Below are positions 1-64,000 of a stretch of 64,000 nt of DNA, in pieces. The position numbers were made by a program, and so were the translations under genes. Source of the stretch: Stentor roeselii (Eukaryota > Ciliophora > Heterotrichea > Heterotrichida > Stentoridae); NCBI GenBank assembly GCA_006503475.1, contig RSEH01000088.1, positions 62,001 to 126,000 on the forward strand. The letters run 5' to 3'. The notes under the pieces are model-generated. The model was given only the letters and a program-made list of their open reading frames with translations. It searched no databases and was not told the origin of the DNA. Within the stretch, counting starts at the first letter, position 1. Each line of letters starts with the position of its first letter.

Positions 1-466
1 GGTACCAAGATAGGAAACCTGATAAAAAGACTAGCTGTGGAAAAACTATCCAAACCCAGATCCTTCTGAATCTGAAAGTAGGAAATATGTAGTTCCAGAT
101 GTGGAAACCTAGGCAGAGCAATTGCATCATCACTGACAGGTAGCCCATGATCAACATCACCAGACCTGCTTTCTCGATTTTCCTTATGTTATCACAGAAG
201 CCATTGCAGTAGTGCTTTGTTAGTGGTTTTAAAGACTTGCATGCGTCGTTTTGGACGTCAATTATAAAGTTTTCATTGTCGAATACTGAAAAGTGCTTGA
301 AGGATTGTGCTGTGATCAGGCCAAACTCCCACCAACAGTACTTTTGCCATTTTCGAAGGGAGATGGCCACGGTTTTCAGGATGATCACACAAATTAGGCC
401 CAAGGAGTAAATTAACTTGACTTGCTTTGACTTATCTTTTTTGATTTTCTCGATTTCCAAAAGCAT
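1..466 (-). CDS. Multi-pass membrane protein, N-terminal part (cut by window start)
   Basis: Read on the minus strand, an ATG at 466-464 opens a frame that stays open for 155 codons to the window edge, so only the N-terminal part is present. The product begins with a short Lys-rich cytosolic stretch, then a hydrophobic helix near residues 18-33, a Trp/Cys-rich loop, a second helix near 104-126 and a third near 135-155. In this frame a TAG lies upstream of the ATG, which supports the start. A TATAAA string lies directly before the ATG. It is divergent from the DDX6 gene, with about 135 bases between the two start codons. I do not recognise the family; a channel- or receptor-like multi-spanning protein is possible but unproven. 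Confidence 0.6.
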   Translation of the reverse strand, partial: MLLEIEKIKKDKSKQVKLIYSLGLICVIILKTVAISLRKWQKYCWWEFGLITAQSFKHFSVFDNENFIIDVQNDACKSLKPLTKHYCNGFCDNIRKIEKAGLVMLIMGYLSVMMQLLCLGFHIWNYIFPTFRFRRIWVWIVFPQLVFLSGFLSWY

Positions 467-601
467 TTTATACTGTTGATTTGATTTAATCTAGAAAAAT
501 AGCTATCCTTTAATCCAGATCCCATCACCTTAACCTCCCCCTCCAATGATCTGAACATATCAACATCCACCATATCCAGGTGAGTGAGCAAATCCAATAA
601 T

Positions 602-1837
602 ATGAGTTTAGACAAAAAGAGATACGTTCCCAAATCCCAACCACAGCGACCCTTATCAGACCGTCCAAAAGACACAAGGTTCAAGACAGAAGATGTGACG
701 AACACAAAAGGCAACGAATGGGAAGACTATTTTTTAAAGCGAGACTTATTGATGGGAATTTTCGATAAAGGCTTCGAAAAACCGTCGCCAGTGCAAGAAG
801 AAAGCATTCCAGTGATCTTGGCAGGGCAAAGTGTCATAGCTCGAGCGAAGAATGGAACAGGAAAAACTGCTGCATTTGTGATTCCTATACTTGAAAAAGT
901 TGACGTTTCTTCAGAATACGTTCAGGCTGTGGTCCTTGTGCCCACGAGAGAACTTGCGCTTCAGACCAGCAGTGTTGTTAAGGAACTTGGAAAGTATTTG
1001 AATGTTGAATGCATGGTCAGCACTGGCGGCACACCCTTAAGGGAAGATATTTACAGGTTTTACAAAACAGTTCATGTTCTCGTGGGGACCCCTGGACGCA
1101 TTCTAGACCTAGCTTCAAAAGAAGTAGCAGACCTTTCAAAATCTTCTGTTTTAGTAATGGACGAGGCAGACAAGCTACTCTCTCAGGATTTCCAGCCAAT
1201 AATAGAGCAGCTGCTCGGTTATTTTCCTAAAGTCGTTCAAATCTTGATGTACTCCGCTACTTTTCCATTACACGTTAAAGATTTTTCCGTCAAGTATCTG
1301 CCGAACGCGCAGCTGATCAACTTGATGGACGAGTTGACTTTGAAAGGAGTGACACAATTTTACGCTTATGTTCAAGAAAAAAAGAAAGTTCACTGTTTAA
1401 ACACTTTGTTTTCCAAACTTCAAATCAACCAGGCGATTATTTTTTGCAATTCTACTCTGAGGGTGGAACTCTTGGCAAAGAAAATCACTGAAATCGGATA
1501 TTCTTGCTTTTTTATTCATTCGAAAATGCAGCAGGCTGATCGAAATCGCGTTTTTCATGATTTTAGAAATGGAGGGTGTCGATGTCTGGTGTCTTCTGAT
1601 CTTACTACCAGGGGAATTGATATTCAGACTGTCAATGTTGTTATCAACTTTGATTTTCCGAAGAACTCTGAAACTTACTTGCATCGCATTGGAAGGTCTG
1701 GACGTTTTGGGCATTTAGGACTTGCTATCAACTTTATTACGGATGAGGATAAGGAGAATATGTTTAACATTGAAAGAGAACTTGATACTGAAATTCAACC
1801 GGTTCCTCAAGTTATTGATAAGTCGCTTTATACTTAA
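602..1837 (+). CDS. DDX6: DEAD-box RNA helicase, DDX6/Dhh1 family
   Basis: A 411-residue ATP-dependent RNA helicase of the DDX6/Dhh1/Me31B family, which represses translation and promotes decapping-linked mRNA decay in cytoplasmic P-bodies. Visible motifs in order: Q-motif (FEKPSPVQ, about 58-65), motif I AKNGTGKT (82-89), PTRELAL, TPGR, DEAD (187-190), SAT (about 218), TTRGID (about 336) and HRIGRSGR (361). The phrase [18 protein letters not shown] just before the Q-motif and the C-terminal ending IDKSLYT are specific to this family. Length fits the conserved core with a short N-terminal tail. I chose the ATG at 602; an upstream GTG in frame at 584 is not a likely eukaryotic start. No intron is needed. 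The gene ends TAA-TAG. Confidence 0.95.
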
Positions 1838-2103
1838 TAGATAGTTAGTTAGGCATTTTGAGTGAAAGGAATTTGGATTGTGGATGGTTTAGCAGGATAA
1901 GACAAGTTGGAACCCTGGCTGATGAAATCTTAACTGTTGTATCTATTAATAAGGTCAATAGATATATTTTATAAATATTAAAAATACCCTAAAATCAAGT
2001 TTTTCTTATTAACCACAAACGAATGACTTACTAAAAAAGATCATAAATTATCCTATTATTAATTAAATCAATAAAATATATCAACTTGAACAGACAATAA
2101 AAA

Positions 2104-3543
2104 ATGGAAAGAAATTTAAGAGACCTATCAACAGATAAACGTCAGTTAAAAATATTAGGAGAAATAACAACCTACACTTTTCTAGGTATTATCATCCTAA
2201 TGTGCTTCATTTGTCTTATTTTTAAAAACCGAGGTCAATGCTCATATGCGATCTGGCAGAACATCGCATATCTCCAGCTGATCCACTGGATAAATCTGAT
2301 AAACATTGAAAGTAACTCAGAATTCGAAGTATTTTTCAAAGAACTGGCAGTGATATTCCGTCCATTCCAGATGAAAGGATTTTGTTCAGACGATCACATT
2401 TCAGACCACACTTACAAAGCCATGCAAATCGATTCACACGGTTTTATAAACAACTCAAAAGAGCTTCTTTTCATTTATGTCCTTGTTTTATTGTTTTGCT
2501 TTATCGTGTTTTTAGGAAAAAACTGCTCGAAATCACTAGAACTTGCCGCTTGCTTTAAGATGGTCAAGTATTCCACGTTGATTCGACTGCATCTGCTGAT
2601 GCTCATGGACTTCATGGTTTACAGTCTGATAAACATTTACTACTTCACAGGCGAGTCTGACTGTTCCACAGTGAATTTGATCTTGTCAATCATTTTTCTC
2701 GTCATTTCCGGTTTTTGGCTTGTCTGGATTCCCTTTATGATCAATCGAAAACTGATGAATAGCTTAAACATGCGATATGATGTTATCTTTGAGTCTATTG
2801 AAACAGTATCTGGTGAGTTTCAAGCGAGTTTCAAGACAGTGAATTATCAATATTACTCCATTTACCTTCTTTATCGATTTTCAGTCTCATTTTGTCTTGT
2901 CGTGCTTGGCAAGTCTCGATCAGTCCAGCTGTTCACGATTTCGAGTTTTCAGCTGATTTTAAGTAATTCCTAGTCAGTGTTTTACATTGTTAAAGCGAAA
3001 CCTTTCCGAGGGAGGGTAGATCTGGTCTGTAATTTTATAGCTGAAACTTTTTCGCTTATTTTGTTTATTTTGATTGGAATTCGTACGATAGAGCTGGACT
3101 CAGATAGTAAATATTATGTGACGGTTTTTACTGTTTTAACGATTTGGCTCACTGAGGTCTCCATTTGCATTCGATTTGCTTTGAACCTTAGGGAAAATGC
3201 AGAAAAAGTTAATGTTTTTGTTACTACTAATGATGTTGGCATGAAAAATGATAATGACAAAATCTTTAATTATAAAGGAAAGGGGGATTTGGATGATACT
3301 GCTTATGTGGATCAGAAAGTTAATGTGTTTTATGATAAGGGGAATAAGGGCATTCAGAAAATTGATATGAAAAGAAATTGGAATAATGCGAAGGTTGCTG
3401 CGGAAGAGACTAATAAAAAAGAAGTGAGTGATCTTACTTCTGGGAATAGATTTGTACCTAGAAATAATAGACCTAATCGAGTGGCTGATGGAAATAGGAG
3501 CCCTAGTAAAAATACTCAAGCTAGAAATAACTTTATGAATTAG
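2104..3543 (+). CDS. Multi-pass membrane protein of unknown function, one 15-nt intron
   Basis: Two exons (2104-2962 and 2978-3543) joined across a 15-nt intron, gtaattcctagtcag, give a 474-residue protein; without splicing the frame stops at a TAG inside the intron. The product has about seven to eight hydrophobic segments: near residues 23-42, then three around 120-185, two around 190-220 and a group after the splice site near 285-345. After that comes a hydrophilic Asn/Lys/Asp-rich tail of about 120 residues, presumably cytosolic. The arrangement of membrane core plus charged tail resembles the C-terminal halves of many ciliate channel-like or receptor-like proteins, but no signature is clear and I assign no function. 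The next gene on the same strand starts only 23 bases after the stop. Confidence 0.75.
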
Positions 3544-3566
3544 GTAGTTAAACCATAATCAATCCA

Positions 3567-4412
3567 ATGGAATCCTTAAAAGTCCTAGTCGGTGACCACA
3601 CAGGTGTAATAAAACTCATCGACTCAGACATAAAGTCCATGGGCAAATCCGGTAAAAACAAGTCGATCCTAAACCTAATCCAACAAGAAGACGTGTTTTG
3701 GTCAGTCCACGAAGACGGGTCAATCCAAGAATTCGATGAAACAGGTGAATTCAACGAGATCCGAGCCTCAAGCAAAAAAATCACATCCGGCTTCAGCGTT
3801 TCAGGTCTTCCTTGCGTTGTCTTTCCAGACGGGCAGATCGATTTTTCAGGAAATCTGGAAAAGTCCAGCCAATTGACCTGCCACGGTTCATCAGTTTGGA
3901 ACAGTGACCTTGCCTTATGCGGCAAAAGTCCTCTCGAGATCTGGGATCTCAGCAGAATGACTCAAAAATGGAAAGGCTGGACTTTAAAGCCTAGAGAAGA
4001 AGTTTATGATAATCAATGTTGGCTTCAGGAAAATCTTGCTTTGACTATCACTGCGAATAATGAAATCATGAAATTTGACTTCAGGGCTGGAAAAAAACCG
4101 AAGATTGTTGAACAGTTGAATAAACCTGGAACTACTTTTTTTTATCCTCTTCAAAGTATTTTTTGTGTTGAGGGTTTTGTTTTGGTCGGTGATAATGCTG
4201 GACAGGTTTATAAATTGGATCAACAGTTGAAGGTTTTGGGGAAAACTAAAGGCAGAAGTACTGGAACCGTTTTAAGTATTGCGAGTGGAATGGGGAAAGT
4301 TTTTAGTTGTGGAATGGATAGAAGACTTATGGTGCATGATTTCAATAGTTTGAACTTGGTTGATAAAAAGTACTTGTGGCAGAAACTTACTAAGGTTATT
4401 GTTGTTGAGTAA
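3567..4412 (+). CDS. NSA1: WD40-type ribosome biogenesis factor, NSA1/WDR74-like
   Basis: 281 residues with short beta-propeller-like repeats. The N-terminus (LKVLVGDHTGVIKLID) and the C-terminal part (SIASGMGKVFSCGMDRRLMVHD followed by KKYLWQKLT) match the layout of Nsa1 in yeast and WDR74 in animals: a propeller beginning with a 'vGtetG.ik' strand and ending with a 'SCGLDR.lRvh' repeat and a short basic helix. Family role: assembly of the large ribosomal subunit in the nucleolus, through the Rix7/NVL-linked pre-60S particle. It lies 23 bases after the preceding gene on the same strand, so its promoter must overlap that gene's 3' end. Assignment rests on motif pattern only; another small WD40 protein is the alternative. 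Confidence 0.65.
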   Translation: MESLKVLVGDHTGVIKLIDSDIKSMGKSGKNKSILNLIQQEDVFWSVHEDGSIQEFDETGEFNEIRASSKKITSGFSVSGLPCVVFPDGQIDFSGNLEKSSQLTCHGSSVWNSDLALCGKSPLEIWDLSRMTQKWKGWTLKPREEVYDNQCWLQENLALTITANNEIMKFDFRAGKKPKIVEQLNKPGTTFFYPLQSIFCVEGFVLVGDNAGQVYKLDQQLKVLGKTKGRSTGTVLSIASGMGKVFSCGMDRRLMVHDFNSLNLVDKKYLWQKLTKVIVVE

Positions 4413-4830
4413 TAATAGATGAGGATGGATTTTTAAGGTTTATGGATTTTTGTAATTAGCTGAGTTGTAGCATAGTGGTACTTTATTTAAGGTATAAAGA
4501 GATATTGAAGAATCTTTTCTAGTAATTTGAGTTAAAAATATGTTAGGTTTATTGGTTAGTGATAATCTAATAATGATATTTTAGAAATAAATTTAAAGAT
4601 TATTTCATCAAAAATGTATTCAGAGATTAAGAGTTTTGTAATATTTGAAATTTCATCATGTTTAATAAAAGAAGGATTGATGATTAAGTGTTTAATGCTT
4701 ATGAAGCATATATTAAGTCAATTACTATCTAAACGAACTTGATTCTTGAGTATAATTTTCTAGTTTAGCATTCTGATCGATCAGAAAATATGATGGATAG
4801 TTATTGTTCAACATTAAATCCTCTTATTAC
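4413..4830. other. Intergenic, convergent, 418 bases
   Basis: AT-rich sequence between the 3' ends of the NSA1-like gene and the minus-strand gene at 4831. No ORF or RNA gene is convincing. A tRNA A-box-like string at 4468-4478 has no matching B-box. Confidence 0.5.
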
Positions 4831-5592
4831 TTAATTTTCTGAACTTGAACACGACAAACTATCTTGATGCTTGACTGCATGTTTTCTTGAAAAACTAGAG
4901 TTTTTATTAAAAATCACTCTTCTTTTAGCTTTAACAATTAAATCCTGTTCAGTTTGTAAACAAGCATCAGTAGTTTTATACTCTTCAGCTTCATTAAGTT
5001 GAACAACATCAAAGTGTTTATCATGATCAATGTCAATTAAAAGTTCCTGACTTTCCAAAGGTGGCTGAGAAGAAAAAATAACTTTAGACCCTTCTCGACA
5101 GACCTTATTAAGTATCTCCGACAAAAAAGGTATCGACTTTTTGCTGATATCTTCTCTTTTCAATATTTTCAAAGGTTTTTTCTCGATTTTGCATGGTAAC
5201 AAATGATAATTTTTCTTTCCTTTGTTTAAATTTTTAGGCTGCTCCTGAGCTTTGTAAGATTTTTGAAGAAAACTTTTATCTTTCCGTTGTTTTATTTCAA
5301 AAAGTCGGGAATACTTGAAATTTTCAGGGACTTTCTGATTGAGTGAAGGAGGTTTACTGCTCATCACAATATCAGCATGAGTCGGGTTACTAATCGAATG
5401 ACTTCTAAAAGAAAGGTTGCTAGGCATTAAAGATTCGATAGGTGAGTTGATTGTTATATTAGAAGAAGTTCTGAATTTGATGTAAAGTTGCAATTTATGG
5501 CTCATACTTTCTTGAGTACCTCTCTTATTATGTACTGTCAGTTTAATTGGTGGCAACATAGAGTTCTTCTTGACCTGGTCAAGTGTTTCCAT
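4831..5592 (-). CDS. Hypothetical basic, Ser/Lys-rich protein
   Basis: 253 residues from the ATG at 5592-5590. The open frame extends further upstream to 5703, but that part overlaps the eL29 gene on the other strand and encodes a hydrophobic run unlike the rest, so I prefer the internal Met ([12 protein letters not shown]). The protein is hydrophilic, rich in Ser, Lys, Glu and Asn, mostly disordered-looking, with no membrane segment and a Ser-rich C-terminus (SLSCSSSEN). I recognise no domain. The start codon lies 60 bases from the eL29 start on the opposite strand, so the two genes share a very short divergent promoter. Confidence 0.6.
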
Positions 5593-5652
5593 ATATTTTA
5601 TAAAGTTTATTCTTTGGTCTTTCAACCTGTTTGTGGAGTGGGTTATAATAAA

Positions 5653-5832
5653 ATGGCTAAGAGCAAGAACCATACGAGCCACAACCAAAACAGGAAGAAC
5701 CACAGGAATGGGATTAAAAAACCCAGGAAACAGAGGTATGAGTCCTTAAAAGGTTGCGACTTGAAATACAGGAAGAACAGAAGGTTCGCTCAGCTTCACG
5801 ACCCAAATATTAAAAAGCAGGTAGTAGCTTAG
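5653..5832 (+). CDS. RPL29: 60S ribosomal protein eL29
   Basis: A 59-residue, strongly basic protein beginning [20 protein letters not shown], then [13 protein letters not shown] and [13 protein letters not shown]. This is the eL29 signature: the N-terminal [23 protein letters not shown] block is nearly invariant across eukaryotes. The protein is a structural component of the large ribosomal subunit. The start is fixed by this block, although the same frame is open for another 165 bases upstream. Length is typical for protists; animals carry a longer Lys/Ala-rich tail. No intron is present. The gene is too small for most ORF cut-offs when read from its true start. Confidence 0.95.
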
Positions 5833-6339
5833 TTAAATATTCAACTTGGGAACTTTGATGATTTGGGTTGAAGAAGATAGGAATTGGGAGGAAAGGGTTT
5901 CTTAAACTAGAGAAGGACTTATCAGCCATTTATTGAATGATTTGATATTTGGCAGTGAGCATGCGAGAGACTTATTGGATGGGTTTAGCTAGTCTTCAAC
6001 TTGCCTTGATGTTGAAACTAAGGCATTGAATATTGAAAATCTTACAAATTTCATTCTCTTCTAACTATATATGATGAAATGGTTAATTGGTTTTAATAAG
6101 TAGAGAAATATTTCACTGAATTCATCATCCAAATACAAAACACTAACTAAAACCTTATTCCACCAAACCACTCCAACCCCTCTGATCCAAACAAAAGACT
6201 CTCAAACCCTTCACCATCCCCTAAAAACCCGGTACAATACTTTCCAAATCTCTAAAATCCCACAATTTCTAAACCCCAAAACCTTCCTAACCATCCTTCA
6301 CTAATCCATAAACCATCCTAATAATTCACAGTTATAACA
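5833..6339. other. Intergenic, 507 bases, with a strong composition switch
   Basis: Contains no recognisable gene. The left part (5881-6000) is G-rich on the top strand (33 G, 14 C by hand count). The right part (6121-6300), upstream of the EF-hand gene, is almost free of G (4 G, 67 C). The switch is near 6010-6120. Confidence 0.7.
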
Positions 6340-6897
6340 ATGAAAAAAAACAACGCCAGCTACAAAGACCAATACCAAGGTCTTGATCTGTCATCAGAAG
6401 AAAAGATGCAGCTCAAAGAAGAGTTCGCGAAACTAGATAAGTCAAGACAAGGAACGATAGGATTGCAGGATCTGAGCACTTTACTTCAAAACCTCATCGA
6501 GTACCATAACCGTGACAGAATCGGGCAAGTCCAAAGTTGGGTTGAAGAAAGAATGACGAACAAAAGAATAGACCAGGAGCTTGCAATGCAATCTTGGTGC
6601 TATTTGAAAGAACTCATTTTAAAAGAAGAAGAAGATGAAATTGATGTCGATATACTTAATACTTTTGTCGCTATGGGAGGAAATAGTGATAAAAGTGGAG
6701 TTGTTAAGAAACAGAAACTTGTGGAAATTATTAAGAATCAATTTGGACTTACTATTGATATTGAACAGATGTTTGAAGAAGCTGGGATTGATACGGATGG
6801 AGACTTGGAATTTCATGATTTCGCGTGTCTTTTGGAATCCGGAGGTTCTCAAAGAGCCAGTCGGATCTGCTCTATTTTCTCACAGGCTTCTTATTAG
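6340..6897 (+). CDS. EF-hand calcium-binding protein
   Basis: 185 residues, acidic and helical, with an EF-hand layout like calmodulin-family proteins. Near residues 26-45, an EF-like unit (EFAKLDKSRQGTIGLQDL) has a degenerate loop. Near 113-127 a second (GNSDKSGVVKKQKLVEII) keeps D, S and G spacing. Near 147-161 the last (AGIDTDGDLEFHDF) has the D-x-D-G-D-x-x-x-H/E pattern of a functional loop. A middle helix contains a Trp pair (QVQSWVEE, MQSWCYL). The arrangement suggests a Ca2+ sensor for cytoskeletal or ciliary targets, but the exact subfamily is not clear. Coding composition drifts from C-rich to G-rich within the gene, as elsewhere in the window. It ends TAG-TAG. Confidence 0.7.
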   Translation: MKKNNASYKDQYQGLDLSSEEKMQLKEEFAKLDKSRQGTIGLQDLSTLLQNLIEYHNRDRIGQVQSWVEERMTNKRIDQELAMQSWCYLKELILKEEEDEIDVDILNTFVAMGGNSDKSGVVKKQKLVEIIKNQFGLTIDIEQMFEEAGIDTDGDLEFHDFACLLESGGSQRASRICSIFSQASY

Positions 6898-7791
6898 TAG
6901 AATAGGTTACTTAGAAAAGTTTAAACGGCTTTGAGTTATACTGTTAGAGGAATTTATTTAGTAGAGTTTCTAGGGATTTTTTTATGGTTTTGATAAGTTT
7001 AAAGAATTTTTAAAGGTTGTTTTTTGATAGTTGAGGATTTTAGGGTTTATTTTGAGATTTTTTAGAAGGCTTACTTGAGTTTAGTTATAAAATTAGAGGT
7101 CTTAACAAGATGAATGAAAGTTATTCTATGGTTTGATATAGTTTTAAGATGATTTATAGTTTAATATTTTCTAATAGTCGAAGATATTTCGAGGAAGATT
7201 TTAATGAATTCAAAGATTTTATTAAAATACTGCATGTATTTATTTTACTTGAAGAAAATGATGGGGAAGTTAAGTATAAAAACTTGGTTATAATGTGAAG
7301 CCTTTTAATCATTTTTCTTCAGTGATATTACAATATTCAAAAGAATTTCAGATAAAAGTATTTAAATTTGTAAATTTCGAATTCTTCTTATGTAAGTTGA
7401 TTGTTCGATCAAATAATAAATTTCTTTAGGATACCAATTCTGCAACTTTAATCATTGGTTGATGGCATGCGAATATTAAATTTTAATTCTTTCCTCTTTA
7501 AAACTTGTATATTTCACTCAGAAAAAAACAGAAAAGGTTAATTTATAACTTTAGCTTATTTGATTCTATTTATTCAAGATAAATAACTATAGCAAATTAT
7601 TCCTTATTCATAGATGTATCTATTATAATTTTCATATTTAAACTGAAGTAATAGAAGAAAATAACAATTAATATTATCTTAGCTATGTTTTCCTATTTAC
7701 TCAAATATTTTAAAGCACAAGTTTCTCAATTGACACCTCTTAAATTAGTTTTATATAAATTTTAATTATCCAAGCCATGCCTCAAATCAAA
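6898..7791. other. Intergenic, convergent, 894 bases
   Basis: AT-rich spacer between the EF-hand gene and the 3' end of the receptor gene. The left third is G/T-rich, including TTAGGG-like runs near 7040. No ORF, tRNA or repeat array is convincing. Confidence 0.5.
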
Positions 7792-10700
7792 TCAATTAAT
7801 AACTAAACTATTATTGGCCGCCTTAATATCTTTAAACTCAGACTTCCTTTCATCTTTAAACACAGAATTTCTAAACATATCATGAAATTCTTTAGAAAAC
7901 TGAAACCGAATTAAGTTGCTAATCGAAACACCCTGGTCAGATTTGAATCCTATCTTGATTTTAAACGAACAATACGCACCAAAAGCCAAAATGAAACCCA
8001 ATCCAACAAAATTCAAAGGAATTAATTCAGCCCTTCTTCCAGCCCACACATAAAGACTTGACATAAACATTCCCCAAGTGCTCATCCCAAGGACAGTAAC
8101 TTGATAAACCTTCGCTTTTTTCAAATTAAAGCATGACATTTTAACAGTCATCACCAAAAAAAAAGCAATAGCCCCAGTCAAGCAGAATCCCATAAAAATC
8201 AAATGATTGACTTGCATGATTTTCCAAATCACGACAAACAACACATGAAAAACGCTAATCAAAGAAAAGTAAAGATACTGAGTCTTCAAGTTACTTCCAA
8301 GTGCTTTTTCCCAGAATGGTCTCATGATACTAGAAAAAAATACAAAGAAGAACAAAGAAATCATCCCAAGTGAGAAAAACTTCTGATGCCGTTCATGAAA
8401 ACAAAAAGATGTGCAATCTCGAGCTAAATACGCTGAACTCAAAGCCTCTCCAGTACTTTCAAAGCAGTCAGAAATTTCAAGAAACATTAAAATCATTGGC
8501 TGGTACAAAAGATTCCCAATAATCACTGAAAAAATAGTAAAAACTCCTGAAATTTCACATAATAAGTAGTATTTCAATATTCTTGAATGGCTCATCAGAA
8601 TCACCAAGGAGTTAAGCAAGTAGGCTAAATTTATGACGAGTAAACCTGTGTAGAAATCCCAGAAACTTTCAAAGTCGATTTTAAAGTAATCCTGCAGGCT
8701 AAGATAGAATTTTAAGTTAATTTTCTCGAAACTTTTCCTAAAAATCCCGTCTTCTGGCTCAAGAGAGATGATTTGAACAAACTCCACAACAAAGAACCCA
8801 AGAGTTAAAAAATCAGGAAGGGCAATCGCTTTATTTCCATCGAATTCATTCTCACAATCTTTAAAAACCCTCCAAGAAATGCCAGCAGAAACCATAACAG
8901 TGATTAAAAGAAAGCAAAGAACTAAATAAATAACCAATTTTCCAGCATTCGATTCTTGTTTCAAATCAGGTTTAAAGCCACAGGGTCCATAATCAAATCG
9001 AAATCCAGGAGTTTCACTTGAGCCTACCCACTGAGGACTATTAAGAACTTTGATGGTCCTAGCAGCGTATCTGTCAGCAACGAGCAGGTCGAACAACTCG
9101 AGTTTTTCAGTAGTTTCATTTAAAGTAATTTGTTGAAAAATGTACCTGATCCCTGACCTTTGATTTGAGTCACTTGAGAAAAAAACCGAGCCAAGACATC
9201 CAACAAATCTTTGCTTTCTGATGTTTTGAGCGAGCATCACTGGATCTTCAAAGTCATCACCTGTCTCGATCATATGTTTCACTGAACTATGAACTGCTAA
9301 AAATGAATCATGAGTCAAGCACAAAGAAGTTAAGTCTTCACTTGAATTTCCCATTTCTTTCTTTAAGTTCTCTCCGTATTCTCCATCCCACTCTTTGAAA
9401 CCAACAACTAGATTTCCAGGGAGTAACTCTTGATACTTTTTTAGATATTTTGGGTTTTTCTCTGTGGCAATGATTGACATGTAAGAGATGTGAAAAAGTA
9501 TTGAAATGAATTCGCCTTTCCGGTAACCTACATCGTAAAGACCTTCCAAGACATACCCGATCCATTTGTTGATTATAATGAAAATCCTTGATTTATGTTT
9601 TCTGGCAAATAAAAAAATGTCTTTGTATTTTTCGAAGTCATTTCTGGTATAGTTACTAGGAAAAATCGCATATTTTTCAGGGTTTAGTATTCGGATTCCA
9701 CTTTTGATAAGAGAGGTTTTAAGTGATTGATAAATTAAGTAATTTTCTTCCGTTGAATAGAAAATAACTTCGTTCCATTTGAAGTTGTGAAGAACAAGAG
9801 ATTGGCCTCCGAGGTTTAAGTCTTCAAAAGTCGCCCCAATAGTAAAGTACTCTGGAAATAGTATCTTGTTGTTAAGGTCATCGGTAGTCATCATTGGTGA
9901 TATCTGGGGTATTGGCTTATTAAGCATTCGAAGACTTATCAGATTTGAATAGATTCCTTCCAGGTAAATGTTACTTAAGTAAGCTACAGGTCCAGCAGCG
10001 ATCATTTTCCCAAGACACTCATATGTGAACATCACAGTGGCTCCGAGATTTCCACAGCTAGTCGATACTGGCAAATATTTAAACCCTTTTAGTTCCTGAT
10101 TTTCATTCGCTTTTTCAATCCCGTAAGAAGCTCCCCGATAGTAGCTTGTAATGGCAGCGGGGAATTTTTCATCAACCACACTTGTCCCATTCGCCACAAA
10201 CAAAACAATTTGATTTAGCACTTCGGCTCTAGTATCATCAAAAAGTTCTCCATGAATGATTTTAATGTTTTCATCAATAAGAGCTGCGAGTTCTTTTCCC
10301 TTATCAGTGATTCTAACAAATTCAAACCGATTTGCACAGTTATGAAAATCGCAAAGGTCAAAAAAATCCTTTTTTGATAAAGTGAAAAAATCAATTATCA
10401 ATTGTTGGAGATATAAAAATTTCGAGTCTTCTTCAGTTTTTGATTCATTTGTGCCTCTTTGGAAAAAAATCAAAGAGTTGTTTAAGAAAACGTTGCTTGC
10501 TGTGAAACTTGGATACAAAAAGTTGAAGTTTGATTTGTTCGCCTTAATTAATAAAAGAGTTTCTTGGAAGAGATGAATAAATCTCGATGTTCCACTTATG
10601 ATGAAATTCTGATTACCTGAAGATTTTACAACTTTTTTCATTAGTTTCTGCATGTAATTCGCATCGACTGAAGCTTCAATGATGGTAAGTGATGAAGGGA

Positions 10701-11136
10701 TGTTTAGCAAGTGTTTCAGTGATGTTGAAAAAGTTATTGAAGCAGGGTCATTGCAGGAGATCAGTGAAACTTGCTTCCATTTCAATAGGGTTAAAAGCTC
10801 TGAGATTTTCAAATTTTCATAATCTTTACTTGGTAAGGCATAGTATCGACTTCTGGAAAAGCAACCTTCACAATTTGATGTCAAAGTCAGGTAAATCACT
10901 TGAAAGTAATCTGAAATCATGTCTAATTGACTTAAAAAAATTGGATTTTCTGTTATATCAATGATTATCGCGGGCGATTGATTTGACATTTGATTGAAGT
11001 CCTCCACTTTTAATTTCACAGGATAATTTTCAAACTTGGAGAAAAGGGCTTTAGATGTTTCGTCGCTAAAAACTATCAGCACAGTGCTGAGGTCTAGAGC
11101 GAATACTGCTCTTAAGTATAAAATACTAAAAAGCAT
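7792..11136 (-). CDS. Large receptor: signal peptide, type 1 periplasmic-binding folds, multi-span membrane domain
   Basis: 1114 residues, read as one exon. A signal peptide (MLFSILYLRAVFA, 1-14) precedes about 700 extracellular residues. The first 300 look like a degenerate Rossmann-type periplasmic-binding unit. Residues about 310-690 form a clearer type 1 unit (family ANF_receptor/LIVBP): AAITSYYRGASYGIEKANE, VAYLSNIYLEGIYSNLISL, then EYFTIGATFEDL and NEVIFYSTEENYLIYQSL. A Cys-containing linker (YGPCGFKPD) leads to about eight membrane segments between 740 and 1060 and a hydrophilic tail. The layout recalls class C (GABA-B/glutamate) receptors, but the membrane part has more segments than seven and no class C motif I can see, so G-protein coupling is uncertain. 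It likely senses a small ligand at the surface. It ends TGA. Confidence 0.7.
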   Translation of the reverse strand: MLFSILYLRAVFALDLSTVLIVFSDETSKALFSKFENYPVKLKVEDFNQMSNQSPAIIIDITENPIFLSQLDMISDYFQVIYLTLTSNCEGCFSRSRYYALPSKDYENLKISELLTLLKWKQVSLISCNDPASITFSTSLKHLLNIPSSLTIIEASVDANYMQKLMKKVVKSSGNQNFIISGTSRFIHLFQETLLLIKANKSNFNFLYPSFTASNVFLNNSLIFFQRGTNESKTEEDSKFLYLQQLIIDFFTLSKKDFFDLCDFHNCANRFEFVRITDKGKELAALIDENIKIIHGELFDDTRAEVLNQIVLFVANGTSVVDEKFPAAITSYYRGASYGIEKANENQELKGFKYLPVSTSCGNLGATVMFTYECLGKMIAAGPVAYLSNIYLEGIYSNLISLRMLNKPIPQISPMMTTDDLNNKILFPEYFTIGATFEDLNLGGQSLVLHNFKWNEVIFYSTEENYLIYQSLKTSLIKSGIRILNPEKYAIFPSNYTRNDFEKYKDIFLFARKHKSRIFIIINKWIGYVLEGLYDVGYRKGEFISILFHISYMSIIATEKNPKYLKKYQELLPGNLVVGFKEWDGEYGENLKKEMGNSSEDLTSLCLTHDSFLAVHSSVKHMIETGDDFEDPVMLAQNIRKQRFVGCLGSVFFSSDSNQRSGIRYIFQQITLNETTEKLELFDLLVADRYAARTIKVLNSPQWVGSSETPGFRFDYGPCGFKPDLKQESNAGKLVIYLVLCFLLITVMVSAGISWRVFKDCENEFDGNKAIALPDFLTLGFFVVEFVQIISLEPEDGIFRKSFEKINLKFYLSLQDYFKIDFESFWDFYTGLLVINLAYLLNSLVILMSHSRILKYYLLCEISGVFTIFSVIIGNLLYQPMILMFLEISDCFESTGEALSSAYLARDCTSFCFHERHQKFFSLGMISLFFFVFFSSIMRPFWEKALGSNLKTQYLYFSLISVFHVLFVVIWKIMQVNHLIFMGFCLTGAIAFFLVMTVKMSCFNLKKAKVYQVTVLGMSTWGMFMSSLYVWAGRRAELIPLNFVGLGFILAFGAYCSFKIKIGFKSDQGVSISNLIRFQFSKEFHDMFRNSVFKDERKSEFKDIKAANNSLVIN

Positions 11137-12040
11137 TTGTAAAAGGCCTGGGGAAAATTTAATGGTCAGATTTTTGAAGGTCGATTCAAAATAAAAGACT
11201 AAGTTAACTAGAGTAGATTAGAATTTCCATACGATTATTTTCACCGTAGTTGAAGTAGAATTGAATAGTTTTAAATTTTAGACCTTTCATTGAATTTTGG
11301 GTCGATAATCTCCACAGATGATTCTTAAGGAAAACCTTCAAGTATTGATAATATTAGAAATTTACGAAGAACAAGATAATTTTTAAGGATTTTTGGGTTG
11401 AGGTTGAAGGTTGAAGGTTAGGAAGAAATTTTATGAAAATCAAAAATTTTAAAATAGAAATATAATTATGAGAAACTTTCATCTTTACTTATCTTTTTTA
11501 CAATCTTGATTTCATAATTCAAAAATTTTCGTTTTCTAAACTAAGATATACCTATACCCTGTCATACTTGCTTAGCAGGCTTTATCTTAAATTTAACCTA
11601 CCAAAGTTTCATCTTTTATTCAAAAAATTTTAAAATTTTGAATCTCTAGTCACTTATAAGATATTAGGCCTTGTAATATATTAGAGACTCAAATTTATTT
11701 CTCAGTTTGATTACAAGATTACAATTTAAGTCTGTAAAGGAACTTTGGTTTGGATATATGCTAAGAAGCTTCTAAATTAAGGCAGTATATCATATTCTTT
11801 GATAAATTGTATGATAAGGCTTTGAATTAATTGCAGAATCTCAGTGATAAGTTTAAGTTAATTCTTTAATTAATGAAAAAAATTGACACCCTAGTTAAAA
11901 TATAAGTCTTTAAAGGGTAAATCCTTTCAAGCCTAAAATTAAATTGTTTTAATTCTTTTATTGTCCTTAATCAGTTCAATATTGAAGAATATCGTTGTTT
12001 CAACCATACCTATTGCAATTTATGATATTGAAATTATAAG
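11137..12040. other. Intergenic, tandem, 904 bases
   Basis: AT-rich spacer between the receptor's start and K0's 3' end, both on the minus strand. It must hold the receptor promoter. It contains a short direct GGTTGAGGTTGAAGGTTGAAGG run near 11398-11420 and otherwise nothing I can name. Confidence 0.5.
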
Positions 12041-15000
12041 TTAATATAAACTCTTTTCATTCGAGACAGTTTTTCCAATATCCGAGCAATCATCATCAAC
12101 CTTACTATTATTCGGGTTTCGACAATCATCAGTGACCATCGCATTTTTGCCAGTCCACTTTTCAACACACTTCTTTACAAATTTTTCAAAGTAAACCATG
12201 ACAAACCCAACGATTCCAAATAACCCAGAAATAGTTCCAAGTAAACTTCCTACAAAAAACAAAAAATTTTGTTTCAAGTGTCTCTGAGTGAGAAGTCCAG
12301 TCAAGCTTTTATCAATAAAAATATTCAAGTTAAGGTAAGAAACCGAAGGCAAGTCATGAGCCCGAAACTGACTTCCAATAAAAGGACTTGCTTTTTGAGA
12401 CACGTGATATCCAGTCTCTTGACTCGCCCATCGACTAGACTCTGATTTGAAAAGCGAAGGAGTAGCGATGAAGTAAAACTCACTCGCAACAGCCCCGATT
12501 AAAATATAATCTGTTTCAGAGCGAACGACTGAAACGACTGAGCTAATCTTATCTGGAATGGAAGAACCAGATGTCAGATTGACTTCAACTCCTGATGAAA
12601 AACTGAATCTTTCAGTTAAAGATATTGAAATCTTTGCACCTGTTTCGATTTCAACTTTTTTGAAGATGATTTGAATTTTACAGGATTTACTTTCGAGTAG
12701 TTTACAAGATATTGAGTGGTCTGTGTAGTTGATGTTAGAGATGTTGAAATAAATTGAATCGTCACATTTTGAGGAGGACTCGCATTGACCTCCATAAGAT
12801 GGAAATGAGACCTCGACAATGATGTTAGATTCAAATCGAACATTTTCTGATTCAAGGACTACTAAATTCACCAGAGCTTTTGACTCTTGAATATTTGCTT
12901 GAAAATACTCTAAAACTAAAGAGCAGATAGTGAGCAAGATGCTTATAACTAGTAAAATAGTGAAACAGGCTCCAATCTTTGTTTTCTTTCGGATCATGTA
13001 ATCACTGTAAGGATTTTCATGTTTCTCTTCAAAAATATCTAGTTTGTGGATTTTCGCTCTTAATTTCTTGAAGGAGAATAAAATGATAATTAGAAGAAAC
13101 AATGGAACACTGACTAAAGTTTGAAAAATAATAGTTGGTTCCTTTAAATCCATATTTTCATATAAAAGTGGTTGGACCGACTTGCTGCTGTGATAATCAT
13201 GAGATTCAAAAAGTCTATCACTGCCAATAGGACAAAAACTATCATCAGGGCAAGGAATACAAAAAGCAGCCCCAAACTCACCATTAAAAGTTCCTTCAGG
13301 ACAAGGAAGACATTGCTGAGAACTAGCAGACCCTTCAAACTCATTATAAGACCCAGGTCTACATTTATCACAATTCTTCTGCCCAAGTTTTTCAGAGTAG
13401 CTTCCTTGAGGACAGGCCTCACAAATTCCATTATTATCCCAAGTCCCACTAGAGCAAAGAGCTTTGAATCCTCCTTCTACACAGATGGGTCCCACATCAA
13501 TTTCAAAAAAAAGGTTATGCCCTATTTTTTCAAGAAGGTTGTCGTCAAGTCCTGTCCCTCCACCAAAAACATATAAAGACCTTTTAAAGTAAACAGAAGC
13601 CGCTCCGAAGATAGGAAAAGGAAGATTTTTTGGATTCACTTTCATTTCTTTACCTGGTCCGAGGATTGAAATGTACTTTCTTGCATATTGAGCCCAGGCT
13701 TGACCTCCTATTCTTATCAAGTGATTGTCGATGAAGAGCTGAAGTGATTGAGATGAGTCTTCGAAGGAGTAAACGTGATCGTGGAAAACACTCCAGGATA
13801 ATGAGGTCAAGTTGAAGAAGTGGATCTTTCTTAAGGGCTCGTTACTTTTAGATGAACCTAATGAAACGTAAAATAAGTTTGATTCTAGCCAGCATGAATG
13901 GTAAAAGGCTTCTGGAGATTGTGTATCTGATAGTAAATGAAATTTGTTGGCGCCGATGTAGTAAACCCATAGTTCTTTTGATAACTCTGAGTCAGTTTTT
14001 CCTCCGTAGAGGTAGACTTTGTAGTCCTTGAATACTAGGCAGGATCCTTTGGCTGGTCGAGGCTTTTGTGAAGAAGTGATTATTTCTATCCATGTATTGG
14101 TTAGTGAGTTGAATAAAAACATGTCATTTTTCAGACCAATCGAATCTTCTCCACCCCAAATAATGAAAGCATCTCCATCTGCGCATGATGCGTACAAGTA
14201 TCTTGGAGAAGGAATTGCACCTTTTACTGATATCTGACTCCATTGATTATCTGAAAGATTAAAAACCCAGAGATCATTAAAAATCTTGTCATAATAAACT
14301 CCTCCAAAAACATAAAACTTTTTATTGATCATGACCATAGAATGAAGAGACCTTTGCTTAGGAAAAACAATACTTTTATGTATTGAACTGACTTCCAAAC
14401 TATTCATATGAACCTTGTCAAACTGATTAGTATAAGTATTCACATTTTCAGCGAATCCTCCAAAAAGATAAAAAGTCTCATCAATAATCACAAGTGAGTA
14501 TTCACAAGCAGAAATTTCAGAAAACAACTCAACTTCTTCCCAGTTCTTATCATTACTCTTCAAGTCAAATTTCAGTACATCTGTTGCAACTTGACCCACA
14601 AGCCTCATCCATCCAAAAAGAATAAAAATCTGGTCATTATAAACAAATCCCTGACACAAGTACCTACATTTAAATGTGCTGTTTCTATTAGAAATAACCT
14701 GCCACTTCAACTGATCCAAAGAATAGCTATACAAGTAATGAGAACATCCAAAGCCATCCTCAACAGCTCCAACAGCGAGCAGTAAAGTCCTCTGATAATA
14801 CAAAAGAACTGAGCCTTTACTTAACTTAGGACCTTCTCCATCTGCAGGCATTAAAGTCCATTCAAAGTTACTAAAATTGAGCCTGTTTAAAAATCACCTC
14901 CACATATCATTCAGATGTCCACCTGTTGACGACCCTCCCTCAATAACTAAAAACTCATCATTTCCCTCTTTGTAGCTCGTATAAGCGAAGAATGATCGAG

Positions 15001-15403
15001 GAGCTGGAGAAACATTCATCAGTTTTTTTACCCATTTCATGTAATCAAAGTCGAATTCCCACAAATCGTTTTCATGTCCTTCTGCGGTCTGTCCTCCGAA
15101 TATGAAAATTTTTCGACCTGACTCACTTCCTGCCCCGCCTAAACTTTTTCGCCCCGCTGCTTAAAAAGTACCTGGAAGGTCATTGGATAATGGAATAATT
15201 TCTTTCCATGTGTTTGAGTCTAATGAAAATTCCCATAAGTCGTTGCAGTTTATGTTCGATGATAGGCCTCCGAAGAGGATTAAAGAATTTCTGGACTTTA
15301 GGTAGGTCATGAATGAGTTACTACGAGCTGATGGAGGTGTTCTGGCTGATGGAATGAAGTCTAACTCGAAAGAATGGCAAAGATAAACAATGAATAAAAA
15401 CAT
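12041..15403 (-). CDS. K0: kelch / GCC2-GCC3-like / membrane protein, two 15-nt introns
   Basis: Three exons joined across 15-nt introns at 15157-15171 (gtactttttaagcag) and 14883-14897 (gtgatttttaaacag) give 1110 residues; both introns end in AG and restore one frame. Order: signal peptide (MFLFIVYLCHS), about 440 residues of kelch repeats (FGG motifs followed by DLWEF/W pairs), a Cys-rich block of ephrin-receptor-like GCC2/GCC3 repeats (CPQGSYSEKLGQKNC, CPEGTFNGEFGAAFC), a membrane helix, a short loop, a second helix, a beta-rich domain of about 200 residues, and a Gly-rich helix near the C-terminus. It is a distant, inverted paralogue of the K1-K5 array at 48.9-64 kb. Probably a surface or endomembrane receptor or adhesion protein; ligand unknown. 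The second intron is at the same place and phase as in K1, K2 and K4. Confidence 0.85.
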
Positions 15404-15846
15404 TTATATGGTTAAGATAGGTTTGGATAAAGGTTTATATAATCAACATCTTTCTCTTTATTCTTATCAAAAAAATTATGAAAGCATTACAAATTTCTTC
15501 AACAGTTTATTTTTTATATAATATGTGAAGTGAATAGACTAAAATTTATTTTTTGATGATCAATCGTCATTTCAAATCGTTTTGTCAAAGGTTAGAAAAA
15601 TGAATATTCAAAAGCTAACCTGGTTCAGGTTGTAAGGGAATAAATACCTTATGAGTAAATTTCACAATTGAGCATCTATCAAGTATTTGAACACAAACCC
15701 TAAAAGGTTTTACGACATATGATAACTATAAATTCAATTATATATTACCTAATCTAATAAAATAACCCAAAATTCGATAATACTCCATCCCAAATATAAA
15801 ACTACCTAATATTCCAAACTTAACTTCAAAAACTCTATCTAATAAT
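15404..15846. other. Intergenic, tandem, 443 bases
   Basis: AT-rich spacer upstream of K0 and downstream of the Tim13-like gene, both on the minus strand. Contains the probable K0 promoter; no gene, RNA or repeat seen. Confidence 0.5.
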
Positions 15847-16089
15847 TTATTCTTCTTCCTCATGTGCTCCTTTCTGCAATTCATTCATAAAGTTTTGATA
15901 CTGTCTGAAGAAAGTCTTTTGAAATACTTCCTGATACCTATCTTGACACATAGCCAGACATTGTTTTTCACTTGCAACCAAATCACTTCCCGGTCTATTC
16001 ACACAAAGATTGAAGCATGCCTTGATCTGTCCTTTGATCATGAGAGAAACAATGTTTTGCTGCAAGACCGATGCAAAAGCTTCTTCCAT
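15847..16089 (-). CDS. TIMM13: Small Tim chaperone, Tim13-like
   Basis: 80 residues with the twin CX3C motif of the small Tim family: C25-FNL-C29, then 14 residues, then C44-LAM-C48. The spacer and flanks (C-x-x-x-C-V-x-R-P-G-x-D-L-x-x-S-E-x-Q-C-L-A-M-C-x-D-R-Y) fit Tim13 best; Tim8 is the alternative. These proteins act as Tim8-Tim13 hexamers in the mitochondrial intermembrane space, shielding hydrophobic precursors bound for the inner membrane, and the four Cys form two disulfides through the Mia40 pathway. The acidic tail (HEEEE) is ordinary. It is divergent from the myristoylated-protein gene, 121 bases between start codons. Confidence 0.85.
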   Translation of the reverse strand: MEEAFASVLQQNIVSLMIKGQIKACFNLCVNRPGSDLVASEKQCLAMCQDRYQEVFQKTFFRQYQNFMNELQKGAHEEEE

Positions 16090-16210
16090 TTATAATCAAC
16101 TATGGTCAAAACCCTTCAAAACTCCAAATAAAGCCAATTTTCACCTTTTAACTACTAAACAACTTCCTATCTTCCAACATTCCATACTTTCCAATAATCC
16201 TAATAAATAC

Positions 16211-17002
16211 ATGGGAAACTGTTCAACAAATAAAGAATCTCACTCAATTCAACAAATGGCCTACCTTCGGGCTCTTTATTCCCAGAAACTTTCTTTGAAA
16301 TACGACATCGAACTCCAAAAAATGAAAGAAAATTTCGACAACATTCATCTTTCCATGATGCAAGGTGATGAAAGTTTACATTTTTACACAGTCGTTGCTA
16401 AAAAAATCGCAGAAATTCATTCATTAGTTGGACATGTCAGGAAATACGGACGTAAAGGTCAAGAAACTTCAAAATTCATGCAACTTTTACAGCATGAGAC
16501 TGAAAAAAAAAAAAATTTCAGTAATATAAATTTTGCTAAACCTGAGGATTTAATTGCTTCAGATGTTAAAAAAGTTAGTCAGATGGAGAAGAAGTATCAG
16601 AAATTGATTAAGAGACTTGCTTGTCTTAAAGAAGTCTTTGAGGAAAATAATGAGAAAATTGATGAAAAGATTAGACAATCAAGTGATCTTATTGAGGTTT
16701 GTAGCGAAATTCAAGACTTGAGATATTATAAATCGTTCTTAGACTCGGTAAAGAGTTTTTTTAGGGATAAAAAATTGTTGGATTTGAATAGCAAGAATAG
16801 TTGTTCGAAGATAGGGGTTGAAGAAATTCCTCAGACTTTGTTTGTTTTGAAACAGAGTAGGATACTTGTGAATGAATATAGAACTAAACTTGAAATGCTT
16901 AGAGAGAGAGTTGACAGTAAGATTTTATCATGTGTCAATAAACACGAAGATTTTTATTCAAATATGATGGTGTTTAAAATAGATAATTCCATTTCAAACT
17001 GA
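16211..17002 (+). CDS. Probable N-myristoylated coiled-coil protein
   Basis: 263 residues from the ATG at 16211. The same frame is open upstream, but that part runs over the divergent Tim13-like gene. The chosen start gives MGNCSTNKESHS: Gly2 with small residues at position 6, a classic N-myristoylation sequence, and Cys4 could be palmitoylated, so the protein is probably tethered to a membrane. The rest is mostly alpha-helical and charged, with likely coiled coils near 30-75 and 110-175 (KKVSQMEKKYQKLIKRL, EVFEENNEKIDEKIRQ). No known domain is apparent. It ends TGA and is convergent with the next gene, 32 bases apart. Confidence 0.65.
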   Translation: MGNCSTNKESHSIQQMAYLRALYSQKLSLKYDIELQKMKENFDNIHLSMMQGDESLHFYTVVAKKIAEIHSLVGHVRKYGRKGQETSKFMQLLQHETEKKKNFSNINFAKPEDLIASDVKKVSQMEKKYQKLIKRLACLKEVFEENNEKIDEKIRQSSDLIEVCSEIQDLRYYKSFLDSVKSFFRDKKLLDLNSKNSCSKIGVEEIPQTLFVLKQSRILVNEYRTKLEMLRERVDSKILSCVNKHEDFYSNMMVFKIDNSISN

Positions 17003-17034
17003 AAACATTCATTATCCAAACCAAATATATTAAA

Positions 17035-17430
17035 TTAAATTTGTTCAATATTTTTATATTTCATGACCTTCTGATACAAAGTTTTATAATGTTCAACTTC
17101 TTCAGCCAACGAACAAAGTTGACTCTTATAAAACTCCTGCATCCTTTCATATTTTTTCAGCAACTCTTCATATTTAACTTGTTCCTTGCTAACCTCAGAG
17201 ACAGAAATCGTATTAAAATTTTCTTCATACCCTTTAAACATAGTAGGAGTAACAGATCGGGTAGTTTTTTGATTGACAAAATTATTCTCTTGCAAAACCT
17301 TGACAGGACTTTTGTCTCTGGAAGTTGCGGCATTCTTCCTGACAGCAGGTCCTCTGATATCTTCTCTTCTAAAAGCACTTGAAAACATGCCCTTGGTTGG
17401 ACTTTTATCATAAGAAGTGCTTTGATTCAT
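17035..17430 (-). CDS. Small protein with basic N-terminus and C-terminal coiled coil
   Basis: 131 residues. The first 80 are basic and Ser/Thr-Pro-rich, with two DKSP motifs (YDKSPTKG, RDKSPVKV) and SVTPT, typical of proline-directed phosphorylation sites. The last 50 (KEQVKYEELLKKYERMQEF, EEVEHYKTLYQKVM) form a probable coiled coil. The combination suggests a cytoskeleton-associated protein, but I recognise no family. It ends TAA, 32 bases from the end of the convergent neighbour. Confidence 0.6.
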   Translation of the reverse strand: MNQSTSYDKSPTKGMFSSAFRREDIRGPAVRKNAATSRDKSPVKVLQENNFVNQKTTRSVTPTMFKGYEENFNTISVSEVSKEQVKYEELLKKYERMQEFYKSQLCSLAEEVEHYKTLYQKVMKYKNIEQI

Positions 17431-17495
17431 TTAAATTATTTCATAAGAATATCAAATATGAGAATCCGTAATAATCTACAATGCCATAAATTATT

Positions 17496-19181
17496 CTACC
17501 CTAAACACTTCATAATATACTCAACTACTTCAGTTTGCCCTGCAAGCAAAGCGACTTCTAAAGGAGTAAAAGCTTCAGCGTTTTTGCCTTCTATTTTCCA
17601 GCCAGCATTCACTAGAAAAGCGACGATCTTTAAGTACCCCAACTTCGATGCTTGGTGAAGCAAACCTGAACTTGTTTCTTTTGCACCTGCGATCACGGCT
17701 TGAGCGGCTTTTAAGACTGAGTTCGAGGAAACTGCTTGGGTTAGTAAATTGTTAGGATTGTCTATTTTTTTCACCCAGGTTTTCAAATAGTATTTACTTC
17801 TGATGTACTCTTCTCTTTCTTCGGCTGCGCAGAATCTTGGAGGGCGGAACCCTTCGCCCCAGATATTGAGATGGTCTTTGTGGAGTTCGTAGACTATTTC
17901 TTTTAGGACTGGGTCAATAGTATCTAAAGATAAACTCCTAACTTTCGAAATATGTGAACCAAGAGACCGATGAATTCCGCTACAATTCGAACAAAGCAAC
18001 ACGCCTAAATTGATACTACACCATTCAGGTCCAATAACAAGACAATCCGCACAAGAGTAGTCAGTATCCGAAAAGCCAAGCAACCCTTGTTCACTACTTT
18101 TATTCAAAACATAAAGCCACTCCTTCATATCAGCTTCACTATCAGCCAAAAAGACAAACTTTGCATAAGGAGAACTTGAAAGCACTTCAAATGCAAAAAG
18201 AAAATCACTGTCCTTTAACTCATAAGCTTTAATCATATGAAGCTGAACATAAGGCACATATTGATTATCTCTGAAATACAGAAGTTGTGAATCTTTCATA
18301 AAAAAAAACCTTCTTTTCCATTCCGTGATCAAATTTCCCTTTTTCCACAAGAATCCCGCCTTATCTTCCCGAAATTGAGGAATTTTGACGAACATGTTAA
18401 GTCTAAGTTCTTGAGCTTCTTTTTCCTTTTTTAAACTTTCCTGAAGAGTCAAAAGTCCTTTTTTACTCAATGAGAGTCTTTCAGAGATTTTGTTGATTTC
18501 CTTTTCACTTACTTTGTACTTGTCCAGAGCAGTGTTGGTGAAACTCTAAGTAAGGACTACGTAGATGCTGTAAAGAAGAGATAAACATTGCTCTACTCCT
18601 AACAACTGCCCCTGGACCAGGGCGTGACTCATGAAACTGTAGTACTCGAATCTGCTGGTTTCATAAGACTTTTCCGCGTTGTGAACTCGTAAAAAATGCT
18701 CTTCAGAGCCGGCAGGGTTCTTTTTGACCTGGATACTTGATACGTAAGACTTTTTGTACGTCAAGGTCGAGTACCGAAGGCCTTCTAAGTCCTTTTGACT
18801 CTTTTCGTAAGACTTTTTAAGACTTTGAAGAGTAGAAAGAACTTCAGATGAAAAATCTTCTAATTTGCTTTTTGAGTTTTACCTGGGAAAGACTTGAGAA
18901 AGAGAATGAATGATGCCTTCGTTGCAAGCTTCTACTGTTAATAAAACTTCAGCTATTGCAGAAAAGAACGGCCTGTAAGATAATAAAACATCCTGCTGCC
19001 CTGACTCGTCGATAATCGTGAATAAAGAGTTGAGAGACTCACAATATTCTTTCCCTCTCAAGAAACTCTCATGAGCTTTTTCAGTCCAGACCTTGAAAAT
19101 CGACGTGATTTTTAACAGAGATTCTTCATGTTCTTCAAGAGTTTTGCGAAAATCAGGAGAGTCTTCTTTGAAATGAGTCAT
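17496..19181 (-). CDS. BAR-PH-ArfGAP-ankyrin protein (ACAP-like), two 15-nt introns
   Basis: Three exons joined across 15-nt introns at 18868-18882 (gtaaaactcaaaaag) and 18546-18560 (gtagtccttacttag) give 551 residues. Order: a helical BAR-like region (about 1-220), a PH domain (about 240-340: GFLWKKGN, WKRRFFFM, ending DMKEWLYVL), an ArfGAP zinc finger (about 355-470) with C-A-D-C and C-S-N-C pairs and the catalytic arginine in GIHRSLG, and at least two ankyrin repeats (SGLLHQASKLGYLKIVAFLVNAG, FTPLEVALLAG). This is the ACAP/centaurin-beta layout: it senses curved membrane and turns off Arf GTPases in endocytic recycling. All catalytic features appear intact. The BAR region is assigned from position and helicity, not from clear identity. 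The upstream IQ gene ends 21 bases before its start. Confidence 0.9.
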
Positions 19182-19202
19182 TTTGAATATTTAAACTACA
19201 GA

Positions 19203-21026
19203 TTATTTCAATGAACTCAACCTTCTAACTTTTTCAGTTCCAGGTTTGACAGTATTGACGAAACCTTTATAGTTGGATAAGATCTCAGCAAGGCCAGGCA
19301 GAGCAGCATTGAAACTAAGAGTATTCATCTCAACCCTTGCTTCGATTTCAGCGTTTTTTTCTTCATTTTTCTCTTCTTTTTTCTCATGTCTTGGAGAATA
19401 ACTCATAGTAGTCGGCCTTTTAACTTTTTTATCCGGTGCAGGGAAGTTAAAGTTCTCAAGATTTGTAACATAAGGACTTTGATGCTGGGTACTTGGTCTC
19501 CAAATAGGAATTTTCCCTTTTTGAATGAAAACTTTAGAGACTTTTTGAATTGATGTAAATGTCGGCGAAAGGACTTTCGAGTCGTCTCTTGGCTTTAAGT
19601 TTTTTTTATGGTCTTCTAAATCGTCACCTGGGGCTTCTGCGTCCCATCTCGACATCTTGTAAGCTGTCGTCGGCTTCATGTAAAGAGGGTTCCCGTCGTT
19701 GCCCTGCTTCGGGCGACTTGTTGATGTGGTCTTTGGCTTGATGTAGGAAAAATTAAGAGAATCTTCTTCTAAAACTTTTGGCTTTGAAGGGTTGTGACGC
19801 TTCGGGTTCGAGTCGTTCATTCGGAAAACTGAGGCTCGAGTTGTTGTGATGTGGTGACTTGGAGGGGAAATACCTTCTAAGATGTCTTTTTGGTAGAGAT
19901 ATGGAAGCACGTTTAAGGGCTCTTTGTTTTTTGGAATTGAATAGGATAACTTGGTGATCGCGATTTTTTGTTGACGCTCTGCTTCGAGTTTTTTGTTGAT
20001 TTCTGAAGTGTTTGACTCGATTTCTTCTTTTGCTTTGTTTTCATCTTTATCGCTGCCGAATTCGGAATCGTCGGCAAAGCTGCTTCGACTGCTCATGATT
20101 CCATGTTCGTTAACACCTAGCAGGTCCTTGTTTTTCTTATCGTTGACCTTTCCCTGAAGATTCGCGTTACTCGCCTTGAGCCTTTGTTCATTTCTTTTCA
20201 TCCTTTTATACTTTTTGATGCGAGTCATGACTATTTTAAAGGTGAACTTATTTTTCTTCCAAAAACTCTTGAAAAGTAAAATACAAAGTTTTTGTCTGAT
20301 CTTTATAAGCCTCAGTGCTTTGAAGTTCTCAAATTTTATATCAAAAATCACTTTTTTCGCTAAAATAACTCGAAAAGCAATCCTCAGAAAATTTTCTATT
20401 TCAATAACTCTCTGTTGTCGAATCAAATGATAAGTATTCAAAATTCTTCTCATCTTTGCACGAAACAAGAACTTTCTAACCTGCCTCTGAATAAGCAAAG
20501 CAGCTTTTAAAGGTTTAGATCCAAGTTTAAAAAAATAATAATCATCACTTTTCTTTAACTGTTTAACCCAGGTATTAACAGATCGTCTTCGAATAGCCAT
20601 GATTTCCTAAATATCTCTTACAATTTCCAGTCCTTTTCTCACCAGGTACCCCCGAGCGACTTTTTGAATTTTAATTGCGCAATGCTGTACAAGTTCCTGA
20701 TACTTTGTAACCTTTTCAATTTGCCTTGTCAAGTAAAGTATTTCTTTTTTATGCAGTTCAATGTTATGTGCGAGGGTTTTATTAGACTCTACTTTATTTT
20801 GAGCATGATTTCGAGCTTTTTCCATTCTTTTGAACTTTTCAGTAAATTTTTCTACTAAAGACTTCGGAATCTGTGGCTCTCTCGGGGAAAAGTTCTTTGA
20901 AATCTCGCCCGAGCAGCCGAACCAAGTCGAGCGAGTCGTGTTCCAAGGAACGGAACTAGCGCGAAGTCTTCCAGGGACCTGCACATTGAAGAAACTGACG
21001 GAGTTCTGCTGGGAGTCGATCGACAT
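19203..21026 (-). CDS. IQ-motif protein, one 15-nt intron
   Basis: Two exons (21026-20622 and 20606-19203) joined across gtaagagatatttag give 602 residues; read without splicing the frame ends at the TAG in the intron, and the second exon appears to begin with its own Met by chance. Residues about 50-120 form a coiled coil. An IQ motif spans the region just before the splice site (AIKIQKVARGYLVRKGLE) and another follows it (AALLIQRQVRKFLFRAKMRR), then basic helices. The C-terminal half is Ser/Pro/Lys-rich and probably disordered. IQ motifs bind calmodulin or EF-hand light chains, so a calmodulin-regulated cytoskeletal or basal-body protein is likely. The start codon lies 22 bases from that of the divergent GCP3 gene. 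Confidence 0.75.
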
Positions 21027-21048
21027 TTATTCAAATAATAATCTTAGC

Positions 21049-23280
21049 ATGGAAGATATCACTGAGACCCGAGTCTTGATTCAAGACCTGGTTCATCATT
21101 TTTTGAAAAAAGAGTCAAAAGATAATATCGAGTCTTACTTTTTAAGAGTCTTTTCAAGTCACCTTTTTTCGAAATACTCTCAGGATGAAAATAACTCTTT
21201 TTTTATCATGGAACAAAACCTTTCACTTGGACAACGATCTAGACTCGCGCTACTTGTGAAGAGACTTAAAATGATCAGGAAGAATCCTGTAAGGGAAAGT
21301 ATTTTTTATGTGTTAAGCGCCTTGAAACAAGATCAGACTATCGCCATTAATAATGACCGCCTTGAGTGCTTTAAGGATGTGGGAGGGAATGAAGTGAAAG
21401 TAGAGGAGAATGTGATTGATTTTACTAGGGATTTGATTTTTTCGTTTCAGGGAATTGAAAGTAGAAATTTTTCTTACTCTGAGATGGATTCTTGCTTTGT
21501 TGTTAACTCGATTGTTCCTGCGCCTTTGTATGAAACTTCGACGAGGCTCATGGAACTTGGATGGCTTTATAAGAAAATTGCTGGGTTTGTACAAAAATCG
21601 ATTAATAGTTTGAATTCGGTTGTACTTCAAAGTCTTGCTTATAAGATGCAGAAAAATTTGAATGATTATTTTAGGTTTATAGCGATTTTGCATAATACTT
21701 CGGAGAATCAAGCTGCTTATGTTAAGAAAATTTGGATGAATTATCAGGATGAAATTGAGATATTGAAGTGCATGGCAATAATCTGTGATGGAGCCGAAGG
21801 TCTAAAAGGCGGCGAAATCGTATCATCCCTTTACAACTACTGGCGAAGTGGTAGCCAAACAATCCAAAGTCTATTCCGTCCCCTTCTCGAAGAAGCAGCA
21901 GTTCCCTTCCTCCACATGATAAAATCCTGGATGATAGAAGGCGAATTACTTGACACCTTTCACGAGTTTTTCATAGTTCAAGATTTTTCAGTTCCTCGTA
22001 AAAACCTCTGGAAGTCAATGTTCAAGATAAACCCAGAAATGGTTCCTTGTTTTTTTTCAGAAGAACTAACGAAAAAAATCCTATTAACCGGAAAAAGTCT
22101 TTATTTCATGCGAAAAGAGTGCAACGAGGAAGAATGGTCAGAAAGTGTCGCAGAGATCAGCAGCATTGTCGGCATCGAACAGGCCGACTCGCACTGGATA
22201 AGCCGTGTGAGTCAAAGTACGAATGAGAAACTGATAAACATGCTTTTCGTGAAGTACCGTCTTCAGGAGCACTGCGTGATGGTAAAGAAATACTTGCTGC
22301 TTAATCAAGGCGACTTCCACCACGCTTTGATGGAAGGGATTCACTCGACACTGGACTTGCCCCCTGCAAAGATTTATAAACATTCACTTGTCAATATCTT
22401 AGAAGCTGCTATTAAAAGCTCTAATTGTCAGTATCATGATCAGCAGTTCATTGGTAGGCTTAAAGTCGTGATTGAAGACCCTAAAGGGAAAAATTCAGGC
22501 TGGGATGTTTTTTCTTTGGAATATTCGGTTGAAGCACCATTGAATACTTTTTTTTCAGAAGAAATTTCTGCGAAGTATAGAAAAGTTTTTAGTTTTCTTT
22601 GGAAAATGAAAAGGGTTCAGTTTTTAACGCATTCTTTAGACAAACTTAAAGATTTAATTGAAATTCAAAATCATCCTAAGGTGTTCTCGATGTTGAGGAA
22701 AATGTTTTTTATTCGGAATCAAATTTCGCATTTTATTAACACCTTCAGCAGCTATTTAATGGTTGATAGCATTGAAGGACTTTGGGAAAAATTTTATTTG
22801 AAGCTTAATAATGCCAGGGATCTTGATGAACTTGTTGAAATTCATAGTTCTTTTATTGATGGAGTCATGAAAAGTTGCTTTATTTCAGAAGAAACAGCTT
22901 TTCGAAAGATATTAAAAATTTTAGATATTTGTTTGAACTTTTATCATAGTAAAAAAAGGTTTTTGGAAAGTGTCAAGGATGAACATTTAAGGATGCAAAG
23001 ACCTGACTTGGATGATGATATCTTGGACTTTGTTATGATTTCTCAACAAAGTTTTGATGAAATTGAAAAAATTTCTGAAACTTTTCCTGAAGAAATTTTA
23101 AAGTTTAAAGAAGAGGAGCTTGAAAATAATGATACTGTCAAGAATAAAAATTTGGGAGTTATACTGGATTTTAATGAGTTTTACACAAATGAAACTTATG
23201 TGAGAGGATGTTTTCCAGAGCACTTCTCATCCTACCGTGAAGTGATGCAAGGGCTAAACAAAATAGCAAGAAGAAATTAA
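21049..23280 (+). CDS. TUBGCP3: Gamma-tubulin complex protein 3 (GCP3/Spc98)
   Basis: 743 residues of the Spc97/Spc98 family. GRIP1-like part: RNFSYSEMDSCFVVNSIVPAPLYETSTRLMELGWLYKKI and the segment LLEEAAVPFLHMIKSWMIEGEL followed by DTFHEFFI. GRIP2-like part: LLNQGDFHHALM, ILEAAIKSSNCQ, then GWDVFSLEY and a segment ending YRKVFSFLWKMKR. The last two features match GCP3 more than GCP2. Role: with GCP2 it forms the gamma-tubulin small complex that nucleates microtubules at basal bodies and centrosomes; the GRIP2 part holds gamma-tubulin. I set the start at MEDITETRVLIQDL because the frame further upstream overlaps the divergent IQ gene. Within the gene, near 21780, codon composition flips from G-rich to C-rich. 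Confidence 0.9.
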   Translation: MEDITETRVLIQDLVHHFLKKESKDNIESYFLRVFSSHLFSKYSQDENNSFFIMEQNLSLGQRSRLALLVKRLKMIRKNPVRESIFYVLSALKQDQTIAINNDRLECFKDVGGNEVKVEENVIDFTRDLIFSFQGIESRNFSYSEMDSCFVVNSIVPAPLYETSTRLMELGWLYKKIAGFVQKSINSLNSVVLQSLAYKMQKNLNDYFRFIAILHNTSENQAAYVKKIWMNYQDEIEILKCMAIICDGAEGLKGGEIVSSLYNYWRSGSQTIQSLFRPLLEEAAVPFLHMIKSWMIEGELLDTFHEFFIVQDFSVPRKNLWKSMFKINPEMVPCFFSEELTKKILLTGKSLYFMRKECNEEEWSESVAEISSIVGIEQADSHWISRVSQSTNEKLINMLFVKYRLQEHCVMVKKYLLLNQGDFHHALMEGIHSTLDLPPAKIYKHSLVNILEAAIKSSNCQYHDQQFIGRLKVVIEDPKGKNSGWDVFSLEYSVEAPLNTFFSEEISAKYRKVFSFLWKMKRVQFLTHSLDKLKDLIEIQNHPKVFSMLRKMFFIRNQISHFINTFSSYLMVDSIEGLWEKFYLKLNNARDLDELVEIHSSFIDGVMKSCFISEETAFRKILKILDICLNFYHSKKRFLESVKDEHLRMQRPDLDDDILDFVMISQQSFDEIEKISETFPEEILKFKEEELENNDTVKNKNLGVILDFNEFYTNETYVRGCFPEHFSSYREVMQGLNKIARRN

Positions 23281-23298
23281 TTGTAGACTTAAGTTACT

Positions 23299-26200
23299 TT
23301 AAGGAATAATGAGCACTTTTCCCTGCCACGACTTGCTAAGTTCAACCATCTTCAAAACAACTTTAGGCAGATCTTGAAGTCCAGTTTCACATCCAACAAG
23401 CGATAACAAGTATTCTTTTTCTTCTTCTTCCTTGAGTTCAAACTTGACATTTTCGATTCCGCCAAGTAGAAAAGCATTGCTTTCCTCAACAATTAATCTT
23501 CCTTCCAAGTTGATTTTTGTTTTATTCCTCAAAAAAACATGGACTTCAAACAACTGTCCCAAGACAAACTCATTCCCGACCCTGACAATTAAATCAATAG
23601 GTGAAAAAGTAGAACTAGCAGAGACCAACGGCACTCGACAGTCATTCACGACTCCTTCTTTTCGTGACCATGTGACAATAAGAAAGCCATTCAACAAGCA
23701 AGGAGAGTCATTGACTAGAATGCGAGTGTCAAAGTCCTCACTAAGAGAGTTTCCATAATCAATTTCAAGTTTTTCATACTCTTTAACTGTGAGACTTTCC
23801 CATTCGGTTTCAGGCGACAGTGAAATTTTATACAAGTAAATCGGACTTGAGCACATGTTCCAAAGTCTCACGTTAAACACTGCGGAACTGCTCGGGTCAG
23901 GTAAAAAGTTCCATCGAAGCTTGAAGTTAAAAGGCGGCTGGACTGTGATGTCCAAGTCGTACATGTCTTCCCAACGGTAGACTATGTCCCCTGGTTTATG
24001 CACGTTGTAAACAAATTTCACTTTAAATGAGTAACTTTTTTCCTCATAAAACACGAAATTCAAAGGCACCACCTGAGGAATCTCTAGAGATTCAATCAAA
24101 ACACCTTCTTCAGCCAGTTGATTTTCATTAAAAAAAATAGAAAAATCTCTATCAAAGTCACGATCAACACTTGCAGCCCTTTTTCTATTTCCAATTTCTT
24201 TACTTTCCTCAAATATCTGCATCCTAATCGCTGATAAGTTGCTATAAGGATGAAGTTTTATATTAATGATATAGTTCTCTCCAATAAGAGCTGGGGGCAA
24301 ATGGTTAAAAGTCGGAGAAAGCTGAGGTTGTGGCGAAATTATTTGAAGCTTCGCTTTTGAGTCAATCTCGAAGTCCACCCAGCTCAGTTCGAACGGCTCG
24401 TACCGGGCAATGATCCTCAGCAGGTGGAGGGTCTGGACGTTGAGGTTTTTGATGGCAATGTTGTGGACTATCCGAATCGGCTTGTTCGGCTCCAGAGTAA
24501 TCGTCTGGAAGTTCTCGACATTGAAAGAAGCCTCTGAAAATATCAAAGAAATCTTTATTGGATGCATTTTTATCTGGAAACTGCTTGTTAGGGTTATTGT
24601 TAAAGTTGTTGAACTGTAAGCTGTTACTGATTTTAAATCGAATTTTCCTTTAGCTTGGATAATTCCTTTAGATTTCATGTGAATTAGGTTTGAATTTAAA
24701 GTAGTGTTTAACTTTTCTAACATGTTTTCCTGACTTTTTTCAGAAATTTCTAGAACTTTTAAGGTCCACATCATTAAATCGTCGACTTTTTTTAGGTTTT
24801 CAGAGATTTCTATTAAGTCGTCTAATGCGTTTTCTTGGATTGAGTTCCAGCCATCGACTTTCTGAACGATTTCATATTTATACTGATAGTTTGATTCAGT
24901 TTCACCTTTTTTTTTGTAAAGATCAGCGAGAAGGTGACTTAAGTAGAGACTGATTTTAGTCATGGGCATAGTTCCTTTATAAAACTTCAGCGCTTTGAAG
25001 ATGTAATCCAAAGCAATAGGCAAATGTTTAATATCAGCTTCTTCAAGAATCTTGATAACTTTAACCTGCTCTCCAACACTCATGCCTTCAATCATATCTT
25101 TTTGCAATGGATGAGATGCTAAAGTTTTATACTGCCCGATAAAAAGTGGGTCTTTTATCCTCAAATCATTTGTATTGATAAAAACTTGCCAGTTCTGGAC
25201 ACTCTGCATGAAGTCCGGGTCTTCTACCGTGAGTTTCATTCGCATCATAAAGTAAATCCCAGCAGTTTGGTAGTAAAAACCAGGGTGGGTCCAAAAGTTG
25301 TCCTTTTCATAAACCTCTGGCGGAATCCTTTCGACTAATGACCCAAAACGTGAAAAATGTTCACTGAGCCAACGAAAACTCTCAAAAGTTGGAGATGATT
25401 TCGAGAGTTTGTAGTAAGTCAAATGGGATTTAAACAGCGCTATGGCTTCTTTCAGCCTTACCAGAAGATGTGGAGGAGCGAGTAAAATACATTGAATGCG
25501 ATGTGATATTAGGTCGGCCACTGCTCGCTTTTCGTCTGAAGAGACGGAAGGGTCAAGTTGCTCTTCTTGGACTTCTTTGTAGCATTTCTTGTAAAAGTTT
25601 AAAGCTGTGTCTTTGTCTTGTTTTAGTTCGCTGTAGTAACCAAGTTTGAAGTTATAACGGATTTGAAGTTCTGAGTAGTTACCGCTGAGCTCTTTGTGGG
25701 CTCTTGATTTTAGCTTCTTGATCCTGTCGATCTCATCTTTATAGTGGCTGAGACACCCTTCCCACAGAAACTTTTTCAATTTATTCGCAGCTTCAGCATC
25801 ATCAATTTTATGTTTAAGCAACACCAAGCCTTTCGAGTCCACATCTCCATTTTTCTTAAGCGATGCTAATTTTTCATCAATAGAAATATCTTCATTTGTA
25901 CTTCCTAAAAGTGCAAGTACTGCGATTTTCACAAGTCTTCCTTTACACTGATCTTTAAACTTTCTCAAATTCTTCACAATAGTCAGTTCTTTCTGTCGCC
26001 ACTCAGGCGACTCAAGTGTCGGGGAGTCCATGCCTTGCCCAGACCAGTCAAAAACAAGCAAAATGCAGGCAGGGACGAATTTTCTGCATTTTGTTGTCCA
26101 TGAAAGCTTCAGGACTCCTTGCGAGACGTACTTGTCGAAGACTTTCGCATCACGACGGATTTCGAAGCAATGGGAAAACTCGAGACTTTCGTAGTCCATC

Positions 26201-26322
26201 CGCTGGTCGAAGGAACTGCAGATTATCTGCTTGTTTAGCTGATCTAGCACTCGTGTGCCGCCGATTATTGTTACCACTGGTCGAAGGGTTTGAATGTAAA
26301 TTGACTCTGGAAGTTCGACCAT
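23299..26322 (-). CDS. TRAPPC11: TRAPP complex subunit 11 (foie gras)
   Basis: 1007 residues. The N-terminal third carries the foie-gras signature: SHYKDEIDRIKKLKSRAHK, then ELQIRYNFKLGYYSELKQDKDTALNFYKKCY. This matches TRAPPC11, whose conserved block reads YYrdE..R.K...... and then KiaffSELKqD...ALkyY..aY. Residues about 200-560 are alpha-solenoid (TPR-like), including QTAGIYFMMRMKL. The last 400 residues are beta-sandwich-like, as expected for the TRAPPC11/gryzun tail. Role: a subunit of the metazoan-type TRAPPIII complex, acting in ER-to-Golgi transport and autophagy. Read as one exon. It ends 18 bases from the end of the convergent GCP3 gene. Length is close to the animal protein (about 1130). 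Confidence 0.85.
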   Translation of the reverse strand: MVELPESIYIQTLRPVVTIIGGTRVLDQLNKQIICSSFDQRMDYESLEFSHCFEIRRDAKVFDKYVSQGVLKLSWTTKCRKFVPACILLVFDWSGQGMDSPTLESPEWRQKELTIVKNLRKFKDQCKGRLVKIAVLALLGSTNEDISIDEKLASLKKNGDVDSKGLVLLKHKIDDAEAANKLKKFLWEGCLSHYKDEIDRIKKLKSRAHKELSGNYSELQIRYNFKLGYYSELKQDKDTALNFYKKCYKEVQEEQLDPSVSSDEKRAVADLISHRIQCILLAPPHLLVRLKEAIALFKSHLTYYKLSKSSPTFESFRWLSEHFSRFGSLVERIPPEVYEKDNFWTHPGFYYQTAGIYFMMRMKLTVEDPDFMQSVQNWQVFINTNDLRIKDPLFIGQYKTLASHPLQKDMIEGMSVGEQVKVIKILEEADIKHLPIALDYIFKALKFYKGTMPMTKISLYLSHLLADLYKKKGETESNYQYKYEIVQKVDGWNSIQENALDDLIEISENLKKVDDLMMWTLKVLEISEKSQENMLEKLNTTLNSNLIHMKSKGIIQAKGKFDLKSVTAYSSTTLTITLTSSFQIKMHPIKISLIFSEASFNVENFQTITLEPNKPIRIVHNIAIKNLNVQTLHLLRIIARYEPFELSWVDFEIDSKAKLQIISPQPQLSPTFNHLPPALIGENYIINIKLHPYSNLSAIRMQIFEESKEIGNRKRAASVDRDFDRDFSIFFNENQLAEEGVLIESLEIPQVVPLNFVFYEEKSYSFKVKFVYNVHKPGDIVYRWEDMYDLDITVQPPFNFKLRWNFLPDPSSSAVFNVRLWNMCSSPIYLYKISLSPETEWESLTVKEYEKLEIDYGNSLSEDFDTRILVNDSPCLLNGFLIVTWSRKEGVVNDCRVPLVSASSTFSPIDLIVRVGNEFVLGQLFEVHVFLRNKTKINLEGRLIVEESNAFLLGGIENVKFELKEEEEKEYLLSLVGCETGLQDLPKVVLKMVELSKSWQGKVLIIP

Positions 26323-26881
26323 ATTTTTAAATGATTAGACTTGGCACGGTTAAGGAAGAGGTTTGGATGATTTTGAAAGTGGTTGGGTTTTAGACTTGGG
26401 TGTTAGGGTGTTAGGGTTTTTTATAGGGTTTTATAGGTTTTTTTGTGTCATTAATTGATAGGGTTTTTTAGAATGTCAAATGATGTTGGATTTAAGTGAT
26501 TTTGAAGAGATTAGACTTATAAAATTTATAAGGGGAAATAATCTTTAATCATTTACTTTTAAGATTGTTTTTAGGTTTTCTTGCAATTATTTAAGTGAGA
26601 TGATCAGTAAACTAGCGGATTTCAATTTATCTGAAACCTTAAATAATTCATTTTTTTATTAATACAAAACCTGTCATCCACCCAAGCCAAAGACTTAATT
26701 TACTTCCATAAAGATATACCTAACCTGTTAAAAAATTAAGAAATCTAATTAAAAAGCCTGAATGTTAAAATATCTTCTTCATCAAAATTTCCCAAAGCCC
26801 AACTTTCCATATTTTCCCACTAACCCCAACAACCCACAAAAATCCTGAATCACTTCAATAATCCTAATTTAATCAATAAAC
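26323..26881. other. Divergent intergenic region, 559 bases
   Basis: Separates the divergent TRAPPC11 and BEACH genes and must hold both promoters. The left half is strongly G/T-rich with several TTAGGG-like runs; the right half (from about 26640) is C/A-rich. No ORF or RNA gene seen. Confidence 0.6.
26401..26416 (+). repeat. Two tandem copies of the 8-mer TGTTAGGG
   Basis: The unit is the reverse complement of CCCTAACA, which I recall as the heterotrich macronuclear telomere unit. A partial unit (TTGGG) lies just before, and TAGGG-containing variants follow to about 26440. It could be an interstitial telomere-like stretch or chance in a G/T-rich region. Confidence 0.5.
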
Positions 26882-29533
26882 ATGCATTCCCTTTCGCATC
26901 AAAAAAAGCGATTTTCTCTTCTTTTCCTAGAAGACGGTGAAATCTACATCAAAGACAGTCTATGCATACGTAGCCACCCAGACTTATACCCAGAAAAGCG
27001 TCAAGAAAAAGGTCGAATTCACATCTGCACCCGTTCAATAATTTTTGAGCCAAACGACAACGAGACTCGAATAGTCCGATATTCATTCCGCGACATGGAA
27101 AAGTTCCCAGATGAAGAAATAATCAAAAGTCTGACAGGTTCTCCAGGGCCTTACTCGAAACTTTCTTTTTCTATTCAAAAAGTGACTGAATTACCTGAAA
27201 CCCGTAGTCCAGGTCCTTACAAAACAATTCAATTCAACTCCAGTCATAATATCGTGTTTGAGATCTCATTTGACAAGAATAATGAAATCATCGACATGGT
27301 CCACCAGCTCTTCACAAAAAACCGAAAAAACAGTGCAGGCTTCGACCAAGACACCTACTCAGAAACTACGAAAACCAAGAAAAAAGAAGAGGAAAAATTT
27401 GATACCAGTCGAATTGAAAGTGTTTCAGAAAAACCGATTATCACGAATTTGAAGGTGCAAAGAATTCACCCTTATATGCAAATAAAAGGATATCTTTACA
27501 TGACTGACGTTCGGATTTACTTTCAGCCAATTCACCAGGTATCAGCTCATCCTGTGAAAAGTGTGAAATACTCAGACATCTCAAAGTTATACAAAAGAAG
27601 ATGGAGACTTCGAAACCTCGGTTTCGAGTTTTTCACCAAAACTGAAAAATCGATTTTTCTCGCCTTTTCCTCTGAAAACGAAAGAGATAAAACATTTGAA
27701 CAACTTCTAAGATTTGTAAGTCCTGAATGCCAAACTGAAAACTCAGTTGACAACATGATGCTGAAATGGCAGTTAAAAATAATCACCAACTATGATTACC
27801 TTTTGTACCTCAATTCCGCTGCTTATCGAACTTTCTCTGACTTCACTCAATACCCTGTCTTCCCCTGGGTGCTTCAAAACTACGAAAGCCCAGAGCTAGA
27901 CCTTTTAGACGCGAGTAACTTCAGAGACCTAAGCAAACCTATCGGAGCCTTGAACGAGTCACGACTCGAGTCATTTCACAAGCTTTTCAATGAAATGCCT
28001 GAACCTAAGTATTTATATGGAACTCATTACTCGACTCCTGGTCACGTCATCGGATTTTTATTCAGAAAGTTTCCTTTGGCAATGCTGAGACTTCACGTAA
28101 TTTTCAAGTAGAGTGGAAAATTCGATGCCCCTGATCGACTCTTCGATGACATTGCTCAGGACTGGAAATGTGTCATTGAAAGTCCGGCTTATGTCAAAGA
28201 ACTCATTCCTGAGTTTTATGCGAATGACCCTTCTTTTCTTATCAATGAGAATAACTTGGACCTTGGTGTAAAATCGAATGGGGAAAAAGTCTCACATGTC
28301 AAACTTCCGCCTTGGGCCAGTGATGCTCAGGACTTTTTAGTTCAGATGCGCGCGGCTCTTGAAAGTGAATATGTTTCAGAGAACTTGCATAATTGGATCG
28401 ATTTGATCTTCGGGTATAAACAACGAGGAGATGCTGCTTTTGAAAGTGACAATCGTATTATTTATGTAGTTTTTCATCCTTTAACTTATGAAGGGTCAAT
28501 CGACTTGGACTCTATCGATGATCTGCTTGAAAGACGTGCTGTTGAACTGCAGATCAGTGAATTTGGACAGACTCCTAAACAACTATTTAAAATTCCTCAT
28601 CCGCCGAGACCTTCTAATGAATTGATTGAAGCTCCCAGGACTTTACATCGACAGACTAGTCTTTGGAGTGTCGAGGCCATTGCAAGGAAAAAAACTGCGA
28701 AAATCACTGAAGTTTCTATTCATAAGAAAAAAATCAGCTCTATTAATATCGTCAATGATAAGGTTTTTACTACTGGACATGATGGATGTCTTAAGATTTT
28801 AACAAGAGATTCTATACAAAAGAGATCTTTTAATGTTTGTAATTTGGCTATTTCGAGCTGTTGTGTTGTTGATGATAAGCAACTTGCTGTTGGATGCTAT
28901 GATAACAATGTTTATGTTTTTAATACGGGGATTGGAAGAGTCTCTCAAATTATTAAGGCTCATGATGATGCCGTTTCAGGGGTTCAGTTTTTAAGTGACT
29001 TGGGAGTTGTTGCTAGTGTTTCTTGGGACTCTCTTATGAAGTTCTGGGATTTGAGGAATATTGAGAGTGGATGTCCTGTTAAATATTTTGATGATCATGA
29101 AGATCAAATTTTATGCATGTATCGACAAGATTTTTTAATAACAACTTGTGATAAAACCGGAAGAGTTGTTTGTAGAGATGTTCGACATGGAGTGTTGGAC
29201 AGATTTGAATTGCATGAACGAATCGATTGTGTTGGACAGAGCAAACATTCAAAGCATTTGATCATCGGCACGAAACAGTTCCTTAGTCTTTATGAGACTT
29301 CAGGGAATCTTGTTACTCGACTTGACTTGCCGCAAGTCTCGTGCTTTATAAGTGATGGGGTTTTTATTGTCAATGGACAAGAAGAAGGAAACCTTCAAAT
29401 GTGGGAGTTCATGAACGGTGAAAACGTCCACCGTTGGTCCTCGATAAAAAACGTGACAGCTCTCCAGACCGACGACTCAACGGGTTCATTTTACGCAGGT
29501 AACAAGGACGGTAGTTTATTTATAATTCCTTAA
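26882..29533 (+). CDS. NSMAF: BEACH-WD40 protein, FAN/NSMAF-like, one 15-nt intron
   Basis: Two exons joined across gtaattttcaagtag at 28097-28111 give 878 residues. Without splicing the BEACH domain would break at a TAG. Order: a GRAM/PH-like N-terminus (about 1-150; RFSLLFLEDGE, RIHICTRSIIFEPND) typical of FAN, a PH-BEACH region (about 180-290), a BEACH domain (about 300-560: FPWVLQNYES, DLSKPIGALNE, HYSTPGHVIGFL, LHSGKFDAPDRLF, then VKELIPEFY, LPPWA, LHNWIDLIFGYKQRG), and about six WD40 repeats (600-878). In animals FAN links the TNF receptor to neutral sphingomyelinase; the GRAM-BEACH-WD40 layout is conserved in protists, where membrane traffic is the safer guess. The junction sits exactly in the conserved LhSGkFDxPDRLF motif, which proves the splice. 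Confidence 0.9.
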
Positions 29534-29539
29534 CTAAGT

Positions 29540-30034
29540 TTACAGTTCTTTCGATCGTCTTCTATGTGCCAAATAAGGACTATTCTTCATTTTTTCCAGA
29601 GAGTCCTGATGACGAACACTTGTATCTCGATGATTTGACGAAGAAGTAATCCGCGAAGTCCTCATCTCAAAAGAAGGCTGACTTGGTTTCCGTTCTTTTT
29701 TATCAAAGTTGGCATCATAAACGACCTGGTCTCCAATGAAGAAGTACCCGTTGCTAGAAGGGTCTTTCAGGGCATTGTACGGTCGAATGACAGGAGTTCC
29801 AGGAACATCAGCAAGATCAATCGAGCCTTTTCGCAAGTTGTAAGAACCTGGACCCACCCTGGCAGCAGTTCTTCGAGCTGTTACTTCGTATTGCATGAAC
29901 CTCTTGCTTAGAGGCATCGTCGAGTGTTTTGGCTGGAGAAAGGGCAGAAGTCTTCCATCGTAAGTCACGCTTGGATTCGAAAACTCTGCTGTTCTTTCTT
30001 TAGGACTTCTAAAGCCGAGATTAGTTGGACGCAT
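29540..30034 (-). CDS. SHIPPO/PG-rich repeat-like small protein
   Basis: 164 basic residues containing ARVGPGSYNLRKG, the core of a SHIPPO (sperm-tail PG-rich) repeat, and a weaker VPGTPVIRPYNA. Proteins with these repeats line or cap axonemal and cortical microtubules. The C-terminal third is Ser/Arg-rich. The start codon overlaps the stop of the upstream deubiquitinase gene by one base (TAATG), so either the two are read from one transcript or the true start is a later Met (Met40 or Met47). The 3' end is 6 bases from the stop of the convergent BEACH gene. Confidence 0.6.
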   Translation of the reverse strand: MRPTNLGFRSPKERTAEFSNPSVTYDGRLLPFLQPKHSTMPLSKRFMQYEVTARRTAARVGPGSYNLRKGSIDLADVPGTPVIRPYNALKDPSSNGYFFIGDQVVYDANFDKKERKPSQPSFEMRTSRITSSSNHRDTSVRHQDSLEKMKNSPYLAHRRRSKEL

Positions 30035-31992
30035 TATTCTAATATTTTTAACTTATTTTCCTTTAGGTTTATCAACTTTTCTCTTGTTTCTTTGTCTAGC
30101 TGAGAAAAACGCTCGGATATCATCGAGTCGGTCACTTGTTGATGGGAACCTTGGCAGTTGATTTCGAAGTCAGGAGAATAGAAAAACATTAAGACTGTCC
30201 AGGTGGATTGCTTGATTTTTATCATGTTTTTAGGAGTTTGTTGGTTTATTAGGTCTTTATTCACAATTGAGCCTGGGTATTTACCATATCCATTCTTGTA
30301 GTTAGTCCAGTCTTGCCACCAGGAAGTTTTGATAAAAAAGTAGTTTTCCTCGTTTGTTAAAGATTTAATTATTTTGTACTCTTGACTTATCAAATCTTTT
30401 AACTTTTGCTCGTTTTCAGCGCATTGTGTGCAGTTTTCTTTGATATCTTCTCGGAATATTGGAATGTTGTTGCAATCTCTTCGAAGAATACCTGAATCTG
30501 CTGAGGTAAAATAACTGATTGGAAGGTCTTTCAAGATTTTTCCATGTTTACAGAGATAGTCTTCGACTTTGAACATGCCTGGATTGTTGAGGTACTTGTA
30601 TTTGACTCCCCATTCAGTAGGGACAAGACAGTCTTTTCTTTGGTTAAGTTTCTTTTTCGAGTAGTCTTCTGTGTAGAACGCCAAGTAGACCTGTTGTGCA
30701 AGGATCTGATCTTCAGTCCTTAGCTGAACTCCTCTATCATCAAACTTGTACCATTGTTTACTTCTTCTGTTTTTGCAGTACGCGATATAATGACCTGAAT
30801 TCATATCGCCTTTGTGAGTCACTATGCAGGTTAAACTGTAGGATTTCGGGTTGGTCTCAGAAAACTTTGAAAGGTTTAACTCATTTGGAAGCTGGATGTG
30901 AATCGGGTACTTTTTACCTGGGTTTAGATATCTTTTGAATTGTAAAGTTAGCACTGAGGGAAGGGTGTCGATTATTTGAGATTTTATTGATTCTCTTCCA
31001 CATCCACATTTTTCACACATTACCAGGTTTTTAGGGTCATCCATTTTTTCATTCTGAAAGTACTCGTTTAAACAATCATATAAACTAACAATTGTAGTCG
31101 TTTTTGATTTTAATAATCTGATTAGCAATTACAACTTAACCTTTTTGAACACTCCTCTTGAGGCATTTTTTATTTCTTTCTGGTCTCTTGGGGTCAGGCT
31201 GTCATCACTTAAGACTCTTAGTTTAGAAATTTTATCTTTTTTTGGAATGCTTAAAGGTAATTCGATGAACTCTTCTGATGAGGTTTTTACTTGTTTGCAA
31301 TGAGTGCAGGTGATTAGAGTTTTTATCTTCCACATAAAACATTCACGTAAAAAATTTGTTTTCAATGTACTGGCGAGAGTGATTTCTAGGTAATCGTATA
31401 AAAGCTTGAAAAATTCTGAACTATCTTGATGTCGATGACGGTTTAATGCAGAAAACTGCTGGTCGAAGCATCGGATGAATCCTAATGGTGAAAACGTTTG
31501 ATTGCCTATCCATAGTGATTGGAGAACTGAACAAAATTCGTTTGTTAGAGCGAATTCTGAAGGAAGTTTTAAGGTTTTGGATACGACTGATACGAAATTT
31601 GTGAAAAGTTTATTAACACAGACTAAATTGCTCATAACTTGCAGGATCACGTTGATAAAACAAGTATTTCCTAAATTTACTAAACCTGTACAGCCCAGGA
31701 CACGATTCAAGTTCAATTGTTCCAATAGATGATGAGACAAGTAAAATTTTTCAACAGGAAAGACCATCCTGCATTCAAAACATTTAAACTGATTAAAAAA
31801 TAGACTGAAACAAACTCCAGACATCACTTTCTTGCATTCACAGACGATTTCTTTTGTATTTAAATTCACTAAAAGCCGATTATTCGATAAGCAATGAGTA
31901 CAAGGCTTTCTTTTTTTAATCAAATCAATATTTTCCTTGCAAAATCCAAATCTTTCTTCGACACTTTCTCCTAAATGTTCACAAGTTTTCAT
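30034..31992 (-). CDS. Ubiquitin-specific protease with DUSP-like tail, one 15-nt intron
   Basis: Two exons joined across gtaattgctaatcag at 31118-31132 give 647 residues. Residues 1-85 hold many Cys/His pairs (CTHC, CECKK, CFEC), like a degenerate zf-UBP. The catalytic Cys is C111 in GLVNLGNTCFINV. The His box reads SGHYIAYCKNRRSKQWYKFDDRGV, with the catalytic His and the Asp after YKF intact. Cys pairs CTHC and CEKCGC form the zinc site of the fingers. The C-terminal 130 residues (FFIKTSWWQDWTNYK, YPGSIVNKDLI) look like a DUSP domain. The order zf-UBP/USP/DUSP fits USP20/USP33. It removes ubiquitin from substrates; substrate unknown. The upstream AATF gene ends 26 bases before the start. 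Confidence 0.9.
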
Positions 31993-32018
31993 TTATTTCA
32001 ACTAGAATGGTTAAATTA

Positions 32019-32846
32019 TTAAACTAAAGGAACATCCAAATAAACCTTTTCAGTCGATTCAATCTTTTTGCCAAACAACGAATTCACAAGATTTTCTTTT
32101 TTCGAGTCCCAAACCAAATTTTCAGGAGTCATAAAATTCTGAAGTTTTTCATGCACATCAAATTTTAACTTTCGATGTTTTGAAAACTTATGTTTCGCTT
32201 TTTTCGAAGAAGACTGGACCTGAACCGAGTTCTCAGTTTTCAACTCACGCATTAAAAACAACTGAATATCAAAATCAGTCTTTTTTTCCGCTTCTCTAAC
32301 CACCTGGTCAACAATATCAGCCCCGATTTTCAAGTCAACTCTTGAACTCCATTCACGTGCAGAATCAGCTAAAAAGTTCCAAGTCATTTCGAAGAACTGA
32401 GAAATTTCAGAGATTTTCGGCGTTTTTTTCAGTTTTTGTAGAGTTTTCTGGATTTTTAACAGAGATTTCAGTAGTTTTCTAGTTGACTTTTGGTACTCTT
32501 CAAGTGACTGGAAGGTGGGTAAAGAATGGATTTTAATTCCGAGTTCTAAAACCTTTCGATAGACTTGTCGTTGCAGGAGAAGTTGACTGGACTTGCTCTT
32601 GTCAGAGTCGTTGTTTCTAGAAAGCTGGTGACGATAGATCAGGTCTTCTTTTTCCAGTTGTTCAAGCGACTTTTCCACGAGTTCCGGCTGAGGTACCCAG
32701 ATATCTTCGACGAAAGCTGAAAGATTTTGTTTTTTTGTAGTTTCTACTGGAAGTTGAAGTTCTTTCACATATTGAGGCATTTCCAGCTCCTCGAAGTCGA
32801 CTTCAGGTACTTCAGGTGAATAAGCTGAAGCCACTTTCGAGTTCAT
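32019..32846 (-). CDS. BFR2: AATF/Bfr2 ribosome biogenesis protein
   Basis: 275 residues, shorter than the yeast and animal proteins (about 530-560). The C-terminal TRAUB motif is clear: SKHRKLKFDVHEKLQNFM, then P-E-N-L-V-W and LFGKK. The central helical region (about 60-180, QVYRKVLELGIKIH onward) matches the AATF-Che1 domain pattern. Role: early maturation of the small ribosomal subunit in the nucleolus (with Enp2 and Lcp5 in yeast). The usual long acidic N-terminus is reduced to about 50 residues. The start codon lies only 5 bases from the start codon of the divergent gene at 32852, which is extreme. Confidence 0.85.
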   Translation of the reverse strand: MNSKVASAYSPEVPEVDFEELEMPQYVKELQLPVETTKKQNLSAFVEDIWVPQPELVEKSLEQLEKEDLIYRHQLSRNNDSDKSKSSQLLLQRQVYRKVLELGIKIHSLPTFQSLEEYQKSTRKLLKSLLKIQKTLQKLKKTPKISEISQFFEMTWNFLADSAREWSSRVDLKIGADIVDQVVREAEKKTDFDIQLFLMRELKTENSVQVQSSSKKAKHKFSKHRKLKFDVHEKLQNFMTPENLVWDSKKENLVNSLFGKKIESTEKVYLDVPLV

Positions 32847-32851
32847 TTATA

Positions 32852-33385
32852 ATGCGTAGGCCTGATTGGAACAATAGATTTTATTTAACTGAAAGCAAGG
32901 ATAATCAGAAGGTTCATGAGTACTTCAGGCAGTATTTTGATAAGCCTAGAAGGAAAAGACAGACGAGGATTATGTTTCCGGAGAAACCGGGAAGGTACTG
33001 TCCGAGTTTGAGAAGCAGTCTTGAGAAGTACTCGACTCGTGTTCCTAGGATTGAAAAACTTGGCTTGATGGATAAGAAAACTTTAGAACTTGGATGGAAT
33101 TCTTACTTTCATGTTAAGGTTAGCAAGGATAATCAACACTTTTATAGTACTTATCGAGAGTATTTTGATAGTCCTAGGGTCTTGGATTGCAATCAGGCAG
33201 TTTCGAACCCTGTTCCGGTCAGTGTTATTGGGTTTAGGAAGGATGAACAGTTTAGGCATGGATCTGCTGATCCACGGGATGGTTGGAGTGAGGTTTATTC
33301 TCCGCTTTCGCAGAATAATTCAAAAAATAGAACTATGAAAAGTTACTTCAAAGAGAATTATCGAAAAAATGAAAGTATTAAATAA
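32852..33385 (+). CDS. Unknown basic protein with two copies of a 30-residue repeat
   Basis: 177 residues. Two copies of a motif can be aligned: residues 5-34 and 81-110, pattern W-N-x-x-F-x-x-x-x-S-K-D-N-Q-x(5)-[FY]-R-x-Y-F-D-x-P-R. A third, broken copy may lie near the C-terminus (MKSYFKENYRKN). Between the repeats is a Pro/Arg/Ser-rich linker. It is not a family I know. Tyr-Phe-Asp-x-Pro-Arg repeats recall short microtubule-binding repeats of ciliary proteins, but that is a guess. The ATG at 32852 is the first after the divergent AATF start; an upstream GTG-like opening at 32816 overlaps that gene. Confidence 0.65.
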   Translation: MRRPDWNNRFYLTESKDNQKVHEYFRQYFDKPRRKRQTRIMFPEKPGRYCPSLRSSLEKYSTRVPRIEKLGLMDKKTLELGWNSYFHVKVSKDNQHFYSTYREYFDSPRVLDCNQAVSNPVPVSVIGFRKDEQFRHGSADPRDGWSEVYSPLSQNNSKNRTMKSYFKENYRKNESIK

Positions 33386-33637
33386 ATATGCTTTTATTAT
33401 GTTAGTTTTGTGATGCAGAGCTAATATTATTCTGAGATCTTCAATATCATGAAAATTTTCAGTTTTTAGTAGTTTTAGTTGCTTTTAATAAATATCTTTA
33501 ATGCTTTGAATATAGATTCACCCATATCAGCCGATGCATAATAAAAAAAATTAACCTTTCTTGGTTAATTAACCGAAACATTAAAGTAATTGAAATTGCT
33601 TTACTATATTAACAACCCATATTCGAATAAAATTTAA

Positions 33638-35281
33638 ATGAGTAACAATGAACCACTAGTTACGATGACCTACAATCTAAGAACAACAGATATAAATTCT
33701 CCAGATTCATCCTGGGGCGAAAATTTTATCCGTCGTTCAAGCGAAGAGCTTCTTTCAAACCCAAAAAATCCAGCAGAAGAGGCTTTCCAATCAGTCATCT
33801 CAACATTTTCAGACCTTCTCAAATCAAAGTTAAACTCAATAATCACTTCAAAAACATCCTGCACGTCCTTCAGTGACTCAATAAACCACTTGGCAATAAG
33901 CCTTCCAGATTTTATTTCATCCTTATCACTGATCCCTCCTTACGAGACTTCAGAGGAATTTGAAAGTCCAGAGTCTTTCGGAATCCCTCAAATCGTGATT
34001 TCTCCAACTGAAGTGAAAGACCATCCAGTTGAAAACTTGACAATCAACATTTTGAAGACCAGTTTTTCTGAAGAGTCAAATCAGAAGTTGATTGAAGAAA
34101 GCAGCAGTAAGTCAGAAGGAGAAATTGATGATGACTACGGAGAAAGTACTACATTTCGAAGGGTTCTTCAAATTTTTAGAAAGAATGGCAGGTCGATTCA
34201 TGAACTTTATACTTGCATTGATATTAACAGAGATGGAAAAATTACTGCAAATGAAGTCAGAGCTGAACTTTTAAGGTATGACTCGAGTTTTACTAGAGAA
34301 GAAGCAGAAGAAGTGTTTAAGATTCTTGATGGTGATAAAGATGGATATGTCTCTGAGGATGATATGATCAAAAGGATGAAGTTTATTATTGAAAAAGCGA
34401 AAAATGAAGAGACTGATCCTCTTAGTTGCTTAATTGTTTCAAAGCCTTTAGACCCGGATTGTATTCATGGGAATATTTCTATTAGCTTGTTGAAAGTTTC
34501 AGGGTTTAAACCTGGAAGTAGATGCATTCGGTTTAAGGTGAAAGATGTTTTAGAGTATCTTACACCGGAGTTTAATGAAAATGTACTTACTTATAATTTT
34601 AAGTGCGATTATTTGATTGAAAATAAAACACCAGCGAGTCTTCCTACAACTATTGAGGTGGACTTATTGAATAAAAATGTTAATGAAGGGCATGCATCGT
34701 TTAACTGGACCAAGTCAAACGCAATAACCACAGATTTCTCATTCAAACAAAAGCTAGACATAAAAACCTCTCTAGGCCAAGCAAGAGGCGCGATTCACAT
34801 CCAAGTATCCTGGTCTCCTATTTTCGCAAAGTTCTACAGTTCATCCGATCTAGATCGTTTGTCTCGTTTAAAGCAAAAAGCAGAGACCTACCAAGCCCAG
34901 CTTGAGCGAAAGCACAAGATGACCCGTTCAATAACCCACAAGATGACAAACGAGTTACCAGCCCTTTCAGAAGAAGACTCTTACTTAGAAGAGGCAAAAG
35001 AAGAGGTACTTCGCAGCCAAGAAGGTAAAAGAATGAGTTTCCTGATAAACGTATGCAAAAAGTCAATAGAAACTCTTCATTCCCCAAAGCCCGGAATGCC
35101 CCGTTCACCATCAAGCAAGGCGAGTATGGACTTCCTATCAATCCGTTCAGTGAAAAGAAATTTCACAACATTAGAAAGACCGAAAACGCCTTCAGCAACA
35201 AAACTTAAAGTCGACTCTCCAACACCTTCTCGTATGTTAACACCTACGAAGTCAATGCGAAAGAACTCGATCCAGTTTTAA
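33638..35281 (+). CDS. EF-hand pair plus C2-like domain protein
   Basis: 547 residues. The first 150 are acidic and low in complexity. Residues about 170-250 hold two adjacent EF-hands with full loops: DINRDGKITANE and DGDKDGYVSEDD, both with D-x-[DN]-x-[DG]-x-[IY]-x-x-x-[ED] ligands. About 270-390 form a beta-rich unit (GNISISLLKVSGFK, IEVDLLNKN, GAIHIQVSW) with the strand pattern of a C2 domain. The tail, about 395-547, is basic and Ser/Thr/Pro-rich with several S/T-P sites and a coiled segment (DRLSRLKQKAETYQAQLERK). Probably a Ca2+-regulated membrane- or cytoskeleton-associated adaptor. Codon composition switches sharply near 34690, inside the C2-like part. Confidence 0.65.
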   Translation: MSNNEPLVTMTYNLRTTDINSPDSSWGENFIRRSSEELLSNPKNPAEEAFQSVISTFSDLLKSKLNSIITSKTSCTSFSDSINHLAISLPDFISSLSLIPPYETSEEFESPESFGIPQIVISPTEVKDHPVENLTINILKTSFSEESNQKLIEESSSKSEGEIDDDYGESTTFRRVLQIFRKNGRSIHELYTCIDINRDGKITANEVRAELLRYDSSFTREEAEEVFKILDGDKDGYVSEDDMIKRMKFIIEKAKNEETDPLSCLIVSKPLDPDCIHGNISISLLKVSGFKPGSRCIRFKVKDVLEYLTPEFNENVLTYNFKCDYLIENKTPASLPTTIEVDLLNKNVNEGHASFNWTKSNAITTDFSFKQKLDIKTSLGQARGAIHIQVSWSPIFAKFYSSSDLDRLSRLKQKAETYQAQLERKHKMTRSITHKMTNELPALSEEDSYLEEAKEEVLRSQEGKRMSFLINVCKKSIETLHSPKPGMPRSPSSKASMDFLSIRSVKRNFTTLERPKTPSATKLKVDSPTPSRMLTPTKSMRKNSIQF

Positions 35282-35292
35282 CCATAATAAAT

Positions 35293-36351
35293 ATGACGAC
35301 TTATCACGATCCAATCAACCTTCTGAGAGACTATGTCTCAACTTCCAAGAAAATCGACTTGGTCGGCGGGAAGCTTTATTTCAATAACTTGGAAATCCCG
35401 CTCAATCATCCAACTGCTTGGAACTCGCATATCTCGAATAAACAGTATTCGATTGGCTCGCTTTGGTTTTATCTGCAAAATCATCAGATGGACTTCAAAG
35501 AATATGCGAAAGGATGTCAAAGGACTGGCGTTGATCTTGTTAGTCGACCGGATAAAGATGAAATTTTAGCTTATTTTCAGGGGCATATTGAAAGTTCGAG
35601 TTATATTGTTGAAGAACTTAGACCTGGAACTCTTGTTAAGAAGGTTATTGAGGAGAATAAGGGAAGTAATAGGGAGGCTCTTGAAAGACCTTTGTGTACT
35701 AAGGAAAGTATTTTGCAGACTCCTTCGACTAGTTATAAGTATTTGATCAGCTATTGTAAGGAGAATATGAAACAGACCAAAAGGCAGAGGGATGTTAGTG
35801 CTGTTAGCTTAATTCAAGAGATACTCAGTGGCCCAGACAAGTCTCCAGAGTACCTCCCAAGGCCGATAATAATAGTTCCAACCACGGCAAACACAGGAGG
35901 TTTATGCCTTCTAAACGCGATCCAGTTCCTAGAAAAAGGTAATTTTATAGACTCCACACATCTAGAAGGTCAGCACTTGACAGGTCCTCTTCAATTCACG
36001 CGAAAGGTGCGAGGAAGACTAGTGACATTCGAGGTATACGACCAGATCCTTTCATTTACAAAAGCCCACTGGAGACGAACAGTTGCTGTGATAGTTCAAG
36101 GTCCTCGTTATCAGTTCAAAGACTGGCCTTTGTCTTCTAATCTTATCACTTTATTCCAGACCTTTAGAGGCTTTTATATCAACTATCAAGACTCGCCTAT
36201 TGATGAGAATGTCAAGAAATGGAATGTCAGAGCTTTGCAGATTAGCAGGAATAAAAGACATTTGGATAAAACTGTTCAGCATGAATTCTGGGATGAACTT
36301 GAAAAGTTCTTGTTTTCTGTTAGGTTTAAGGGAAATAAGGGAAAAGATTGA
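35293..36351 (+). CDS. CDC73: Paf1 complex subunit CDC73 (parafibromin)
   Basis: 352 residues. The N-terminus (DPINLLRDYV, then LYFNNLEIP and a SIGSLWFYLQN stretch ending at SRPDKDEILAYF) follows the CDC73 N-domain. The C-terminus is the Ras-like CDC73_C domain: PIIIVPTTANTGGLCLLNA, HWRRTVAVIVQGPRYQFKDWP, then KKWNVRALQISRNKRHLDK. The VxVxVQGPxWQFKxWP and HLDR-type motifs are diagnostic. Role: part of the Paf1 complex on RNA polymerase II, linking elongation to histone modification and 3'-end processing. It is shorter than the human protein (531) because the linker is reduced. It starts 11 bases after the previous gene's stop and ends TGA. Confidence 0.95.
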   Translation: MTTYHDPINLLRDYVSTSKKIDLVGGKLYFNNLEIPLNHPTAWNSHISNKQYSIGSLWFYLQNHQMDFKEYAKGCQRTGVDLVSRPDKDEILAYFQGHIESSSYIVEELRPGTLVKKVIEENKGSNREALERPLCTKESILQTPSTSYKYLISYCKENMKQTKRQRDVSAVSLIQEILSGPDKSPEYLPRPIIIVPTTANTGGLCLLNAIQFLEKGNFIDSTHLEGQHLTGPLQFTRKVRGRLVTFEVYDQILSFTKAHWRRTVAVIVQGPRYQFKDWPLSSNLITLFQTFRGFYINYQDSPIDENVKKWNVRALQISRNKRHLDKTVQHEFWDELEKFLFSVRFKGNKGKD

Positions 36352-36944
36352 GTTATTTAAATAAGGTTGAAAGGATTTGAGATTTAAAGAGGGTTTTGGA
36401 TGTTTTGGATTTGGAGAGGATTGTTGGATTTGGAAGTGGGTTTGTTTTTGGAGATTTGAATGAGGGTTTTAGGGAAGTTTATTAGGGTTTTTAGGGAATT
36501 TATTAGGGTGAAATTTACCTGAATTCGAGGTAGGATTATTTAGGATTAGAAATTTCTTGATGTGATTAATATTAGCATCAGGAAATCTTAGGTTATGTTG
36601 AATTTTAACAGTTGGTAAATAAAATTATATTCTATTCTTAGGTTATTTTATATTTTGAGTTTTAGACATTTCTTTAACTATCAGAGAATTAAATTCGATT
36701 TCTTTATGTTTAAAAAACAACGAAGGTGTCAATTATAAAGACTATTATCAAAGTAAAATACTTTAGCCAATTCAAGTGATCGATTCACAAAGTAAAACTA
36801 AAATTAGCCGAAAAAAATAAAACTAAATGCAAAAATATCCTAAATCAAAAATGACTATAATAAAATGAAAAACTCTAAACATATGAAATAAACAATAAAC
36901 CTTCATATAACAAGATCAAAATTCTAAACATCTTGAAAAATTAT
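36352..36944. other. Convergent intergenic region, 593 bases, extreme G/C asymmetry
   Basis: Holds no gene. In 36361-36540 the top strand has 59 G and only 3 C by hand count, with repeated TTAGGG/TTTGGA-like words; from about 36700 it becomes A/C-rich (36781-36900: 8 G, 17 C). It lies between the 3' ends of CDC73 and the kinesin gene. Confidence 0.7.
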
Positions 36945-39630
36945 TTAATTTAAAGGTGAATTTTCAAAAATCTTCTTCAAGGGATCATCCTGAGAGTAAA
37001 AATTAACAGTATTAATCATCAGCAACTGAATCTTCCGATGCATTTCTCGACTAACAAGTCCTTCCTGAACTTCCATGAACCTGTTAATCCATTCCGCTAA
37101 AATTTCATTTAACTTATTGAGTTCTTCTTGTTTTCTAGCAAGTTCAACTTGACAATTTTTCCTACTTTGAACATAAAAAGTCTTCCAAAGTTCTTTTTCC
37201 CTTTCAAATCTTTTCACGACTTCATCAAGTGCCTTTAAGCTTTTATCCTTGATACTTTTTTTCCTTCTTTCATTCTCAAGTTCAATTTTAAGTTGTCGAT
37301 TCGCAGTTTCCAAGACTTCCACCTGAACCTCAATACTTTTAAACTTATTCGTCAGTCCTTCCGCATCAATTTCAAAAGACGGTCCTAAAAACGACAAAGA
37401 AGCAAAACTTTTTTCAATTTGGTCACTTTTGAAAGACCTTGCATAGAACGACCTAAGCATTTTCGCTTTTTTTTCAGTCGGTGAAGGAATATCGACGATT
37501 TTCAAGGGTTTTTTTACGAACTTGTAAAGTTCGTCAGTGATTTTTTCACAATTTTGAAGAAAAATTTTATTTTGCTTGTTTTGCAAGGTTTTTATCTGGA
37601 GTTTCGAGTTTAACAAGTTGATTTTCCAAGAGAGGGACTCGAGTTTCCAAGCCAGGTTTGAGTTAAACATGGAAGCTTCAACGATTTGAGCTTTTAACTG
37701 GTAAATGATCAGGTCTTTGCTGAGAGCTTTGTTGCTTTCAAGGGCTTGTTCTAAGGTTTGGCCGTAAGTTGAGCAGAACGACATTTTTTCAGGGTTTAAA
37801 GAAAGTTCTTGAATAGAAAATTCAAGTTCTGATGAACTTTCCAAGATTTCTTCGGATTCTGTTGTTTTTTTCGATGGGATTATAGTGTCAATGAACTCTA
37901 CTCGTGTTATGTCACGACTTGCTTGGAGATCGCTCAGGTGACTGAGTTTTTTTTCTAGTTCTTGAAGGGAATTTACCAGAAATTTCAGAGATTTTGTTAA
38001 GTTTTCGTTCTTTTTTATTAGAAGAAGATGCTCGCTTGAGTCTTTGTGGATCAGGTTCAGGGTTTTGTGGTATAAAGAATAGTATTCAAGGGATTTTTTT
38101 TCGAGTTTTGAGATTTTTTCTTGGGATTTTTTCAGTTTTTTTAAAAGTTTTTTGTTTTCTGATTGAAGTTCTTCGTTTTTTTCCTCGATTTCGAAAAGTT
38201 TTTTTTTTGTTTCGAAGTCTTCTTGAGTTTCTTTCAGGTCCTCGTTTCCTTTGTCTGGAGTGAAAAAACTGGAATTTATGAATTCTTGTTCGAAAATGAA
38301 GTTTTTTTTATCGAATGTTGGAAGGTCTATTGATATTGGAGTGTTTCGAGTTGATCCTAATGCGATTGGACTTTCGACTGTGATTCGGTTCTTTTTACTG
38401 GAACTTGAACTTAGAGTTTTTTGGGGTCTTCGGCCAACATATGAATGTGAGACAGCTCGAGTTTCGACCAATGTAGATTTTTCTCTTAAACTTTGAAGTT
38501 CAGCCTTTGCCTGGAAAAGTTCAGTTCTCAAAGCTTCAATAATTTTTAAATATGATTCAGGATTTTCCTTCAAATTTACCTTAACTCGATTTTTGATTAG
38601 CTTGGCCCGGAGTGCAAAGCTCAAACTATTAATAGTCTCTTCCTTCGAGTGGCATCCCGGACTACAATTAACAACAAGGCTAGTTTTAAAATTCCCTCCA
38701 AGTGAATCTTGCAAGATGCGAGTTAACTTCGAGTCCCTATAAGGAACATGATCCTTTCCAGCCACAAGAGCCGAGATGACATTTCCAAGAGCAGACAACG
38801 ACAAGTTGATTTTTTTTGTTTCTTCAAGAGTCTGTCCAGTGACTCCACTATTTCTAACTTTTTCACTTCCAGCAAGATCAACTAAATTAAGCAGTCCTCT
38901 TTTTTCAGTCCCATGAGGATTAGTCTGAATAATTTCAGCAGTCATCAAAAGATGTGACCTTGAACTCGACGAATTCATTCTCGTCGAAGCAACAGTCCTT
39001 AAGTCCTGCCCCATGACGACAACTTCCAAGAATTCCTTCGGACAAGTGGGACAAACAACGGCGAGGCCACTGACGAAAACTCCTTTCATGAGAGTTTGTT
39101 TTATTTTCAACTGGTTTGAAGCCGGGTTGAGTAAATCGACGAGTTTATCTTTATAAACCTCTAACATCGAAAGTTTCACAAGACATTCTGAGTCCTCTTC
39201 ACTGTCCTGGTCAAGAGAAAAGAAAAGGTTTGAAGCTAATCTTGGAACAATTCCTTGTTTTTGGTCATTATTCAACTCTCCTAAAATCGTGTAAGTCTTC
39301 CCTGAGCCTGTCTGGCCATAAGCCAAGATAGTTCCATTAAACCCGCATAAAACATCGGCAAGGATCGGCCTGGCTATTGTATCAAAAACCTCGTCTTGTG
39401 AAGCACTTCCTGAAAAAACACTGTCGAAGGTGAAGGACTGAAGATCTTCTTCACTTCCGAAGCCGACTACTTTTGAAGAGATCGGGTGGAAAAGTGACAC
39501 TTGTCCTGAAGTCTGAACTATTTTTTACTTTTTCTTGCTCGGACATCGGTCGGAACCGAGCGAAAACTTTAATGTTTGACTCTTGTCGTTGAAGAAGGTC
39601 GGGTTTTTGATTTGAAAGTTTTTGAGACAT
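36945..39630 (-). CDS. Kinesin-1-like motor protein, one 16-nt intron
   Basis: 889 residues. A short first exon (39630-39529, 34 codons, including NIKVFARFRPMSEQEK) is joined across a 16-nt intron, gtaaaaaatagttcag, to the rest; without it the motor lacks its first beta-strand. Motor domain about 18-340: GQTGSGKT P-loop, NSSSSRSH (switch I), DLAGSEK (switch II), VPYRDSKLTRILQDSLGG. After a neck-like ALRAKLIKNRVKVN, the remaining 540 residues are long coiled coils with Lys/Glu-rich heptads and a helical tail. Motor sequence and N-terminal position fit kinesin-1 (plus-end-directed cargo transport), but a kinesin light-chain-binding or autoinhibitory tail motif is not obvious. All ATPase motifs are intact. 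Confidence 0.95.
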
Positions 39631-39668
39631 TTATAAATTCATATGAAATTTGTTTAAACTAATTATTT

Positions 39669-40436
39669 TCATCGAGAAATCACTTCGACTGTGTTTTTAG
39701 ACAAGTCTAGTCGAGCTATGGTCTGGGCAGGACAGATAAAGTAAATAAAACCTTCTCGGAAGACTGGATATGAGTAGATCAATGTGAATGGTTCAGGAAT
39801 TGATAAAGCACTCTCGGTCCATTCATTGTTTTTGAAGGTCTTTAGGCTATATTGAGTGAGTATGTAGAAGTTGTTTTCATGGATTAGTAAAATTTTATAT
39901 GGCTCTGGTATTTTTTGGAATTCTCTGTAGTGGTCTTCTGTAGGGTTGTATAGGAAAAGAGAAGGAAGATGTTGTCCTACTATCGCTATTTCATTATTTT
40001 TTAATGCTCCTGTGTTGTTGTAAGACTTGCAAGGCAGAGGTGAAATTGAAGTCCAGGTGAAATTTAAAAGGCAAAAGTAATGGCTTTGGTCTGAAGGCTC
40101 GTAAATGTCTCTTGTCGCTCCTCCAAAGATGAAGATTTTAGAACCTTGCTTCACGCAGGCCCCTGCTCCATTGATTGGTCCGAATGGTTGCTCTTCGAAG
40201 GATTTTGACTGGGTGTGATAGATTGAAGTATCTGAGATGAACTCTGCACTAACGATTCCGCCTTGGATCCAGATCTGGTTTTCATTGATTGGAACAATAT
40301 GAGGACCGTATCCTAAAGTCACGTCGTGAGGGTCGACTTCAGTGGTCAACTCGTGTGATGAAGGGTCAAACTTTAATAGGACTGTTGAGTTGTAGGGAAT
40401 AAAATAAATTACTTTCTCTTCCCACTCTTCCATCAA
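39669..40436 (-). CDS. Kelch-type beta-propeller protein
   Basis: 255 residues with degenerate kelch-like blades: QIWIQGGI, KIFIFGGATRDIY, EIAIVGQHLP, NFYILTQYS, GFIYFICPAQT, each followed by an aromatic residue where the kelch Trp sits. No signal peptide, no membrane helix, no BTB domain, so it is a free-standing cytosolic propeller. The stop is TGA, followed in frame by AAA-TAA. Its start is 11 bases from that of the divergent ankyrin gene. Its stop is 38 bases from the kinesin start codon. Function unknown. Confidence 0.65.
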   Translation of the reverse strand: MMEEWEEKVIYFIPYNSTVLLKFDPSSHELTTEVDPHDVTLGYGPHIVPINENQIWIQGGIVSAEFISDTSIYHTQSKSFEEQPFGPINGAGACVKQGSKIFIFGGATRDIYEPSDQSHYFCLLNFTWTSISPLPCKSYNNTGALKNNEIAIVGQHLPSLFLYNPTEDHYREFQKIPEPYKILLIHENNFYILTQYSLKTFKNNEWTESALSIPEPFTLIYSYPVFREGFIYFICPAQTIARLDLSKNTVEVISR

Positions 40437-40447
40437 TAATAACTCAA

Positions 40448-41248
40448 ATGAATTCTTTAGAAAGCGAGTTTTTAAGGTCGATTCAAAATAAGGACTTGCT
40501 GAAAGTGCAGGAGTTGCTCAGAATGGGGTTTCCTGTTAACCTGCATATTAGGAAGGAAGGCCAGTCTTTCGGAAGTCATACCTATCCACTTATCCTGGCT
40601 ATAGAAAAAGAAATGTTCAGTATAGTTCAATCAATGATAAGCTCAGGTGCACTTGTAAATTGTTTTGACTCTACCGGGATGACTCCATTGATGGCAGCGT
40701 GCTCAGTAGGTAGTTTGGAGACAGTAAAACTCCTTCTGAGCCAAAAAGCTGACATATCAAGTAGAGACTTTTTCGGAAACACGTTGCTTCATATAGCAGG
40801 AATTCACGCTCAAGTCAACACCCTGCGTTTTTGCATCGAATCCCTAAAAATCCCAGTAATAGTAAAAAACCGAAAAGGCCAAACCCCTCTAGCAGCATGC
40901 ATATCCGCTCAAGAAGAAAGTAAAAGTTTAGAAACAGCAGCAAATCTACAAGAGTCCATCGAATACCTATGGAAAGTAGAAGAAGAATTCAAATCCCAGC
41001 GTTTAAAGCAGAAAAACCTGACAAACAGCTACGTAAAAAAGCATCCAAGGTTCAACCTAAGCGACCTTGCCTCAGTCCCTCTTCTAGCAGATGAAAAAAA
41101 GCTAAAACTTCCAGGAAACCTGGAAAAATCAAATATCCAAAGCTACCTAAAAGCTAAACATCGCGAGATCTACTACAACGAGGTCCTGAAAGAAAAATTC
41201 CAGTTCCCAGGAGTACGGTCCGCAAGCGTAAAGCCCTTTACTAATTAA
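40448..41248 (+). CDS. Ankyrin-repeat protein
   Basis: 266 residues. About four ankyrin repeats fill residues 5-150: DLLKVQELLRMGFPVN, then HTYPLILAIEKEMFSIVQSMISSG, then GMTPLMAACSVGSLETVKLLLS, then GNTLLHIAGIHAQVNTLRFC, and a partial GQTPLAACISA. The remaining 110 residues are helical and basic, with no known domain. Probably a scaffold; partner unknown. Codon composition turns from G-rich to C-rich near 40600-40640. It ends 13 bases before the end of the convergent gene. Confidence 0.75.
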   Translation: MNSLESEFLRSIQNKDLLKVQELLRMGFPVNLHIRKEGQSFGSHTYPLILAIEKEMFSIVQSMISSGALVNCFDSTGMTPLMAACSVGSLETVKLLLSQKADISSRDFFGNTLLHIAGIHAQVNTLRFCIESLKIPVIVKNRKGQTPLAACISAQEESKSLETAANLQESIEYLWKVEEEFKSQRLKQKNLTNSYVKKHPRFNLSDLASVPLLADEKKLKLPGNLEKSNIQSYLKAKHREIYYNEVLKEKFQFPGVRSASVKPFTN

Positions 41249-41261
41249 TGTATATGGATCG

Positions 41262-42977
41262 TTAAAAATTCACTTTACCCCGCAAACTAGAAAATCCTTG
41301 ACGACTTACAAGATTAGCAATTTTCAAGTTTTTTCGAAAGACTTGAACTGATTCTCCAGATTGTTTCAAGAAACTACGAAATGTATAAGAAAGGACTGAC
41401 GGTGCTTGACCTTCTGGAGATTTAGTGAAAAAGACCTTGTTTTCTGAGATGTTATAAACAATTGGATAGACACTTTCAATGTTTTCGTTTAACTCTTCTA
41501 TTTCAAAGACTCGGAAGATTTCTTCTGTTCGGCCTTCGATGATTTCTTGAACTGCTTCGAAGATTAATACTGCTTTTGAATGACGGCCTCCTAGAAGTGC
41601 GAATTTTGATTGGGTCACTGGGAAGATCCCGCATCGGAGAAGTGGAAAGGAAAAAACTACTGAAAGACCTTCCCAACGGTCTTGGCTGAATGAGTACCTT
41701 TCAAGGGTTTTGCCTACGGATTCTTCTGGCTGGCCTCCTGCTACGTACATGAAGTTGTCACCTTGTAATAGGCAGGCTATTGGCTCGTATCGACCGTGGA
41801 TCATACTTGAAAATGGACTCCAGGTGTTTGACTCTAAGTTGTATTTTTCACAGGTTGTGTAGGTGAAACGACCTCCTACTACGTAGATGAAACCTTGACG
41901 GTATATCACTGCTGGACCGTCGCGACGATCTAACATGCTTTTTTTACGGTAGAGCTCTGAACGGTCTGGAAAGAACTGGTACACGTCACCTCGAGCACCA
42001 CCCGAGTCGGGATGTGTTCCTCCAACAACTAAAAAACTTCCATCAGGAAGATAAACCAATCTAGAGCCAAAGTTAAACCTCCACATTTTAGTTTCCTGAG
42101 TAATAAACTGCTGATAATTTTCAAGTCTAACCCTGGTCCACTTTTGATCATTCACATCATATTTCCAGATATTTTTGCTTCCCCACTCGATCCAAAACAA
42201 GACTTTTCCTTCTCCAAAATGTTCTTGTTTTTCATTTAATTTAAATTTATTCTTATTTGCATAGTTCTGCAGAATTTTATTGAGAGAAGTTCGGAAATCG
42301 TTATTTTCAGTGGGAATCAAAACGACACTGCAAAGAATTTGAATAATTGAGTCTATTCTTGTTCCGATGCTGAAAGAATAAGCTGCATTGGTTGTATGAT
42401 GAATGCCTTGCAAGGCTAATTCATTTTTTTTTGCCTTTACTCTGAATATTGGAGTCCCGGGCATGATTTGCTTGCTTGTCGTGTAAGTAAAAAGATCTGT
42501 GTCTACGCCGATTATCTGGCAAATCGTCAAGCCTGAACCTGGGTACTTTATTTGACTTCCGTCTCTTAGCTTAAATTCTTGCCGAATGTCGATGAATTTT
42601 GAAGTGGTCAACTTTAAGGAGATCACTGTGAAGTTTAGTCCTCGGTTTGTGTAAAAAAAGGTACTTGGGTCGAATCGCACTTTTTGTGATGATGGGAAAA
42701 CTGCGAAACAGTGGCCTGCTACTTCCTCATCAACAATAACCGAGTTACTCGTCATGGCAATATTCTCAGTGATCATAAACCCCACCCCATTAGGATTGCC
42801 AAAGTGAGAATTTAAAAACGAGAATCCAATTCCATAAATTTCAAAAACACATCCAACAATCGGCCCTTCTAAAAACCAGCCCGAATCAGCCCTAGGAGTC
42901 AAAGAAACTCCAAGTCCACATCTTCCACTTCCAACACTCTTAAAAGTTCTGGCACTAAAAGAGTGACTAGAGTTCAT
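41262..42977 (-). CDS. Degenerate trypsin-fold domain fused to kelch propeller
   Basis: 571 residues in one frame. Residues about 50-225 show the outline of a trypsin-like (S1/DegP-type) fold: GVGFMITENIAMTSNSVI where active enzymes read GSGFlI....vLTNxHV, and IMPGTPIFRVK with LALQGIHH where they read GxSGSPvf..... lvGIh. The catalytic His and Ser positions are not conserved, so it is presumably an inactive binding module. Residues about 265-500 are five to six kelch blades (FLVVGGTHPD, FIYVVGGRF, FMYVAGGQPEE, FALLGGRHS with following Trp). No signal peptide. I know of no named protein with this pairing. The trypsin-fold reading is tentative; kelch is firm. Composition flips near 42725 and again near 41990. 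Confidence 0.6.
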   Translation of the reverse strand: MNSSHSFSARTFKSVGSGRCGLGVSLTPRADSGWFLEGPIVGCVFEIYGIGFSFLNSHFGNPNGVGFMITENIAMTSNSVIVDEEVAGHCFAVFPSSQKVRFDPSTFFYTNRGLNFTVISLKLTTSKFIDIRQEFKLRDGSQIKYPGSGLTICQIIGVDTDLFTYTTSKQIMPGTPIFRVKAKKNELALQGIHHTTNAAYSFSIGTRIDSIIQILCSVVLIPTENNDFRTSLNKILQNYANKNKFKLNEKQEHFGEGKVLFWIEWGSKNIWKYDVNDQKWTRVRLENYQQFITQETKMWRFNFGSRLVYLPDGSFLVVGGTHPDSGGARGDVYQFFPDRSELYRKKSMLDRRDGPAVIYRQGFIYVVGGRFTYTTCEKYNLESNTWSPFSSMIHGRYEPIACLLQGDNFMYVAGGQPEESVGKTLERYSFSQDRWEGLSVVFSFPLLRCGIFPVTQSKFALLGGRHSKAVLIFEAVQEIIEGRTEEIFRVFEIEELNENIESVYPIVYNISENKVFFTKSPEGQAPSVLSYTFRSFLKQSGESVQVFRKNLKIANLVSRQGFSSLRGKVNF

Positions 42978-43133
42978 CGTTTTTTTTATATAAAAAACTT
43001 AAATCGCCAAATCAAAAAACTTAATTCATCCTCCAAATACATAAAAATTAACCAACTTAATTTTCTATGTGGTCATTATTCATCTTAAAGATGTATAAAT
43101 TTTAAAACGGTTAGTGCTTTCCAATATATAAAG

Positions 43134-45383
43134 ATGACATCATCAGATAGCTTTAGAGACTTTCACAAAATGACAATCCAAGAACGCATGGAGCTTCTGG
43201 CTTCCTTACACCCAGATTTAAACGGTTCTTATGTCCAAGGACTTGATCTTAAAACTGCTGACTTGATGGTCGAGAACTGTGTTGGAAAAATCGCGATCCC
43301 GGTTGGATTAGGACTCAACTTTATGGTCAATTCTAAGGAGTACCTAGTGCCAATGAGCACTGAAGAACCTTCTGTGATTGCAGCGGCATCTGCCGCTGCC
43401 AAATTAATCAAACGATTCGGAGGATTCAAGGCTCATAGCACTGACCCTATCATGATCGGGCAGATTCAGGTCCTTGATATCGATCCTAAAGTCTTCCATG
43501 GACTGATCTTAGAGCGTGAAAAAGAACTGATCACCAAGGCTAATACAAAATACTGTCCAAGAATGGTTAAAAGAGGAGGAGGTGTCGTTTCGTTACAGTT
43601 TTTAGAACTAAATTCAAAATCAGGAGTAGTCGAAATCAGCGTCAATGTCGGTGAAGCCATGGGAGCGAATATCGTGAACACCATCTGTGAAGGACTTGCT
43701 CAGGACCTTCAACTGTTAGCTGAATGTCGCCTGGGTCTTAGAATTCTTTCAAATTACTGTCCAGACCGAAAAGCGATTTCAGAATTTCGAATTCCTGTAA
43801 AAGAACTGGCTTATAAGTCAATCCCAGGCGCTGAACTCGCAAAGCGCTTTATTGAAAGTTGGGAATTTGCAAAGTTTTCAGTGAATAGAGCTTGTACCCA
43901 TAACAAAGGAATCTTAAATGGAGTCATTGCTGTTTGTTTGGCAACTGGACAAGACACAAGGGCCGTCGAGTCTGCAGCCCACTCGTGGGCTGCCCAAAGT
44001 GGAAGGTATCAGCCTTTGAACTCTTATAAGATCGAATCGGGAATGCTTGTTGGAAGGATTGAACTACCGATTGCTATTGGAACTGCTGGAGGAGCACTTA
44101 AAACTAATCCTGGGTATCAGGGATCTATGATGCTTCTTGGAAATCCTTCGTCGAATGAACTTGGACAGTTAATCGCCTCTGTTGGACTTGCTAGCAACTT
44201 TGCTGCTATCAGGGCTATGGTCTCTGAAGGGATTAATAAGGGACATATGGGACTTCATGCGAAGAATATCGCTGTTTCGGCTGGAGTTCCGAGCTCAATT
44301 GTTTCTGAGGTGGTGGAGTACATGAAACAACGCGGTGATATAAGCCAGAAGGCTGCGCTTGACTACATGTCAGCCCATCACATTCACACAATCTCAAGAA
44401 AAAGCTTTAAACAACAAGGAGCTTTGAACACCTTCCACATAAGCCTTCTAGACCAAAAGCCACCAGTTTCCTTTACCCTGGCTTTCACCTGCCCAAAGAT
44501 AAGTGGAGTCCACGTTGACCTAAGAAAATCCTCCCGAAGTCAAATGGCAGTCAACCTTCACAAGTTATTCGTACGAAAAGACTACCAATGGCTTGACTCC
44601 TTCGTTCGAATAATCGAAAAAGTCCGTTTCAAGCCTGAAAACCCAAGAAACAACCAAACTTTTCTACTAAAAATGAAACTTTTTGCCATCTGGATCAACG
44701 AAATCTCGATTCACCTCGTCAACTTGATGGGCAGCACATTTTGTGACAAGGTGTTCACTGAAGTCTTTGCAATGCGACGCGACACTCTAGAAAAACTGAC
44801 GCTAGACGTTGAAGAATACGTCGAGTTCGGGATTTATATGGCTTATGAGTTGTACCACGTTCTTAATTTCAACTTGGAGAACTTTGACAACTCGCCCATT
44901 GAGAACTCAGCTGAATTGGCTCAAAGAATAAGAAAAGAAGTGCAAATGGTAGTTTTGTCAAACATCAAATCAATGAGCGTGTCTCCGAAAGACTATCCTT
45001 TGTTAGTCGAGTTGAGGAAGAAACAGATGAGCGCAACTTTGATGCTTTATTGTGATTGTCTTGGAGTAGATACTATTAATATTCAGCTTTTAAACAACCT
45101 GCAGAAACTTGGAGATATTTTAGAGATTCTTAGCACTGCTCGAAGGGATTATATGAAAAGTTTGAATGGAGAAGCGGAACATCCTAACATATACAAGGCT
45201 TGGAAGGAGCAGGAGATGTTTGAAGGGAGCTACTTTAGCTATTTTGAAAGACTTGTGAAGACCAAGTCTCAACAGTTGCCGCCTGACATGATTGAGCTTG
45301 TGCGTAAAACTGTCGCTTTTATGAATGGGTATTATAAAAAGTACCCACAGGACAGCCTGGACTTGAACTACCCTAAACTTTAA
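43134..45383 (+). CDS. Class II HMG-CoA reductase with long C-terminal extension
   Basis: 749 residues. Residues 1 to about 425 are a soluble class II (bacterial-type) 3-hydroxy-3-methylglutaryl-CoA reductase, which makes mevalonate from HMG-CoA. Catalytic residues by homology: Glu47 in ENCVG, Lys258 in HNKG, Asp274 in GQDTRA and His371 in KGHMGLHA. Other family blocks: EEPSVIAAASAAAKL, GEAMGANIVNT. There is no membrane anchor, unlike the class I enzymes of animals and fungi. Residues about 430-749 are an all-helical extension with no domain I can name (RRDTLEKLTLDVEEYV, LQKLGDILEILSTARRDY). Its end is 6 bases from the end of the convergent gene. Composition flips near 44340, where the extension begins. 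Confidence 0.9.
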   Translation: MTSSDSFRDFHKMTIQERMELLASLHPDLNGSYVQGLDLKTADLMVENCVGKIAIPVGLGLNFMVNSKEYLVPMSTEEPSVIAAASAAAKLIKRFGGFKAHSTDPIMIGQIQVLDIDPKVFHGLILEREKELITKANTKYCPRMVKRGGGVVSLQFLELNSKSGVVEISVNVGEAMGANIVNTICEGLAQDLQLLAECRLGLRILSNYCPDRKAISEFRIPVKELAYKSIPGAELAKRFIESWEFAKFSVNRACTHNKGILNGVIAVCLATGQDTRAVESAAHSWAAQSGRYQPLNSYKIESGMLVGRIELPIAIGTAGGALKTNPGYQGSMMLLGNPSSNELGQLIASVGLASNFAAIRAMVSEGINKGHMGLHAKNIAVSAGVPSSIVSEVVEYMKQRGDISQKAALDYMSAHHIHTISRKSFKQQGALNTFHISLLDQKPPVSFTLAFTCPKISGVHVDLRKSSRSQMAVNLHKLFVRKDYQWLDSFVRIIEKVRFKPENPRNNQTFLLKMKLFAIWINEISIHLVNLMGSTFCDKVFTEVFAMRRDTLEKLTLDVEEYVEFGIYMAYELYHVLNFNLENFDNSPIENSAELAQRIRKEVQMVVLSNIKSMSVSPKDYPLLVELRKKQMSATLMLYCDCLGVDTINIQLLNNLQKLGDILEILSTARRDYMKSLNGEAEHPNIYKAWKEQEMFEGSYFSYFERLVKTKSQQLPPDMIELVRKTVAFMNGYYKKYPQDSLDLNYPKL

Positions 45384-45389
45384 TAGAAT

Positions 45390-46640
45390 TTAATCATCAA
45401 AGTCGTAAATCATTGGTTGAAGATTGTAGGGAAGTATAGGTTTCTTACTTTCAGGGAATGAGACCTGGCTGCTAAGAAGACTTTCAAGAGTTTTTGACTG
45501 GTCATATTTTTTACATGTTTTTAGTCTTGCCTTTGAACTGATTTTCGCTTTTTCACACAGTTCTGAGTAAAAAAGAACAGATGATGAGTTCTCAATGTAC
45601 ACCCCTCCTCCTGTGCAGACCTGGAGCCAATATCGATTTTTCATTATCTTGCATGGAATAGCTGAGAAAAGAGAAGAAAATCCTGAAATGCTCGGCTGAA
45701 TGCATCCTGAATCAAAGCAAACAGGGACGAAAGATGAAAGAGTTTCATCCAAGAACTCATTCTTTCCATGTGCGAGTTTTTCCACAGTTTTTGAAAGACA
45801 AAACAAGTCCTGCTCATTATTCCCAACAGTTCCTGACTTGTACATCTCAGGTCTTCCAGGCGATGTGAACAGTACCCGCTTTCCACCGAAGGACAAATGC
45901 GAGTAATTCTTGTAAGGCTTGAAGTACCGACAGTCGACCAGTTCCACCCCGTCATTAAGCACTGCGAAAGAAAAGCAACAGTCAATCGGAAGCACCTGCT
46001 GAATGAAGTTTGAAAGGTAAACCTGATGTTGTCTTCCTTCTCGAATGTCCATTCGGTAGATCGAAGAACTGTTATTTAAAGTAAAAATGTAAGGCGAGAA
46101 CTCAAAATCAAACCTGTCGATATTTTCCACTCGTATTCGAGAATTTCTTTCGTTTTGAAGGTGAATTTCGTTTTCTTTTAAAAAAACCACCTGGCTTGGG
46201 TAGTACGGGTTTAAATGGACTTCGCTTACTGAGCTTTTAAAGTTAAATTCACTTTCTAGGTTCAGGGAAAACCTTTGGAAACCTTTTGATGTCTGGATCA
46301 ACAGAAAAGATGAAGAGTCTTTCGGGTTTGATAGTGAAAGAGAATGAATCTCGCTGTCTAACTTTATTGAGAACTTTTTTGAGGATTTTAACTTTGACCT
46401 TGATTTTGTTATTGAAAGTTTGTTTAGAGTTGAATGGAAACTATAGAATAAATCGATACCTTTCGTGGTTTTGATGTAGCTTATTGGATTGCTTGGTCGA
46501 GTTGAGTTTGGGATTGGGGATTGCAAGCAGGGAGGAGAGTTGAATAGAGATGAAATTAGGGATTCGGGAACTGATTTTAGAACTGGAAGAGAGAGGCATG
46601 AGAAGTTCCTGGATGATTGGTAATTTTGTATTATCGACAT
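45390..46640 (-). CDS. Unknown protein, possibly WD40-like propeller
   Basis: 416 residues, Ser/Leu-rich. The first 60 are disordered-looking (Pro/Ser-rich). Residues about 70-260 contain repeating strands (SFLLIQTSKGFQRFSL, HLNPYYPSQVVFLKENEIHLQN, YIFTLNNSSSIYRMDIREG, FSFAVLNDGVELVDCRYF) spaced like propeller blades; the order 'HP.yP..vvf.....i...D.R' recalls the TAF1C/Rrn6 family of RNA polymerase I factors, but similarity is too weak to assign. The C-terminal part has several Cys residues (SALFALIQ is not in this frame) and no known motif. No membrane segment. Cytosolic or nuclear, function unknown. Confidence 0.5.
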   Translation of the reverse strand: MSIIQNYQSSRNFSCLSLPVLKSVPESLISSLFNSPPCLQSPIPNSTRPSNPISYIKTTKGIDLFYSFHSTLNKLSITKSRSKLKSSKKFSIKLDSEIHSLSLSNPKDSSSFLLIQTSKGFQRFSLNLESEFNFKSSVSEVHLNPYYPSQVVFLKENEIHLQNERNSRIRVENIDRFDFEFSPYIFTLNNSSSIYRMDIREGRQHQVYLSNFIQQVLPIDCCFSFAVLNDGVELVDCRYFKPYKNYSHLSFGGKRVLFTSPGRPEMYKSGTVGNNEQDLFCLSKTVEKLAHGKNEFLDETLSSFVPVCFDSGCIQPSISGFSSLFSAIPCKIMKNRYWLQVCTGGGVYIENSSSVLFYSELCEKAKISSKARLKTCKKYDQSKTLESLLSSQVSFPESKKPILPYNLQPMIYDFDD

Positions 46641-46915
46641 TTTATTTAGATTGGTGTAGGGAATTTTTCAATTGGTTTAAATTTTCTTTTGGATTAGAGA
46701 TGATTTTAGTATACTTTTAGGAGAAAATATTCGAGGATTGTACTGATATTCAAGTATTTAATAAATTTATGAATTAGTCTTTAAAGTTTTTAATGATTTC
46801 TTAATTTCCTATAATCTAATACAAATGAGGCCATAAGAATCACCAGGTATTTCGATAATCACTTTCAATAAAATCAAATAACCTAATTTCAATTAAATTT
46901 AAACAATCTTAATGA

Positions 46916-47851
46916 TTAAAACTCTGATAGAAATGAATTCTCTATATCAGTTTGCCCATAGCAAGTCGAAGTATTAGCTTCAACAAACTTCATATTAATA
47001 ACCTTATCATCACAGATTTCATTGATCTTTCTAGAATTATCCTCAATCACATCACCAGCAAAAACAATTTTCCTTAAAAATCCATCTCCCACTTCAATTT
47101 TCTTAATTTCCTTAGTGATCCACCTAATACTAGTTTCATCATCACAATGAAAAGTGTGAATTTGTTTATCAGCAAGTTCAACATGAATCTGTCTATTCTT
47201 TTCTTCAAACACAAAAAGTTTAAACTCTTCAACATCAGCAAGAATAGTCGAATTATCAAGTTTTCGTCCTTTACAACAAATTATTTGTTTTTCAGCAGAG
47301 ATGTTGACCAATTTCTGAATTTTCATTTTCAAGTCTCTTATAGTTCGGTCACTTAAGAGCCGAGCGATAATCAACTGGTTTTGAACAGTTTTCACCCTGA
47401 AACTCGCTTCAATGCTAAAAATCAAAGAAACAACTGACAAGTTCCTGAGACCTGAGTCTTTTATTTGAACTTCATCTGGAAGTTCGAGTTTTTTGTGAAT
47501 AAGTCGTTGATGGGGTAAAGGAATTTTTAGTCTTTCATGAATTTTTTGTTTTAAGGTTTTTATTGATTCACTTGGATTTATATCGAATGTGAGGTACCGG
47601 CCTCCTATTTGCTTTACTATTATTTGAATTGTTGATGGGGTTGTTAGGAGATGCAAGGTGGAACCGAAGGAGATGTTGTAGTCTTCTAGAGTTTTATTGT
47701 TTTCAAGGACTTTTCCATTGTAGATTAGTTTGACTGTGGTCATTGGGATTGACTTCATTGAGTTTATCATCGATTTTAGTGATCCGATTGTGTTCATTCG
47801 GGACACTTCGAGGAAGATTTTAGACCCGCCTGTGAAGTTTACTGAAATCAT
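46916..47851 (-). CDS. Tandem ubiquitin-like domain protein
   Basis: 311 residues from the Met at 47851-47849 (MISVNFTGGSKIFLEV), which aligns with the MQIFVKTLTGKTITLEV start of ubiquitin; an upstream in-frame Met adds a hydrophobic 13 residues and is less likely. Four consecutive ubiquitin-like units can be seen: about 1-75 (VKLIYNGKVLENNKTLEDYNI), 76-150 (TIQIIVKQIGG, PLPHQRLIHKKLELPD), 155-225 (RTIRDLKMKIQKLVNISAEK) and 228-300 (QIHVELADKQIHTF). Each keeps the 'L.yxGk.L....tL.dy.i' hairpin pattern, but none ends in Gly-Gly, so it cannot be processed and conjugated like polyubiquitin. It is probably a ubiquitin-like scaffold or adaptor. Confidence 0.8.
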   Translation of the reverse strand: MISVNFTGGSKIFLEVSRMNTIGSLKSMINSMKSIPMTTVKLIYNGKVLENNKTLEDYNISFGSTLHLLTTPSTIQIIVKQIGGRYLTFDINPSESIKTLKQKIHERLKIPLPHQRLIHKKLELPDEVQIKDSGLRNLSVVSLIFSIEASFRVKTVQNQLIIARLLSDRTIRDLKMKIQKLVNISAEKQIICCKGRKLDNSTILADVEEFKLFVFEEKNRQIHVELADKQIHTFHCDDETSIRWITKEIKKIEVGDGFLRKIVFAGDVIEDNSRKINEICDDKVINMKFVEANTSTCYGQTDIENSFLSEF

Positions 47852-48916
47852 TGTTATAATTATTAGGAAACCATTAGTATTTAACCACATTGATTAGGTC
47901 TTGGATGAAATTGAGAATTGGGTATAGAAATAGAGGAATTAAAATTATTTAATGGTTGTGGCTTTCTTTAAAATCTGCATGAAATTTAGGTTTATTCGAG
48001 AAGAATTTCCTTAAGAGATTTTAAGTTTTTCACAGTTTAGGTATAAGTAGATCTTTTGGATTTTAATTAAAATCTTAGACCAGATAGGAATTCAGTTTTT
48101 AAAGAGAACACGAAAAGTTTAATCTTGGTCCTTATAGTTTGATTGATTAATTGATGATGGTTTAATTAAACTTATAATCGAGATTGTTGACGAATGAATA
48201 ATTGAATTATGATTCTTTTGATCTTTTATTATTTTCTTAATTTTCTCAATTGATTTAGGTTTTCCATAATTTTAGCCAAAATTGTCTGTTAATCGGGATC
48301 CTACCACATTCGATTTTTAGCTTGAAATTGTAATTAAAAACGCGAATTTAAACCATAGTTGATTGAACTGAAAAAATAGTTTAATTCTTGATGCCTTTCT
48401 CAATAATCTTGAATAAATTGTTCATAGTGATATTAAGATATTAATGAATTATGATATCAATATTTTAAATTTTATTAACCTTACAATATTTGGTATATTC
48501 TATGTCTCTTCTTTGTTTGAAATACTACTGAATCGATCATTAAAAAATATATAGATTTAATAAAAGAAAAGGAATCAGAAATACATTTAGCTAGTAAAGG
48601 ATTTTGTAGTAATTGAAAATTACCTAAATTGACTTAAAAATTCATCAATCATTTTTTTAATTTTTAAATTTAGCCAAAATTTCTTTATTGTCTCAATTTT
48701 TAAAACATAATAATTTATCACAAATGATTAAAACTAATAAACATTGCTTATCCACCTAAATCACACTTTCTATATTAATAGAATACATCAATCTATACTT
48801 AATGAGAATATTTGATCAAAATATCTTAGCTCAGTGATTATAAAATCTTTAAAAGAATCTCTAATTGAAAAAAAAACTTTGATATTTCCAATAAGTGTAA
48901 CTCTCTAGAAAATGAA
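47852..48916. other. Divergent intergenic region, about 1.07 kb
   Basis: The longest spacer in the window, AT-rich, between the UBL gene and K1. It presumably carries both promoters. Nothing else is recognisable: no ORF over 40 codons that looks real, no tRNA, no repeat array. Confidence 0.5.
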
Positions 48917-51900
48917 ATGTTTTTAATAAATTTTGAAATGTCTCTCCTTCTATTGCTTCTCCCAGTTTCCTGCAACTTTACAGCATCGATGATTCCATCA
49001 TTCGGTTACCCAAGTCTCTATCCTCTCTTCTCATCCCTTACTCATAGCTCTGGAATAATTTACCAGTTCGGAGGTACTGACAATTTTGACTTTTCAAATG
49101 ATTTAAAATCTTTCAACTTGACTTCAAGACTTTGGAATGATCTACTGCCTTCATCTGAAGAACTTCCAGCACAAAGAAAGAATTCTGCGTCATTTGTTTA
49201 TCAGAATCAACTTTTCATCTTTGGTGGACAGTCGAAATCTAGAATTTTGAATGATCTTTGGTCATTTAATTTAAGGTCAAAAATTTGGAAAAAACTAGAT
49301 CAATCAGGAGAGATTCCCTCAGCCAGATTAAAATTTTCATTCGTGATCCACAACGAGCTAATGTTTCTTTACGGAGGCGAAACTTGCTGTGAAAACGACC
49401 CATTAGTATACAGGTATTCAATAATCAGATTCAATATAACTCTCTTGCACTGGTCAGTGATAGGTTCAATACCAGTAAACAAGTCCAGAAGTGGAAGTGC
49501 ATTATTTTGGCATCAAGATATTTTAAACATATGGGGAGGATCGACAAACGATTCAGACATCATCCAAGTATTTCCAAGTACAGGATTGATAAAAACCTTA
49601 AAAATCATTGGAAATCCACCTTCACCTCGATATTCATTCCCTTACCTCCTAAACGAAAACAGTTTATTAATCCTTCCTGGGAATTCTTATCCTTCAGGAG
49701 AAAATGTCTTGTCTTGTTTCCAAATTTATCTTACTTCTTTAACTTCAAATCAAATTGACTGCAATGTAAAATATCTTTACACAGCATTTATTCAAGTCGA
49801 AAAATTGATTTTTCTATTCGGAGCTGTTGATTCAGAGTCAATCATCAATCAACTAGTTCAAGGTCGAGTTTCGAATGGCTTTCAAATCAAAGAGCTTTCA
49901 CCTTCTGTGGTTTATCCGAAACCAAGGACTGGACATGCCCTGCAAAAAAGTGGAAAATATTTGTGGGTCTTCGGAGGATGCTCTGATGAGAAGTAGTAAG
50001 AAATGTTTAGTTACCAAGATTGCTGGAAATTCGATGTTTTGGCAGAGACTTGGGAAAAAATCGCCTCTAGTATGGATGAACCTGCAGCGAGATGTGGGCA
50101 TCAATCAGTGGCTCTTTATGGGAACATTTTTTACTTGTTTGGAGGAAGAAATTCTGAGAAGTTTTTTAACGATCTCTTTGTTTTTAATGCTGTTTCCAAC
50201 AAATGGACTGAATTGACTCATTCAAGTTCGATTTCTCCGAGATCCAGCGCTTGTATGACTTTAGTTTACCCAGTCATCATGATCCATGGAGGAAAATATA
50301 AAGAAACAGTGCTAAACGATCTCTGGATTTATATAATAAATGACAATAATTTCGAAGAAATAAAAACGATAGGAGAAAAGCCCGCTCTTTTCGATCATAA
50401 CTGCTTTATTGACCCAGACAGCTCTTCTTTCATTGTCTTTTCAGGAACAAACATAAATAACCAGCCAAGTCCTTATTATTATATTTTGACCGGGGAAAAG
50501 TGGACAATATTTGAAAAAAATGAAAAAATACGACTTTCATCTTCAGCTTTCTACATAATAAACAATCAGTTGGTCATCATCGGCGGGAATCAATACTCAG
50601 AAGCTCAAAACAAGATAATAAAACTGAAAGACTCAGAATTTTTAGAAATCGCTTCAATTCCTTACTTCTTATCAGGAAATAAACTAACTTACATCGGAAA
50701 GTCCTTCTACAGTTTCGGAGGATCTCTCACTAATGGCAAGATAATCCTAGGAAATAAAGGATCTTCTTTACTTTTAAAAATATCTCTTCAAGAATTCAGC
50801 TGTGATCTTGGCTTTTCAGGTAAAAACTGCGAAATTTGTCCTGCTGGGACTTTTTCAGATCATTTTGATTCCGATCATTGTGAACCATGCAAGCCAGGGA
50901 CCTACTCAAAAGACGAAGGGACTTGGTTTGATTTTGAGTGTCTTCCCTGCCCTTCTGGAACTTTTACTAATAGATCTGGAAGCAAGTTCTGTTTGGACTG
51001 TCCGATACAACAAGATTGCAAGTTTAAGACAGTGAAGCCGAGATATTCAACACATCAAGAGACTAATCAAGACATCCAACCAGTGGCTTACAAGGAAAAC
51101 TCAGAAAAAGCTGATTATTATAGTTTCGTGATAGGCGTCTCAGTAGCTTCAGTCATCGGGTTTCTTGTTATTTTCTTCCTTTTAGCCTCGCGAAGACGTG
51201 TCTTTATATTGATTGACTTCTACAAAGACCAGCACGAAAGAAAGTATTTTGAAGAAGCATCTGCAACTGCACTAGGAGGCCTTTTTTCATATATTTATTT
51301 ATCTTTACTTGTGTTTTTCATCTGCTCTCCTGTTATCTTTTATTCTATTGCAAATATTTCAGAGGTTAAGTCTTTAGTCCCGCTTTTTACTCTTAACGGT
51401 CAAGAGTTCAATGCGAAAAACTTTCACATTAAAATCAAACTTTTTGATTATGGAGGAACTTGCGTATCGAATGGCGAATGTGAAGGAAAAATTGAGGGAA
51501 ATGTTTCAGGACTTCAATTTGGTAAAACTGAGCATTTTTGCTCGGATCAAGGAAATAATTGTTGTATTGATTACTTCTTTCAGGATGTTAGTTTTCAGGA
51601 AAGTGGAGTTATTGACTTGCTTGTTGTTGATAAAGCGATTTTTGCTACTGGAGTTCAGACTTCTTTGAGTGTTTCTTCTTCTATGCCTGGAGAGTATAAT
51701 GAAAGTTTCATTCAAATGTTGGCACAGGCGCCTGAGGGGTTTGTACTTAATGGTCTTGAACCTACTGTATTTGATGTGAATGTTGTTCCTTCGGTAAGAG
51801 TTATTAAGGTTTTTTTCACTGATAGCTCGAAATGGAAAAGTAATACCACAGGTTATCATATCACTTTTGCAGAGAATTATTCTTTAGGATCTCTGTCAGA

Positions 51901-52255
51901 TTCAGAAAAGTAATGAAAAAATAGCATAAATACTTTCTTGACCTTCAAGGTGTCTATTCGATTTCAAAGGAGTTTAAATGCTTTCGTGATCAATAGAAAT
52001 ACAAATGTAGATATTTTAACTTTACTGAGCGGACTCTTAGGAAGTATTGCTGGAATTTTTGATACTCTTGGTTCAATTTTAAGCATAACTGAAAAATTAT
52101 CAGGAAAAATCAAGTCTAAAATCAATAAAAAACTAATGATACTCAGAATTTTCAAAAAAAGAATAGAGATTTCAGATTCGAAAGTAGTTCCACTCGATAG
52201 AATAGAGAATAATTCAAAAAGTGAGTTTGGTGATGCTCCAACTAAACTTTTTTAG
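48917..52255 (+). CDS. K1: kelch / GCC2-GCC3-like / three-helix membrane protein, four 15-nt introns
   Basis: First full member of the array. Introns at 49414-49428, 49996-50010, 51794-51808 and 51910-51924 (all 15 nt) give 1092 residues. Two of them (first and third) contain no stop and keep the frame, so they are found only by comparing paralogues. Order: signal peptide (MSLLLLLLPVSCNFTA, from Met8 or Met1), about 12 kelch blades (residues 30-600), three Cys-rich units (CPAGTFSDHFDSDHC, CKPGTYSKDEGTWF, CPSGTFTNRSG), a membrane helix (VIGVSVASVIGFLVIFFLLA), a juxtamembrane RKYFEEA motif, a second helix, a Cys-containing beta-rich domain of about 200 residues, and a Gly-rich helix (LLSGLLGSIAGIFDTLGSI) before a basic tail. 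Probably a surface receptor or adhesin. Confidence 0.9.
49414..49428 (+). other. Stop-free 15-nt intron in K1 (kelch region)
   Basis: gtattcaataatcag has GT, AG, A at position 10 and a length divisible by three. Removing it turns the sequence around it into YR-FNITLLHWSV, which aligns with YQ-LDLNTFIWSV in K2, where a stop-containing intron sits at the same place and phase. Confidence 0.85.
51794..51808 (+). other. Stop-free 15-nt intron in K1 (beta-rich domain)
   Basis: gtaagagttattaag, with A at position 10. Reading through would insert five residues (VRVIK) after VVPS. K2 and K4 have stop-containing introns at this exact site, and K0 lacks the five residues altogether (ATPS-LFKSESSRW). 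Confidence 0.85.
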
Positions 52256-52413
52256 AGATTTTAATAGTAAATAGGGTAAAAGCTTATTCGCATCAAAAGA
52301 TATATAATCTTAACTTAGAATAGATTTTCATGAATAGTTTATTTTAACAAAAGGTTAATCTTAGTAATGTTAAGTTTATAAAATTGAAAGATTCAAATGA
52401 ACAATTACAAAAA

Positions 52414-55400
52414 ATGATATTCATTTGCATTCTTACCTCATTTTGTGAATCACTAACTATTACTCAGATCCCATCACAAGGTTATCCTACTCAGTACCCT
52501 CGGTATTCATCCCTTCTCTTTTCTTCAAACAAGCTTTACATCTTCGGAGGTTCTGACAATATCGAATTGTCAAATAGTTTACATTACTTCGATTTATCGA
52601 CATCAACCTGGAACGAAATCTTTCCCAATAGTATAGCAATTCCAGAGCCACGTTTGAATTCCCTTTCATTTGTTTACAACCAAAACTTGTTCATCTTTGG
52701 AGGTCAGACAAATTCCAAGATGTTGAACGACTTGTGGAAATTCGACATCTCTAACAGAAAATGGATTCAAATGCAGACCACTGGCCAAGAACCTCTTCCC
52801 CGAGTGAGAAGTTGTTTGATTCTTATGAATGAAACAGTCTTTCTCTATGGAGGACAAAGTGAAGTTGGATATGAATCAGCAGTTTATCAGTAAATTGTAT
52901 TTAGACTAGACCTGAATACCTTTATTTGGAGTGTTTTGATACCTCCTGGGGTTTTAGAAGCTAGGGCTGGAAGTGCTATGTTTGTTTACAATGAGTCTTT
53001 GTTTACCTGGGGAGGGACAACTTTAAACTTGAATTTTATAAAAATTGATAGTTTTGGAAATATTTCAGAAGTTAAAGTTTCTGGAGACTTCCCTGATTAT
53101 CGACAGTCTTTTCCTTACTCATTTTATGAAAACTATTTAATGATATTACCTGGGTACTCTCATCCGATCGGAAAGTTCATAAAAAAGTGTTTTGGACTCT
53201 CAATGCTAACCCTGATATCTTCTGAAGTAAACTGTGAAGTAGAATCAATTTACTCTTCATTCACCCAAGTTCAAGACACACTCTACATATTCGGAGGAGA
53301 AAACTTCAACAGCTATTCAAACGAACTCGGAAAACTCGACCTTTCCAAAACTCCTCCAATTTTTTCTCTGATTTCCCCAGATACAGTTTACCCAAAGCCC
53401 CGTTCAGGTCACACAATGATGAGAAGTCGAAGTTATCTCTGGGTATTCGGAGGTTGTTCCTCAGGATCCTACTATAGCGATTCATGGAAGTTCAATTTAC
53501 GAACAGAAACTTGGGAATTAATTCCATCAAACAGTTTTTCTCCATCACCTCGATGTGGACACAAAGTAGTTACTTTATTCGGCGACACTTTTCTGTTATT
53601 CGGAGGAAAAAATAATGATGAGTACTTTAATGATATCTTGATGTATAATTTTTTGTCAAATGAATGGACTGACTTGACGGGTGAAGGAAAAATTTCAGCT
53701 CGTTCAGGGGCTTGCATGGTTTGCATTTACCCTGAGTTGGTGATTCAAGGAGGGATAAACTCGAAAGGAGTTCTTTCAGATATTTGGATTTTCAATATAA
53801 TGACTTCAGCCTATTCTTTGATGGAAGTGACTGGAGAAGCTCCATCACTTTACAATCATAACTGCGCAGTGGATAATGAAACAGTTTTTTACATTTACTC
53901 AGGGACAAATGTGAATGGAAAAGCGAATCCATCGATATTTTACATTACTATTTATGAGTTGAAGTGGGAAATGCTTGTCTCTTCTGAGTCTCTTGCCATT
54001 TCTAATACTAATATGCTGGAAATGGGAAACTTCACTGTTATCATTGGAGGAAGCAAGTACATTGAAGCTCAGAAAGATATTATTTTACTTAGAGGATTAG
54101 AACCTACTCTTGTTGGAGCCCTTCCTCAGGCAGTTGTCAGTCATCAAATGGTTCATGCTGGGAAAAATATTTATATTTATGGAGGGGAATATACTGCTGA
54201 TAAAGTCATTTTTAAAGATAAGGGAAGTCCTTTGCTTTTTAAGATTAGCATGGATTTTTTCACATGTAGCTTAGGGTTTTTCGGAGAATCGTGTGAAATG
54301 TGTCCTCCTGGAACTTATAATTTTTATCATGATTCACTTTCTTGTGAACCTTGCTTACCTGGCACAAGCTCAAATGATTATGCGTTGAATAATTTTGCAC
54401 AGTGTCTCCCTTGTGAATATGGTAGCTTTACTGATCAATATGGAAGTATTAGTTGTCTCGATTGTGGTATTCCAGAATATTGCAAATTTAAAACAATTCA
54501 ACCGAAATATCGTGAAATTATTTCTCCAATCATCAGCATTCAGCCTGCTTCATATGATGACAGAGTTTCAGTTACAGATGATTATATAAAAATGATAGAG
54601 ATTTTCATTGGCTGTTTGATTTTATCACTATTCATTATTTACCTAATCAGAAAAGAACTTAAAGTGTTTAACCTGGTAGATATATTTAAAGAGAGACATA
54701 AAAGAAAGTATTTTGAAGAACCTTTCAAAACTCCTCATGGAGGTTTTTTTACTCTGGCTTTGATTCTTCTGATCTTAATGTTTATTATCACTCCACTAAT
54801 TTCATACTTTCTCTCAAACATCCTAGAACTCAAGACTCTAGTCCCATCATTCACCTTAGAAAACACTAAATTTGAAAGTGAATTCGGCTTAATTCAAATA
54901 ACTTTTCATAACTATGCCGGTTCCTGCACGAATAAAGAATCTAAATGTAACAACGGAGTAAATACATTAACAGAAGGTGTTTACGCTAATTCAATTGACG
55001 GGCCTTACTGTAAAGAAATCGATTTAAATATATGTCAAATCACTTTTTCCTTCCAAAAAATTTCATTTAGCAGTCCAAGTTCAATAAATTTAACAATAAT
55101 TGACTTATCTGCATTCTCAACAGGCTTAGAAGCAAAAGCAGTCTTCTCATCATCGATTCCAGACTTTAATGAAAGTTCAGTAAAATTTTTTATAGAATCA
55201 GAAAAAAACCAGGTATTCAACGGTCCAAGTCCTTCTATATTCTACTTGAAACTAATCCCGACAGTACTTTTTACTTAGTTGTTCTTATCTGAAAGCTCTG
55301 AATGGAAAAACAACGTAACTGGCTATCACGTCACTTCAAATAAAAACCCAACTAAGGGATCAACATCGAATTCGAAAAAGTAAAAAGTATTTAGCATGAA

Positions 55401-55725
55401 TTCTTATAATTTTTTAAAAGTTGCTCTTATGTTTGAGAGCAGTGAAAATGCATTTATTGTTAATCGGATGATTAGTGTTAAGGTCATGGTGCTTATCAGT
55501 GGAATACTTGGAAGTATTGCTGGAGTCTTTGGAATTGTTGGATGGATGATGACTGCTTCTGAAAATTTCGCAAGTAAAATTAAGGAAAATATTTTGAAAA
55601 AGAAGAGGTTGAAGGATGTTGTTAGGAATATGAATGAGATTAGAAGAGATCAGTTTGAAATTAATGATGAGCTAAAAGGAATGTTTCAAGTTGGAAATGA
55701 GTCTGTATTTACTTTAGATGTTTAA
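52414..55725 (+). CDS. K2: kelch / GCC2-GCC3-like / membrane protein, three 15-nt introns
   Basis: Introns at 52890-52904 (gtaaattgtatttag), 55264-55278 (gtactttttacttag) and 55380-55394 (gtaaaaagtatttag) give 1088 residues. The start MIFICILTSFCESLTITQIPSQGYP is a signal peptide followed by the family's first strand. Domain order is that of K1, with the propeller ending near residue 600, GCC2/GCC3-like units (CPPGTYNFYHDSLSC, CLPGTSSNDYALNNF, CEYGSFTDQYGS), a membrane helix (IFIGCLILSLFIIYLI), RKYFEEPFKTPHGG, a second helix, the beta-rich domain and the Gly-rich helix (LISGILGSIAGVFGIVGWMM). Without splicing it would look like a broken gene; all three breaks are clean introns. It is closest to K4. 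Confidence 0.9.
53221..53530 (+). repeat. Near-identical tract shared by K2 and K4
   Basis: This stretch differs from 61133-61442 in K4 at only about 8 of 310 positions by hand comparison, and 53288-53408 is identical. The 3' parts of the same two genes are far more diverged, which suggests recent gene conversion. Confidence 0.7.
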
Positions 55726-56209
55726 AAGGGCTTTTAGGTTAAAGTTTTGTTGGTTACAGTTTAGTTTAAATCAAAGAGTAATGAATTAGAAAATTGTTTG
55801 ATTTGGTTTTAAATTAAAATAAGATACTTTCAAGGTGAGAAATTTTAATGATATTGAGAATATTCATCTGATAATGGTTTTGTATCGAAATTATGATTAT
55901 TCGTAACTCCTATTGAATTCACAAAATAAAACCTTAAAAAGAAAAGCTTAATGCTTATGATTGATCAATGCTTCACTCAGAATTTAAATTGAAATTCCTA
56001 AACTTTTAATATTAATTTCATAGTTCAAAGCCTGTACCCTTTCCACTTAATAATTTTTGAGTATTTTTAAGTTTTATTATAATTAAATTAAACAACTATA
56101 CAAATTATATAGACTTAATGATCATTAGTTGTTGAAATAATCAACAATAATTAAAAATAAAAGATTTATTGACACTCAAAGCTCTTCTCTAACTAAAAAC
56201 AAATAAAAT
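55726..56209. other. Intergenic, tandem, 484 bases
   Basis: AT-rich spacer between K2 and K3; must hold the K3 promoter. No feature recognised. Confidence 0.5.
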
Positions 56210-59200
56210 ATGGATATTCTCAGATTTTTCCTGTTAGTTCAGCTCGCAAGAAGTTCACTTACAGCGAATCTCATCCCTTCATACGGCTACCCTCCTCTGT
56301 ATTCCCTATATTCAAGTTTAGTTGTTCACAATGAAAGAATCTATATATTCGGAGGGACGGACAATACAGATTATTCCAATTCCCTAAGCTGCTTCGATTT
56401 CTCAACAGCTGAATGGTCGCACCTGATTCCATCTTCAGACTTAGCTCCAAATCCAAGAATAAATTCCTTTTCCTTCATGTACAACGAGACTTTTTTTATA
56501 TTCGGTGGTCAGACCAAGACATATCTTCAAAACGATTTATGGAGTTTCGACTTCAATGAAAACATTTGGAAATCTCAAACATCTGTCGGAACCATTCCCA
56601 GTCCCCGAGTCCGTAGTTCTTTAGTTATCCATGAAGACTTTTTATACCTATTCGGAGGTGAAAATGCTTCAGGTCCTGACAATTCCCTCTACCGTTTAAA
56701 CCTCGCCTTTCTTTCATGGGAACTTCTTCTGAATCCTGAATCTTTACCCCAAAGTGCCGGCCAAGCAATGTTTATCCACAAAAATTCCCTAAACCTCTGG
56801 GGCGGGTACTTCAACTCTTCAAAACTGTTCCAAATCAACCTAGAAACCTTAAAAATCTCTCAAATCCCTGTAAAAAACTCTCCTATCCAAACCGAGTCCT
56901 TTCCATTCGCCTTCTTCGAAGAAGTCTTCTACATCTTTCCCGGTTTTTCTCATCCAATAAAGACAAAATCCTTAAAATGTGGCAAAATCGATTTAAACCT
57001 CTTAAAATTTTCTTGGCTTTCCTGCAACATCCTTAAAATTTTCACATCATTCACACAAAAAAACAATAAAATTTTCTTATTTGGAGGTCTTGGTGAAGAA
57101 AGAGCTGAAAATGAATTATTAAAAGTAGAATTATCATCAAAGTCCTTTTATTTGGAGCAAAAAACAATCACCCCGGCGACTCTTTACCCGAAGCCTCGGC
57201 TTAAACATGCGATGGCTGCGAGTCGAGGAGTCATTTGGTTGTTTGGAGGATGCACTGATGAGATTTAGTAAGATTTAATTAGCTTTGCGGAATCTTGGAA
57301 GTTTGATATTTCGACTGGCCTGTGGGAAATTATTAAACCTGGAGGAGGAAATCAACCTTTTGCTAGGTGCGGGCATAAAATTGTTAGCTTGTATGGAGAT
57401 ACTTTTCTGGTGTTTGGAGGGAAACTTTTTGATAATTTTTTCAATGATATCTTGCTGTATAATATTGTTTCTAATACTTGGACTGATCTTAGTGATACTA
57501 AGGAGGTTAGTGCGAGGGAAGGAGCTTGCTTGATTATGGAGTATCCTAGATTGTTTATACATGGGGGAGAAAACAGCCGTGGTGTTCTTTCAGACCTATG
57601 GTCATTCAACATAATCACCTCCAAATACTTTCAATTCAATTCCTACGGTCAAGTGCCATCCCTAACAACCCACAGCTGTTTCTACTCATCCTCATCCAGT
57701 TCAATCCAAGTCTTTTCAGGATCAACTCACAATTCATTCCCAAACCCATACATTTACGAGTTTTTCCTTTCCAACAATTCCTGGCACATCCTTTTAAAAT
57801 CCGATGATCTTTCCTTATCCAACTCGAATTTTCTAATAATCGATGAAGAAGTTTTCATAATCGGAGGAACCAAATATTTTCAAGTGCAAAAAGACATTCT
57901 TCATCTATCAAAAAAGGAAGGTTCAGCAAAGGTTTCTATAATAGGAAGTCTTCCCGTCGCCTTTGCCTTTCACGATGCAGTCCACTTGGGCAGATCTCTT
58001 TATATATACGGAGGGGTCTTGACAGCAGGGCAGGTAATGATAAACGGTCAAGGTTCTTCTAAAATGTTGAATGTCAGTCTTGAATCAATCAAGTGCAGTC
58101 CAGGTTTCTTCGGAAAGAACTGCGAAATATGCCCAGCAGGGACTTACAGTCCTGATTTCAATTCAAATAACTGCAGCAAGTGTCAACCTGGGACTTATTC
58201 ACAAGACAAGGGTCTCTCTTTTTACTCTCAGTGCTTTCCTTGCCCTTATGGAACCTTTTCAGATGACTGGGGCTCTCAGTATTGCTATGAATGCGACGTC
58301 CTTGAAGAGTGCAGGTTTCGCACAGTTGAAAGCAGCATCAGATCCACCCAGGCAGGAATCATCAGTGTCCAGCCGGAGTCTTTTCAAAATCATTTAAAAG
58401 ATGCTGAAAGTTACAACATGACTCTTCTTTTTACATGCTTCGCACTTTCTGGATTTTTTTTTATTGTTTTTTGCTTCGCGTTTAGGGCCAGGTTCTTTTT
58501 GGTTGTTGATGTTTTTTGTGAGAGTCATTCAAGGAAATGGAATGAAGAACCTTTTCCTACGGCTTTTGGAGGGATTTTTTCTTTGGTGTTTTTTATTTTT
58601 GTGGTTTATTTTGTGGTATCGCCTTTTATATTTTTTTTTGTGGCGAATGTTTCTGAGTTTAGGACCTTGGTGCCTTCTTTTACACTTGATCATGAGGAAT
58701 ATGTTGCGAAGTATTGTGAAATTAATATCAAATTTCATGATTATGGAGGGATTTGTGTGAATAGTGAAATGGAATGTCATGGAGATATTGAAAAGGCAAT
58801 TTTTGGAGTTACTTATAAAGAGTTGAATGGACCTCGATGTCAGTTGTCGAAAAATAGGATTTGTGAAATTGGGTTTTTTTTTGAAGATATTTCATTTGAA
58901 GAAAATGGAAAATTGGATTTGAGTATTTCAGATCCATCGATATTTGCTACTGGTATTGAAATTTATATGAAAATATCATCGTCAATTCCTCCTAAATACA
59001 ATGAAAGCTCGATTCAATTCTATATCGAATCTGAGAAAAATACAGTTTTTAACGGTATCCAACCAAATAATTTTTATATCAACTTAATCCCATCGGTCAG
59101 ATTTATTCAGGTGTTTTACTCAGAGAGTGCAAAATGGGCTGACAATCAAACAGGTTATCATATAACTTATACCCAACAACCAACATTAGGCTCAACAACA

Positions 59201-59566
59201 AATTCTGAAAAGTAATTAAAATTCAGCATTAATACTTACAATCTTATTTCAGTCAGTGTCATTTTTGATCGTAATCCATCTACTTTTGTGATTGAAAGGA
59301 AAATAAATAACTATATCTTTGATATCATCAGTGGGATTTTAGGAAGTGTTGCTGGTATTTTAGAAATCACTGGAATTTTACTTAAAACCACTGAAGATTC
59401 TGTTGGCTGGGTAGCTGGAAAAGTTGAAAAGAAGAGGAATATTAAAAGGATCAAAGATAAAAGAATTCAGCTTTATGATGAGCAGATTAAACCGAATCAT
59501 CATCGAGAGTTTACAGTTATTGATGAGAAAGATTGTAAAGATTACACCAGGTCAGATGCTCAATAA
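56210..59566 (+). CDS. K3: kelch / GCC2-GCC3-like / membrane protein, three 15-nt introns
   Basis: Introns at 57268-57282 (gtaagatttaattag), 59096-59110 (gtcagatttattcag, stop-free) and 59212-59226 (gtaattaaaattcag) give 1103 residues. Signal peptide MDILRFFLLVQLARSSLTA. Kelch blades, Cys-rich units (CPAGTYSPDFNSNNC, CQPGTYSQDKGLSF, CPYGTFSDDWGS), helix (LLFTCFALSGFFFIVFCFAF), RKWNEEPFPTAFGG, second helix, beta-rich domain and Gly-rich helix (IISGILGSVAGILEITGILL) follow in order. It lacks the kelch-region intron found in K0, K1, K2 and K4 (the sequence reads directly LYRLNLAFLSW), but shares the DEIY intron with K1. It appears to be an older branch than the K2/K4 pair. Confidence 0.9.
59096..59110 (+). 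other. Stop-free 15-nt intron in K3 (beta-rich domain)
   Basis: gtcagatttattcag; starts GTC instead of the usual GTA but has A at position 10 and lies at the homologous site of introns in K1, K2 and K4. Its removal makes IPS-VFYSESAKW, matching K0's gap-free ATPS-LFKSESSRW. Confidence 0.75.
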
Positions 59567-60292
59567 TCATAAGGTAATTATAGATTTCTTTTTAAGTTAA
59601 TTATTGATTATCTTCTCTTGTTTATTATATAAATATAATATTGATTAATTTTATAGGATATAAATATTACTCTCTAGATTTGGATGCTGAATTGCATATA
59701 AATATCAATTTTTTATTATTCATGGAAGAAAAAATACTAAAGAAGTTCTTCTAATATATGATTTATTTTTATATGGTATCTTAAATCATCAAACTTTAAT
59801 AATTCACCAGCATTATAGAATCATTGATGATATACTGATTATATATTTTATAGTTTTTAATGTTTTTTCTGGTACAGATAAGCATGGTCAAGATAATCAT
59901 TATAGATAATATTCTATATATTTTGTGTGGAAGATAATAATGCTTGGAAATAATTTAATGCACTAGATAATTTAGATGTTATCAAAGCTTAAATGATATA
60001 TCTTAATTTATACTTTAAAATATCCTTTTAATAGGAAGTAGTTATCTTGACGAGAGATTCATTTTTAATGACTTAAGATAAAGTTACAAATTTTTTTTTA
60101 AATGAAATGATGAGCTAATTTCACTAAGCGAAATCCTATGATAATCTATTATTAAATTTTTAACAAAAACTATTCCTATACATTTAACAGAAAAAATTAA
60201 TTTCAGGCTAACTTGATAAACTGAACTCAAGTCATGTTGAAACTTATAATTTAGTTATTGAAAAGTCAAACATCTGGAAAAATAAATCGATT
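59567..60292. other. Intergenic, tandem, 726 bases
   Basis: Very AT-rich spacer between K3 and K4. No coding or RNA feature recognised. Confidence 0.5.
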
Positions 60293-63200
60293 ATGCTAAG
60301 TAAGCGAAAAAATATTGTAAATCAAATGATTACTTTTTCTATTTTATGCTCATTTGCTAGTTCTCTAACTATTACCCAGATTCCATCACAAGGTTACCCT
60401 ACCCAATACCCTCGTTACTCATCCCTTCTCTTTTCTTCAAACAAGCTTTACACCTTCGGAGGTTCTGACAACAACGAATTGTCAAATGATTTGTATTACT
60501 TCGATCTCTCAACCTCAACCTGGAACGAGCTCTTTCCCTTTAACACAGCAATTCCAGAGCCACGGTTAAATTCCCTTTCATTTGTTTACAACCAAAACTT
60601 GTTCATCTTTGGAGGTCAGACAAATTCCAAGATGTTAAACGATTTATGGCAATTTGACATCTCTAACAGAAAATGGACTCAGATGCAGACCTCAGGCCAA
60701 GAACCTCTTCCTCGAGTGAGAAGTTGTTTGACTCTTGCGAATGAAACAGTCTTTCTCTATGGAGGACAAAGTGAAGTTGGATATGAATCGGCAGTTTATC
60801 AGTAAATTGTATTTAGACTAGACCTAAATACCTTTATCTGGAGTGTTGTTATACCTCCTGGGGTTTTAGAAGCTAGGGCTGGAAGTGCTATGGTTGTTTA
60901 TAATGAGTCTTTGCTTATCTGGGGAGGGTCGACTTTAAACTTGAATTTTATAAAAATTGATAGCTTTGGAAATATTTCAGAAGTTAAGGTTACTGGAGAC
61001 TTCCCTGATTATAGACAGTCTTTTCCTTACTCATTTTATGAAGACTATGTAATGATATTGCCTGGGTACTCTTATCCGATCGGAATGTTTATAAAAAAGT
61101 GTTTTAGAGTCTCAATGATAACCCTTGTATCTTCTGAAGTAAACTGTGGAGTAGAATCAATTTACTCTTCATTCACCCAAGTTCAAGACACACTCTACGT
61201 ATTCGGAGGAGAAAACTTCAACAGCTATTCAAACGAACTCGGAAAACTCGACCTTTCCAAAACTCCTCCAATTTTTTCTCTGATTTCCCCAGATACAGTT
61301 TACCCAAAGCCCCGTTCAGGCCACACAATGATGAGAACTCGAAGTTATCTCTGGGTATTCGGAGGTTGTTCATCAGGATCCTACTTTAGCGATTCTTGGA
61401 AGTTCAATTTACGAACAGAAACTTGGGAATTGATTCCATCAAACGGTTTTACTCCATCAGCTCGATGTGGACACAAAGCAGTTACTATATTAGGCGACAC
61501 TTTTCTGTTATTCGGAGGAAAAAACAAAGATGAGTACTTTAATGACATATTGATGTACAATTTTTTGTCAAATGAATGGACTGACTTGACGGGTGAAGGA
61601 AAAATTCCAGCTCGTTCAGGGGCTTGTATGGCTTTTGTTTATCCTGAGATAATGATTCAAGGAGGGATAAACTCGAAAGGAGTACTTTCAGATTTATGGG
61701 TATTCAATATTATGACTTCAGCTTATTCTTTGTTAACAGTGAGGGGAGAAGTGCCTGGTCTTTACAACCATAACTGTCAAATAATTGATGAAAGCGGTCT
61801 TTCAATCTATTCAGGAACAAATGTGAACGGAAAAGCAAATCCTACTGTTTACTACATTAATTTTAGTCATTTAGAATGGGTGATTATTGTATCATCTGAT
61901 TCAATCGCTATTTCAAATACAAATATGATTGGTATGGTAAACTTTACAGTCATAATAGGAGGAAGCAAGTACATCGAAGCCCAGAAGGATATCATCCTTC
62001 TTGTCGGAATCATTCCTATTCCTGTTGGCTCCCTTCCTAAAGCTGTTGTCAGTCATCAGATGGTCCATGCAGGGAAGAGTATCTATATATATGGAGGCGA
62101 GTGTACTTCTGATAAAGTTATTTTTAAAGATAAAGGAAGTCCTTTGTTACTCAGAGTGACTATGGACATTTTTACATGCAGTGATGGGTTTTATGGAGAC
62201 TCATGCCAAATGTGTCCTCCTGGCACTTATAACTATGAGTCTAATTCAGAGACTTGTGAACCCTGTTTACAAGGGACCAGGTCTGAAGACTATGCACTTA
62301 ATAACTTTGCTCAATGTCTTCCTTGTGAGTATGGAAGCTATTCGGATGATTTTGGAAGTAAATTTTGCTTCGACTGTGCTAATCCTGTTGATTGTAAGTT
62401 TAAAACTGTTCAGCCAAAGAGTCGTGAATTCATCCCGAGTTTTGTTAGTTCCCAACCTTCTCCATTCAACAACAAGGTATCAGATTCCGACAAGTACATA
62501 AGAATCGTGCAAATTTCAGTGGGTAGCTTGATAGCTCTTCTTTTTCTTATTTATCTTCTCCGAAATAAACTAAAATTATTCAACCTTATCGATGTTTTCA
62601 AAGAAAGACACAAAAGAAAGTACTACGAAGACCCTTTTAAAACACCTCATGGAGGTCTTTTTACTTTAGCCTTAGTCCTTCTGATCTTGATGTTCATAGT
62701 AACACCTTTAGTCTCATTTTTTATCTCAAACATCAGTGAAATGAAGACCTTGGTCCCATCATTTACTTTAGAAAACAGTATATTTTCAAGTGATTACGCA
62801 CAATTTGAACTAACCTTTTATGATTACGCTGGTGTTTGCGCTCTTAATGGAACCGAATGTGATAGTGGAATCGAAGCTAATACAAAAGGAGTCAATGCTC
62901 ATTTATTCGATGGTCCTCACTGCACAAAAATCGATATAAACATCTGTAAAATTTCTTTTTACTGCCACAAAATCTATTTTGACAAATCAAGTTCTATGAA
63001 CTTGACACTTATCGACTATTCTGTTTTCGCTACAGGTTTAGAAGTGAAAGCAACATTCTCCACATCAATCCCCGGAGATTACAATGAAAGTTCAGTAAAA
63101 TTCTTCATCGAATCCGAAAAAAATCAAGTCTTCAACGGTCCAAACCCGACGATTGTCTACCTAAAGCTGATTCCGACAGTAATTTTTAAATAGTTGTTCT

Positions 63201-63637
63201 TTTCTGATAGTCCTGAATGGAAAAACAATGTAACAGGTTTTCATGTCACTTCAAATAAAAACCCAACAAATGGATCGATATCAAATTCGAAAAAGTATTC
63301 AATATTTAGCATCGGTTCTTATAATTTTTTAAAAGTTGCTCTTATGTTTGAAAGAAGTGAAAATGCATTTGTTGTTTATCGATTTCTTAATGTCAAGACT
63401 ATGGCACTTATTAGTGGAATTCTTGGAAGTATTGCTGGACTCTTTGGAATCACTGGGTGGATGATGAGCACTTCGGAAAAATTCGCTGGGAAGGTCAAGG
63501 AAACTATTGAAAAAAAGAAGAGGTTGAAGGATATTGTTAAGAAAATGGAAGAGATTAAGGAAGATCAAATTAACTTGATTGAAGAAAAATGTTATAAAAC
63601 TAGAGATGATGGGAAAACTTTTTTTATTGAGATTTAG
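60293..63637 (+). CDS. K4: kelch / GCC2-GCC3-like / membrane protein, three 15-nt introns
   Basis: Introns at 60802-60816 (gtaaattgtatttag, identical to K2's), 63179-63193 (gtaatttttaaatag) and 63295-63309 (gtattcaatatttag, stop-free) give 1099 residues from the Met at 60293; Met12 (MITFSILCSFASS) would give a cleaner signal peptide and matches K2's start. Kelch blades, Cys-rich units (CPPGTYNYESNSETC, CLQGTRSEDYALNNF, CEYGSYSDDFGS), helix (VGSLIALLFLIYLL), RKYYEDPFKTPHGG, second helix, beta-rich domain and Gly-rich helix (LISGILGSIAGLFGITGWMM) follow. The first half is nearly identical to K2, while the beta-rich domain is clearly more diverged. It ends TAG. Confidence 0.9.
63295..63309 (+). 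other. Stop-free 15-nt intron in K4 (before last helix)
   Basis: gtattcaatatttag, A at position 10. Reading through inserts YSIFS; K1, K2 and K3 each have a stop-containing 15-nt intron at the same site and phase. Confidence 0.85.
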
Positions 63638-63819
63638 AAAAGATTTTAGTTAATAGAAGATTGTTTTAGGAATTTTATATTAATCTTTTTTTCTTGTTAC
63701 AATTAAATAAATTCAGAGAGTTTAAGCTGAATTTTTTCAATCAAGCAGTTTTATATGAGATCAGGGAATAATTCAAAATAAAACACAATTTCTCCATTTA
63801 ATGAATAATTCAGGCAACA

Positions 63820-64000
63820 ATGCTAATCCTATCATTTCTACTTTTAACCTCAAGTTCCTTAACAGTGACCCAGATACCTTCACAAGGTTACCCATCAACT
63901 TCAACAATAGGTTCAGTCCTTCTTCTCCTGGAAGACTGTCTCTACACATTTGGAGGTTCATCAATGCCAGAAGTTTCAAAAGACTTCAAAAGATTCAACC
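63820..64000 (+). CDS. K5: fifth array member, N-terminal fragment (cut by window end)
   Basis: The ATG at 63820 opens a frame that runs to the window edge (60 codons): a signal peptide (MLILSFLLLTSSSL), then TVTQIPSQGYPS, CLYTFGGSS and SKDFKRFN. This matches the start of K2 and K4 (TITQIPSQGYPT, LYIFGGSD), so the array continues beyond the window. An ATG at 63801 is in another frame. Only the first kelch blade is visible. Confidence 0.85.
   Translation, partial: MLILSFLLLTSSSLTVTQIPSQGYPSTSTIGSVLLLLEDCLYTFGGSSMPEVSKDFKRFN

What the first reader, a model, noticed from the sequence alone, without database searches (positions are those of the whole stretch)
1..64000. Strand-composition sawtooth with sharp resets, independent of gene direction
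Along the top strand, sequence that is G/T-rich flips within tens of bases to C/A-rich, then drifts back over roughly 1-2 kb before the next flip. Hand counts: 21601-21780 G37 C16, then 21781-21960 G37 C47 (inside GCP3, +); 35641-35820 G48 C20, then 35821-36000 G33 C49 (inside CDC73, +); 42601-42720 G34 C18, then 42721-42840 G15 C30 (inside a minus-strand gene). Other resets I see by eye: about 3550, 14270, 17940, 23230, 29420, 34690, 40620, 44340, 53170, 57570. Because the pattern keeps one orientation across + and - genes and all types of intergenic region, transcription alone does not explain it. It is what cytosine deamination on 3' single-stranded tails flanking recurrent double-strand breaks would leave (C to T on the left, G to A on the right). 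Resets could therefore mark recombination hot spots, germline DNA-elimination junctions or replication features. That mechanism is inference.
Basis: partly seen in the sequence, partly recalled or inferred. Interest (0 to 1): 0.8.

Follow-up and report, generated by a model that had tools for sequence, protein, structure and literature searches.

The report
Strand-composition sawtooth in a ciliate genome
In this ciliate genome the letter C is depleted on one DNA strand for a few hundred bases and then, at sharp points about every 1.6 kb, the depletion switches to the other strand, as if each point were a place where the inherited DNA has been broken, trimmed back and repaired for a very long time.

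Summary
The window is somatic DNA of a heterotrich-type ciliate. Third-position G-C skew far exceeds a synonymous-codon shuffle (z 35), and 97 of 161 resets in 264 kb lie inside ORFs. Boundaries found from C/T sites alone predict a sharp G/A switch at the same places, also deep inside genes (37 of 45 within 100 b), while rises show almost none. The change is mostly C-T and G-A exchange.

Still, equal frequency at all junction types, depletion on sense and template strands, and near-identical paralogous proteins with resets at different codons point to a DNA-level cause.

Best explanation (inferred, about 45%): long-lived double-strand-break sites, probably meiotic, whose 3' single-stranded tails of roughly 0.5 kb lose C to T. 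Polarity and scale fit published break-repair signatures. No break map is available, no AID/APOBEC motif was seen, and some directionality tests are weak.

The parts
1..64000 (.). whole window: alternating C-depleted and G-depleted tracts, 42 decoded drops (resets)
21201..21770 (+). C-depleted (G/T-rich) tract inside the GCP3-like gene
20830..23280 (+). GCP3-like ORF (gamma-tubulin complex N- and C-terminal domains); a DNA search of the genome returned only this copy
35293..36351 (+). CDC73-like ORF
6107..6339 (.). intergenic G-depleted tract to the right of the reset at 6106
6898..7300 (.). intergenic C-depleted tract to the left of the reset at 7472
488..489 (.). reset (intergenic)
1956..1957 (.). 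reset (intergenic, 3' of the DHH1/DDX6-like ORF 602-1837)
4809..4810 (.). reset (intergenic)
6106..6107 (.). reset (intergenic)
7472..7473 (.). reset (intergenic)
9981..9982 (.). reset (coding)
11876..11877 (.). reset (intergenic)
13088..13089 (.). reset (coding)
15639..15640 (.). reset (intergenic)
16989..16990 (.). reset (coding, near stop)
20245..20246 (.). reset (coding)
25005..25006 (.). reset (coding)
25753..25754 (.). reset (coding)
26623..26624 (.). reset (intergenic)
31657..31658 (.). reset (coding)
33519..33520 (.). reset (intergenic)
36712..36713 (.). reset (intergenic)
38488..38489 (.). reset (coding, kinesin ORF)
41987..41988 (.). reset (coding)
46800..46801 (.). reset (intergenic)
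48520..48521 (.). reset (intergenic)
50268..50269 (.). reset (coding)
52074..52075 (.). reset (intergenic)
54789..54790 (.). reset (coding, Kelch paralog A)
55905..55906 (.). reset (intergenic)
60115..60116 (.). reset (intergenic)
61108..61109 (.). reset (coding, Kelch paralog B)
62451..62452 (.). reset (coding, Kelch paralog B; about 80 codons from the corresponding reset in paralog A)
63767..63768 (.). reset (intergenic)

Best explanation
Each reset is a site where the germline DNA has been broken repeatedly over evolutionary time. The 5' ends are cut back on both sides, leaving 3' single-stranded tails of a few hundred bases: the top strand to the left, the bottom strand to the right. Cytosines on the exposed strand are lost to T more often than elsewhere (deamination, or error-prone gap filling), so the left flank loses C and the right flank loses G. 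The likeliest breaks are meiotic SPO11 breaks in open chromatin at gene ends and also inside genes. Shown here: the alternation, its sharpness at drops, its polarity, its mainly transition nature, its presence at synonymous and non-coding sites, its enrichment at all kinds of gene boundary, and different reset positions in paralogs. Inferred: that the process is mutation in the germline, that the points are breaks, and that they are meiotic.
For: Three-state fits give a cycle: G-depleted, neutral, C-depleted, then direct flip to G-depleted. In non-coding DNA C/(C+T) is 0.38 in the neutral state and 0.15 in the C-depleted state, with G/(G+A) at 0.37 in both. Both base classes switch together at drops but are offset by about 200 b at rises; deep in coding DNA the held-out step within 100 b is 0.076 and 0.092 at drops and 0.010 and 0.009 at rises. 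Depletion reaches about 500-600 b either side of drops and pyrimidine fraction stays at 0.48-0.52. Sense and template strands are both affected, in + and - genes alike. Share of junctions with a drop, window then C40: divergent 0.56 of 9 and 0.56 of 27, tandem 0.47 of 19 and 0.58 of 52, convergent 0.62 of 8 and 0.48 of 27. Intergenic DNA holds 64 of 161 drops and 17 of 161 rises and is 20-22% of sequence. DHH1-like paralogs with 88-92% identical proteins have internal resets at different codons. SPO11-type (PF04406) and HOP2-type (PF07106) domains are present. Literature: left-C/right-G single switches mark bidirectional resection in yeast (PMC6786661, passages). Flanks of human meiotic hotspots carry C>N and A>N on the forward and G>N and T>N on the reverse strand (PMC7615360, passages). 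Median yeast meiotic resection is 755 nt, and hotspots mostly lie in promoter nucleosome-depleted regions (PMC11695836, passages).
Against: No break map, polymorphism data, germline sequence or second species was available. C loss shows no TC or WRC preference. CpG is not special in non-coding DNA (odds ratio 0.18 against 0.18-0.24), although C before G is the most depleted context at third codon positions (0.08 against 0.14-0.34). Differences between paralogs are not clustered by strand (neighbour concordance z from -1.5 to 1.7 in five pairs, one of them misaligned), and transversions are common there too. About 60% of resets are inside ORFs, unlike yeast hotspots. No A/T-tract signature at drops. 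Directionality is uneven between tests: the directional model beats its time-reversed version by 20 to 107 nats, but a reversible model by only +1.7, -2.9 and +7.6 nats on the other contig (the fits were started from values fitted to both contigs). The flux ratio deep in coding DNA is no larger than in shuffles.
Confidence: 0.45

Rival explanations
1. Gene-locked composition: 5' ends of genes and 5' flanks avoid G, 3' ends and 3' flanks lose C (codon choice, UTR signals, sense-strand exposure near 3' ends). The sawtooth is then a series of gene-body gradients.
For: Metagene gradient C3/(C3+T3) 0.45 to 0.29 from start to stop, G/(G+A) 0.27 just upstream of starts, C/(C+T) 0.29 just downstream of stops. 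A gene-body gradient is reverse-complement symmetric. Short ORFs (450-900 b, n 47) hold few internal drops, 0.15 each.
Against: 97 of 161 drops are inside ORFs. Drops more than 100 b from ORF ends rise with length, to 2.18 per ORF above 3 kb (n 11). Third-position skew oscillates within 26 ORFs of at least 700 codons (acf -0.22 at 525 b, z -8). Deep-coding drops are sharp in held-out data. Non-coding DNA shifts too. Nearly identical proteins carry different internal patterns.
Confidence: 0.15
2. Programmed DNA-rearrangement sites: resets mark places where eliminated sequences (IESs) sit in the germline, or where chromosomes are cut and telomeres added.
For: In Blepharisma 39,799 IESs were scaffolded on a 41-Mb genome and about 70% are intragenic (PMC9942856, section 5 read). 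46,705 potential alternative telomere addition sites are reported, 38,686 of them from one read each (PMC9942806, section 5 read). These densities are of the same order as resets. TA steps are modestly commoner near coding drops (o/e 0.64-0.70 within 60 b, 0.54-0.59 at 200-300 b) than near coding rises (0.35-0.55 within 60 b, centres left out). Sequence just inside 16 telomeric contig ends leans G-poor (mean skew -0.14 over 200 b).
Against: Telomere ends do not differ significantly from intergenic DNA of similar composition (p 0.14). TA enrichment is broad, not a point. No PiggyBac domain was found in this genome, though the control rang nowhere, so absence is not shown. Somatic breaks are not inherited, so a further germline step is needed.
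Confidence: 0.17
3. Non-genic bidirectional transcription of the germline nucleus (as for scan RNAs) exposes the non-template strand; resets are shared termination zones and rises are start zones.
For: Would be heritable and independent of gene direction. 24-nt development-specific RNAs, likely scan RNAs, exist in Blepharisma (PMC9942856, passages).
Against: The focal feature is the drop, not the rise, and 144 of 161 rises lie inside ORFs, which would put starts in gene bodies and many ends in intergenic DNA.
Confidence: 0.12
4. Replication: leading/lagging asymmetry with origins at rises and sharp termini at drops.
For: Polarity at drops equals that of fork-convergence points (inference).
Against: Requires a replication unit of about 1.6 kb. 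No such spacing is known to me (recalled), and termini would have to be sharper than origins.
Confidence: 0.04

Closest known systems
Strand-asymmetric mutagenesis at human meiotic break hotspots (PMC7615360, passages seen)
   Same: Opposite-strand mutation bias on the two flanks of a point, kilobase scale, germline
   Different: There seen as mutations at PRDM9 hotspots, with C>G and CpG C>T signatures; here a standing composition pattern, mainly transitions, CpG effect unclear, about one site per 1.6 kb
Switching C- then G-coordinated mutation clusters after double-strand breaks in yeast (PMC6786661, passages seen)
   Same: Left C, right G order; attributed to 5'-3' resection on both sides
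   Different: Those are single APOBEC3A-driven events, with tracts up to dozens of kb; here no such motif, tracts of about 0.5 kb, no clustered concordant differences between paralogs
Subtelomeric strand skews of ciliate gene-sized chromosomes (Nyctotherus PMC2633312, Halteria PMC7858049, passages seen)
   Same: Ciliate somatic DNA; in Nyctotherus the skew is symmetric with respect to the two ends; the Halteria paper discusses both a transcriptional and a non-transcriptional origin
   Different: Confined to subtelomeric DNA (about the first 130 b in Nyctotherus, where it is a purine skew); here internal, throughout two contigs, transition-type
Replication- or transcription-linked skew domains (recalled)
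   Same: Saw-like G-C skew
   Different: Tens to hundreds of kb or gene-oriented; here about 1.6 kb and not gene-oriented

Membership tests
Strand-asymmetric mutagenesis at meiotic break hotspots | C-type loss on the left flank and G-type loss on the right flank of a point | tested here: met
Strand-asymmetric mutagenesis at meiotic break hotspots | Flank length comparable to resection (about 0.8 kb in yeast, 1-2 kb in human) | tested here: met
   about 0.5-0.6 kb; literature
Strand-asymmetric mutagenesis at meiotic break hotspots | Points coincide with mapped SPO11 breaks | not testable with these tools
   no break map; only gene presence
Strand-asymmetric mutagenesis at meiotic break hotspots | C>T raised in CpG context (human) | tested here: inconclusive
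   non-coding: odds ratio 0.18 at CpG against 0.18-0.24, no excess; third positions: 0.08 against 0.14-0.34, an excess, with codon effects not separated
Strand-asymmetric mutagenesis at meiotic break hotspots | Meiotic break and strand-exchange genes present | tested here: met
   PF04406 E 3.9e-18, PF07106 E 2.2e-19
APOBEC/AID clustered hypermutation | TC or WRC context | tested here: not met
   C after T is not preferred, C after G is relatively spared; C after C is slightly the most depleted
APOBEC/AID clustered hypermutation | Runs of same-direction differences | tested here: not met
   five paralog pairs, one misaligned
APOBEC/AID clustered hypermutation | APOBEC-family gene in the genome | tested here: inconclusive
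   no PF08210 match, control rang nowhere
Transcription-coupled strand asymmetry | One sign along the gene in gene orientation | tested here: not met
   sign flips within ORFs; both strands depleted
IES junctions / programmed DNA elimination | Germline-limited sequence at the point | not testable with these tools
   no germline sequence held
IES junctions / programmed DNA elimination | TA at the exact junction | tested here: inconclusive
   broad modest TA excess only, and boundary placement favours T|A
Ciliate telomere-proximal skew | Same skew next to telomeres | tested here: inconclusive
   16 ends, p 0.14

The most novel reading that the evidence does not exclude
Break-associated mutation dominates the germline of this ciliate so strongly that a map of long-lived break sites (about 27,000 by extrapolating 161 per 264 kb to 44.4 Mb) can be read from synonymous sites of a single genome. 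A reason may be that ciliates have very low replication mutation rates (recalled), so break repair becomes the main source of substitutions and slowly migrating hotspots leave readable fossils.
Probability: 0.35. Interest if true: 0.87.

Novelty: new variant of a known kind. Interest (0 to 1): 0.72.

Why it matters
If the reading is right, base composition alone would give a fine-scale map of germline break sites in an organism with no break assay. It would allow direct study of how hotspots move over time (paralogs already differ) and would show recombination-linked mutation shaping codon use and protein composition. It also bears on gene finding and codon-usage studies in such genomes, where composition changes within genes.

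Tried and rejected
Single-event hypermutation clusters: not supported, no concordant runs in five paralog pairs (the window-L003 pair there was misaligned because the gene is on the other strand of L003; its skew comparison was redone codon-wise, the runs test was not). Regular spacing: not shown; decoded spacing has mean 1.63 kb and CV 0.52 (C40 alone 0.57), and simulated random resets give CV 0.52-0.56, although none of the 11 simulated settings matched the observed variance. Telomere ends as resets: an apparent effect (13 of 16 negative in the first 100 b) was not significant once compared with intergenic DNA over 200 b. Poly-A/T tracts at drops: no excess. A local motif: k-mers with TA rise near drops, but boundary placement and AT content confound this. 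Reset position fixed by protein sequence: rejected by the DHH1-like paralogs. Paralog skew correlations in general are uninformative for distant pairs (33 pairs scored, mean 0.17, null 0.06 with sd 0.45). Species name: not established; two Rfam 18S searches gave no usable answer. Correction: the one-state row is an unconverged start value, so its likelihood gap is not used, and a notebook entry that repeats it is wrong on that point; proper one-state values are. Not-in-print searches: (full text, open-licence library only) listed no report of an internal sawtooth in a ciliate; one search listed 12 of 76 papers. I saw listings, plus passages of the papers named. Pratto 2014 and the Stentor genome paper were sought by id and are not held.
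Full report
What the DNA is. The window is bases 62001-126000 of contig C514 in a 44.39-Mb, 522-contig assembly. CCCTAACA repeats match 547 times; those listed sit at 16 ends of 15 contigs. A FAN/BEACH gene is split in naive ORF calls by a 15-nt in-frame GTA...TAG stretch at 28097-28111, read here as an intron. Of 36 ORFs called with standard stops, 24 end with TAA, 8 with TAG and 4 with TGA; reading TGA as tryptophan adds at most two such codons to the main ORFs. With dense genes this looks like the somatic genome of a heterotrich-type ciliate with the standard code. Blepharisma shares the telomere repeat and the 15-16 nt introns but reads UGA as tryptophan (PMC9942806, section 5 read). The species was not established.

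Observation. G-C skew varies about 2.7 times more than binomial and alternates over a few hundred bases, in the window and in 200 kb of another contig. Resets are not confined to gene ends: 97 of 161 lie in ORFs. All 13 named positions match decoded drops.

Model. A hidden Markov model that sees only whether each pyrimidine is C or T and each purine G or A, with separate baselines for codon positions and strands, was fitted to 264 kb. Fitted on C40 (started from values fitted to both contigs) and scored on the window, two states gain 541 nats over one. With three states the order is G-depleted, neutral, C-depleted, then mostly straight to G-depleted. Decoding with a direction-neutral matrix gives 240 forward and 119 backward changes; three shuffles that keep gene structure give 94/81, 92/82 and 95/70. 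Deep inside coding DNA the counts are 118 and 77, but shuffles give 37/25, 30/29 and 31/19, so that count alone does not show direction there. Allowing net circulation raises the training likelihood by 13.8 nats in C40 and 3.4 in the window for one extra parameter; on the other contig the directional model is little better than a reversible one (+1.7, -2.9, and +7.6 for four states), though 20 to 107 nats better than its own time reversal. Drops are narrower than rises in the posterior (58 and 63 b against 122 and 113 b).

Held-out test. The clearest evidence for shape is this. Boundaries placed with C/T sites only predict G/A sites: at drops G/(G+A) falls by 0.083 (85 of 105 in the expected direction); at rises it changes by 0.031 (72 of 104) and recovers about 200 b before C starts to fall. 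The mirror test agrees (100 of 119, 80 of 118). Split by place and using only 100 b either side, drops deep in coding DNA step by 0.076 (37 of 45) and 0.092 (36 of 44), intergenic drops by 0.075 (30 of 37) and 0.075 (36 of 53), drops near ORF edges by 0.025 (14 of 23) and 0.057 (13 of 22). Rises deep in coding DNA step by 0.010 (45 of 72) and 0.009 (37 of 73), and other rises are near zero or reversed. So drops are sharp and rises gradual inside genes too.

Nature of the change. Within 50 b of drops C/(C+T) goes from 0.24 to 0.43 and G/(G+A) from 0.43 to 0.22 (these were used to place the drops), while the pyrimidine fraction, which was not used, stays at 0.48-0.52 over 800 b each side. At fourfold sites a small pyrimidine shift remains (0.54 against 0.47). 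In non-coding DNA C/(C+T) drops from 0.38 to 0.15 with G/(G+A) at 0.37. First and second codon positions shift the same way but less, which favours mutation pressure over codon choice (inference). In non-coding DNA C is lost in all 16 neighbour contexts; at third positions in 15 of 16 (G-C-T is the exception). CpG is not special in non-coding DNA, but C before G is the most depleted at third positions; C after G is somewhat spared, C after C slightly the most depleted, and neither TC nor WRC is preferred.

Relation to genes. In gene orientation C3/(C3+T3) falls from 0.45 near starts to 0.29 near stops, 5' flanks are G-poor and 3' flanks C-poor. Because such a gradient is unchanged by reverse complementation, 'same orientation on both strands' does not exclude a gene-locked cause. 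Per 100-b bin (8.8 expected), drops number 16 and 21 at 300-200 and 200-100 b before starts, and 23, 11 and 17 in the three bins from 100 to 400 b after stops. Internal drops increase with ORF length to 2.18 per ORF above 3 kb, and divergent, tandem and convergent junctions carry drops about alike. Coding drops lie in + and - ORFs 50 to 47, against 119 kb and 91 kb of such sequence. Both the sense and the template strand lose C, in genes of either direction.

Different positions in paralogs. Three DHH1-like genes (named) with 88-92% identical proteins share a G-poor start. Beyond it, the window copy rises to its end with no clear internal reset, the C77 copy (L002) falls after codons 200-240, and the C302 copy (L003) falls between codons 160 and 240, where its block score reaches -15.6 at 240-280. 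Two Kelch paralogs have resets about 80 codons apart in a part where third positions are about half identical. So reset positions are not dictated by the protein and differ between old copies.

Mechanism. The sharp, focal side of the pattern is the drop, and the effect fades over about 0.5-0.6 kb either side. The simplest source is a point event that exposes the 3'-ending strand on each side: a double-strand break with 5'-3' resection. In yeast exactly this order, C left and G right, marks bidirectional resection (PMC6786661, passages). In human meiotic hotspots the flanks carry C>N and A>N on the forward and G>N and T>N on the reverse strand (PMC7615360, passages). Median meiotic resection in yeast is 755 nt and breaks favour promoter nucleosome-depleted regions (PMC11695836, passages). 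SPO11-type and HOP2-type domains are present. That the breaks are meiotic and that deamination is the chemistry are inferences. A very low background mutation rate in ciliates (recalled) would explain why the trace is visible here.

Against it. There is no deaminase motif of the usual kinds, no clustered differences between paralogs, no break or germline data, and a high share of intragenic sites. IES or telomere-addition sites remain possible: densities reported for Blepharisma are of the same order, but the telomere test is not significant (p 0.14), and the search for PiggyBac domains found nothing, without a working control.

Novelty. Four full-text searches listed no report of such an internal sawtooth; the nearest seen are subtelomeric skews in gene-sized ciliate chromosomes (PMC2633312, PMC7858049, passages).

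The CpG feature was moved from not met to inconclusive, the deep-coding flux shuffles were added, and the held-out test was split by place.

Noticed in passing
C40:8459-17658 (L025-L026): A 9.2-kb AT-rich stretch with no decoded reset, holding a 7.46-kb ORF (weak, sub-threshold Beta_helix match) that lacks the strong alternation.
   Followed up: partly
C40:1-60000: Decoded drops are sparser towards the left telomere of C40 (6, 8, 10 per 20 kb against 11-16 further in; the stretch above is part of this).
   Followed up: no
window 52978-55278 and 60890-63193: Kelch/ephrin-receptor-like paralogs nearly identical over about the first 240 codons and about half identical at third positions from codon 280 on, suggesting gene conversion of the 5' part.
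   Followed up: partly
window 28097-28111: 15-nt intron-like GTA...TAG stretch whose last codon is an in-frame stop, splitting a FAN/BEACH gene in naive ORF calls.
   Followed up: yes
C40:102375-106115 (L035): Tandem array of three related ORFs, two of them identical over 298 codons.
   Followed up: no
C316:14907-15089, C66:93690-93872: SPO11-type (TP6A_N) and HOP2-type (TBPIP) domains; no PiggyBac (PF13843) match found, absence not proven.
   Followed up: partly
around coding drops in window and C40: TA dinucleotides modestly more frequent near drops than near rises.
   Followed up: partly
third codon positions in window and C40: NGC codons followed by T show no C loss in the depleted state (odds ratio 1.25, n 264), unlike the other 15 neighbour contexts.
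   Followed up: no
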